From: Pseudomonadota bacterium
Lineage (GTDB): Bacteria > Pseudomonadota > Gammaproteobacteria > Burkholderiales > Burkholderiaceae_C
Direction of reading: 5' to 3'
Assembly (NCBI GenBank): GCA_018241185.1
Contig: JAFEEH010000218.1
Span: 1 to 40,969 of the forward strand
DNA length: 40,969 nucleotides
Below are positions 1 to 40,969 of the stretch, in pieces. A model generated the notes under the pieces. It searched no databases. It worked only from the letters and a program-made list of their open reading frames with translations, and was not told the DNA's origin. Numbering within the stretch: the first letter of the stretch is position 1; each line of letters begins with the position of its first letter. Position numbers and translations under genes: made by a program.

Positions 1-104
1 CGAGCGCGCACCGCGCTGATCGCCGGTGAGCCGGGCGCGCGAGGCGCCCGTGCCAGAATGCCGCGCCGGCCACGGGGAGTGGCGGGCAACGGCACGCAGG
101 ACAT

Positions 105-150
105 GAACGGGCGGCGGGCCGACAGATCCGTCGCCCGTTCTTGGTTTTTC
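105..150 (+). terminator. Hairpin with T-run just upstream of the OmpA-like gene
   Basis: A 9-bp inverted repeat (GAACGGGCG at 105-113, CGCCCGTTC at 132-140) is followed by TTGGTTTTTC. It ends only about 13 nt before the ATG at 164. It could terminate an upstream gene outside the window or act as an attenuator in the leader of the OmpA-like gene. Nothing else is recognisable in bases 1-163. Confidence 0.45.
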
Positions 151-163
151 AGGGAGAGAAAGC

Positions 164-730
164 ATGTTGAAGCACACCGTCATCGCGGCCGCTGCAGCGT
201 CCGCGCTGCTGCTGGCCGGTTGCGCCAGCCAGGCCCCGGCACCCGCGCCGGCCCCCGCAGCCGCCGCCCAGCCCCCCGTCGATGCCAACGCCTGGACCGC
301 GCGACTGGCGACGCTCAAGGCCAGCCTCGAGGCCGCCACGCAGGGCACCGGCGTCGTCATCGAACAGACGACCGACAACCAGCTGCATGTGGTCATGCCC
401 GCCGACCGCTCCTTCGACGTCGGCCGCGCCACGCTGCGGCGCGACCTCTCGGAAATGCTGGACAAGATCGCCGAGGGGCTGCGCAGCGCCACGCGCGCCA
501 GCATCCTGATCGTGGGCCACACCGATGCGACGGGCGGCGACAGCGCCAACGAGAAGCTCTCGCTGGCCCGCGCCGACAACGCGCGCAGCCTGTTGGTGTC
601 GCGCGGCGTGCTGGGCAGCATCGTGAAGGCCGAGGGCCATGGCGAACGCGAACCCATCGCCGACAACCACACCGCCGCCGGCCGCGCCCAGAACCGCCGC
701 GTGGAGATCTACATCAGCGAGAAGGGCTGA
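164..730 (+). CDS. OmpA-family outer-membrane lipoprotein
   Basis: The 188-aa product has a lipoprotein signal ending in the lipobox LLAGC (Cys20), then an Ala/Pro linker (about residues 22-40), then a C-terminal OmpA-like peptidoglycan-binding domain (about 85-188). The domain shows the GHTDATG...N motif and the NRRVEIYI ending typical of the family. Proteins of this kind are anchored in the outer membrane by lipid and bind peptidoglycan non-covalently. The region between linker and OmpA domain is short, so this is a small Pal/YiaD-like tether rather than a porin. GGGAGAG lies about 6 nt before the ATG. The gene is followed by a dispersed repeat and a strong terminator. The specific role is unknown. 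Confidence 0.85.
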   Translation: MLKHTVIAAAAASALLLAGCASQAPAPAPAPAAAAQPPVDANAWTARLATLKASLEAATQGTGVVIEQTTDNQLHVVMPADRSFDVGRATLRRDLSEMLDKIAEGLRSATRASILIVGHTDATGGDSANEKLSLARADNARSLLVSRGVLGSIVKAEGHGEREPIADNHTAAGRAQNRRVEIYISEKG

Positions 731-741
731 ACGCGCTTGTT

Positions 742-797
742 TGCTATTTTTTCGATAGCTGCTCACGCCCACTGGGCGGGCGTTGCAGCCCGATTCG
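742..797 (+). repeat. Dispersed repeat copy A (GCTA-N9-TAGC element)
   Basis: The head GCTA-N9-TAGC (743-759) is followed by a second GC-rich hairpin (ACGCCC...GGGCGT) and a degenerate tail CCCGATTCG. The copy lies between the convergent OmpA-like gene and the response regulator. It is the most divergent copy at the 3' end, and its minus-strand frame is interrupted by a stop. Confidence 0.7.
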
Positions 798-800
798 ATG

Positions 801-838
801 CATGAACCCGCGCCGACCCGGCCGCGGGTTTTTTCATG
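801..838 (+). terminator. Rho-independent terminator, convergent junction
   Basis: AACCCGCG (805-812) pairs with CGCGGGTT (823-830) and is followed by a T6 tract. Flanking CATGAA and TTCATG can extend the stem. It terminates the OmpA-like gene and lies immediately beyond the stop of the minus-strand response regulator. Confidence 0.8.
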
Positions 839-847
839 TGCGGCCGA

Positions 848-1486
848 TCAGCCGCCAGCTTCCACGCCGCGCAACAGGTTGGCCAGCTCGACCGCCGACT
901 TGACCTCCATCTTGTCGAACACGCGGGCGCGGTGCACTTCCACCGTGCGCACGCTGATGGCGAGCTCGTCGGCGATCAGCTTGTTGGGCAGGCCCGCGAC
1001 CACGCGGCGCATCACCTCGCGTTCGCGCTCGGTCAGCTCGGCCACGCGTCGGGTGATCTGCTGGCGCTGGCGCCGTTCGTCGATGGCGCGCTGCGACTGC
1101 ACGAGTGCCTGCTCGATGCGGTCGACCAGCGCGTTGTCGGAGAAGGGTTTCTCGCAGAAATCGAAGGCACCGCGCTTGACGGCATCGACGGCGGTGGGCA
1201 CGTCGGCGTGGCCGGTGAGGAAGATCACCGGCATCTCCGCCAGCTGGCCGCGCTCGGCCAGGCGGTCGAACAGCACCAGACCGCTGGTGCCGGGCATGCG
1301 CACGTCCAGCAGCAGACAGCGCGGCTGCTCGCGGCCGGGGTTCTCCGAGAGCCGCTGCTCGAAGGCCTCGGCGCTGGCGTAGTGCTCGCTCGACAGGCGG
1401 CGCGAACGCAGCAGCCAGGCCAGGGCCTCGCGCACCGAGGCGTCGTCGTCGACGATGAAGATCAGGGCATCGATCAGGGGTTGCAT
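848..1486 (-). CDS. FixJ/DctR-type response regulator
   Basis: This 212-aa two-component regulator has an N-terminal receiver domain with the acidic pair in FIVDDD (about 13-15), phospho-acceptor Asp61 in LLLDVRMPG and the conserved Lys in CEKPF. A C-terminal LuxR-type helix-turn-helix follows (LTEREREVM ... ISVRTVEVHRARVFDKM). The ATG at 1486 gives a normal FixJ/NarL length; a longer upstream reading would overlap the kinase gene and has no family-like sequence. It starts 11 nt after the kinase stop, so the two are surely co-transcribed and cognate. The closest families I recall are DctR/TtrR/FixJ; the signal is not deducible here because no dicarboxylate transporter or other target gene is adjacent. 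Confidence 0.9.
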   Translation of the reverse strand: MQPLIDALIFIVDDDASVREALAWLLRSRRLSSEHYASAEAFEQRLSENPGREQPRCLLLDVRMPGTSGLVLFDRLAERGQLAEMPVIFLTGHADVPTAVDAVKRGAFDFCEKPFSDNALVDRIEQALVQSQRAIDERRQRQQITRRVAELTEREREVMRRVVAGLPNKLIADELAISVRTVEVHRARVFDKMEVKSAVELANLLRGVEAGG

Positions 1487-1497
1487 CCGCTCGTCTT

Positions 1498-3672
1498 TCA
1501 GGAAAGCTGGGCCTGGCCGCCGTCCAGCCGCGCCGCGGGCTCGGCCACCGGCAGCGTGAAGCGGAAAACGGTGCCGTGCGGCCGGTTGGACTCGTACAGC
1601 AGCACGCCGCCGTGCTGCTCGACCACCGTACGGCACAGGCTCAGGCCCAGGCCCATGCCGTCGGGCCGCGTGGTGAAGAAGGGGGTGAACAGGCGCGCGC
1701 CGACCTCGTCGTCAATGCCGCAGCCCAGGTCGGCCACCGAAAAGGCCAGCCAGCGCCGCACGTCGGCGCCGGCCTCGCCGCCGTGCGCGCTCACCGGCCC
1801 CTCGGCGCGGCGCACCTGCAGGGTGAGCACACGTTCCGACAGGTCGGGGCGGTCCATGGCCTGCATGCCGTTGCGCGCCAGGTTCAGCAGCACCTGCTCC
1901 ACCAGGGTGCGGTCGCAGAACACCGGCGGCAGCCGCGGCTCGACGTCGAGCACGAGCTGCACGCCCAGCTTGTGCGCCTGCAGGCGCACCAGCGGCATCA
2001 CGGCCTCGAGCAGCGCAGCCGGCAGGACGCGCTCGCGCGCGCGGTCGCGCCGCCGGACGAAGTCGTGCACGCTGCGGATCACCTGGCCAGCGCGGTCGGC
2101 CTGCTCGGCGATGCGCCGCATGGCCATGGCGATGTCGTCGCGGTCGACGGGCGTCACATCGCCCGGCGCCGCCAGCAGGTTGATCGAACCGCTGGCGTAG
2201 CTGGCGATGGCGGCCAGCGGCTGCGTGAGCTCGTGGCTCATGAGCGAGGCCATCTCGCCCACCGTGGCCAGGCGCGCACTGGCCTGAAGCCGCTCCTGGC
2301 TGGCGCGCGACATCTCCTCCACGCGGCGCTGCTCGCTGATGTCGATGAACGCGCTCATCCAGCCGGTCTGCACGCGCTGCGCGTTGATCAGCGGCGCCTC
2401 GAAGATCAGCACCGGGATGCGCTTGCCGTCCTTGCGCTGGAACACCGACTCGAAGCCCTCGCGCGCGGTGCCGCCGCTGGCCTGCCGCTGGCGCTGGCGC
2501 TGGCGGTACTCGTGCGCGAGTTCGGCCGGCCAGTAGGGCACGTCGCTCGAGGTCCCGAGCAGTTCCTCGGCGCTGAAGCCGACCATCTCGCAGAAGGCGG
2601 GATTGACGTAGGTGATGCGGCCCTGCAGGTCGCGCGCGCGCAGGCCGGTGATGACCGAGTCCTCCATGGCCTTGCGGAAGGCCAGCGCGTCGGACAGGTT
2701 GTCCTCGGCCGCGACGCGGCGGCGCGTGTCGCGCGCGAGCAGCACCAGCACCGACACGAGCGCGATCGACATCGCGGTGACCAGGCCGGTGAGCACGTTG
2801 GGGAACAGGTCGGGCGCGGCCCGCCAGCCGTCCACGCGCAACACCAGTGCGTTGCCCGGCAGGTCGAGCAGCTGCTGCGCGGTGAAGACGCGGTTGCCCA
2901 GGCGCCGGGCGGTGCCCAGGCTCACGAGGCGGGTGCCGTCGGTCTCGGTCAGCGAAACCTCCTGGCCGCGCATCAGTGCCGGCCCAAGCAATTCGTTGAG
3001 CATGGCACGCAGCGAGTAGGTGGCGACCAGGAAGCCGCCCTCCTCCAGCGGAAGACAGCTTTCCATGGCCTCGACACCGCCAGCCATGCCTGCGAGGTGC
3101 ATCAGCGGCACATAGTGGCTGGGCGAGTAGGCGATGCTGCGCAGGCGACGCGCGCCGGTGCAGGCGAGCGCCACGTCGGTCTGCGCATCGGCGCGGGTAC
3201 CGATGTCGAATACCGATGCGCGAAAGGGCGTGTCGACCGCACGCAGCAGGCGCATGTCCGCGGAACGCCATTCGATGCGCAGCCATTCGCGGTGTCGGCG
3301 CAGCAGCTCCGCCGCACCGGCCGTCCGGGCGGCCTCGGTGGGCAGGGCCTGCAGCGCCTGCAGGTCCTGCATGTTGCGCGCCAGTCCGGCGCGCACGTCG
3401 GCCACCGCGTCGGCGGTGTCGCGGTCCAGCCGCGTCTGCACCTGCTCCACCTCGTGCCGCCCGGCCAGCCAGACCACGGTGACCAGCAGCGCCAGCACCA
3501 GCAGCGCGAGCAGCACCCACAGGAACCAGCGGCGCCACAGCGAGCGCAACGCGCGCCAGCTGCGCCTCCAGGCCGGCACGGCGGGCGATGCGGGCACCGG
3601 TGGCGCCAATGGCGCCGCGCCGGTATCGGCGGGCGCGGTGTGCACGGCGTCCGCGGGAAGGGTGGCGCTCAT
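1498..3672 (-). CDS. Membrane PAS sensor histidine kinase (DctS/FixL-like)
   Basis: This is a 724-aa inner-membrane kinase. After a Pro/Ala-rich N-terminus, TM1 (about 50-72) and TM2 (about 293-315) enclose a periplasmic sensor region of about 220 residues. A cytoplasmic PAS domain follows (about 330-450; RITYVNPAFCEMVGF), then HisKA with the phospho-His in LMSHELTQPLAAI, then a HATPase domain with NLARNGMQAM (N-box), DLGCGID (G1) and GMGLGLSLCRTVVEQHGG (G2). The N-box has Gly where Ala is usual. Architecture and H-box resemble DctS/FixL/TtrS. It lies 25 nt downstream of the carbon-nitrogen hydrolase and just upstream of its regulator, so it ends the yhdP operon. Confidence 0.9.
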   Translation of the reverse strand: MSATLPADAVHTAPADTGAAPLAPPVPASPAVPAWRRSWRALRSLWRRWFLWVLLALLVLALLVTVVWLAGRHEVEQVQTRLDRDTADAVADVRAGLARNMQDLQALQALPTEAARTAGAAELLRRHREWLRIEWRSADMRLLRAVDTPFRASVFDIGTRADAQTDVALACTGARRLRSIAYSPSHYVPLMHLAGMAGGVEAMESCLPLEEGGFLVATYSLRAMLNELLGPALMRGQEVSLTETDGTRLVSLGTARRLGNRVFTAQQLLDLPGNALVLRVDGWRAAPDLFPNVLTGLVTAMSIALVSVLVLLARDTRRRVAAEDNLSDALAFRKAMEDSVITGLRARDLQGRITYVNPAFCEMVGFSAEELLGTSSDVPYWPAELAHEYRQRQRQRQASGGTAREGFESVFQRKDGKRIPVLIFEAPLINAQRVQTGWMSAFIDISEQRRVEEMSRASQERLQASARLATVGEMASLMSHELTQPLAAIASYASGSINLLAAPGDVTPVDRDDIAMAMRRIAEQADRAGQVIRSVHDFVRRRDRARERVLPAALLEAVMPLVRLQAHKLGVQLVLDVEPRLPPVFCDRTLVEQVLLNLARNGMQAMDRPDLSERVLTLQVRRAEGPVSAHGGEAGADVRRWLAFSVADLGCGIDDEVGARLFTPFFTTRPDGMGLGLSLCRTVVEQHGGVLLYESNRPHGTVFRFTLPVAEPAARLDGGQAQLS

Positions 3673-3697
3673 CCGGCCTCTGAAGTCGGCGGTGCGT

Positions 3698-4513
3698 TCA
3701 CAACACGCGGTGTGTCAAGGCCGGCAGTTGGGCCCGGCACTCGCGCAGCCGGCCGGCGTCGAGTTCGGCCAGCACCAGGCCCTCGCCGGTGGCGCGCTGC
3801 GCGACGACGCTGCCCCAGGGGTCGGCCACCAGGGTCTGGCCCCAGGTCTGGCGGCCGTTTTCGTGGGTGCCGCCCTGCGCCGGCGCGGCCACCCAGGCCA
3901 GGTTCTCGATGGCCCGGGCGCGCAAAAGCGTTTCCCAGTGCGCCATGCCGGTGGTGCGGGTGAAGGCGCTGGGCACCAGCATCAGGTCGGCGCCCTCGCG
4001 GGCGAGCGCGCGGTAGAGCTCGGGAAAGCGCAGGTCGTAGCAGACCGACAGGCCCACGCGCCAGCGGTGGCCGTCGCCCGATGGCAAGTCGAACACCACC
4101 GGCTGCGCGCCCGGCGCGATGACGCGCGCCTCGTCGTAGCGCTCGCGGCCGTTGTCGAAGCAGAAGAGGTGGATCTTGTCGTAGCGCGCCACACACGCGC
4201 CCTCGGGCGACCAGGCGAAGGAGGTGTTGTAGACGTGGGCGTCGTCGCACGCCTGCAACGGCAGCGTGCCGCCGACGATCCACAGGCCGAGCGCACGTGC
4301 GCGGTCGGCCAGGAAGCGCTGCACCGGGCCGTCGCCGGGCGGCTCGCGCAGCGCGAGCTTGTCGGTGTCCTTGCGGCCCATCATGCAGAAGTACTCGGGC
4401 AGCACAGCGAGTTCGGCGCCCGCGGCGGCGGCCTCGGCCAGCAGCGCGCCGGCGCGCTCGAGGTTGGCGTCTCGCTCGACGCCCGACACCATCTGGATCG
4501 CGGCGATCTTCAT
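3698..4513 (-). CDS. Carbon-nitrogen hydrolase (Nit2/omega-amidase-like)
   Basis: This 271-aa nitrilase-superfamily enzyme shows the catalytic Glu in LAVLPEYF, Lys in YDKIHLF and Cys in GLSVCYDLRFPELYRAL. It starts MKIAAIQMVSG at 4513, and the ATG overlaps the yhdP stop by 4 nt (ATGA), so translation is coupled. The set GRKDTDK ... LPLQ and FDNGRERYDEA resembles Nit1/Nit2, which hydrolyse deaminated glutathione or 2-oxoacid amides; the substrate assignment is inference from similarity. Linkage of this hydrolase with yhdP downstream of glnE is common in Burkholderiales. Confidence 0.88.
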   Translation of the reverse strand: MKIAAIQMVSGVERDANLERAGALLAEAAAAGAELAVLPEYFCMMGRKDTDKLALREPPGDGPVQRFLADRARALGLWIVGGTLPLQACDDAHVYNTSFAWSPEGACVARYDKIHLFCFDNGRERYDEARVIAPGAQPVVFDLPSGDGHRWRVGLSVCYDLRFPELYRALAREGADLMLVPSAFTRTTGMAHWETLLRARAIENLAWVAAPAQGGTHENGRQTWGQTLVADPWGSVVAQRATGEGLVLAELDAGRLRECRAQLPALTHRVL

Positions 4514-7500
4514 GGGCGGTTCTCCTGGGGGCTGGCGCTGCCTTCGCGGGCCCATTCGGGCAGGGCGGGAAGCGCGGGTAAGGACGGCAGCGTGGGCAAT
4601 TTCGGCAGTTCCTGCTGCAGCGCGCTACCGATGCGCCGCGGGACCTTGGTCACACGCGGGTCGGCCCAGGTGCCGTCGATCTGGAACTCCTGGGTCGCCG
4701 CGACGGCGAGCGGCTTGCTGAGCACCATCTGCGCCAGGAAGGTGCCCAGGCCGATGGCGGGGTTGATCGCGGTCGCTACCAACGCCGCGGTGCCGGCATT
4801 GATCTCCGGCACCACGACGACGCGCAGATTCTGCGTCTCGCGCGCGATGTCGGCCGAACCGTCCATCAGCACGGCGGCGTTGACGCCCTTCATCTGCAGG
4901 TTGTTGGTGGTGGCGATGCCGTCGGCGATGCGCGCGTCGCCGCGGATGAAGTCGAAGGCGAAGCCGGCGCTGAAGATGTCGCGGAAGTCCAGCGTCAGCC
5001 GCCGCGGCAGGGCCTGCAGGCTCAGCACGCCCAGCAGCTTGGCGATGCCGGGTTCGGCCTTGAGGAACTGGCCGGAAGCCATGTCCAGATGCATCTGGCC
5101 GCCCAGGCTGGGGTAGTCGATGGAAAAGGGCGATCCGCGCCACTGCACCTCGCCGGCGAGTTGCCCCTTGCCGCGCGCCAGCACGCCCTTCATGCCGAAG
5201 CGCTCGAGCAGCGCGCCGGCGTCGGCGATGTCGAGCTTGAAGTTCATCGCCGTGCGCCGCGGCGCCTTGCCGCCTGCGTTGGCCGCGGCGGCCCAGGAGC
5301 CCTGCGCGCTGAAGGCGCCTTCGGGGGTGGTCAGGGTGAGTTTGTTGAGGCGCCACTCGCGCGTGGCGCCGCCGCGGTTGACGGCATCGATCTCGGCGCG
5401 ACCGAGCTTGCGGCCGAGCAGCTCGAAGTCGTCGACCACCACGTCCAGCGCGGGCAGGTCGCCGGGTTCCTCGTCGAGCAGCGACTCGACCTGCTTCGCT
5501 TCGCTGGGCTCGATCTTCAGCCGCGCCAGCCGCGCATAGAGGCGTCCGGCCTGCTGCACGCGGTATTCGGCATAGCCGCTGAGCTCGCGTGCGTCGATGT
5601 TGGCGCGCCAGAGCGTGCCTTCGCGGGTGCCCCCCATCACCACGTCGTGCAGCGTGCGGCCCGCCACCGCGAACTCCCCGGCCCGGATCGCCACCAGCGT
5701 GGGCACCCACGCCGACTCCTCGGCCTCGCTCGCGGGCGCCACGGCCTGGGTGCTGCCTGCGTTCTCCTCGAAGACCTTGCGCCAGGCCTCCACGTCGACC
5801 CGGGGCAGGGCGATGTTGGCCAGCACGCCGCTCTCGGGCAACGCGCCGGACTCGACCGCCGCCTGCCCGATGCGCACCGCGCCGCGCAGCACCCGGGCGG
5901 CGCCGCCCGTCAGCTCGCGCTCGTACTGGGCCGAAGCGGCGCTGCCCAGCGTCATCTCGAACTGGTCGCGCGTGGCCCGGCCCTCGCGGTCGCGCCGCAG
6001 CACGGTCTGCGCGACGCGCAGCGGCAGGGTGTCGCCGGAGGCCTTGCCCAGCGGCGCCGGAAGATCCAGTGCCAGGCCCTGCAGGTTGCTGTCGAGGCTG
6101 AACTCGGGCGTGTCGTCCCGCATGCCGAAGGTGGCGGTGTAGGTGGTGCCGCCCTGCATCTGGCGCGCCAGGCGGGCCAGCCAGTCGGCCTCGCGCGCGG
6201 CGCGCAGCCCGTCGGCGGTGACGTTGCCGGTGGCACGCAGGCTGAAGTCCTGGCTGGCCGACGAGTAGCGGCCCTTGCCTTCGACGCGCACGTCGCCGCC
6301 GCCGAAGCGCGCCTGGACGCCCACCAGCGAGAAGCCACTCTCGGTGAAGTTGAGCGTGCCGCGCGCCTGCGTGAGCGGTGGCGCCTCGGGCGCCAGGCGC
6401 AGTTCGTTGTCGGCCAGCACCACCCCGGCCTGCACCTTGGCCTTGTCCATGGCGTCGAGCGGCAGCTCGAGCTTGAGGCGGTAGTCGCCGTTGCCGGTCG
6501 CGCGCACGCCGGCCACGAAATCGCGCGCGCCGCCCAGCAGCGGCGCACCGACGCGCAACACGTCGCCCAGGGGCCCGCGGGCCTGCGCGTCGACCTGCAG
6601 CACGCCGTGGTCGAGGTTGGGGATGCGCGCCTCGCCCTTCACCATCTCGACCGCGGTCGCGCCGGCGATCCGCGCGCGGGCGTTGTTCACCTGCATGCTC
6701 GCGCGCTCGAAGACCAGTTCGCCCGACAGGGCGGTGAGCGGCGGCCAGGCGGAGGGCTTGCCGCCGGCCTCGTGGGGCACGTAGGCGTAGTCCACGTCGT
6801 GCACCTTGGCCGCAATGCGGAACTCGCCCTGCCTGGGGTCGAGGAAGGGCATATCCCACAGGTCGCCGCGCAGGCGGAAGTCGACGCCGCTGGCCTGGCC
6901 CTTGGTCACGGCATCGCGCACGTAGTCGCGCACGTCCTTGGGAATGTCCAGCGGCAGATAGCGCCAGACGCGTGTGCCATCGGCGCGCGTGAGCTGGCCC
7001 TTGAGGTCCAGGATGCCGGGAAAGCGCGACTTGCTGCCCGACTTCTCTGGATCGCTGGTGCGCCAGGCCAGGTCGGCCACGCCCTGCGCATCGGCATTGG
7101 CGAAGCGCACGTCGGGCATGGCGAGTTCGATGCGCTCGCCGTCGCGCTTCCAGCGCAGCCGGCCGCTGAATTGCGCCAGCGGCAGCACCGGGTCTTCGAA
7201 CACGCCGGGCAGGTCCAGCGCGCCGTCGGCCATCGCCAGCGACGCGGTGCCGCCGGCCTGCGTCATCTCGAACTCGGCGTCGAGGCCGCGCACGCCGGGC
7301 ACGCCGACAGGCGGGCGGGCCTGCGCGATGCGGGCGGCGGGGGTGGAGATATCCACGCTGGAGGCCAGGCTCAGGCCCGTCACGCGGCCTCGGGCCTGGT
7401 AGGTGTGGGGCGTGTCGAGCGGCCCCTGCCAGGTCACGTCGATGCCCTCGACCAGGCCGCGCGGCGCGCGGGCTGCGATGACCCGGTGGGCCTCGTCGCC

Positions 7501-8640
7501 GATGGGCAGGCGGTTGGCGATCAATGCCAACGCGCCCAGGTCCAGCCGGTCGGCGCGGAAGGCGCCGCTCTCGGGCGTGCGGCCTTTGGCCGGCACGCGC
7601 TGGAACCAGAGGTTGCCGCCCGGCCAGCGCATGCCGCTGCCGGTGGTGAACTGCAGATCGCGGGTGGAGAAGGCGAACAGGTCGGCGCTGCTGTGCACGG
7701 CCAGCCGCCCGGTGACTTGGCTGAGCACGAGCGGCTCCAGCGACTCGCCCAGCACGGTATTGACGCGGGCCAGCCCCAGGTCGGCGGCGCCGCCGACCGG
7801 CCGGCCGTCGTCCACGTCGACCCAGGCGCGCAGGGCGCCGTCGCCCTCGCGGATGCGCGCGTCCAGCGTCACGTACTGGCCCAGGCGCGTCACGTCGATG
7901 CGTGGCAGCTCGGCGTAGAGCTGGCCGTCCCAGGTCTGCCAGTTGCCGCTGCGCACCGACAGCAGCGGCTGGCGGAAGTCACCCTGCACCGTGAAGCGGT
8001 CGCCCCAGCCGGCCGGCGGCGTGGCGTCGAGCCGCATCAGGTGGCGGCGCGCGCTGTTGCGCGACACGAAGCGCACGTCGTTCAGCAGCAGCGGGGGTGC
8101 ACTGCGTTTCTCGTCGGTCCAGCGCACGGTGCCGCGCTCGACGACGAACTCGCGCTGCGAGAAGAACCAGTCCGCCGAGCGGGTGTCCTCGCCGCCATCC
8201 TTCGACAGGTCCAGGCCCGCGACGTGCAGTCGCCCGGCGGCGTCGAGGCGGACCTCGGCCTCGGGGCGGTCGATGTAGAGCTGTTCGAAGCTCAGGTGCC
8301 ACAGCGAGCGCGGCGAGACACTGGCCACCACCCGCGCCAGGCGCAGCGCGTCGCGCTGCTGCGCGTCCTGCAGCACCACGTCGCGCAGTTCGATGGTGGG
8401 GAAAAGCCCCTTGGACTCTGCGGTGATCGACCCGATGCGCACAGGGGCGCCAATGGCCTTGCTGGCCTGCTGCTCCAACGCGCCACGGTAGTCGGCGATT
8501 CGCGGCACAATCCACGCGTGTAGGACCACGACGGACAGCGCGAAGACCAGCCATGCGGCGATCAGCAGCCCCAGCAGCCAACGCGCCGTCACAGCCGTCA
8601 TCTTGAGCAGTCGTGAAGGGGTAGGCGTCGTGACGTTCAT
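4510..8640 (-). CDS. yhdP: YhdP-family AsmA-like envelope lipid-transport protein
   Basis: This 1376-aa protein has one N-terminal transmembrane helix (about 19-45, WLLGLLIAAWLVFALSVVVL) followed by a very long periplasmic region. That region carries DUF3971 and ends with an AsmA-like C-terminal domain (GGQMHLDMASGQFLKAEPG ... LNAG-type repeats). E. coli YhdP is about 1270 aa, so the length fits a full protein. YhdP, TamB and YdbH are known as bridge-like proteins moving phospholipid between inner and outer membranes. The ATG at 8640 is the longest start; Met14 (8601) is an alternative and neither has a clear Shine-Dalgarno. It is divergent from glnE and heads an operon with the nitrilase and the two-component genes. 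Confidence 0.88.
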   Translation of the reverse strand: MNVTTPTPSRLLKMTAVTARWLLGLLIAAWLVFALSVVVLHAWIVPRIADYRGALEQQASKAIGAPVRIGSITAESKGLFPTIELRDVVLQDAQQRDALRLARVVASVSPRSLWHLSFEQLYIDRPEAEVRLDAAGRLHVAGLDLSKDGGEDTRSADWFFSQREFVVERGTVRWTDEKRSAPPLLLNDVRFVSRNSARRHLMRLDATPPAGWGDRFTVQGDFRQPLLSVRSGNWQTWDGQLYAELPRIDVTRLGQYVTLDARIREGDGALRAWVDVDDGRPVGGAADLGLARVNTVLGESLEPLVLSQVTGRLAVHSSADLFAFSTRDLQFTTGSGMRWPGGNLWFQRVPAKGRTPESGAFRADRLDLGALALIANRLPIGDEAHRVIAARAPRGLVEGIDVTWQGPLDTPHTYQARGRVTGLSLASSVDISTPAARIAQARPPVGVPGVRGLDAEFEMTQAGGTASLAMADGALDLPGVFEDPVLPLAQFSGRLRWKRDGERIELAMPDVRFANADAQGVADLAWRTSDPEKSGSKSRFPGILDLKGQLTRADGTRVWRYLPLDIPKDVRDYVRDAVTKGQASGVDFRLRGDLWDMPFLDPRQGEFRIAAKVHDVDYAYVPHEAGGKPSAWPPLTALSGELVFERASMQVNNARARIAGATAVEMVKGEARIPNLDHGVLQVDAQARGPLGDVLRVGAPLLGGARDFVAGVRATGNGDYRLKLELPLDAMDKAKVQAGVVLADNELRLAPEAPPLTQARGTLNFTESGFSLVGVQARFGGGDVRVEGKGRYSSASQDFSLRATGNVTADGLRAAREADWLARLARQMQGGTTYTATFGMRDDTPEFSLDSNLQGLALDLPAPLGKASGDTLPLRVAQTVLRRDREGRATRDQFEMTLGSAASAQYERELTGGAARVLRGAVRIGQAAVESGALPESGVLANIALPRVDVEAWRKVFEENAGSTQAVAPASEAEESAWVPTLVAIRAGEFAVAGRTLHDVVMGGTREGTLWRANIDARELSGYAEYRVQQAGRLYARLARLKIEPSEAKQVESLLDEEPGDLPALDVVVDDFELLGRKLGRAEIDAVNRGGATREWRLNKLTLTTPEGAFSAQGSWAAAANAGGKAPRRTAMNFKLDIADAGALLERFGMKGVLARGKGQLAGEVQWRGSPFSIDYPSLGGQMHLDMASGQFLKAEPGIAKLLGVLSLQALPRRLTLDFRDIFSAGFAFDFIRGDARIADGIATTNNLQMKGVNAAVLMDGSADIARETQNLRVVVVPEINAGTAALVATAINPAIGLGTFLAQMVLSKPLAVAATQEFQIDGTWADPRVTKVPRRIGSALQQELPKLPTLPSLPALPALPEWAREGSASPQENRP

Positions 8641-8653
8641 TGAGGATCGCGCT

Positions 8654-11443
8654 GTGTCGGAAATTATGACCGCCGGCCCCGGGCCGGGTTCCTCCGCGGC
8701 GGGCGTCGGCGAAGACGCGACGCCGCCGTCCGCTCACTCCCGTTTCGTGCAACGCCTGCGGCGCCGTTATGCCGCTGAACTGCCCTTACTGCCTGTAGGC
8801 GCACCGGTGCGCGGCCACATGGAGGCCGCCTACGGCGTGCTGCGCGAGCAGGGCCATCCCGCCGGTGATGCGCTGCGCATCGTGCGCCAGCTGGTGATGG
8901 AGCGCCTGGTCTCCCTCGACTGCGACGGTGCCGCCCCGTGCGCGCTGTCGGACGTGACGCAGGCCGTGACGCAGCTGGCCGAATTCGCACTCGACACCGC
9001 CTGCAACGTCGCCTTCGCCGAACTCGACGCCGTGCACGGCCAGCCGCAGGCCCCCGAAGGCGCCCGTGCGCAGCTGTGGGTGGTGGGCATGGGCAAGCTC
9101 GGCGCACGCGAACTCAACGTCTCGAGCGACATCGACCTCATCTACCTGTATGACCACGACGGCGAGACGGCCGGCGACGCCACCGGCCGCGGGCGGCTGT
9201 CGAACCAGGAGTACTTTGCCCGGGCCGTGAAACGCATCTACCAGCTGGTGGGCGACACGACCGAGCACGGCTTCGTCTTTCGCGTCGACCTGGCGCTGCG
9301 ACCCAACGGCAATTCGGGCCCGAGCGTGGTGTCGCTCGACGCGCTGGAGGAATACCTGCAGGTGCAGGGCCGCGAGTGGGAACGCTTCGCCTGGCTCAAG
9401 AGCCGCGTGGTCGCACCCACGGCCGTGGTGTCCGGCGGTCTGGCCCAGGGTCTGCGCGGCGTGGTGCTGCCCTTCGTGTTCCGGCGCTACCTCGACTACA
9501 GCGTGTTCGACGCGCTGCGCGTGCTGCACCGCCAGATCCGTGATCAGGCGGCGCGGCGCAGTGCCGGCCGGCCCGAACGCGCCAACGACGTCAAGCTCTC
9601 GCGCGGCGGCATCCGCGAGATCGAGTTCACGGTCCAGCTGCTGCAGGTGGTGCGCGGCGGCCAGTTTCCCGAGCTGCGCACGCGGCCCACGCTCGACGCG
9701 CTGCAGCGGCTGGCGCGCGCCGGGCTGATGCCGCAGGCCACGGCCGATGCCCTGGCGCGCGCCTACGAGTTCCTGCGCCGGGTCGAGCACCGCATCCAGT
9801 ACCTGGACGACCAGCAGACCCACATGCTGCCGGTGGCCGACGACGATTTGCGCTGGACCGCGCGCACCCTCGGTTTCGCCGACTGCTGCGCCTTCCTGTC
9901 GGAACTGGACGCGCATCGCGAATTCGTGGCCGAGGAGTTCGACAAGCTGCTGGGCGGCGGCGAGAAGCGCTGCAACGGCGGCCAGTGCAAGGGCGGCCCC
10001 AAGGGTGCCGCGCCCATCGACCTGGCCGAGCTGCTGGCCGAGCTGCCCGCCCCCTTCGCCGAGCGCGTGAAGGCCTGGTGCGACCACCCCCGTGTGCTGG
10101 CGCTGCGCGACGAGACCCGTGCCCGGCTGCGCCAGTTGGTGCGACGCACCGGCCAATGGCTGCAGGAGCCGGACGGCGAAGGCGCCGGCCAGACGACCAG
10201 CCACATCGAGGCCGCCCTGCGCTGGGCCGACTGGATCGAGCCGCTGCTGCGCCGGGAGAGCTACCTGGCGCTGCTGGTCGAGCGGCCCGGGGTGCACGAG
10301 CGCCTGCTGCGCCTGCTCGGTTCGGCCAAGTGGCCTGCGCGCTACCTCGTGCAGCACCCTGGCGTGATCGACGAGCTGGCGGGCGTGGAGATGCTGCAGG
10401 GCCGCTTCAACGCCGCCGAGTTCGAAGACGAGGTGGAGGCCCGGCGCAGCTCGCTGTCGAGCACGGGCGAGGCCGACGAGGAGGCGCTGCTCAACGTGCT
10501 GCGCCGCGCCCACCATGCCGAGGTGTTCCGCACGCTGGCGCGCGACGTCGACGGCCGCCTCACCGTCGAGCAGGTCGCCGACGACCTGAGCGCGCTGGCC
10601 GATGCGGTGCTGCGTGTCACGGCCCGCTGGTGCTGGAGCCACGTGCGCAACCGCCACCGCGAGCAGCCCCAGTTCGCCATCATCGGCTACGGCAAGCTGG
10701 GCGGGAAGGAACTGGGCTACGGCAGCGACCTGGACATCGTCTTCGTCTACGACGACGACGACGAAAGCGCCGGCGACGTCTATGCCGCCTACGTGCGCAA
10801 GCTCATCAACTGGCTCACGGTGAAGACCGCCGAGGGCGACCTGTTCGAGATCGACACCGCCCTGCGGCCCAACGGCAATTCGGGCCTGCTGACCACCAGC
10901 TTCGAGGCCTACGAGAAGTACCAGCTCGGCCGGGGCAGCAACACCGCGTGGACCTGGGAGCACCAGGCCATGACGCGTGCGCGCTTCGTGCTCGGCAACC
11001 CATCCCTGGGCGAGCGCTTCGACCGCGTCCGCGAAGCCGTCATCACCGCGCCCCGCGACATCGAGGCGCTGCGCAAGGAGATCGTCGCCATGCGCGACAA
11101 GGTGCGTGCCGCGCACCCGGTCAAGCCGGAGCGCTTCGACGTCAAGCACAGCGACGGCGGCATGGTCGACGCGGAGTTCGCGGTGCAGTTCCTGGTGCTG
11201 TCGGCCTCGGGCGCGCACCCGGCGCTGGTGCCCAACCTCGGCAACATCGCCCTGCTGCTGCGGGCCGAGTTGGCCGGCCTGCTCCCCGAGGGCGTGGGCC
11301 GCGACGCGGCCACCGCCTACCGCGAGCTGCGCCGGCTGCAGCACCGGGCCCGGCTCAACGAGGAGCCGACCCAGTTCCCGCCGGCGCTGCTGGCGCCGCA
11401 GCGCGACGCCATGCTGGCGCTCTGGAGGGCGGTCTTTGGATAG
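8654..11443 (+). CDS. glnE: Bifunctional glutamine-synthetase adenylyltransferase/deadenylase
   Basis: The product controls glutamine synthetase by AMP addition and removal in response to PII. There are two nucleotidyltransferase modules: GMGKLGARELN-VSSDIDL (about 144-165, adenylyl-removing half) and GYGKLGGKELGYGSDLDIVF (about 677-696, adenylylating half). Each has the GS/SxD-x-D metal motif and is followed by a GlnD/PII-uridylyltransferase-type helical region. I prefer GTG at 8654 because GAGGA sits 7 nt upstream. ATG 8666 and the longer ATG 8603 (overlapping yhdP) are alternatives. At about 929 aa the protein is full length. Its 3' end overlaps rlpA by 8 nt. Confidence 0.93.
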   Translation: MSEIMTAGPGPGSSAAGVGEDATPPSAHSRFVQRLRRRYAAELPLLPVGAPVRGHMEAAYGVLREQGHPAGDALRIVRQLVMERLVSLDCDGAAPCALSDVTQAVTQLAEFALDTACNVAFAELDAVHGQPQAPEGARAQLWVVGMGKLGARELNVSSDIDLIYLYDHDGETAGDATGRGRLSNQEYFARAVKRIYQLVGDTTEHGFVFRVDLALRPNGNSGPSVVSLDALEEYLQVQGREWERFAWLKSRVVAPTAVVSGGLAQGLRGVVLPFVFRRYLDYSVFDALRVLHRQIRDQAARRSAGRPERANDVKLSRGGIREIEFTVQLLQVVRGGQFPELRTRPTLDALQRLARAGLMPQATADALARAYEFLRRVEHRIQYLDDQQTHMLPVADDDLRWTARTLGFADCCAFLSELDAHREFVAEEFDKLLGGGEKRCNGGQCKGGPKGAAPIDLAELLAELPAPFAERVKAWCDHPRVLALRDETRARLRQLVRRTGQWLQEPDGEGAGQTTSHIEAALRWADWIEPLLRRESYLALLVERPGVHERLLRLLGSAKWPARYLVQHPGVIDELAGVEMLQGRFNAAEFEDEVEARRSSLSSTGEADEEALLNVLRRAHHAEVFRTLARDVDGRLTVEQVADDLSALADAVLRVTARWCWSHVRNRHREQPQFAIIGYGKLGGKELGYGSDLDIVFVYDDDDESAGDVYAAYVRKLINWLTVKTAEGDLFEIDTALRPNGNSGLLTTSFEAYEKYQLGRGSNTAWTWEHQAMTRARFVLGNPSLGERFDRVREAVITAPRDIEALRKEIVAMRDKVRAAHPVKPERFDVKHSDGGMVDAEFAVQFLVLSASGAHPALVPNLGNIALLLRAELAGLLPEGVGRDAATAYRELRRLQHRARLNEEPTQFPPALLAPQRDAMLALWRAVFG

Positions 11444-12593
11444 GCGGCTCGGGTGGCTGGCCCTGGCGGGCGCCGTTGCGCTGGCGGGCTGCGCCAGCGG
11501 CCCACGCGGCGGCCGCGATGGCGCGCCGACTGCCGTGCCCAGCAGCCTGGACCGTGTGCCCGACGCCGAGCCTCGCGTCGAACCCATCCGCAGCAGCGGC
11601 GGCACCAGCAAGCCCTACACCGTGCTCGGCCGCGCCTACACGCCGATCACCGACGACCGACCCTTTCGCGAAAGCGGCTTGGCGTCGTGGTACGGCACGG
11701 GCTTCCATGCCCAGTCCACCGCCAGCGGCGAGCCCTACGACATGTACGCGATGACGGCCGCGCACAAGACGCTGCCGCTGCCCAGCTACGTGCGCGTGCG
11801 CAACCCGGCCAACGGCCGCGAGGTGATCGTGCGCGTGAACGACCGCGGCCCCTTCCACGACGGGCGGATCATCGACCTGAGCTACACGGCCGCCTTGCGC
11901 CTGGACCTGCTGCGCGGCGTGGCGCCGGTGGAGATCGAGCGCATCACCAACGAGGAGATCCGCACCGGCGCCTGGCGCCGCGACGGCGATACGCGGCTGG
12001 CCGCCGCGCCCATGCCGCCGGCGGCCCTACGCAACGACGCGGTGGCCGTGCCGGCGGCCTGGGCGACGCCGGTCGCCGCACGGCCTGGCGATCGGGCGCC
12101 GACGGCGACGCGACCCGTTGGCACGCTGGTCGCCCAGGCCACGCCGCTGCCCACCGAAACGGACACCGGCGCACCGACCGCCAGCGACGCCGCGCCACCG
12201 CCGCGCTTTCGCGGCATGGAGGTGACCGACCTGCCGGCACTGACCCCCGCATCACCACCGCCGCCCGCCGCCGCACCCGCGCCCGCGCCTGCACCCGCGA
12301 GCACAGCGCCCGCCGCGCCCCCTGCCGGTTCATCGACCGCCGGCTCTGGTGCGCCCGCGCCGGGCTTCTGGGTCCAGCTCGGCGCCTTCCGCGAGCGTGA
12401 GGGCGCCGACGGCCTCCAGGCCCAGGCCGGGCGGGCACTGCCGGCCCTGGCGGCGCAATTGCGCGTGTTCAGCGAGAACGGCACGCACCGGCTCCAGGCC
12501 GGGCCCTTCGCCTCGCGCGAGACGGCCAACGACACGGCCACGCAGTTGCGCAACGGGCTGCGGCTGGCACCGATCGTGGTCGAGCGGCGCTGA
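11436..12593 (+). CDS. rlpA: RlpA-like septal lytic transglycosylase lipoprotein
   Basis: This 385-aa lipoprotein starts at a TTG (11436) inside the last codons of glnE, with GGAGGG 7 nt upstream. Lipobox LAGC follows a hydrophobic signal (about 5-20). The double-psi beta-barrel begins at about residue 82 (SGLASWYG) and holds TASGEPYD and VRVNDRGPF, the region carrying the catalytic acids of RlpA. A long Ala/Pro-rich linker (about 200-300) leads to a C-terminal SPOR domain (about 305-385, FWVQLGAF ... RLQAGPF) that binds denuded septal glycan. RlpA enzymes cleave peptidoglycan lacking stem peptides during daughter-cell separation. Overlap with glnE implies coupling, though the functions look unrelated. 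Confidence 0.9.
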   Translation: MDRRLGWLALAGAVALAGCASGPRGGRDGAPTAVPSSLDRVPDAEPRVEPIRSSGGTSKPYTVLGRAYTPITDDRPFRESGLASWYGTGFHAQSTASGEPYDMYAMTAAHKTLPLPSYVRVRNPANGREVIVRVNDRGPFHDGRIIDLSYTAALRLDLLRGVAPVEIERITNEEIRTGAWRRDGDTRLAAAPMPPAALRNDAVAVPAAWATPVAARPGDRAPTATRPVGTLVAQATPLPTETDTGAPTASDAAPPPRFRGMEVTDLPALTPASPPPPAAAPAPAPAPASTAPAAPPAGSSTAGSGAPAPGFWVQLGAFREREGADGLQAQAGRALPALAAQLRVFSENGTHRLQAGPFASRETANDTATQLRNGLRLAPIVVERR

Positions 12594-12626
12594 GAGGCCG
12601 AGAGTCTCCGAGGGCGCCCGTCGCCG

Positions 12627-13514
12627 CTACGACGGAAATTCCGCCGCGATGCGCGCCAGTTTGTCGGGGTTGCGCTGCGCGTGGATGCGCACGATGCGCT
12701 CGCCGTCCCATTCGAAGGCCTGGACCGACTCCAATGCGCCGTCGACGTAGCGCAGCAGGCCGGGCGCGCCGTTCACCTCGGCCACCACGACGCGCAATGC
12801 GCCAGGGTGGCGCCGCGCAACGGCGAAGTACAGCTGCGCCACGCGCTGCCCGCCCACCAGCGGCCGGCCGAAGGACGGCACCTTGCCGCCGCCGTCACCG
12901 ATCAGCGCGACGTCTTCGGCGAGCAGTGCCTTCAGCCCCTGCAGGTCGCCCCGCGCCGAAGCGTCGGCGAAGCTGCGCAACAGCGCCATCTGCCGCTCGC
13001 GCGCCACGGTGAAGCGCGGTCGGCCTTCCTGCACGGCGACCTTGGCGCGGTGCACCAGCTGGCGGCAGGCGGCCTCGCTCTTGCCCAGCGTGGCGGCGAC
13101 CTCCGCGTAGTCCACATCGAAGACTTCGCGCAGCAGGAAGGCGGCGCGCGCGTCGGGCGCGAGCCGCTCGAGCACGGCGAGGAAGGCCACCGAGAGGGTG
13201 TCGGCCCGCTCGACGATGGCCTCGGGCGTGGCCGGGCCGTCCGCATCGGGCTCGACCATGGGCTCGGGCAGCCAGGTGCCGACGTAGTGTTCTCGTTGGC
13301 GCTGGGCCGAGCGCAGCCGGTCGAGCGCCAGGCGCGTGGTGACGGTCACCAGCCAGGCTTCGGCGTTGTCGAGCGTGTGGTGGGCCGCCTCGTGCCAGCG
13401 CAGCCAGGCGTCCTGCACCACGTCCTCGGCCTCGGCGACGGAGCCGAGCATGCGGTAGGCGACGCCCTTGAGGCGCGGGCGATGGCGATCGAAGGTGCGG
13501 GTGGCGTCGTCCAT
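12627..13514 (-). CDS. ECF41-type RNA polymerase sigma factor with fused SnoaL-like domain
   Basis: The 295-aa sigma-70 factor has regions 2 (HRPRLKGVAYRMLGS, EDVVQDAWLRW) and 4 (LAPDARAAFLLREVFD ... ACRQLVHRAK) and a C-terminal NTF2/SnoaL-like domain (about 195-295). Its hallmarks are those of group ECF41: WLPEPM between regions 2 and 4, DGGGKV at the start of the extension and NPDKLA near the C-terminus. In this group the fused domain controls activity in place of a separate anti-sigma factor. ATG 13514 matches the usual MDDATRxF start. The common ECF41 partner (carboxymuconolactone decarboxylase, oxidoreductase or epimerase, 'COE') is not adjacent; neighbours are rlpA and a ferritin-like gene. 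Confidence 0.9.
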   Translation of the reverse strand: MDDATRTFDRHRPRLKGVAYRMLGSVAEAEDVVQDAWLRWHEAAHHTLDNAEAWLVTVTTRLALDRLRSAQRQREHYVGTWLPEPMVEPDADGPATPEAIVERADTLSVAFLAVLERLAPDARAAFLLREVFDVDYAEVAATLGKSEAACRQLVHRAKVAVQEGRPRFTVARERQMALLRSFADASARGDLQGLKALLAEDVALIGDGGGKVPSFGRPLVGGQRVAQLYFAVARRHPGALRVVVAEVNGAPGLLRYVDGALESVQAFEWDGERIVRIHAQRNPDKLARIAAEFPS

Positions 13515-13522
13515 GACGACTA

Positions 13523-13549
13523 GACGCGCAACCGGGCCAGGTTGTGACA
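13523..13549 (-). promoter_or_regulatory. Candidate ECF41 autoregulatory promoter
   Basis: Read on the minus strand, TGTCACA (13549-13543) is followed after exactly 16 nt by CGTC (13526-13523). This is the -35/-10 pair I recall as published for ECF41 sigma factors. The CGTC ends 8 nt before the ATG at 13514, so transcription would begin at or next to the start codon and the mRNA would be leaderless. Confidence 0.7.
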
Positions 13550-13573
13550 GGCAGCGCAAACCATGTCACGTCT

Positions 13574-13637
13574 TGCTATCGAAAAGATAGCTGCTCGCGC
13601 CCGCGCCACGGGCGCTGGAGGCCGATTTGGCTTGAAA
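13574..13637 (+). repeat. Dispersed repeat copy B
   Basis: This is a near-ideal copy: GCTATC-gaaaa-GATAGC head, GCGCCCG...CGGGCGC second stem, and tail GGCCGATTTGGCTTGAAA. It lies between the ferritin-like gene and the ECF41 gene, just upstream of the sigma-factor promoter. The minus-strand reading is open (FKPNRPPAPV...). Confidence 0.85.
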
Positions 13638-13680
13638 CGCGAGGTGCAGCCGGGCATCTGCGCCAGCCGCTCGCGCCTTC

Positions 13681-14550
13681 TCAGGCGCCCTGGTATTCGG
13701 GCTTGTTGCCCAGCGACGCCGTGAGCTCCTTGCGGTAGCGGTTCAGTTCCTGCACGGTCTTGAAGCTGCGGTTGAGCAGCAGGCTCAGGTTGTGCAGGAT
13801 GCGGTCGCCGACCTTGTTCTCCCACACGGCGTCGAACTTGATCTGCTTGTCCAGCCAGTGCTCGAGCCAGTCGGGGTCGGGCATGCGGCTCTGGATGGTG
13901 TCGCGGGGGAACAGCGCCTTGTTCACATGCAGGTTGGTGGGATGCAGCGCCTGCGCGGTGCGGCGGGCGCTGGCCATCAGCACGCCGACCTTGGCGAAGG
14001 CGGCCCGCGCCTCGTCGCCGAACTTCTCCATGGCGCGCTTCATGTAGCGCAGGTAGGCGCCGCCGTGGCGGGCTTCGTCCTGGGAGAGCGTGGTGTAGAT
14101 GTGCTTGATGACCGGCTCGGTGTGCCACTCGGCCGCGCGGCGGTACCAGTGGTTCAGGCGGATCTCGCCGCAGAAGTGCAGCATGAGCGTTTCGAGCGGC
14201 GGCGCGGGGTCGAAGTCGAAGCGCACGTCGTGCAGTTCCTGCTCGGTGGGCACCAGCTCGGGCCGGAAGCGCTTGAGGTATTCCATCAGCACCAGCGAGT
14301 GCTTCTGCTCCTCGAAGAACCAGATCGACATGAAGGCGGAGAAGTCGCTGTCGTGCCGGTTGTCGCGCAGGAACATCTCGGTGGCCGGCAGCGCGGCCCA
14401 CTCGGTGATGGCGTTCATGCGCACGGTCTGCGCCTGCTCGTCGGAGAGCATGCCCGCATCGAAGGACTGCCACGGGATGTCCCGGTCCATGTCCCAGCGG
14501 ACAGACTCGAGTTGCCTGAAGAGTTCCGGATACAGCATTGTCTTCCCCAT
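13681..14550 (-). CDS. Ferritin-like di-iron protein of unknown substrate
   Basis: The 289-aa protein has a four-helix di-iron site. Counting from the ATG at 14550 the ligands are Glu50, the EExxH box Glu81/His84 (FFEEQKHS), Glu129 (CGEIRLNHWY) and the DExxH box Glu159/His162 (DEARHG). This spacing matches ferritin-like and acyl-ACP-desaturase-like di-iron carboxylates; no signal peptide is present, so it is cytoplasmic. Met5 (14538) is an alternative start with GGGGAAG directly upstream. The gene lies on the same strand as the ECF41 sigma gene, separated by repeat B, and is divergent from the glutathione peroxidase. An oxygen-activating or iron-handling role is inferred; the substrate is unknown. 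Confidence 0.75.
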   Translation of the reverse strand: MGKTMLYPELFRQLESVRWDMDRDIPWQSFDAGMLSDEQAQTVRMNAITEWAALPATEMFLRDNRHDSDFSAFMSIWFFEEQKHSLVLMEYLKRFRPELVPTEQELHDVRFDFDPAPPLETLMLHFCGEIRLNHWYRRAAEWHTEPVIKHIYTTLSQDEARHGGAYLRYMKRAMEKFGDEARAAFAKVGVLMASARRTAQALHPTNLHVNKALFPRDTIQSRMPDPDWLEHWLDKQIKFDAVWENKVGDRILHNLSLLLNRSFKTVQELNRYRKELTASLGNKPEYQGA

Positions 14551-14672
14551 AGAACGCCGATTTTAGTGGGCCACTTTTCCTGCGCTGGCGGGTTCCCGGC
14601 CAACGCGCGATGATGCAGGTACGCCATTTGCTGCCCGGCGGATGAGCCCCCAGCCGATCCAGGAGTATTCGC

Positions 14673-15272
14673 ATGCGTGCCGTCCTCACCAGCCTTGCCC
14701 TCGCCCTGACCACCGGGCTGGGCCTCGCCCCAGCCACTTTCGCGCAGACACCGCCGGCCAAGGCGGCGCCCGCGGCGCCGGCCGATTCGGCCTGCCCCCC
14801 CATCCTGCAACATACCTTCGGCCGGCTGCAGGATGAGAAACCCCAGTCACTGTGCCAGTACGCGGGCAAGGTGGTGCTGGTCGTCAATACCGCCAGCTTC
14901 TGCGGCTTCACCCCGCAATACAAGGGGCTGGAAGAGCTGGACCGCAAATACCGAGACAAAGGTCTCGTGGTCCTGGGCTTCCCTTCCAACGATTTCGCCC
15001 AGGAATCGGGCAGCAACAAGGAGATCGCCGATTTCTGCGAAAGCACCTTCGGCGTCAAGTTCCCGATGTTCGTGAAGTCCTCGGTGCGCGGCAGCGACGC
15101 CAACCCGCTCTTCAAGGAACTGGCCAAGCAGACCGGCACGACGCCGAAATGGAACTTCTACAAGTACCTGATCGCGCGCGACGGCAAGGTGGTCGATGCC
15201 TATTCCAGCATGACCTCGCCGGACGACAGGGCCTTCATCCAGACCATCGAAAGTCAACTCAGGACAAATTGA
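14673..15272 (+). CDS. Exported glutathione-peroxidase-family thiol peroxidase
   Basis: The 199-aa protein starts with a Sec signal (about 1-24, cleavage near ATFAQ) and a short Ala/Pro spacer, then a GPx thioredoxin fold. The peroxidatic Cys77 lies in NTASFCGFT; Gln110 (NDFAQE) and Trp160-Asn161 (KWNFYKY) complete the catalytic tetrad. Cys122 in ADFCEST is placed where the resolving Cys of thioredoxin-type GPx enzymes lies. The usual FPCNQF is FPSNDF here. It would reduce hydroperoxides, perhaps lipid hydroperoxides, in the periplasm. AGGAG lies 7 nt before the ATG. It sits just before the lipid-modification operon, which fits a membrane-oxidation theme. Confidence 0.88.
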   Translation: MRAVLTSLALALTTGLGLAPATFAQTPPAKAAPAAPADSACPPILQHTFGRLQDEKPQSLCQYAGKVVLVVNTASFCGFTPQYKGLEELDRKYRDKGLVVLGFPSNDFAQESGSNKEIADFCESTFGVKFPMFVKSSVRGSDANPLFKELAKQTGTTPKWNFYKYLIARDGKVVDAYSSMTSPDDRAFIQTIESQLRTN

Positions 15273-15371
15273 GACTGACCAGTTCACAAAACGACGGATA
15301 GGTATTAGCATGGACCCATGCGTCCAAAATCGGTCCGTCGACGGCTCACAATCGCTTACCAAAGGCCGGGG

Positions 15372-15431
15372 AACCGTGGAAGTTCGCCTACGCTCCTAAC
15401 GAAGACCGGGGCGCATCATCGCCCCACGGTT
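15372..15431 (+). terminator. Nested hairpins after the glutathione peroxidase
   Basis: The inner hairpin GGGGCG-catcat-CGCCCC (15408-15425) is followed by ACGGTTTT. An outer 8-bp inverted repeat AACCGTGG (15372-15379) / CCACGGTT (15424-15431) overlaps it, so two folds compete. It probably terminates the peroxidase transcript; the alternative pairing could be regulatory. The rest of the 287-base gap 15273-15559 holds a pyrimidine tract and no evident gene. Confidence 0.45.
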
Positions 15432-15482
15432 TTCATGCTGCGAAGCCTTTCGGGCCTGGTCCCGAATGGAATCCCGAGGCGA

Positions 15483-15512
15483 CTCTTCTCCTCCTCCCTC
15501 CCTCCCTCCTTC
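15483..15512 (+). other. 30-base pure pyrimidine tract (G-rich on the minus strand)
   Basis: An uninterrupted C/T run containing CCTCCCTCCCTCCCTCC lies 48 bases before the GTG start of the lipid operon. The complementary strand has three GGG tracts flanked by GG tracts and could form a G-quadruplex; the RNA copy would be C-rich and unstructured. It may influence transcription into the operon. Confidence 0.5.
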
Positions 15513-15559
15513 GTTTCGGGGCGCTTCGCGGCATTTTTATTTTTCGGGGGTGAGCGGCC

Positions 15560-16915
15560 GTGATCAGCGGCGCGTCATCCCGCCGGGTCGCCGTGATCGG
15601 CGCCGGCATTTCCGGCCTGGCAGCCGCCCATGCGCTGCGCCATGAGGCCCACGTCACCCTCTTCGAAGCCGACCCCCGCCTGGGCGGCCACGCCAACACC
15701 GTCGACGTGACGCTGCCGGTGGACGGCACGCCCGTCACGCATGGCGTCGACACCGGCTTCCTGGTCTACAACGACCGCACCTACCCCCAGCTCATCGGCC
15801 TGCTGGCATCCCTGGGCGTCGAGACGGCCCCCTCGGACATGTCGTTCTCGGTGCAGGCCCCGCGGCCCGGGCGCTCGCCGCTGGAGTGGAGCGGCAGCAG
15901 CCTGGCGACGGTGTTCGCGCAACCGTCCAACCTGGTGTCGCCGCCTTTCCTCGGCATGCTGGCGGACCTGCTGCGCTTCAACCGCCTCACGACCCGCATC
16001 GCGCTGGCCGGCAGCGAGGTCGAACGCGCCGAGCCGCTGGGCCAGTTCCTCGACCGCCACCGTTTCGGCACCGCTTTCCGCGAGGGCTACTTCCTGCCGA
16101 TGGTCGGCTGCATCTGGAGCTGCCCCACGGCGCAGATGCTGCAGTTCCCGGTCGCGACGCTGATCCGCTTCTGCCACAACCACGGCCTGTTGCAGGTCGC
16201 CGACCGTCCGCAATGGCGCACGGTGCGCGGCGGTTCGCGCCACTACGTGCAGCGGATCGCCGCCGGACTTCAAGCGGCAGGCGCCGAAGTCCATGCCGGC
16301 ACGCCGGTGCGCAGCCTGCTGCGCAGGGCCGATGGCGTGCTGGTGCACACCGACGCCGGCACGAGCCGTTTCGACCACTTGGTGCTGGCGACCCACTCCG
16401 ATCAGGCGCTGGCGCTGCTGGGCAGCGACGCCACCGACGACGAGCGGGCCGTGCTCGGCGCGATCCGCTACCACCGCAATCGCGCGGTGCTGCACACCGA
16501 TGCCGCCATGCTGCCCATGCGCCGCGCGGCCTGGGCCGCCTGGAACTACGAGCGCGCCGGCGACGACGCGCAGGAGTCGGGCGGCGTGTGCCTGCACTAC
16601 CTCCTGAACCGCCTCCAGCCGCTGCCCTGGTCGCAGCCGGTGATCGTGTCGCTGAATCCGGTTCGTGCGGTGGCACGTACTGCGATGATGGCCGAATTCG
16701 ACTATGCCCACCCGGTGTTCGACCTCGCCGCGCTGCGTGCGCAGGCCGAGGTCCCGGCGCTGCAGGGCCTGCGCAACACCTGGTTCGCCGGCGCCTGGAT
16801 GGGCTACGGCTTCCACGAGGACGGCCTCAAGGCCGGCCTGGCCGCCGCCGAGGGCGTGCGCCACCGGCTGGGCGCAACCGCGATGGCAGGCGTGGACCTG
16901 CTGCAGGCCGCATGA
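15560..16915 (+). CDS. FAD-dependent amine-oxidase-like oxidoreductase
   Basis: The 451-aa flavoprotein has the N-terminal dinucleotide-binding motif VAVIGAGISGLAAAHAL and acidic residue FEADPRLGGHANTV, as in the amine oxidase/phytoene-desaturase-like superfamily. A C-terminal FAD-contact segment is WFAGAWMGYGFHEDGLKAG. It starts at a GTG (15560). This family ('NAD/FAD-binding protein') is the regular partner of DUF1365 and Cfa-like methyltransferases and probably oxidises or desaturates an acyl chain or methylated intermediate; that substrate is inference. It is the first gene of the operon, and its stop overlaps the next start (ATGA). Confidence 0.85.
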   Translation: MISGASSRRVAVIGAGISGLAAAHALRHEAHVTLFEADPRLGGHANTVDVTLPVDGTPVTHGVDTGFLVYNDRTYPQLIGLLASLGVETAPSDMSFSVQAPRPGRSPLEWSGSSLATVFAQPSNLVSPPFLGMLADLLRFNRLTTRIALAGSEVERAEPLGQFLDRHRFGTAFREGYFLPMVGCIWSCPTAQMLQFPVATLIRFCHNHGLLQVADRPQWRTVRGGSRHYVQRIAAGLQAAGAEVHAGTPVRSLLRRADGVLVHTDAGTSRFDHLVLATHSDQALALLGSDATDDERAVLGAIRYHRNRAVLHTDAAMLPMRRAAWAAWNYERAGDDAQESGGVCLHYLLNRLQPLPWSQPVIVSLNPVRAVARTAMMAEFDYAHPVFDLAALRAQAEVPALQGLRNTWFAGAWMGYGFHEDGLKAGLAAAEGVRHRLGATAMAGVDLLQAA

Positions 16916-17766
16916 CCTCGCAGGTGGTCCGCGCGGCCCCCGCGCGCGCCGCGGCGGCGCACGCGCCCATGCCGTTGGCGCCGGCCCGGCCGCTGATCGG
17001 CTTCGGCGAGGTGCGCCATGCGCGACTGCGGCCGGCTGCACACGCCTTCGCCTACGCCACCTATTTCCTGATGCTGCCGATGCGCAGCCTGCGCGCTGGC
17101 GCAGCGGCCGCGGCAGCCTTGCCGCTCAACCGCCGCGGCTGGCTGTCCTTCCACGACTGCGACCACGGTGACGGACGCGGCGCCGAAGCCGGCGGCGCCC
17201 TGGCCTGGCTCGACGAGTTGCTGGCGCAGCACGGCGTCCACGACGCCACCGGCGAAGCCTGGCTGCACTGCTACCCGCGCGTGATGGGCTACACCTTCAA
17301 GCCGGTGAGCTTCTGGTACTGCCACGCCGCCGACGGCGCGCTGCGCGCCATCGTGGTGGAGGTGAACAACACCTTCGGCGAGCGGCACTGCTACCTGCTC
17401 GAGCAGCCGGTGTACGGCATGGAGCTGCACACCGCCAAACGCTTCCACGTCTCGCCCTTCTGCCGTGTCGAAGGCAGCTACCGCTTTCGCTTCTTCGTCG
17501 ACGAGCACCGCACCCGCACGGTCGCGCGCATCGACCATCACGACGACGAAGGCCTGCTGCTGCAGACCAGCGTGAGCGGCCAGCTGGTGCCGCTGACGCG
17601 CGCCACGGTGCGCCAGGCGCTGTGGCGGCACCCGGCGATGACCTTCGGCGTCATCGCGCGCATCCACTGGCAGGCCGCGCGGCTGTGGCTCAAGCGCGTG
17701 CCCTTCTTCACCAAGCCTGCGCGGCCCGAGCACTTCGTGTCGCGCGACGCCGACGCCCCGCACTGA
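16912..17766 (+). CDS. DUF1365 family protein
   Basis: The 284-aa product has core motifs of DUF1365: GEVRHARLRPAAHAFAYATYF near the N-terminus, HCYPRVMGYTFKPVSFWYCH and VVEVNNTFGERHCYLL in the middle, and KRFHVSPFCRVEGSYRFRF. It starts in a 4-nt overlap with the FAD oxidoreductase and ends 19 nt before cfa, so it is firmly in the operon. Members are linked to cyclopropane or methylated/furan fatty-acid chemistry and to singlet-oxygen response in Rhodobacter, but I know of no proven enzymatic activity. No signal peptide is seen. Confidence 0.88.
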   Translation: MTSQVVRAAPARAAAAHAPMPLAPARPLIGFGEVRHARLRPAAHAFAYATYFLMLPMRSLRAGAAAAAALPLNRRGWLSFHDCDHGDGRGAEAGGALAWLDELLAQHGVHDATGEAWLHCYPRVMGYTFKPVSFWYCHAADGALRAIVVEVNNTFGERHCYLLEQPVYGMELHTAKRFHVSPFCRVEGSYRFRFFVDEHRTRTVARIDHHDDEGLLLQTSVSGQLVPLTRATVRQALWRHPAMTFGVIARIHWQAARLWLKRVPFFTKPARPEHFVSRDADAPH

Positions 17767-17785
17767 CGCCCGTGCGCCCCACGCC

Positions 17786-19027
17786 ATGACCCTGTCCACC
17801 ACCGCCCCCCACTTCGCGCTGCCCCAGGACGCACCGCGCGCCGCCCGCACCGTGCTGGGCCTGCTGCAGCGCCTGGCGCACGGCTCGCTTTCGGTGCAAC
17901 TGCCCGACGGCCAGGTGCAGCACTTCGGCGCCGCGCCCGGCGCCCGGCCCACCGCGTCGATGACGCTGCGCAACTGGAACGTGTGCGCGGCCGCACTGAA
18001 GTCCGGCGACATCGGTTTCGCCGAGAGCTACATCGCCGGCGACTGGAGCACGCCCGACCTGCCGGCGCTGCTGGAGCTGTTCATCGCCAACCGGCGCGCC
18101 GTCGAGGACGTGGTGTACGGCAACTGGCTGGGTCGCCTGGCCTACCGCGTGCGCCACCTCCTGCAGCGCAACAGCAAGGCCGGCAGCGCGCGCAACATCC
18201 AGGCGCACTACGACCTGGGCAACGCCTTCTACCGCCTGTGGCTGGACGAGACGATGAACTACTCGTCGGCCCTCTTCGGCGACGACCGCGACCAGCCGAT
18301 GGCGCAGGCTCAGCGCGCGAAAGTATGGCGAGCGCTCCACCTGGCGGGTGTGCGCCCCGGCGACCGGGTGCTGGAGATCGGCTGCGGCTGGGGCGCCCTG
18401 GCAGAAATGGCGACCACGGAATTCGGCGCCAGCGTGACCGGCGTGACGCTCTCGCACGAGCAGCTCGCCTTCGCCCGCGGCCGGCTCGCGGGGCTGGGCA
18501 TCGGCCCGGAGCGCGCCGACCTGCGCCTGCAGGACTACCGGGACATCGCCCTGCCGGCGGGCGATGCCGGCTACGACGCCGTCTGCTCCATCGAGATGGT
18601 CGAGGCCGTCGGCCGCGAGTACTGGCCGACCTACTTCGGCGCTGTGGCCCGCCTGCTCAAGCCGGGCGGTCGTGCGTGCATCCAGAGCATCGTGATCGAC
18701 GACGCGCTGTGGCCGCGCTACATCCGCTCGACCGACTTCATCCAGCAGTACATCTTCCCCGGCGGCTGCCTGCCCTGCCCGTCGCAGCTCAAGGCCCAGG
18801 CCGAAGCCGCGGGGCTGACGCTGGTGGACGAATTCGCCTTCGGCGCCGACTACGCCGAGACGCTGCGCCGCTGGCGCGAACGCTTCCTGGCCGAGCGCCA
18901 GGCCGTGCTGCAACTGGGTTTCGACGAAAGGTTCATGCGCATATGGGAGTTCTACCTCGCGTACTGCGAAGCGGCCTTCACGCAGGCCAACATCGACGTG
19001 GTGCAGTACACGCTACAAAAACGATAG
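17786..19027 (+). CDS. cfa: Cyclopropane-fatty-acyl-phospholipid synthase family methyltransferase
   Basis: This 413-aa SAM-dependent methyltransferase of the CFA/mycolic-acid-synthase family shows HYDLGNAFYRLWLDETMNYSSALF, the SAM-binding motif VLEIGCGWGALAEMA, GVTLSHEQLAFA and QYIFPGGCLP. It would transfer a methylene or methyl group to unsaturated acyl chains in membrane phospholipid. Within this operon, and with an FAD oxidoreductase alongside, it could be a specialised paralog making methylated or furan-type acyl chains rather than the housekeeping Cfa; the sequence alone does not decide. Its last codons and TAG stop (19025-19027) lie inside repeat copy C. Confidence 0.88.
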   Translation: MTLSTTAPHFALPQDAPRAARTVLGLLQRLAHGSLSVQLPDGQVQHFGAAPGARPTASMTLRNWNVCAAALKSGDIGFAESYIAGDWSTPDLPALLELFIANRRAVEDVVYGNWLGRLAYRVRHLLQRNSKAGSARNIQAHYDLGNAFYRLWLDETMNYSSALFGDDRDQPMAQAQRAKVWRALHLAGVRPGDRVLEIGCGWGALAEMATTEFGASVTGVTLSHEQLAFARGRLAGLGIGPERADLRLQDYRDIALPAGDAGYDAVCSIEMVEAVGREYWPTYFGAVARLLKPGGRACIQSIVIDDALWPRYIRSTDFIQQYIFPGGCLPCPSQLKAQAEAAGLTLVDEFAFGADYAETLRRWRERFLAERQAVLQLGFDERFMRIWEFYLAYCEAAFTQANIDVVQYTLQKR

Positions 19028-19073
19028 CTATCTGCGCAGGACTGGCGGGCGCTGCAGCCCTTTTCGGCTTGAA
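19012..19073 (+). repeat. Dispersed repeat copy C, bridging two genes
   Basis: The head GCTA-N9-TAGC (19012-19028) contains the cfa stop. A GGACTGGCGGGCGCTGCAG arm and the tail CTTTTCGGCTTGAA follow, ending 4 nt before the ATG at 19078 of the chalcone-isomerase-like gene. Read in that gene's frame it encodes IAICAGLAGAAALFGL, a signal-peptide-like hydrophobic stretch. Confidence 0.8.
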
Positions 19074-19077
19074 TTCG

Positions 19078-19569
19078 ATGGCCCAGGCCTCGGCCCAGCC
19101 GACGCCGGTGCTCGCCACGGCCCTGCCCGACGCACGGCCCGCCGGCAGCACGCGGCTGCGGGTGTGGGGCCTGGACATCTACGACGCCAGCCTGTGGGTC
19201 GCGCCGGGCTTTCGCGCCGACGCCTGGGCGCAGGGGCGCTTCGCGCTCGAGCTGCACTACCTGCGCAGCTTCGACGGCGACGACATCGCGCGCCGCTCGC
19301 TGGACGAGATGCGCCGGCAGGGGCCGGTGAGCGACGCGCAGGCCCAGGCTTGGCTGGCCGCAATGCGCGCCGCCTTCCCCGACGTGAAGAAGGGGGACAG
19401 GATCACCGGCGTGCACGAGCCCGGCGTCGGCGTGCGCTTCTTCTACAACGGCGAGCCCCGGCCACCGGTGCGCGACCCCGTGTTCGCGCAGCGCTTTTTC
19501 GCCATCTGGCTGGACGCGCGCACCTCGGAGCCGGCGCTGCGCGAGGCGCTGCTCGCCCCCGCGCGCTGA
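19078..19569 (+). CDS. Chalcone-isomerase-like protein
   Basis: The mature part (LRVWGLDIYDASLWVAPGF ... YLRSFDGDDIARRSLDEM ... GVRFFYNGEP) fits the bacterial chalcone-isomerase-like family found with Cfa/DUF1365 genes; these are usually periplasmic. From ATG 19078 the protein is 163 aa and has no signal peptide. In the same frame the ORF runs upstream through repeat C to an ATG at 18943. That 208-aa version has a basic leader, a hydrophobic core translated from the repeat and an AQASA-Q cleavage-like site, but overlaps cfa by 85 nt. No good ribosome site precedes 19078. The catalytic role is unknown; fold assignment is from sequence pattern only. Confidence 0.78.
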   Translation: MAQASAQPTPVLATALPDARPAGSTRLRVWGLDIYDASLWVAPGFRADAWAQGRFALELHYLRSFDGDDIARRSLDEMRRQGPVSDAQAQAWLAAMRAAFPDVKKGDRITGVHEPGVGVRFFYNGEPRPPVRDPVFAQRFFAIWLDARTSEPALREALLAPAR

Positions 19570-19571
19570 CC

Positions 19572-20891
19572 ATGCCGCCCGAGCTGCCATCGCCGTCGCG
19601 CACCTTCGGTCCGTCCGAAGGCCTGCGCTACGGCCTGCTCGGCCTGCCGCTGGCCTTCGTCGCACTGCCGCTGTACGTGCAGCTGCCGCACCACTATGCC
19701 GCGAGCTTCGGCGTGCCGCTGGCGGCGCTCGGCGCGGTGCTGCTGGGCGCGCGACTGCTCGACGCGGTCGTCGACCCGCTGCTGGGCCGGCTGTGCGACG
19801 GGCTGTTCCGACGCTCCGCGCAGGCCGTGCTCGCCGGCGGTGCCGTCGCCGCCATGCTGCTGGCGGCCGGCTTCGCGGGCCTGTTCTTTCCGCAGGCGCT
19901 GGTCGATCCTGCGCGCACCGGCGCGCTGCTCGTGCTGGCGGCCGCGCTGCTGACGCTCAGCTACCTGGGCTACAGCCTCCTGTCGATCGCGCACCAGAGC
20001 TGGGGCGCGCTGCTGGGCGGCGATGCGGCCATGCGCAGCCGCGTCGTCGGCTGGCGAGAAGGCCTGGGCCTGGTCGGCGTGGTGCTGGCCTCGGTCCTGC
20101 CCGGCCTGGCGGGGCTGCCGGCGATGGTGGGCTTCTTCGTGCTGGCCCTGGGCACGGGCTGGCTGGCCTGGACGCGTGCGCCGCGCCCTGCCTCGAACAC
20201 CGTGGCCCCGGCCACCGACGCCGCGATGCTGTGGCTGCCGCTGCGCCGGCCGGCCTTCCGTCGCCTGCTCGGCGTCTTCGTGCTCAACGGCATCGCCAGC
20301 GCAGTGCCAGCGACGCTGGTGCTGTTCTTCGTGCAGGACCGGCTGCAGGCGCCGCCCGCCATGGAGCCGGCCTTCCTCGGCAGCTACTTCGTTTGCGCCG
20401 CGGCCTCGATCCCGCTGTGGCTGCGCCTCGCGCCGCGCTTCGGGCTGGCACGCACCTGGCTGGTCGGCATGGCGCTGTCGGTGGCCGTGTTCGCGTGGAC
20501 CGCGGCACTCGGTGCCGGCGACGCGATTCCCTTCCTCGCCGTGTGCGTTCTGTCGGGCATCGCGCTGGGCACTGACCTCGTCCTGCCGGGCGCCCTGCTG
20601 GCCGGCCAGATCGCCGAGGCGGCCGACCAGCCGCGCGCCGGCGCGTACTTCGGCTGGTGGAACTTCGCCACCAAGCTCAACCTGGCCCTGGCCGCCGGGC
20701 TGGCGCTCCCGCTGCTGGGCGCGGCCGGCTACACGCCCGGCACCCGCGACGTCGAGGGCCTGCGGGCACTCGGCTGGGCGTATGCGGTGCTTCCCTGCCT
20801 GCTCAAGCTCCTCGCCGCCGGCGCCCTGTGGGCGCTGGTGATCCGGCCGCGCGCGGCCTCGTCCTTGTCACCCCTGGCCGATCCTCCATGA
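19572..20891 (+). CDS. MFS/GPH-type membrane transporter
   Basis: This 439-aa polytopic inner-membrane protein has about 12 hydrophobic segments. The N-terminal part contains GARLLDAVVDPLLGRLCDG, the DAxxDPxxGxxxD pattern typical of the glycoside-pentoside-hexuronide:cation symporter (MelB-like) branch. The start lies 2 nt after the preceding stop, and the stop overlaps the next start (ATGA). GPH-type carriers recur in DUF1365/Cfa clusters, where a sugar substrate seems unlikely; transport or flipping of a lipid-related compound is a guess. The ATG at 19572 gives a short soluble lead before TM1. Confidence 0.85.
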   Translation: MPPELPSPSRTFGPSEGLRYGLLGLPLAFVALPLYVQLPHHYAASFGVPLAALGAVLLGARLLDAVVDPLLGRLCDGLFRRSAQAVLAGGAVAAMLLAAGFAGLFFPQALVDPARTGALLVLAAALLTLSYLGYSLLSIAHQSWGALLGGDAAMRSRVVGWREGLGLVGVVLASVLPGLAGLPAMVGFFVLALGTGWLAWTRAPRPASNTVAPATDAAMLWLPLRRPAFRRLLGVFVLNGIASAVPATLVLFFVQDRLQAPPAMEPAFLGSYFVCAAASIPLWLRLAPRFGLARTWLVGMALSVAVFAWTAALGAGDAIPFLAVCVLSGIALGTDLVLPGALLAGQIAEAADQPRAGAYFGWWNFATKLNLALAAGLALPLLGAAGYTPGTRDVEGLRALGWAYAVLPCLLKLLAAGALWALVIRPRAASSLSPLADPP

Positions 20892-21442
20892 CCTCCTCGC
20901 CCTCCCGCCGCCGCCTGCTCGGCCTGGCCCTCGCCGTCGGCGCCGTTGCCGCCGGACTCGCCGGCTGTGCCAGCCCCACGCCGGCCGACTACGCGAACGA
21001 GAAGCCGGTGCTCTCGCTGCGTGACTACTTCAACGGCCGCGTCGAGGCCCATGGCATGTTCCAGGACCGCGCAGGCAAGGTCGTCAAGCGCTTCGACGTG
21101 GTGATGGACTGCCGCTGGAACGGCGACGAGGGCACGCTCGACGAACGCTTCACCTACAGCGACGGCAGCACCCAGCGCCGCGTGTGGACCTTGCGCGCCC
21201 TGCCCGGCGGCCGCTTCACCGGCACCGCGCCCGACGTGGTCGGCACCGCGCAGGGCGAACAGCGCGGCAACGTCTTCCAGTGGAACTACACGCTGCGCCA
21301 ACCGGTGGGCGAGCGCACCTTCGACGTGCAGATGGATGACTGGATGTACCTCATGAACGAGCGCGTGATGCTCAACCGCGCGCACATGAGCAAGTTCGGC
21401 GTCGAGGTCGGGCAGGTCACGCTCACCTTCATCAAGCGCTGA
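20888..21442 (+). CDS. DUF3833 lipoprotein
   Basis: The 184-aa product has a twin-Arg-like basic start (SRRRLLGLALAVG) and lipobox LAGC at about residue 27-30. The mature domain (SLRDYFNGRVEAHGMFQDR ... VMDCRWNGDEGTLDERFTYSDG ... DDWMYLMNERVMLNRAHMSKFG) is the DUF3833 pattern. It overlaps the MFS stop by 4 nt and precedes the SDR by 12 nt. DUF3833 proteins are a constant part of the Cfa/DUF1365 operon. They look lipocalin-like (small beta-rich lipoproteins), which would suit handling a modified acyl chain at the envelope; this is inference. Confidence 0.85.
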   Translation: MTSSPSRRRLLGLALAVGAVAAGLAGCASPTPADYANEKPVLSLRDYFNGRVEAHGMFQDRAGKVVKRFDVVMDCRWNGDEGTLDERFTYSDGSTQRRVWTLRALPGGRFTGTAPDVVGTAQGEQRGNVFQWNYTLRQPVGERTFDVQMDDWMYLMNERVMLNRAHMSKFGVEVGQVTLTFIKR

Positions 21443-21454
21443 AGGCGAGTGCGC

Positions 21455-22264
21455 ATGCCCTGGTTCGCCCCCCTCAACCCGCCGCTGGCCGACTGGCGCG
21501 GCAAGACGGCCTGGATCGTCGGCGCCTCCTCGGGCATCGGCCTGGCAGTGGCGACCGCGCTGGCCGCGCGCGGCGCTCGCGTGGCGGTGTCGGCACGCAA
21601 GCGCGAGGCGCTCGATGCGCTGGCCGGGCGCCACCGCGTGGCGGAGGGCGAACCGACGCGCATCGTGGTCGCACCGCTGGACGTCACCGATGCGGATGCG
21701 GTGCAGACGGTGCACGCCGGACTGCGCGAAACCTTTGCCGGAACACCGGACTTCGTGCTCCTGTGCGCGGGCACCTACGCGCCGCTGCGGGCCGACGCCT
21801 TCGACCTGGACACGATGCGCCGCCACCAGGAGGTGAACTACGTCGGTGCGCTGAACGTGCTGGCCGCCGTGCTGCCTGCGCAGCTCGCGCGCGGCAGCGG
21901 CCATGTCTCGCTGGTGGCCAGCGTGGCGGGCTTTCGCGGCCTGCCCAAGAGCCTGGCCTACGGACCCACGAAGGCCGCGCTGACCAACCTGGCCGAGGTG
22001 CTGTACGCCGACCTGCACGCGCGCGGCCTGGGCGTCAGCGTGGTGCAGCCGGGCTTCGTCGAGACGCCGCTGACGGCGCAGAACGACTTCGAGATGCCGG
22101 CGCTGGTGTCGCCTGCGCAGGCGGCCGACGCCATGCTGGCCGGCTGGGCGCGCGGCGCCTTCGAGATCGACTTCCCACGCCGGTTCACGGCCTGGATGAA
22201 GCTGCTGCGCGTGCTGCCCTACCGCTGGTACTTCGCGGCGGTGCATCGCTTCACGGGGCTGTGA
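21455..22264 (+). CDS. Short-chain dehydrogenase/reductase
   Basis: This is a classical SDR of 269 aa. The nucleotide-binding motif is IVGASSGIGLAVA (an A in place of the first TG pair), with LLCAGTY (NNAG equivalent), catalytic Ser in LVASVAG and YGPTK as the YxxxK pair. ATG 21455 is 9 nt from AAGG; GTG 21449 is an alternative adding two residues. As the last gene of the lipid operon it probably reduces or oxidises a hydroxy/keto intermediate with NAD(P)H. It is followed directly by repeat D and a terminator that serves the convergent GST gene. Confidence 0.85.
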   Translation: MPWFAPLNPPLADWRGKTAWIVGASSGIGLAVATALAARGARVAVSARKREALDALAGRHRVAEGEPTRIVVAPLDVTDADAVQTVHAGLRETFAGTPDFVLLCAGTYAPLRADAFDLDTMRRHQEVNYVGALNVLAAVLPAQLARGSGHVSLVASVAGFRGLPKSLAYGPTKAALTNLAEVLYADLHARGLGVSVVQPGFVETPLTAQNDFEMPALVSPAQAADAMLAGWARGAFEIDFPRRFTAWMKLLRVLPYRWYFAAVHRFTGL

Positions 22265-22328
22265 TGCTATCGAATCGATAGCTGTTTGCGCAGACAGGGC
22301 GGGCGCTGCAGGCCAATTTGGCTTGAAA
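22265..22328 (+). repeat. Dispersed repeat copy D
   Basis: GCTATC-gaat-CGATAGC head, GCGCAGACAGGGCGGGCGC second arm and tail GGCCAATTTGGCTTGAAA, beginning 1 nt after the SDR stop. The A-run of its tail provides the U-tract of the GST terminator on the minus strand. The minus-strand reading is open (FKPNWPAAPALSA). Confidence 0.85.
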
Positions 22329-22354
22329 AGAACAAAGGCGCCCGCAGGCGCCTT
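22323..22354 (-). terminator. Rho-independent terminator of the GST gene
   Basis: An 8-bp perfect stem AAGGCGCC/GGCGCCTT with a 4-nt loop (22335-22354) is followed on the minus strand by TGTTCTTTTC. On the plus strand the T-run is only two bases, so it mainly serves the minus-strand gene. Confidence 0.75.
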
Positions 22355-22376
22355 CGTGGCTCGGGGAGCCGCCGGC

Positions 22377-22991
22377 TCAGGCGGGCCGCGTGTCGGCGAA
22401 GCTCGGGCGCTGCAGCAGCTTGTCGTGCAGGCGATCGAGGGCGGGGTATTCACCGCGCCAGTCGATCTCGGGGAAGCGAAAAGCGATCCAGCCCAGCGCG
22501 CAGCCCACGGCGATGTCGGACAGGCTCAGGTGAATGCCGCTGCAGAAAGGTTTGTCGCCCAGGCCCTTGGCCATGGCGGCGATGCCAGCTTCGACCTTGC
22601 CACGCTGGCGATCCATCCAGGCCTGACTGCGCTCGCCGTCGGCGCGCTTGGTCCAGGTGGCTTCCATGCGCCACAGCACGCCGGCGTCCATCACGCCGTC
22701 GGCCAGCGCTTCCCAGGTCTTGACCTCGGCGCGCTCGCGGCCCGAGGCAGGGATGAGCTTGCCCACGGGCGACAGGGTGTCGAGGTACTCGACGATCACG
22801 CGCGAGTCGAACATCGCCTCGCTGCCGTCCATGATGAGGCAGGGCACCTTGCCCAGCGGGTTGGAGGTGCCGATGGTGGTCTCGTCGGACCACACGTCCT
22901 CCTGCACGAACTGGTAGTCCAGCCGCTTCTCGGCCATGACCACGCGCACCTTGCGCACGTAGGGGCTGGCGGTCGATCCGATCAGTTTCAT
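22377..22991 (-). CDS. Glutathione S-transferase family protein
   Basis: The 204-aa protein has an N-terminal thioredoxin-like GST domain (MKLIGSTASPYVRKVRVVMAEKRLDYQFV, cis-Pro in GKVPCLIMDG, then DSRVIVEYLD) and an all-helical C-terminal domain with the conserved SLSDIAVGCALGWI. The active-site Ser is probably in the STASPY segment. It resembles the YibF/GstB-like bacterial group. It stands alone: convergent to the SDR and divergent from purB. Detoxification or stress function is likely; the substrate is unknown. Confidence 0.88.
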   Translation of the reverse strand: MKLIGSTASPYVRKVRVVMAEKRLDYQFVQEDVWSDETTIGTSNPLGKVPCLIMDGSEAMFDSRVIVEYLDTLSPVGKLIPASGRERAEVKTWEALADGVMDAGVLWRMEATWTKRADGERSQAWMDRQRGKVEAGIAAMAKGLGDKPFCSGIHLSLSDIAVGCALGWIAFRFPEIDWRGEYPALDRLHDKLLQRPSFADTRPA

Positions 22992-23114
22992 TGCGGGCGG
23001 GTCCCTCGGAATTTGGTTCTTGGCGCCCCCGGGGCCGGGTCTCCAGCCCGCCCCCCGGGGTCAAGGCGAGAGGCTGGACGCCGGATCGCCTTGGGAGTAG
23101 CGCTTTGATTCTAG

Positions 23115-25173
<2,059 letters not shown>

Positions 25174-25195
25174 CCTTCTTCATCGAGCCGATTCC

Positions 25196-25756
25196 ATGGC
25201 CCTCAAATCCACCATCTTCAAGGCCAACGTGGCCGTGGCCGACATCGACCACGGCTACTACGCCGACCACGCGCTGACCCTGGCGCGCCACCCCAGCGAG
25301 ACCGACGAGCGGATGATGATCCGCCTCGTGGCACTGGCACTCAACGCCCATCAGCTGCAGGACACCTGCGGCGGCGACGGCACGCTGGCCTTCGGCGCGG
25401 GGCTGTCCGACCCCGACGAGCCCGATGTGTGGCTGCGCGACTTCACCGGTCGCGCGCGCTTGTGGATCGAGGTCGGCCAGCCCGAGGACAAGCCCGTCAT
25501 CAAGGCCTGCGGCAAGGCCGACCAGGTGATTGTGTATGCCTTCGCCCACTCGGCCGACATCTGGTGGCGCGGCATGGAGACCAAGCTGTCGCGGCCGCAG
25601 AACCTGCAGGTCTGGCGCATCCCGACGGCCGCCTCGCAGCAGCTCTCGACGCTGGCCCAGCGCAGCATGCAACTGCAGGCCACGGTGCAGGAAGGCGCGC
25701 TGATGCTCGGCGACGGCAGCAACACGGTCGACATCGAGCCGCTGCGCTGGAAGTAG
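25196..25756 (+). CDS. yaeQ: YaeQ family protein
   Basis: The 186-aa protein starts MALKSTIFKANVAVADIDHGYY and includes HPSETDERMMIRLVALALNA, LWIEVGQPEDKPVIKACGKADQVIVYAF and WWRG, all diagnostic of YaeQ. YaeQ has a PD-(D/E)XK nuclease-like fold, and the conserved E..D....K region (ETDERMM ... WIEVGQP) matches it. E. coli YaeQ was reported as a multicopy suppressor of rfaH loss; its function is unclear. It is 22 nt downstream of the DUF1566 gene and convergent with the DUF2007 gene. Confidence 0.92.
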   Translation: MALKSTIFKANVAVADIDHGYYADHALTLARHPSETDERMMIRLVALALNAHQLQDTCGGDGTLAFGAGLSDPDEPDVWLRDFTGRARLWIEVGQPEDKPVIKACGKADQVIVYAFAHSADIWWRGMETKLSRPQNLQVWRIPTAASQQLSTLAQRSMQLQATVQEGALMLGDGSNTVDIEPLRWK

Positions 25757-25765
25757 CGACGGCGC

Positions 25766-26071
25766 TCAGGCCCCCGGCATCGCCGCCCCGCACTGCCAGC
25801 AGCGCTCGAAGCCGCCTTCGACGAATTCGCCGCACACGCAGTGCCACTGGCGCTGCGGCGGGTGCTGCAGCGCATGCAGCAGCCGGCGCGCACGCTCGAG
25901 CTGCGCGTCGTCGTCGATCCAGATCTCGGGCAGGCACTGGTCCGGCGGCAGCTGGCCGGCCACGGCGCACAGGAACTCGCGCTGCACCGAGGCACCCACG
26001 CCCTCGCTGCGCAGCACGTCGGCCCACAGCGTCGCGATCGCCAGGTTGGGGGCTTGGGCGAGGCGGCGCAT
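25766..26071 (-). CDS. DUF2007-type protein with C-terminal zinc ribbon
   Basis: The 101-aa protein begins MRRLAQAPNLAIATLWADVLRSEG, the DUF2007 'putative signal-transducing protein' pattern (a PII-like small alpha/beta domain). It ends with WHCVCGEF ... CWQCGAAM, a four-Cys ribbon likely to bind zinc. It is 14 nt downstream of the DUF3717 gene and so co-transcribed. No experimental role is known to me. Confidence 0.8.
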   Translation of the reverse strand: MRRLAQAPNLAIATLWADVLRSEGVGASVQREFLCAVAGQLPPDQCLPEIWIDDDAQLERARRLLHALQHPPQRQWHCVCGEFVEGGFERCWQCGAAMPGA

Positions 26072-26085
26072 GCGGTGGCGCTTGT

Positions 26086-26547
26086 TCAGGCGGGTGGCGC
26101 GTCGGGATCGGCGCCGGGGCTGGGGTCGGCCGGCGCGGCATCGGCCTCGCGGGCCCGCTCGGCGTAGCGGTTGAAGCGCCAGGCCGTGTCTTCCATCGTG
26201 ATGCGGCGCCAGGTCTGGCGCTTTTCGGCGGGCGTCATGGCGGGCCAGTGTTGCACCTCGTCGAAGCTGCGTCCACAGCCCTTGCACTCGTCGTCGCCCT
26301 GGCTGGTGGAGCAGATGGCGATGCAGGGCGTGTCGGGCGTGGTCTCGTACCAGCCGAGCCAGGCGGCCCAGGCCTTGGCGGGGAAGCCGACCTCGTCGAC
26401 CTCGTCCTCGCGGTAGAACACCATGAGCGCGTACACCTCGGCCAGCGCCCGCACCTCGGGCGCGAGCGTGACGCCGTCGGGCGAGGGTTTCTTCTCGCGC
26501 CAGAAGTTGATGGCGGCCTCGATGTCGGTGATGTGGATGGCGGCCAT
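26086..26547 (-). CDS. DUF3717-DUF1289 fusion protein
   Basis: The 153-aa protein has MAAIHITDIEAAINFWREKKP and an ALAEVYALMVFYRED segment (DUF3717, restricted largely to Burkholderiales). This is followed by TPCIAICSTSQGDDECKGCGRSFDEVQHW, a DUF1289 module whose four cysteines may hold an Fe-S cluster or zinc. The tail is Pro/Asp/Ala rich. I choose ATG 26547 because family members start MAAIHITD; ATG 26553 adds two residues. Function unknown. Confidence 0.8.
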   Translation of the reverse strand: MAAIHITDIEAAINFWREKKPSPDGVTLAPEVRALAEVYALMVFYREDEVDEVGFPAKAWAAWLGWYETTPDTPCIAICSTSQGDDECKGCGRSFDEVQHWPAMTPAEKRQTWRRITMEDTAWRFNRYAERAREADAAPADPSPGADPDAPPA

Positions 26548-26642
26548 GGGCAAGCGTGTCTCTCGGCGGGCCGGGGATGATAGTGCGCGGTCCGCGAGGC
26601 GGATGTCGGACCAATGCCCCGCGGATGCCCAAGGGAATGGTC

Positions 26643-26705
26643 GCTATCAAAACAGTAGCTGGCCGCGCAGTAACGGCGGCCGTTTCGGGGCCATTCTTCT
26701 TGAAA
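26643..26705 (+). repeat. Dispersed repeat copy E (degenerate)
   Basis: GCTATCAAAACAGTAGC keeps the exact GCTA-N9-TAGC head. The second arm (GCGCAGTAACGGCGGCCGT) and tail (GGCCATTCTTCTTGAAA) have drifted. It sits in the 477-base gap between the DUF3717 gene and terC, just upstream of the terC promoter. The rest of this gap is promoter and riboswitch. Confidence 0.7.
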
Positions 26706-26721
26706 GACCGCGTTGCCGAGG

Positions 26722-26751
26722 TTGTCAGAACCGAAAGGCGGGTGCTCTAAT
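26722..26751 (+). promoter_or_regulatory. Sigma-70 promoter of the manganese riboswitch operon
   Basis: TTGTCA (26722-26727) and TCTAAT (26746-26751) are separated by 18 nt; each differs from consensus at one base. Predicted transcription starts near 26758, exactly at the 5' end of the riboswitch. Confidence 0.65.
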
Positions 26752-26756
26752 CGCGC

Positions 26757-26935
26757 CCACGAAGGGGAGTAGCTCCCGCCCGCTGTCCACGCAACGGGTA
26801 TCGCCAGGTCGTCAATACGAAGCAGATAACACTTCCGGCCTGTCGGGCGACGCGCGTCGCAGAGACAAGCAGCGCGCACGCCGAGCAAGACCTTCGATTT
26901 GAACCCCCAAGGTTCGGTCGAAGGCTTGATGACAG
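26757..26935 (+). ncRNA. yybP-ykoY family manganese riboswitch
   Basis: The leader contains GAAGGGGAGTAGCTCCC (near 26761), whose GGGGAGTAG is the hallmark loop of the yybP-ykoY aptamer. GTCGTCAATAC and a GC-rich middle arm follow, then GAGCAAGACCTTCG, typical of the 3' half. A further hairpin CAAG-a-CCTTCGA ... TCGAAGGCTTG (26886-26928) could be the expression platform; it lacks a U-run, so control may be translational or Rho-based. Its position before a TerC-family gene is the classic setting. Boundaries are by eye. Confidence 0.85.
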
Positions 26936-27024
26936 ATCCCCCCGGAACACCCGGCGCTTCAGTCTCACGTCGTTCCGACCGTCACCGGCCGGAATGAATC
27001 GAAACGCACTGGAGTGTTCTGTCC

Positions 27025-27762
27025 ATGGAATTGTTTTCTGCGCAGTGGCTGTCGGCCCTGCTCGCCATCATCCTGATCGACCTCGTCCTCGCGGGCGACA
27101 ACGCGATCGTCATCGCGCTGGCCGCACGCGGCCTGCCCAGTCACCTGCAGAAGAAGGCCATCGTGTGGGGCACGGTCGGTGCGATCGTGGTCCGCTCGGT
27201 CATGACGATCGGCGTGGTGTGGCTGCTCAAGATCCCCGGCCTGATGCTGGTCGGCGGCCTGGGCCTGCTGTACATCGCCTGGAAGCTGTTGGCCGACACG
27301 CATTCGGACGAGGAGAGCCACGGCCCCGGCGCCACCACCTTCTGGGGCGCGATGAAGACCATCGTGATCGCCGACGCGCTGATGGGCATCGACAACGTCC
27401 TGGGCGTGGCCGGCGCCGCGCACGGCGATTTCACGCTGGTGGTGCTGGGCCTGCTGATCAGCGTGCCGATCGTGGTGTTCGGCAGCACGCTGGTGCTCAA
27501 GCTGGTGCAGCGCTTCCCCGTCATCATCCAGCTGGGTGCCGCGGTGCTCGCCTTCACAGCCGGCAAGATGATCGTCAACGAGAAGCTGCTGGCCCCCTGG
27601 TTCGCGGGCGAGGCGCCGGCCAACCAGGCCGCCTACTGGGGCGTGTGCGTGCTGGCCATCATCGGCGTGCTCACGGCCGGCTGGCTCACCAACCGCCGCA
27701 AGCCGGGCTCGGAGCGCATCGAGCAGGCGGAAGTCGCGGCGCGGGTGAACCCGATTGACTGA
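27025..27762 (+). CDS. TerC/YkoY-family manganese exporter
   Basis: This 245-aa integral membrane protein has about 7 TM segments. The paired acidic motifs of TerC proteins are present: IILIDLVLAGDNAIVIALAA in TM1 and IVIADALMGIDNVLGVAG in the middle; these Asp/Asn residues are expected to carry metal. A His/Asp/Glu-rich loop (DTHSDEESHGPG, about 92-103) separates them. GGAG precedes the ATG. Regulation by the upstream Mn-type riboswitch and family knowledge (YkoY, Alx and YceF as Mn2+ exporters) support Mn efflux under high Mn. Confidence 0.88.
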   Translation: MELFSAQWLSALLAIILIDLVLAGDNAIVIALAARGLPSHLQKKAIVWGTVGAIVVRSVMTIGVVWLLKIPGLMLVGGLGLLYIAWKLLADTHSDEESHGPGATTFWGAMKTIVIADALMGIDNVLGVAGAAHGDFTLVVLGLLISVPIVVFGSTLVLKLVQRFPVIIQLGAAVLAFTAGKMIVNEKLLAPWFAGEAPANQAAYWGVCVLAIIGVLTAGWLTNRRKPGSERIEQAEVAARVNPID

Positions 27763-27808
27763 TTCCGCATCCCACGTTTTCATCCACTGACGGAAGAAGG
27801 AGCGCCCC

Positions 27809-28273
27809 ATGGACAAGATCATTCTCTATGTCGACGACGCGGCCTACGCACGCGAGCACCTGCAGCGGCTCGCGCCGGCGGCAGACAGCACGGCGGCGCG
27901 GCACTGGGTGCTGGTGGCCTGCGCTCCGCGCATGACGCACCGCATCAGCAAGTGGGTCAGCCACAGCGCCCGCGAGAACTGGCGCGCCAAGTGGTTCGCC
28001 CGTGCGCAGGAGGCGCTGGTGCCGGCGCTCCAGCACGGCGGCGCCACCGTGACGGCGGTGCTCGCCAAGGGTCCGCTGACCGAACTCACGCAACGCCTCC
28101 AGCTGGAGCACGGCACGGCCCAGGTGGTCGACGCGCGCCGGCCCAAGGTGGGCGTCGACATGGAACCGGTGGTGCACGGCAAGACGCCGGCCGGCCAGTC
28201 GGGCTGGGCCCTGCCCGGTGCCGTGATGGGCATGGGCGCGCTGCTCGTGCTGGCGAACGAACTGGCCGAATGA
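27809..28273 (+). CDS. Hypothetical protein in the manganese operon
   Basis: The 154-aa protein opens MDKIILYVDDAAYAREHLQRL, contains an alpha/beta-like stretch (WVLVACAPRMTHRISKWVSHSARENWRAKW) and has one hydrophobic helix near the C-terminus (about 133-150, GWALPGAVMGMGALLVLA), so it is probably tail-anchored. The N-terminal layout is reminiscent of universal-stress (USP/HUP) folds, but the ATP motif is not clear. AAGGAG sits 7 nt before the ATG, and it follows terC by 46 nt with no terminator between, so it should respond to the same riboswitch. Function unknown. Confidence 0.75.
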   Translation: MDKIILYVDDAAYAREHLQRLAPAADSTAARHWVLVACAPRMTHRISKWVSHSARENWRAKWFARAQEALVPALQHGGATVTAVLAKGPLTELTQRLQLEHGTAQVVDARRPKVGVDMEPVVHGKTPAGQSGWALPGAVMGMGALLVLANELAE

Positions 28274-28319
28274 GCCGATGAACCACCGCGTGCGCCCCCG
28301 GCGCGCTCTGCTTTCACAC

Positions 28320-28353
28320 ACGCCGCAGGGCCACGCGCCCCGCGGCGTTTTTC
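28320..28353 (+). terminator. Rho-independent terminator of the terC operon
   Basis: ACGCCGC (28320-28326) pairs with GCGGCGT (28342-28348), with a GGG/CCC extension into the loop, followed by TTTTTC. Confidence 0.8.
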
Positions 28354-28402
28354 TTTGCGCGACCTCGCCCCCGCGCCGCCACCGCGGCGCTATGCTGGCG
28401 CC

Positions 28403-28756
28403 ATGCGACTGATCCTCAAATGGCTCCTGAGCGCGCTGGCCCTGCTGGCGGTGTCGTACCTCTACGGCGGCGTGCAGGTCACCAGCTTCACCCATGCGCT
28501 GATCGCGGCGGCGGTGATCGGCCTGCTCAACATGGTGGTGCGGCCGGTGCTGGTGGTGCTCACGCTGCCCGTCACCATCGTCACGTTGGGCCTGTTCCTC
28601 TTCGTCATTAACGCGCTGCTCTTCTGGGCCGCCTCGGGCCTCTTGAGCGGTTTTCACGTCAGCGGCTTCCTGGCGGCACTGATCGGCTCGCTGCTGTACT
28701 CGCTGCTGGGCGTGGTGATCGAGTCCGCGCTGGGCGGCCTGTTCGCGCGCCGCTGA
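28403..28756 (+). CDS. Small 4-TM membrane protein (phage-holin-4_2/YvlD-like)
   Basis: The 117-aa, almost wholly hydrophobic protein has four TM helices. Its NMVVRPVLVVLTLPVTIVTLGLF and FVINALLFWAASGL are the signature of the PF04020 'phage holin 4, superfamily II' group, which are chromosomal membrane proteins (YvlD type), not phage holins. The ATG at 28403 gives the usual start MRLILKWLLSALALL; TATGCT lies about 6 nt upstream and may be a -10. It is convergent with the NRPS, 13 nt from its stop. Confidence 0.85.
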   Translation: MRLILKWLLSALALLAVSYLYGGVQVTSFTHALIAAAVIGLLNMVVRPVLVVLTLPVTIVTLGLFLFVINALLFWAASGLLSGFHVSGFLAALIGSLLYSLLGVVIESALGGLFARR

Positions 28757-28769
28757 AACGCGGCCACGG

Positions 28770-31700
28770 TCAGGCGGGCTGGGCGCTGTCCGGCCGCGCG
28801 ATCTGGCGCATCGTCTCGAAGACCAGGCGCCGCGGCGCCACGCGCCAGCCCAGGCGCTCCTCGATGGCCAGCACGGCGCGCATCGCCAGCAAGGAGTGCC
28901 CGCCGAGGTCGAAGAAGTTGTCGCCCGGATGCACGTCCTCTACCCCGAGCACCTCACGCCAGATGCCGGCGATCGCCGCTTCTTCCGCGGTGGCAGGCGC
29001 TGCCGCCGCGCGGCCGGCGCGGGCGTCCGGCAAGACAGCGGGCGCCGGCAGCGCGTTGCGGTCGATCTTGCCGTTGGGCAGCAATGGAAGCGCATCCAGC
29101 CGCACCACATGCTGCGGCACCATGTACTCGGGCAAGCGCAGGCGCAGGTGCTCGCGCAGCGCCACCGCATCGACCTGCGGCTCTTCACGCAGCACGGTGT
29201 AGGCGACCAGACGCACGTCGTCTTCGCGTTCGCTGCGCGTGACGACCACGCACTGCGCGACGGCAGGATGCTCGTTGAGCACCGACTCGATCTCGCCCAG
29301 TTCGATGCGGAAGCCCCGCACCTTGACCTGGTGGTCCAGCCGGCCCAGGTGCTCCAGCTGGCCGTCGTGGCGCCACCGGCACCGGTCGCCCGTGCGGTAG
29401 AGCCGCGCGCCAGGAGATCCGCCGAAGCGATCGGGCACGAAGCGCTCGGCCGTGAGGGCATCGCGCCCGTGGTAGCCCAGGGCCACGCCCGCACCGCCGA
29501 TGAAGGCTTCGCCCGGCACGCCGATGGGGCAGGGACGGCCCTGCGGGTCGAGCACATGCACCTGCGTGTTGGCGATCGGCCGGCCGATCGCGATGCCGCC
29601 GCGCGGATCGTGGACCTGCCAGCAGGTGGACCACACCGTGGTCTCCGTCGGGCCGTACATGTTCCACAGCGCACCGCAGCTGGCCAACAGGCGCTCGGCC
29701 AGCACGGCCGGCAGCGGCTCGCCGCCGACCAGCGCGCGGAAACCCGGCCCGCCGGTCCAGCCGATATCCAGCAGCGCGCGCCAGGCAGACGGCGTGGCCT
29801 GCAGGGTGGTGATCTCGTGGCGCTCGATCAGCAGGCCGAGCTGCGCCGGGTCCTGCACCTGCTCGCGGCTGGCGATGATCACCTGCGCGCCGACGGCCAG
29901 CGGCAGCAGCAGCTCCAGCACTGCGATGTCGAAGGACAGCGTCGTCACGGCCAGCAGCCGGTCTCCGGCTTGCAGGCCCGGCGTGTGCGCCATGCTGGCG
30001 AGGAAGTTGACGACCGCCCGGTGTGGCACCGCCACGCCTTTGGGCCGGCCGGTGGAACCGGAGGTGTAGATGAGGTAGGCCGCATCGTCCGGGCCGGCGT
30101 CGAGCGCCGGATCGGCCGGCGGTGCCGAAACGGGCTTGGCGTCGAGCACGCCCGACGCCGTGATGTCGATCACCGGCACGCCGGATGCCCATGATTCGAT
30201 GCCGCCGCCATCACCGGCCGTCACCAGTGCGGTGGGACGCGCGTCCTCGACCATGTGGGCCAGCCGCTCGCCGGGAAAGGCCGGATCCAGCGGCACATAG
30301 GCCGCCCCCGCCTTGAGCACGCCCAGCATCGCGACCACCAGGTGCACGTCGCGTGGGCCGCACAGGCCCACGCGGTGGCCACGCGCGATGCCCCGCTGGC
30401 GGAGCAGGTGCGCGAGTGCGTTGGCACGCGCCTCGAGCTCGCCGAAGCGCAGTTGCAGGCCATGGGCGTCGACCAGCGCGACCTCGTCGCGTCGCGCGCG
30501 GGCGCCGATCGGGAGGTGCGCATGCACCACCGCCTCGGCGGGCTGGGGCACGGCTGGACCCTGCCACGACGCGACCAGCGCCCGTTCCGCGGGCGCGACG
30601 CTGTCGAGCGCCGAGGTCGGCTGGCCGTCGTCGGCCTGCAGCAGTTGCTGCAGCAGCACGAGGTAGTTGTCGAGCAGGCGTTGCGCGGTCGCAGGCGCGA
30701 ACAGGTCGGTGGCGTACTCGATGTGCAGACGGTGCCCGAACTCGGTGTCGACATGCAGCGAGAGGTCGAACTGCGCCGCGACGCGGTCGAGCTCGAACTC
30801 CTCGTAGCGAAAGGGCACGGCGGGCAGGGGGCCCAGTGGGGCGTTGACGACGTTGAAGAGCACGCGCACCAGGCCGTCCGGAGGCTGCGCGCGGTCCTGG
30901 CCCAGGGCCTCGACGAGTTCGTCGAAGGGCATGTCCTGGTGGTCGAAGGCGTCGAGCGCCGTGCGGCGCACGCGCTGCAGCAACTCGCCCACGGCGGGGT
31001 CGCCCGACAGATCGGTGCGCAGCACGAGCGTGTTGACCAACGTGCCGACCAGCGATTCGGCGGCCAGCGTGTGCCGGTTGGCCACCGGCACCCCGACCGC
31101 GATGTCGGTCACGCCGGCCTGGCGCGACAGCTGCAGCTGGAAGGCCGCCAGAAGCACCACGAAGGGCGTCGCCTGCGCCCGCACCGCGGCCGAGCGGAGC
31201 GCCGACCGCAGCGCAGGCGACAGCGGTGCCGACACCTTGCTGCCACGAAAGCTCGGCCGCGCGGGCCGCGGGAAATCAGTGGGCAACTGCAGCGTCTGCA
31301 GGCCGGCCAGCCGCGCGAGCCAGTAACCGCGCTGCGCGCCGCGGCGCTCGACTTCGGCCGGCGCGTGCTGGCGCAGCGCATGGTCGGCGTAGTGCACCGC
31401 CAGCGGCGGCAGTTGCGGCGCTTGGCCGGCCACCCAGGCGGCTTCGCAGAGCAGCAGTTCACGCACCAGCACCGTCATCGACCAGTTGTCGGTGATGGCG
31501 TGGTGCTGCACCCAGAGCAGGGCGTGATCATCGTCGGCCAGACGCACGAGCGTCACGCGATGCAGCGGGGCGGACTGCAGGTCGAAGGGGGCCGCAACGC
31601 GTTCACTCAGCAGCGCACGGGCCGCGTCCTCGCGCGTTTCGGTGGGCGTGTCGCGCAGGTCGATGCACTCGAAAGGCAACTCCGCGGAGGGCTCGACGAC

Positions 31701-34049
31701 CTGCATCACCTGTCCCTGATGCAGCGCGAGCCGCGTGCGCAGCGATTCATGGCGCTGCACGAGCATCTCCAGCGCCTGCACCAGGCGCTGCGCGTCCAGC
31801 GGCCCCCGCAGGCGCAGCGACAAGGCCACGTTGTAGGCCACGCTGTGCGGATCGAACTGCTGCACCAGCCACATGCGGCGTTGCGAAAGCGACGCCGGCA
31901 ACGGCGCGGCGCGCGAGGCCGCAGGCGGCTCGATCGCGTCAGGCGTTGCCTCGGGCAGTCGCTGGCGCACCTGCTGCGCGAGGCGGGCCACGGTCGGCTC
32001 GTCGAGCAGCACGTCCCAGGGCAGTTGCACACCCCAGCGGTGCTGGATGCGCGAGGCGACCTGCGTGAGCAGGAGGGAAGTGCCACCGAGTTCGATGAAA
32101 TGGGTGTGGGCATCGAAGCCTTCGCGGCCCAGCACGTCGGCCCAGATGTGCCAGAGCGCCTGTTCGGTGGCGTCCGCAGGCGCGCCTGCCCCTGCGGCCT
32201 CGTCGTGCAGCACGGCCAGCGGCGCCAGCGCGCCCGCGAGCCAGGCCTGCCGGCAGCGACTGCGCTGAATCTTGCCGCTGGAGGTGCGCGGCAGCGCGCC
32301 GCCGCGCATCAGCGCCACGGCATGCACGGGCACCTCGTGCGCCTGCGCCACGGCGCGGCGCACGGCGCGCAGGATCGCGAACTGCTCCTCGCCGGAGGCC
32401 GGCCGCCCGCGCGCTTCCACCAGCACCACCGCCGCGTCACCGTTCGGCGTGTCGACCGCGAAGGCGCAGGCGTAGCCGCCGGTGCGCAACTGCGAGTGGG
32501 CCTGCTCGGCCGTCCATTCGATGTCCTGCGGGTACAGATTCTGGCCATGGACGATCAGCAGATCCTTCAGGCGGCCGGTGACGAACAGTTCGCCACCTTC
32601 CACGAAACCCAGGTCGCCCGTGCGCAGGAAGGGGCCCTCGCCATCGGCCCGCCGGGCCTGGAAGGTGGCCGCGCTCTCTTCGGGGCGCCTCCAGTAGCCC
32701 GCGCCCACGGCCTCCGAACGCACCCAGATCTCACCCACCCGGCCGGCGGGACATGGCACGCTGGTGACGGGATCGACGATGCTCAACCCCACGCCGTTCA
32801 TGGCCCGGCCGCAGCCCACGACCGAGCGCACGTCCGTGGACGACGCCGACGCCGGGGCTAAAACGACTTCGTGCCGCTGCAGCGCATGCGCGTCGAGCCG
32901 CAGCGAACGCGCCGGCACATCGACCGCGCAGGCGGACACGCCGAGCACCGATTCGGCGAGGCCATAGGCCGGAGAGAAGGCGCCTGGCCGAAGGCCCGCC
33001 GCGCCAAAAGCCTGCAGCAGGCGTCCGGCGGTGCTCGCACGGATCGGCTCCGCGCCGCAGGTGAGCGAGACGAGGCTGTCAAGGCGCCCCGACCATCCCG
33101 TGTCGGCCTGCTGGCGCAGGCAGGCGGCATAGGCCGATTCCGGCGCGCCGGTGTGGGTGATGGCAAACGCATCGACCGCGTCCAGCCAGCGCAAGGGCCG
33201 GCGCAGGAAGGTCAGCGGCGACATCAACCAGGCCGCCACGCCGCAGGCGAGCGGCAACAGGATGCCCGACACCAGCCCGTAGTCGTGGAAGTGAGGCAGC
33301 CAGCTCAGTGCACGGCTGCCGGGCGTGACGCCGAAGGCCGCGCCCAGCATGCCGAGGTTGGCCAGTACCTGCGCATGCGTGAGGCACACGCCGCGCGGCT
33401 CGGCGGTCGAGCCCGAGGTGTACTGCAGGTAGGCCAGCGCGCCCGCATCCACCGCGGGCAGTGCCGCGACGGCGGTGGTGGCTGCCAGGGCCTGCGGCGC
33501 GTGCCACGGCATTCCGGTGGCACCGAAGGCCTCCTGCATGGCGGGCAAGGCCGAAGCGTCGCACAGGCCCAAGGCAGCCGCCGCATCGTGGGCGATTCCC
33601 TGCAACCGCGGCAGCCCACGCTGCAGGCGTGCCGCGTCGAGCGCGGGCACCGGCACGGCCACCCTGCCTGCCAGGACGCAGGCCCAGAAGGCGCGCACGA
33701 AATCCAGGCCCGGGCGCAACGCCAGCAGCACGCGATCGCCGGGCCGCCCGTACGCCGCCAGGCGTTCCGCCAGCGCGCAAGACTGCTGACGCAGCGCCTG
33801 GAAACTGAGCCGGTCGGCGATGGACAGATCGTCGGCCACCCAGCTGACGGCCAGCGCGGAGCCGCCCTCGGCGCATCGCGCGTGGAACAGCTCGACCAAG
33901 GTAGCGACAGGACGGACGGCGGTCGAATCCGGCCGCGGGACAACGGCGGAAGGTGGCACGGTCAAGACGAACGCATGAGGGCCGGTGGCCCCCTCCCTGT
34001 GCGTTCTCGAGGAAGGATGAATGGGTCTGCGCGACGGAGCAGAGGCCAA
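28770..34049 (-). CDS. FAAL-PCP-C-A-PCP non-ribosomal lipopeptide synthetase
   Basis: The protein is 1759 aa. Fatty-acyl-AMP ligase (about 45-620): YTSGSTAEPRG at about 206, WLPHFHDYGL. PCP1: ELGGTSLL (Ser at about 654). Condensation (about 715-1130): SLSQRRMWLVQQFDP, HHAITDNWSM at about 848 (Asn replaces Gly of HHxxxDG). Adenylation (about 1170-1665): LIYTSGSTGRPKG, MYGPTETTVW, NGKIDRNAL. PCP2: DLGGHSLL (Ser at about 1715). By-eye alignment gives specificity code D-I-L-Q-V-G-M-V-W-K, close to the glycine code. The expected intermediate is N-acyl-glycyl-S-PCP. There is no thioesterase, reductase or terminal C domain, and no phosphopantetheinyl transferase or exporter nearby. The start is uncertain: TTG 34049 lacks a ribosome site; GTG 33959 is possible. 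Confidence 0.9.
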   Translation of the reverse strand: MASAPSRRPIHPSSRTHREGATGPHAFVLTVPPSAVVPRPDSTAVRPVATLVELFHARCAEGGSALAVSWVADDLSIADRLSFQALRQQSCALAERLAAYGRPGDRVLLALRPGLDFVRAFWACVLAGRVAVPVPALDAARLQRGLPRLQGIAHDAAAALGLCDASALPAMQEAFGATGMPWHAPQALAATTAVAALPAVDAGALAYLQYTSGSTAEPRGVCLTHAQVLANLGMLGAAFGVTPGSRALSWLPHFHDYGLVSGILLPLACGVAAWLMSPLTFLRRPLRWLDAVDAFAITHTGAPESAYAACLRQQADTGWSGRLDSLVSLTCGAEPIRASTAGRLLQAFGAAGLRPGAFSPAYGLAESVLGVSACAVDVPARSLRLDAHALQRHEVVLAPASASSTDVRSVVGCGRAMNGVGLSIVDPVTSVPCPAGRVGEIWVRSEAVGAGYWRRPEESAATFQARRADGEGPFLRTGDLGFVEGGELFVTGRLKDLLIVHGQNLYPQDIEWTAEQAHSQLRTGGYACAFAVDTPNGDAAVVLVEARGRPASGEEQFAILRAVRRAVAQAHEVPVHAVALMRGGALPRTSSGKIQRSRCRQAWLAGALAPLAVLHDEAAGAGAPADATEQALWHIWADVLGREGFDAHTHFIELGGTSLLLTQVASRIQHRWGVQLPWDVLLDEPTVARLAQQVRQRLPEATPDAIEPPAASRAAPLPASLSQRRMWLVQQFDPHSVAYNVALSLRLRGPLDAQRLVQALEMLVQRHESLRTRLALHQGQVMQVVEPSAELPFECIDLRDTPTETREDAARALLSERVAAPFDLQSAPLHRVTLVRLADDDHALLWVQHHAITDNWSMTVLVRELLLCEAAWVAGQAPQLPPLAVHYADHALRQHAPAEVERRGAQRGYWLARLAGLQTLQLPTDFPRPARPSFRGSKVSAPLSPALRSALRSAAVRAQATPFVVLLAAFQLQLSRQAGVTDIAVGVPVANRHTLAAESLVGTLVNTLVLRTDLSGDPAVGELLQRVRRTALDAFDHQDMPFDELVEALGQDRAQPPDGLVRVLFNVVNAPLGPLPAVPFRYEEFELDRVAAQFDLSLHVDTEFGHRLHIEYATDLFAPATAQRLLDNYLVLLQQLLQADDGQPTSALDSVAPAERALVASWQGPAVPQPAEAVVHAHLPIGARARRDEVALVDAHGLQLRFGELEARANALAHLLRQRGIARGHRVGLCGPRDVHLVVAMLGVLKAGAAYVPLDPAFPGERLAHMVEDARPTALVTAGDGGGIESWASGVPVIDITASGVLDAKPVSAPPADPALDAGPDDAAYLIYTSGSTGRPKGVAVPHRAVVNFLASMAHTPGLQAGDRLLAVTTLSFDIAVLELLLPLAVGAQVIIASREQVQDPAQLGLLIERHEITTLQATPSAWRALLDIGWTGGPGFRALVGGEPLPAVLAERLLASCGALWNMYGPTETTVWSTCWQVHDPRGGIAIGRPIANTQVHVLDPQGRPCPIGVPGEAFIGGAGVALGYHGRDALTAERFVPDRFGGSPGARLYRTGDRCRWRHDGQLEHLGRLDHQVKVRGFRIELGEIESVLNEHPAVAQCVVVTRSEREDDVRLVAYTVLREEPQVDAVALREHLRLRLPEYMVPQHVVRLDALPLLPNGKIDRNALPAPAVLPDARAGRAAAAPATAEEAAIAGIWREVLGVEDVHPGDNFFDLGGHSLLAMRAVLAIEERLGWRVAPRRLVFETMRQIARPDSAQPA

Positions 34050-34172
34050 GCCGCGCGAATGCCCCGATGTTAGTTCCTAAGTTTTAATGCTGGTCAGCGC
34101 ATGCTCAGCAACACACGTGAGATATGACACGGACGTGCCACCTGGAGCGAAGGCGAGCGCCCACTACGAAAC

Positions 34173-35762
34173 TCAGAGTGGCTTCTCGTTCATCTGCTCG
34201 CGCGCTTTCACGTCCACTTCGCGCGCCCGGGTGTCGATGATCGACGCCTCGTAGTGGTCGATTCGCAGCGGCCCGCGGCCATCGGCATTGGCACGGACCA
34301 GTTCCTGCGCCGCCTTGAAGCGATCACGCGCCGCCACGTAGTCGAGGATGGCGACGTTGGCTTCGGCGTCGGCCCGGATCGCGCGCAAGGTGTCACCCTG
34401 CTCGTTGTAGAGCGCCGACAGCATCCGCCACGCGCCGTTGTCGCGCGGGTGGGTCGCCACCCAGTCGCGCAGGGGCGCCGCCATCGGGCCGGGGTTGTGG
34501 GTGGCGATGGCGGCCTGGGCCGCGAGCATCATCTCGGCCCGGTCCTTGGCCTTGACGTTGAGCAGCGCCGCCGCCGCCGCGCCGTTGCGGGCCGCCAGCT
34601 CGATCTCGGCCGAGAGCAGCCGCGCCAGCCGCGACGCGGCCGCATCCCCGCGGGTGCGCACCACCAACCGCTCGGCCATGACGCGGGCCGTGCGCACGTC
34701 GCGCAGTTCCGATGCGCCCAGGGCCGCGGCGTACAGCGTGCCGGCCTGCTGGGCCGGCGAAGTCTTTGCGAATTCAGTGCTGTCGGCGGCCTCGACCCAT
34801 TGGCGCAGCACGTCGACCCCCGGGCGGGTCAGCACGCGGGCGCGGGCGCTGATCATCGCGTGGTCCATCTCCAGCGGCAGCGGGGCAACGGCCTCGGCGC
34901 GGAACTGGAAGCGTGCCTGCATCTCGGTGATGCGCTCGCTGGTCAGCGGATGGCTGCGCAGGTAGGGGTAGGCGCCGTTGTCGTTCAGTCGCGAGGCGAA
35001 CTGCAGCTTCTCGAACATGGCGGCGGCGCCGCGCGGCGAGAAGCCGGCCTGCGTCATGACGCCGTAGCCGATGCGGTCGGCCTCGCGCTCCATGTCGCGC
35101 GAGAAGTCGAGCTGCTTCTGCTGCGCGAAGGCCGAGCCGCCGGTCATCATGGCGGCGCCCAGGTCGCCGCCGCTGCGGCTCTTCGAAGCCGCGACCGCGC
35201 CGAGGATCATGGCCGCGATGAGCCACGGCGCCTGCCGGCTCTGCTGGGTCAGCATGCGCGAGATGTGGCGCTGGGTGACGTGCGACAGCTCGTGGCCGAG
35301 CACCGCCGCCAGCTCGTCGCGGCTGCCGACGACGGCGATCAGCCCCATGTTCAGGCCCAGGTAGCCCCCTGGGAGTGCGAAGGCATTGATCGTGCGGTCA
35401 TGGCCGAGCAGCACGGTCCAGGCGTAGCGCTCGTCGAGCTCGGGCGTGAGTTCGCCGCGGGTGCGCGCCGCCGCCATCAGGCGCTGCCAGATGTCCTGGA
35501 CGTAGTCGACCATCACCGGGTCGTCGACGTAGTCCGGGTCCCGGTACAGCTCGCGGGCGATGCGGTCGCCGAGCTGGCGCTCGGCGGTGGCGGTCATCTC
35601 GGCGCCGTCGCTCATGCCCGGCAGCACCTGGGCATGCGCCGCGGACACGGTCAGCAATTGCGATGCTACTAAAGTGATAGCTGTCAGCGCCCGCCAGACG
35701 GGCGTTGCAGGCCGATTTGGCTTGGAAACTTGAGGGAGGGAGGAGGGCGGGCGGTGGGTCAA
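34173..35762 (-). CDS. M48-family periplasmic metalloprotease (BepA/YfgC-like)
   Basis: This 529-aa exported zinc protease has HELSH at about residue 157-161, third ligand Glu in [12 protein letters not shown] (about 226), and a long C-terminal TPR-like helical half, as in BepA, which helps outer-membrane protein assembly and degrades misfolded OMPs. I place the start at TTG 35762: AAGGA is 7 nt upstream and the frame is open. The leader is then [16 protein letters not shown]...[21 protein letters not shown], a signal peptide with an AHA-Q cleavage site. The basic and hydrophobic parts are encoded by repeat copy F. It is 123 nt upstream of the NRPS on the same strand. Confidence 0.88.
35664..35728 (+). 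repeat. Dispersed repeat copy F, inside the M48 signal peptide
   Basis: GCTA-CTAAAGTGA-TAGC head, GCGCCCGCCAGACGGGCG second hairpin and tail GGCCGATTTGGCTTGGAAA. On the minus strand it is read as [11 protein letters not shown] ... [10 protein letters not shown] in the M48 gene. One extra G in the tail distinguishes it from intergenic copies. Confidence 0.85.
35734..35758 (+). other. G-quadruplex-type motif at the M48 start
   Basis: Five GGG tracts (35734, 35738, 35745, 35749, 35756) with loops of 1-4 bases lie on the plus strand, which is the template strand for the M48 gene and encodes its residues THRPPSSLP. It sits between the start codon and repeat F. Confidence 0.6.
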
Positions 35763-35823
35763 GCAGCGGTCCTTGTCGAACGTCCGGGCCCGTATGATGC
35801 GCTCCCGCCCGCTTCGTTCACCC

Positions 35824-36312
35824 ATGCCGACGTCTCCGCTCACCCACTTCGATGCCGAGGGCCAAGCCCACATGGTCGACGTGGCCGCCAAGCCCGCCAC
35901 CCACCGCGTGGCCGTCGCCACCGGCGCCATCGAGATGCGCGCCGAGACGCTGGCGCTGATCGAGTCGGGCAGCGCGAAGAAGGGCGACGTGCTGGGCGTG
36001 GCGCGCATTGCCGGCATCCAGGCCGCCAAGAAGACCAGCGACCTCATCCCGCTGTGTCATCCGCTGGCCCTGACCCGCGTGGCCGTGGCCTTCGAGACCG
36101 CGGATTCACCGGTGCCCCAGGTGCGCTGCACCGCCACTGTCGAGACCGTCGGGCCCACCGGCGTCGAGATGGAAGCGCTGACCGCGGTGCAGGTGGCGCT
36201 GCTGACCGTCTACGACATGTGCAAGGCGGCCGATCGCGGCATGACGATCACGGGCGTGCACGTGGTCGAGAAGCACGGGGGCAAGTCGGGCAGCTGGGTG
36301 GCCGGCGCCTGA
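35824..36312 (+). CDS. moaC: Cyclic pyranopterin monophosphate synthase
   Basis: The 162-aa molybdenum-cofactor enzyme converts the MoaA product 3',8-cH2GTP to cPMP. Hallmarks are [29 protein letters not shown] with the catalytic His region, and [23 protein letters not shown] with the DM-K catalytic segment. ATG 35824 matches MoaC starts; TATGAT at 35793 may be its -10, with TTGTCG at a short 14-nt spacing. It is divergent from the M48 gene and convergent with the ligase gene. No other mo- genes are in the window. Confidence 0.95.
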
Positions 36313-36328
36313 GCGGCAACGGCCTTCT

Positions 36329-38041
36329 TCAATCCGCCGGCAGGCTGCCCAGCCAGCGCAGGTAGTCCTCCGGGTACGCGGCGCGAAAGCGCGTCAGCTG
36401 GGCCTCCACCTCTTCGTCGGCTCCAAGGAACGAGGCCGCCTGGATGCGCTTGACCACCACGCGCGGCTCCGGCGAGAAATGCAGCATCTCGCCGGTCAGG
36501 TCGTACATGGCCGCCGCATTGCCGCGCGTGACTGGCGTGAGCGTGAGATCGGCGAACTTCACGGCATCGCCGAAGAACCACGAGCGGCCACGCAAGCGGT
36601 CGAGCGTGTGCTCGCGCCAGGCCGGCAGGCGCTCGGCGCGCGGCAGGTAGATCTGGCTCACACGGGTGTAGTCCCAGGCGACCCCGGCCAGAAATGCTAT
36701 CGAAATCGTAGCAGCCAGCGCAGCCACGACGGGCGCAAACGGCCAATTCGGCTTAGAAATGGCGACCGGACGGCCGGGCCAGAGGAAGCCCAGGCAGAGG
36801 CCGAACACCAGCTGGAACGGTGCGTACCAGAGCGGGTATTCGAGCAGGCTGTGCAGCACGATCACGCCCAGCAAACCCCACACCATGATCCGCGCCGGAT
36901 CGCGTTCGGCCCAGGGCCGCGCCCGCAGCACCATCCAGACAAAGCCGCCGCAGATCGCCACGGCCGCCGGGATGCCCAGCGTCACCGCCAGATGCAGTGG
37001 CAGGTTGTGCGCGTTGTCGAGGATCTCGACGAAGCGCTCGCCGGCATACAGGTGGCTGTAGTGGGCATGGCTCAACTCGCCCCAGCCCCAGCCGCGCCAG
37101 GGGTGTTCGGCGATCAGCTCGAGGACGTTCTGCCAGAGCACGAGGCGGCTGTGGCCCGGCGGGGCGCCCTCGCGCAGGCGCGAGACCATGCCTTCGACGT
37201 TGCCGCTGGGGAGGCGGGGGAGGAGCCAGGCGGCGCCGGCATACAGCGGTAGGGCGGCCAGCACGAGGGCCGGGTGCGCCAGGCGCGCGGTGACGTGGGC
37301 GGCTGACCGGCGTTGCTGCCGGGCCAGCCAAGTCGCGACGGCGATGACGCACGCCAGTTCGAGCAGGCCCGTCCGCGACGTCGACGCCGCCAACCCCACG
37401 ACCAGCCACGCTGTGGCGATCCCCCACCCTGTTCGACCGCCAGCCGACGCCCGCGCCTGCAGCCAGAGCGCCGCCACCAGCCCCATGCAGCACAGGGACG
37501 CGAACTGGTTGCGCTGCCGCAGGTTCCCGTAGGCCATGCCAAGGGGCTCCATGGGAACAGCGGCCCAAGGTGTCAGCCAGGCCGCGTGCCCGAAATACTG
37601 GACCAGCCCGATGGCCACGCTGACGCACGCGGCCAGTGCCATTCCGTGGCCGAGGGCCAGAGAAGGATCGTCTGCATAGGCGCCTTCCGGACCCATGCGT
37701 CGGCCCGCCAGGAAACCGCACCCCATCACGAACAGTGCTCCTGCAAGGCCGACGCCGGAGATCGCCGCCAGGGCGACGCCCATCAAAAACGCGGCGGTTG
37801 GCCCGCGCACGCCGCTCGTACCAGGGCCGGACCGGCATCGGCCTATTGCCAGCACCGTCGCCAGCAGCACGGCACATCCGCCTGTGAAAAGGGCTTGCCA
37901 TGCATTTCCCAACGGTCCGCCGGCCAACGGAAACAAGAAGGGAACGGCCACAAGCGCGGCGACCGCGCGACATCGGCCTGCATGCGCCGCTCGGGCCGGA
38001 ACGGCCGCGCGGCTCAGCGCGCCCCCGCGACCGGCCGACAA
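36329..38041 (-). CDS. PglL-like O-oligosaccharyltransferase / O-antigen ligase
   Basis: The 570-aa polytopic inner-membrane protein of the Wzy/WaaL/PglL superfamily has about 11-12 TM helices, NLRQRNQFASLCCMGL, and the large periplasmic loop with GWGWGELSHAHYSHL and EILDNAHNLPLHLAVTLGIP. A soluble C-terminal Wzy_C_2-type tail (about 450-570) follows. PglL/TfpO enzymes transfer lipid-linked glycan to pilin Ser/Thr; the divergent minor-pilin operon supports pilin glycosylation but is only context. The TTG at 38041 is the longest start; a GTG near the first TM is possible. The TM segment at about 428-449 (SKPNWPFAPVV ... ISIAFLAG) is translated from repeat copy G. Confidence 0.85.
   Translation of the reverse strand: MSAGRGGALSRAAVPARAAHAGRCRAVAALVAVPFLFPLAGGPLGNAWQALFTGGCAVLLATVLAIGRCRSGPGTSGVRGPTAAFLMGVALAAISGVGLAGALFVMGCGFLAGRRMGPEGAYADDPSLALGHGMALAACVSVAIGLVQYFGHAAWLTPWAAVPMEPLGMAYGNLRQRNQFASLCCMGLVAALWLQARASAGGRTGWGIATAWLVVGLAASTSRTGLLELACVIAVATWLARQQRRSAAHVTARLAHPALVLAALPLYAGAAWLLPRLPSGNVEGMVSRLREGAPPGHSRLVLWQNVLELIAEHPWRGWGWGELSHAHYSHLYAGERFVEILDNAHNLPLHLAVTLGIPAAVAICGGFVWMVLRARPWAERDPARIMVWGLLGVIVLHSLLEYPLWYAPFQLVFGLCLGFLWPGRPVAISKPNWPFAPVVAALAATISIAFLAGVAWDYTRVSQIYLPRAERLPAWREHTLDRLRGRSWFFGDAVKFADLTLTPVTRGNAAAMYDLTGEMLHFSPEPRVVVKRIQAASFLGADEEVEAQLTRFRAAYPEDYLRWLGSLPAD
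36695..36759 (+). repeat. Dispersed repeat copy G, inside the ligase coding region
   Basis: GCTA-TCGAAATCG-TAGC head, GCGCAGCCACGACGGGCGC second arm and tail GGCCAATTCGGCTTAGAAA. Read on the minus strand in frame with the ligase it encodes ISKPNWPFAPVVAALAATISIA, in the same phase as copy F and with the same one-base tail insertion. Confidence 0.85.
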
Positions 38042-38233
38042 ACGGCACGCTGGTCAGGATCGGCGGCGTTCGCTTTTTTCACAAATATAAACATGATGAA
38101 ACATTCGTCAGCTGCAAGTTTGCAACCGTGTGCCAGGAGTCCGGGACGCCGATGCAGCGCGACAAGACGAGGCCACTGGAAGCGTGGCGACATGACGGGC
38201 GTCGGCGCCTTGGCGAGACGGATCAAGGACGGG
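38042..38233. promoter_or_regulatory. Divergent promoter region between ligase and minor-pilin genes
   Basis: The 192-base gap has a short A/T-rich island (38074-38106, with TTTTTTC, TATAAA and TTCACA) that stands out in the GC-rich surroundings and probably holds promoters for fimT and perhaps for the ligase. I cannot fix the exact boxes; no sigma-54 GG-N10-GC element is apparent. AAGGA is 4 nt before the fimT ATG. Confidence 0.4.
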
Positions 38234-38725
38234 ATGAAAACACAGACGATGACAGCCACGCACGGGGCGAAGCAGGACGGCTTCACCCTGATCGAGGCCA
38301 TGGTGGTGGTCGCGCTGGTCGCTATTCTGGCGGCGGTGGCGGCGCCTTCCTTCACAACGCTGATTGCGAATCAGCGGGTGAACGCGTCTGCCCAAGAGCT
38401 CCAAGCGCTCTTCCAGCTCGCACGCGCCGAGGCTGTCTACCAGCGCACAGCCAGCACCGTCACCGCATCGGGGCAGAAATGGGAGGCCAAGGTCGGAGCC
38501 AAGGTGCTGCGTGAGGCCGTGCTTCCCGACGCTGTGACCGCGACGCCCGCCTCGGCCAACGGCGTGAGTTTTGATGTCACCGGCACCGCCAAGCCGGCCG
38601 CCGGCAGTGCGCCGTACCTGGTGTCGCTATCGGCCGCCAAGGCGTCCAGCGTTCAGTGCGTCAGCGTGACGGGGGCGGGCCTGGTCCGCCAGGTCCGCAA
38701 GCTGGCAACCGAAAGCTGCTCCTGA
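38234..38725 (+). CDS. fimT: GspH/FimT-family minor pseudopilin
   Basis: The 163-aa prepilin has leader MKTQTMTATHGAKQDG cut before FTLIEAMVVVALVAILAAVA, with the conserved Glu5 and the N-methylation Phe1. The body has two Cys near the C-terminus (VQCVSV ... ESCS) that could form the disulphide loop. ATG 38234 is preferred (AAGGA just upstream, normal leader length); ATG 38192 and 38249 are alternatives. It is the first gene of the pilus-tip operon; with PilV/W/X it primes type IV pilus assembly. Confidence 0.88.
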   Translation: MKTQTMTATHGAKQDGFTLIEAMVVVALVAILAAVAAPSFTTLIANQRVNASAQELQALFQLARAEAVYQRTASTVTASGQKWEAKVGAKVLREAVLPDAVTATPASANGVSFDVTGTAKPAAGSAPYLVSLSAAKASSVQCVSVTGAGLVRQVRKLATESCS

Positions 38726-38747
38726 ACCCTCCGCGCCGCAAACCGCC

Positions 38748-39281
38748 ATGCACACCCAGTCCATGTCCAAGTCATCCAGAGTCAGCGGCTTCGGGCTGAT
38801 CGAAGTCCTGGTGGCCGTCCTGCTCGTGAGCATCGGCCTGCTCGGTGCCGCTGGCATGCATGTGCGCGCCGTCGAATACACCATGGACACAGAGCGCCGC
38901 CAGATGGCGGCCATGGTGGCCTCCGAGCTGATGGAAACCATGCGCGGCGACACCGCCACCGTGCTGCAGGCCACCGGCGTGCCCAAGACCGACCTGGGCG
39001 GCTACACGAAGGCGAAGGCCACCGCACTGCCCACCATCACGACCGCGGATTGCCAGCCGCTCGCCAGCGAGCCGGCCAAACGCCTGGGCTGCTGGGGGGC
39101 GCGTGCGAAACGCGTCATCCCGGAGCTCAAGGACGACTTGATCACGAGCGATTTCGCCGTCGCGGTGGATGCGACATCCAACTTGGTGTCCATCACGGTG
39201 GCCTGGCCGGTCAAGAAAGGCCAATGCCTGGACGGTAACGACAATGACTACTGCACCTACACCCTGCGCTCGCGCCTCTGA
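38748..39281 (+). CDS. pilV: Minor pilin PilV
   Basis: The 177-aa prepilin has leader ...SKSSRVSG cut before FGLIEVLVAVLLVSIGLLGAAGM, as in PilV, followed by VEYTMDTERRQMAAMVASELMETMR. Several Cys and a DGNDNDYC tail resemble other betaproteobacterial PilV proteins. ATG 38763 gives a shorter leader and is an alternative. It overlaps pilW by 38 nt. Confidence 0.88.
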   Translation: MHTQSMSKSSRVSGFGLIEVLVAVLLVSIGLLGAAGMHVRAVEYTMDTERRQMAAMVASELMETMRGDTATVLQATGVPKTDLGGYTKAKATALPTITTADCQPLASEPAKRLGCWGARAKRVIPELKDDLITSDFAVAVDATSNLVSITVAWPVKKGQCLDGNDNDYCTYTLRSRL

Positions 39282-40131
39282 GCTCGGCGCGCGCTCCGCC
39301 GCCGGCATCAGCCAGCGAGGCATCTCGCTGGTGGAGATCATGGTCGCGATGGCCATTGGCCTGGTCATCGTGCTGATCGCCACCACGGTCTACACGCAGG
39401 GCGTTTCCAACTTCAGCTTTCGCACGGGCCAGAGCGAGAACCTCGGGAACAGCCGATACGCCCTCGAAACGCTTGAGAGCGCCTTCACCAAGGCCGGGTA
39501 TCGCCGCGACCCAACTCAGAAGATGAAACTCGCGTTTCCTGCAACCGCGAGTGCGCATGCGAACGGATGCCAATTCGCCGCAGGCGAGGCCATCAAAGTG
39601 CTAAGCGCTGGCGTCTTGTGCATTCGCTTCCAGGCACGAGACAAGGACGAAAAGGACTGCGCAGGAACGGCTGCCGGCATCAACAGCCTAACCGCCTACG
39701 AAGCGCCCCCGGCGCCCGCAGTGGGCGCCGGCCTGTTCGTCGAAAAGTATTTGGTCCGAAACGGCTCGCTGGTCTGCCTGTCGGCCAACGAAGACAAGGA
39801 CACCGGCCTGGGCACAGCGGTCGCAGACGGCGTGCGCGATGTTCTCTTCGAATATGGCGTCGGCAAGGCACCTGTTGACGATGACTCTTTGGCTGAGCGG
39901 AAGATCGAAAGCTACAAGACATCAAACCCCGCGGCAGACGAGGTGATTCGCTCGCTGCGCTACAGCTTCCTCTTCTCAAGCACCGCCGGTGGACTTACCG
40001 GCGGCATGGAATCGACCGTCTGCACGCGCTGGACGAACTTGGGTGGAACAGCTGCCAGTTGCGACACCGCCAAGGGACAGCTGTACCAGGTCGCCAGCGG
40101 CGCACTCACCCTTCGGAATCTGATGCCATGA
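39244..40131 (+). CDS. pilW: Minor pilin PilW
   Basis: The 295-aa prepilin-like protein has processing motif SQRG before ISLVEIMVAMAIGLVIVLIATTVY. Residue +1 is Ile instead of Phe, while Glu5 is kept. The following SRYALETLESAFTKAGYR is typical of PilW. It starts at ATG 39244 inside pilV (38-nt overlap) and ends in a 4-nt overlap with pilX, so expression is tightly coupled. Codon third positions look somewhat less GC-rich than in the housekeeping genes. Confidence 0.88.
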   Translation: MTTAPTPCARASELGARSAAGISQRGISLVEIMVAMAIGLVIVLIATTVYTQGVSNFSFRTGQSENLGNSRYALETLESAFTKAGYRRDPTQKMKLAFPATASAHANGCQFAAGEAIKVLSAGVLCIRFQARDKDEKDCAGTAAGINSLTAYEAPPAPAVGAGLFVEKYLVRNGSLVCLSANEDKDTGLGTAVADGVRDVLFEYGVGKAPVDDDSLAERKIESYKTSNPAADEVIRSLRYSFLFSSTAGGLTGGMESTVCTRWTNLGGTAASCDTAKGQLYQVASGALTLRNLMP

Positions 40132-40703
40132 CCATCCGCGCTCTGCGCCACCTCGCCGCACTACCTTCCCGCCGCGCCCAGACTGGCGCTGCCCTTTTCG
40201 TCGCCATGATCATGGTGCTGCTCCTGCTCGTAATCGCGGTGGCAGGGATGCGGACCGTCACCTTGGAATCTCGCATCGGCGGCAACATGTTGCAGAGCCA
40301 CCGCATGCAGGAAACGGCCGACGGCACACTGCGCGAAGGCGAGCGGGCGATTCAGGCTTACGGCATTTCGCTGCCGCAGTGCGCATCCGACGCGACCTCC
40401 GTCGTCGATGGCACCAAGCCCTGTTTCCTCTCGGAGGCAAAGTCTGACGCGCTGGCCCTGAAAACCAACTTCGCAGTGAGCGCTAAGGCCGCCGGCTTTG
40501 ACAAGCCGAACGGCTACTGGTATCCGCGCCACGTGGACTGCGTGGTGCCCAAAGGCGAAGGCCTTAGCGCGCTGCTGAAGTGCGAAACCGGGAGCACGGA
40601 GTACTACGAGGTGAATGCCCAGGCAACCGCCAAAGACGAGCCTCAGTCTTGCGGCCCCGACGCGCTGTGCTTGCGCTCCTCCATCAACCTGTTCATCAAA
40701 TGA
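40128..40703 (+). CDS. pilX: Minor pilin PilX
   Basis: The 191-aa protein has the PilX N-terminal pattern QTGAALFVAMIMVLLLLVIAVAGMR, followed by LESRIGGNMLQSHRMQETADGTLREGERAI. It lacks Glu5, as usual for PilX, and has paired Cys residues in the C-terminal half. The start overlaps the pilW stop (ATGA). Confidence 0.88.
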   Translation: MTIRALRHLAALPSRRAQTGAALFVAMIMVLLLLVIAVAGMRTVTLESRIGGNMLQSHRMQETADGTLREGERAIQAYGISLPQCASDATSVVDGTKPCFLSEAKSDALALKTNFAVSAKAAGFDKPNGYWYPRHVDCVVPKGEGLSALLKCETGSTEYYEVNAQATAKDEPQSCGPDALCLRSSINLFIK

Positions 40704-40722
40704 CCCGCCGAGGAAACGCAAC

Positions 40723-40969
40723 ATGGTGAAGACCTCGACTTTCGATCGCCCCCCGTTCCGGGCGTTCCATGCCTTCGGGCTGCTGATGGCAGCCGTCGCC
40801 CTGTTCGCCGGCCAGCACCTGGCCAGCGCCCAAAGCACGACAGAAACCGCGCTTTCGCAGACGCCGCTTTTCGTCAGCCAGAGTTACCCCCCGCTCAACA
40901 TGCTGGTGATGGGCCGCGACCACAAGATGTACTACGAGGCCTACAACGACGCCTCGGATCTCGACGGCG
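40723..40969 (+). CDS. pilY1: PilY1 pilus-tip adhesin, 5' part only
   Basis: The first 82 codons are present; the gene continues past the window end. There is a signal peptide (FGLLMAAVALFAGQHLASAQ), then LSQTPLFVSQSYPPLNMLVMGRDHKMYYEAYNDASDLDG, which is the characteristic N-terminus of betaproteobacterial PilY1. AGGA is 8 nt before the ATG, 19 nt after the pilX stop. PilY1 sits at the pilus tip with the minor pilins and acts in adhesion and mechanosensing. Confidence 0.88.
   Translation, partial: MVKTSTFDRPPFRAFHAFGLLMAAVALFAGQHLASAQSTTETALSQTPLFVSQSYPPLNMLVMGRDHKMYYEAYNDASDLDG

What the first reader, a model, noticed from the sequence alone, without database searches (positions are those of the whole stretch)
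742..36759. Seven copies of a structured ~63-bp dispersed repeat, all in one orientation
Copies at 742, 13574, 19012, 22265, 26643, 35664 and 36695 share an invariant GCTA-N9-TAGC head (the spacer is exactly 9 nt in all seven), a second GC-rich hairpin (GCGCCCG...CGGGCGC type) and a tail near GGCCgATTTGGCTTGAAA. All seven point the same way although the genes around them do not, suggesting insertion or retention linked to replication direction. The two hairpins plus conserved single-stranded tail look like a REP/MITE-type element or a structured RNA. I believe similar repeats are common in Comamonadaceae but know no formal description.
Basis: partly seen in the sequence, partly recalled or inferred. 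Interest (0 to 1): 0.8.

Follow-up and report, generated by a model that had tools for sequence, protein, structure and literature searches.

The report
Scattered 63-bp DNA signal, Comamonadaceae
Hundreds of copies of a 63-letter DNA sign are scattered through these bacterial genomes, and inside working genes the sign was built up letter by letter instead of being inserted, so it looks less like a jumping element and more like a recognition mark, perhaps one used when the bacteria take up DNA of their own kind.

Summary
The seven copies are real (0.05 expected). They belong to a family with 412 strict matches in this 5.3-Mb genome, reversed-pattern control 17, found in many Comamonadaceae. The single orientation is local: genome-wide 217/195; in a complete relative 51-54 of 90 follow the leading strand, p 0.07-0.25. 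The head does not covary. In purK, murG and an efflux-channel gene the motif arose without insertion: same length in all congeners aligned, no element-sized gap against solved homologues. Of eight coding sites compared with element-free congeners, none shows an element-sized gain. Core positions are constrained between own genome and three congeners (9% vs 23% divergence) but not towards G150 (27% vs 24%), at equal flank divergence. So this looks like a DNA-level signal kept by selection or drive through a lineage-specific factor. My best guess is a DNA-uptake (self-recognition) signal: selective natural transformation is published for Verminephrobacter and Acidovorax temperans (PMC4212676), and A. 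temperans carries the motif. Uptake is untested. Two intergenic sites do show length changes, so some copies may move.

The parts
743..805 (+). copy 1 (63-nt core; head 743-759), between convergent genes (OmpA-family, 164-730; LuxR-type response regulator, 848-1486)
   Evidence: (73 bits); present in G158, absent in G155, G156, G150; left gene is only 48% identical there, so spacers are not comparable
13575..13637 (+). copy 2, between two tandem minus-strand genes
   Evidence: (83 bits); spacer 166 nt in own, G156, G158 vs 65, 64, 58 nt in G155, G150, G152
19012..19074 (+). copy 3; the TAG of its head is the stop codon of the gene 17786-19027 (CMAS-type methyltransferase)
   Evidence: (70 bits); same length in the four congeners aligned, decayed in G150 to 14 bits
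22266..22328 (+). copy 4, one base after a stop codon, between convergent genes
   Evidence: (87 bits); kept in G155, G156, G158, partly deleted in G150
26643..26705 (+). copy 5, between divergent genes (1 of 42 resolvable copies outside genes)
   Evidence: (60 bits); kept in G155, G156, G158 and also in G150 (57 bits)
35665..35727 (+). copy 6, antisense in the called N-terminal (signal-peptide) region of an M48 peptidase gene
   Evidence: (78 bits); same length but decayed in G150 (1 bit); 110-143 nt against 119 in six element-free or near-free congeners
36696..36758 (+). copy 7, antisense inside a Wzy/PglL-like O-antigen ligase gene (36329-37726)
   Evidence: (66 bits); decayed in G150 (19 bits) with 3 nt less
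38234..40703 (+). minor-pilin operon (GspH-domain gene, PilV, unnamed third gene, PilX-domain gene; the names FimT and PilW would be mine): only a CANDIDATE for the DNA receptor in the uptake reading
   Evidence: at this locus in own, G155, G158, G150; not found in the stretch examined in G156, G160, G162, G153, G157, G159; short weak matches in G152; G151, G154, G161 not covered

Best explanation
The repeat is a DNA-level recognition signal of about 63 bp: a dyad GCTAY-N2-WWW-N2-RTAGC, then GCGC, 11 nt, GCGC, then GGCC-N-ATTT and an A-rich end. It is read by a lineage-specific factor acting in trans. Sites that resemble it by chance are pulled towards it by point substitutions, in non-coding DNA and, where the protein allows, in genes. 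Existing sites are held by weak selection or molecular drive and decay once the factor is lost or changed. The process that fits best is a DNA-uptake (self-recognition) signal: cells that prefer to import DNA carrying the mark, and recombine it in, would spread the mark over the genome. Shown: family, distribution, origin without insertion at three coding sites, constraint and its absence towards G150. Inferred: a trans-acting factor. Hypothesis: that the factor is the natural-transformation machinery.
For: No insertion: purK (14 of 14 genomes same length; 41-55 bits in own, G155, G156, G158; 10 in G150; -25 to -60 in nine congeners with 0-6 strict matches), murG (13 of 13 same length; 42-51 in own, G150, G155, G156; -5 to 12 in nine), NodT-type efflux channel (13 of 13 same length; own 68, G156 70, G155 30, G150 9, nine others -37 to -55). 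G158 could not be aligned at the last two. Against solved homologues the motif region has no gap in PurK (4izo, 10bm), none or one residue in MurG (1f0k, 3s2u), one residue in the efflux channel (1yc9). Constraint: core columns 44/476 changed, low-information columns 89/391, p=5e-8; towards G150 30/111 vs 22/90, p=0.75; flanks 6.7% and 6.6%. G150 has 43 strict matches (control 16), its relatives 278-412. Mean linkage between columns of own copies falls to near zero beyond 4 nt. A- and T-tracts interchange as blocks. 15 of 59 copies are in called genes and score lower, mean 55 vs 69 bits, p=0.004. Literature: uptake sequences were suggested to evolve by point mutations in existing sequence (PMC1939737, passages), are more conserved than average and lie in permissive parts of the core genome (PMC2397512, sections 8 and 11). 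A. temperans was transformed only by DNA of its own species and V. eiseniae DNA uptake appeared selective (PMC4212676, passages); A. temperans DSM 7270 gives 7 of the 80 loci listed.
Against: No uptake was measured. The signals named in PMC4212676 have 9-11 bp; this matrix has 60.7 bits over 74 columns. No enrichment in DNA conserved in G150: 12 of 15 flanks, 75.5% expected (small). One copy per 7-9 kb is sparse for an uptake signal (comparison from memory). Copies of one genome are more alike in pairs than column shuffles give (maximum 0.92 vs 0.77-0.83, sd 0.085 vs 0.054), which may reflect unequal quality of sites or some common descent. Two intergenic sites differ by about 83-108 nt between genomes with and without the copy. 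Decay in G150 is not complete: murG 42 bits, copy 26643 57 bits. The direction of change within the genus is inferred; loss in nine congeners is an alternative for purK and the efflux gene, though the solved homologues speak against any insertion. The candidate pilin operon is not at this locus in G156, which has 358 strict matches.
Confidence: 0.42

Rival explanations
1. A selected chromosomal binding site that has nothing to do with uptake: a site for a nucleoid or chromosome-organising protein, or another DNA-binding factor, kept about once per 7-9 kb and lost when that factor is lost.
For: The same origin without insertion, constraint and lineage-specific decay. The head is a dyad with a W-tract and degenerate Y/R at symmetric places and no covariation, as in an operator for a dimer. 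Copies avoid divergent promoter regions (1 of 42).
Against: No protein identified; seven of the 15 genomes of the genus have no strict match, so the function is dispensable; a conserved enzyme differs in its amino acids at the motif (PurK).
Confidence: 0.27
2. A REP-like non-autonomous element spread by the Y1 transposase (RAYT), now mostly old and decaying.
For: 26 of 27 genomes with at least 40 strict matches have a Y1_Tnp hit, against 86 of the other 123 (my counts). The 3' end of the Y1 gene, read on the other strand, carries part of the element in many of 21 high-copy genomes, and a 56-bit match in own genome. RTAG before a GC-rich stem recalls the GTAG tag of REPs. Two intergenic sites differ by 83-108 nt. 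Pair identities exceed column shuffles.
Against: 14 of 15 genomes of the genus (own included) have Y1, among them six without any strict match, and G150 where most copies decay. G141 (240 matches) is not among the Y1-positive rows; G020, G040 and G068 (25, 39, 35 matches) have none either. No pair of copies above about 93% identity was seen. Coding copies are not insertions.
Confidence: 0.22
3. A structured RNA or bidirectional terminator acting at 3' ends of transcripts.
For: 12 of 44 copies outside genes start 9-18 nt after a stop codon and 6 more supply the stop codon; 15 of 42 lie between convergent genes. GCGC/GCGC ends are nearly invariant.
Against: No Rfam match; no covariation in the head, and C-G at 5/13 never occurs in 85 copies while C-A (25) and T-G (16) do; second-stem covariation is matched by shifted pairs; copies sit inside murE, murG, dapF and purK.
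Confidence: 0.05

Closest known systems
DNA uptake sequences DUS (Neisseriaceae) and USS (Pasteurellaceae)
   Same: Hundreds of copies on both strands, many outside genes, origin in existing sequence by point mutation (as proposed in PMC1939737), conservation at orthologous places (PMC2397512), variable presence among relatives.
   Different: About 63 bp in several blocks and 60.7 bits instead of 9-11 bp; sparser; another family; no uptake shown.
REP elements with TnpAREP/RAYT (REPtrons)
   Same: Hundreds of copies, mainly outside genes near stop codons; RTAG shortly before a GC-rich inverted repeat; a Y1 gene in most hosts, often with an element-like 3' end.
   Different: Y1 present without copies and, in one genome of 150, many copies without a detected Y1; no copy pairs above about 93% seen; coding copies not inserted. 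Paired inverted copies (BIMEs) were not searched for systematically.
BRE, Betaproteobacterial repeat element (PMC3110155, section 14 and passages read)
   Same: Reported in some of the same genera (Polaromonas, Rhodoferax, Acidovorax), some copies within coding sequence, not co-oriented with the replication fork.
   Different: About 90 bp, tandem and VNTR-like, at most 29 copies per genome, also in Bordetella. Its sequence is not in the text read, so identity was not tested.

Membership tests
[quoted passage not shown]
   RTAG (first base A 78%, G 18%) stands six bases before a GCGC..GCGC stem whose inner pairs are mismatched in about half of the copies
REP/RAYT element | cognate Y1 gene flanked by the repeats | tested here: inconclusive
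   3' end: GGGACAYATC-type sequence in most of 21 loci, going on to ATAGC in 9, a full element clearly in own genome and L142; 5' side: an element in 1 of 20 loci (L134)
REP/RAYT element | repeat population only with the Y1 gene | tested here: not met
   G141: 240 strict matches, not among 112 Y1-positive genomes of 150; HMM hit at E<=0.001 was the criterion
REP/RAYT element | copies made by insertion of copied DNA | tested here: inconclusive
   not met at eight coding sites; intergenic sites show length change
MITE | terminal inverted repeats, target duplication, clean empty sites | tested here: inconclusive
   no terminal inverted repeat seen by eye in the consensus; no clean empty site at the seven window copies; target duplications not tested
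structured RNA family | compensatory changes in stems | tested here: not met
   no Rfam match in the window
DNA uptake sequence | over-represented on both strands, hundreds of copies | tested here: met
   217/195 strict matches, reversed-pattern control 8/9
DNA uptake sequence | arises in existing sequence by point substitution | tested here: met
   met at coding sites: three of eight without any length change in all genomes aligned, none with an element-sized gain; not shown for intergenic sites
DNA uptake sequence | motif positions conserved at orthologous sites | tested here: met
   core vs low-information columns, three congeners; not so towards G150
DNA uptake sequence | over-represented in the core genome | tested here: inconclusive
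   12 of 15 vs 75.5% expected (G150), 2 of 15 vs 12.5% (G160)
DNA uptake sequence | promotes DNA uptake by competent cells of the species | not testable with these tools
   needs an uptake assay; selective transformation is published for two genera of the family (PMC4212676), no signal named in the passages read
DNA uptake sequence | short core of about 9-11 bp | tested here: not met
   60.7 bits over 74 columns
BRE | sequence identity with BRE | not testable with these tools
   BRE sequence not in the main text read

The most novel reading that the evidence does not exclude
Comamonadaceae have a DNA-uptake or self-recognition signal of a new kind: a multi-block site of about 60 bp, several times longer than the known 9-11 bp uptake signals, that rewrites coding and non-coding DNA in place by point substitution, with a minor-pilin receptor that may be encoded beside the copies in this very window.
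Probability: 0.35. Interest if true: 0.93.

Novelty: new variant of a known kind. Interest (0 to 1): 0.82.

Why it matters
Sequence-selective DNA uptake is described as well established in Neisseriaceae and Pasteurellaceae (PMC4212676). For Acidovorax and Verminephrobacter selectivity was reported, but the passages I read name no signal. This motif is a concrete candidate, so the question becomes directly testable. Whatever the factor is, the case shows a long motif that conserved enzyme genes (purK, murG) carry without any insertion and that has decayed in one species of a genus while its relatives keep it. That is a warning against calling every dispersed bacterial repeat a mobile element.

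Tried and rejected
Rfam scan of the window: nothing at gathering scores. Replication-linked orientation: origin and terminus of G003 placed from GC skew of 20 samples of 20 kb; 8 of 98 places, double hits of the palindromic head, were dropped; 51 to 54 of 90 co-oriented over five choices of boundary, p 0.25 to 0.07; a best-split search gave p=0.076. Local runs of one orientation exist. RNA or hairpin selection. The loci were fetched by a pattern that fixes much of the head and both GCGC blocks, so only the free positions (6-12, 7-11, 27-29 with 35-37) are informative there. The linkage figures for that set were distorted by near-invariant columns; I use those of own copies. RAYT as the driver. 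Comparing G155 with G071 was useless: 100% identical over 200 kb. Plasmid and phage searches with one copy gave no match; by my estimate they would miss copies under about 85-90% identity. A search for another 'dialect' in 200 kb of G160 found nothing comparable, but the same test did not bring up the motif in G003, which has it, so it is insensitive. Core-genome enrichment: no signal. The first genome-contig scan had a wrong spacing and found nothing; the corrected one used the extra try allowed. 'Palindrom' in the Rhodoferax genome paper PMC2755013 refers to CRISPR (passages). Gene calls are from my own script, so starts are uncertain. Of the 15 in-gene copies among 59, those in murE, murG, the NodT-type gene, the LysE-type gene and copy 35665 were compared with element-free congeners; copy 36696 and one copy in an FtsX-type gene with three congeners only, and for the second FtsX copy nothing aligned. 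At the aligned FtsX copy G156 and G158 are 87-90 nt longer than own and G155, but the longer forms lack the motif. purK, a gene with a WCGPC (thioredoxin-like) motif and the murC end, which overlaps a gene end, complete the eight sites.
Full report
OBSERVATION. The head GCTA-N9-TAGC occurs seven times in the window, all on the plus strand, against 0.05 expected in shuffles, and the seven stretches form one ungapped 70-nt family. The whole genome (5.34 Mb, 269 contigs) has 217 forward and 195 reverse matches to GCTAN9TAGCN5GCG; the pattern read backwards gives 8 and 9. A weight matrix refined on 21 stretches of this genome (413 kb; contigs chosen because they held matches) finds 59 copies over 14 bits, 58 of them over 30; the reversed sequence gives none. 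Scaling by 59 copies to 38 strict seeds suggests very roughly 600 copies per genome. The matrix holds 60.7 bits over 74 columns.

DISTRIBUTION. Among 150 genomes of the GTDB family, 27 have at least 40 strict matches (my count from the table), up to 322 outside this genome; 79 have at least one and many have none. The contig length 587559 shared by G071:C32 and a Xenophilus aerolatus E41 record suggests that the genus is Xenophilus. Strict matches in the 15 genomes of the genus: 412 (own), 278, 284, 358, 373, then 43 in G150 (control 16), 6 and 2 in two others (controls 21 and 19), 0 in seven. G071 and G155, two of these, are 100% identical over 200 kb.

ORIENTATION. Genome-wide the strands are balanced. 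In single-contig G003, with origin near 3.4 Mb and terminus near 1.1 Mb by GC skew, 51 of 90 copies follow the leading strand, 52 to 54 with other boundaries (p 0.25 to 0.07). In 413 kb of the window's genome 44 are plus and 15 minus, so local runs exist. Seven of seven in the window is not a general rule.

POSITION. Of 59 copies, 15 lie wholly inside called genes, where 82.5% would be expected at random. Of the other 44, two lie at stretch edges; of 42 resolvable ones 15 are between convergent genes, 26 between tandem genes (11 in the sense of the genes, 15 against) and 1 between divergent genes. Twelve of the 44 start 9-18 nt after a stop codon, and in six the TAG of the head is the stop codon.

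NO RNA SIGNATURE, LITTLE LINKAGE. In 85 copies of this genome the symmetric positions of the head do not covary; at 5/13 the combinations are TA 42, CA 25, TG 16, CG 0. In 123 copies from the named loci the free head positions again show nothing (6-12 z=0.5, 7-11 z=-2.5), and the second stem shows z=5.1 and 4.1 at 27-37 and 28-36; but the shifted pairs 27-36 and 28-37 give 4.5 and 5.2, so this is a block or composition effect and no proof of pairing. Mean linkage between columns of own copies is strong for neighbours and near zero beyond 4 nt. Against full independence: pairs of own copies reach 0.92 identity while column shuffles reach 0.77-0.83, and their spread is larger. The tracts at 8-10 and 52-54 switch between AAA and TTT as blocks.

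ORIGIN WITHOUT INSERTION IN GENES. In purK the motif is present in own, G155, G156 and G158 (41-55 bits) and weak in G150 (10 bits), while nine congeners have -25 to -60 bits; all 14 genomes have the same length here and the protein is alignable throughout. In murG own, G150, G155 and G156 score 42-51 and nine others -5 to 12; 13 of 13 have the same length. In a NodT-type efflux gene own and G156 score 68 and 70, G155 30, G150 9, nine others -37 to -55; 13 of 13 have the same length. G158 could not be aligned at the last two. Solved homologues agree: no gap at the motif in PurK, none or one residue in MurG, one residue in the efflux channel. So whenever the motif arose, it was not by insertion. 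Five other coding sites compared with element-free congeners (murE, the murC end, a thioredoxin-like gene, a LysE-type gene, window copy 35665) differ by 0 to 30 nt, less than the element. MurE differs by four residues and DapF by eleven from solved homologues at or beside the motif. That the nine congeners show the older state is an inference; in murG, where they already score up to 12 bits, the step looks small.

INTERGENIC SITES TELL ANOTHER STORY. At copy 13575 the spacer is 166 nt in own, G156 and G158, and 58-65 nt in G155, G150 and G152. At a convergent site in contig C62 the genomes without the copy are 83 and 97 nt shorter. These look like insertion or deletion of a stretch larger than the element, without a clean empty site. 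I cannot exclude that some copies move.

CONSTRAINT AND ITS LOSS. At orthologous window copies, own against G155, G156 and G158 differs at 44 of 476 core, 62 of 391 middle and 89 of 391 low-information columns (core vs low p=5e-8). Own against G150 differs at 30 of 111, 22 of 92 and 22 of 90. Flank divergence is the same, 6.7% and 6.6% (copies with more than five gaps were dropped, which leaves about four copies for G150). Two hundred kb of G155 hold 15 copies, the roughly matching 200 kb of G150 hold 2, and several of its old sites keep their length but have lost most of the motif. Exceptions: G150 keeps copy 26643 (57 bits) and murG (42 bits). Something that keeps the motif in the other lineages seems to be missing or changed in G150.

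THE Y1 TRANSPOSASE. The genome has one Y1_Tnp gene. In 21 high-copy loci the sequence after its stop codon, read on the other strand, starts GGGACAYATC-like in most; in nine it goes on to ATAGC, and a full element is clear in own genome (56 bits) and L142. One of 20 loci has an element on the 5' side. This is the best evidence for a REP-like link. Of 27 genomes with at least 40 matches 26 have Y1, of the other 123 86 have it. Against it: 14 of 15 genomes of the genus have the gene, six of them without any strict match, and G141 with 240 matches is not among the Y1-positive rows. In genomes with few or no copies the end of the gene has at most parts of this sequence, so it may be one more site pulled towards the signal.

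EXPLANATION. The data ask for a DNA-level signal recognised in trans, kept by selection or drive, dispensable, and tolerable inside genes. Uptake signals have these properties: they were suggested to evolve by point mutations in existing sequence (PMC1939737, passages read), and are strongly conserved and lie in permissive parts of the core genome (PMC2397512, two sections read). In this family natural transformation is published, in V. eiseniae by type IV pili: A. temperans was transformed only by DNA of its own species, and V. eiseniae lost at most about tenfold to excess foreign DNA (PMC4212676, passages read). A. temperans DSM 7270 carries the motif; that this is the type strain tested there is from memory. 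The step from signal to uptake is my inference. A binding site for a chromosome protein is the closest rival.

A CANDIDATE RECEPTOR IN THE WINDOW. The right end of the window holds a PglL-like gene and a minor-pilin operon. At this locus it is present in G155, G158 and G150, not found in the 7-12 kb examined beside moaC in G156, G160, G162, G153, G157 and G159, and only weakly matched in G152. Only this locus was examined, not whole genomes, three genomes were not covered, and G156 (358 matches) lacks it here, so this is a lead and no more.

LITERATURE. I found no description of this repeat in eight searches of open-access papers. The REP papers PMC2817692, PMC3733652 and PMC6006769 were searched by genus and family words only; they hold none of the Comamonadaceae names tried.

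Noticed in passing
window 36329-40703: Wzy/PglL-like O-antigen ligase gene next to a minor-pilin operon (GspH-domain, PilV, PilX-domain genes). At this locus in G155, G158 and G150, not found there in G156 and five congeners without or with hardly any copies.
   Followed up: partly
L039 about 6031-6096: A different dispersed repeat of about 60 bp with copies up to 97-98% identical in this genome and in G150 (rows), which looks much more like a recently mobile element than the repeat studied here.
   Followed up: no
L039 about 7324-7385: A further dispersed repeat with many copies (about 84-94% identity) in congeners such as G160, G153, G152 and G161 that lack the 63-bp motif or nearly so (rows).
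   Followed up: no
L031 and L132-L151, flanks of the Y1_Tnp gene: Y1 genes in the family are often bordered by GGGGTCAGATTCCAATTA-type and GGGGACA-type motifs, also in genomes without the 63-bp repeat.
   Followed up: partly
own genome, copies in L033, L035, L039, L042, L045, L051: Several copies have a head of the type GCTCCTGAWT..GATAGC in place of GCTAY..., a non-palindromic variant with the right half intact.
   Followed up: no
G155 and G071: Two genomes counted as different species are 100% identical over 200 kb. G071 has the contig length of a Xenophilus aerolatus E41 record, and a second 'Xenophilus sp. E41' record appears in the same list.
   Followed up: partly
L043:18165-20000 (FtsX-type permease gene): Two motif copies in opposite orientation within one gene, 50 and 63 bits.
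   Followed up: partly
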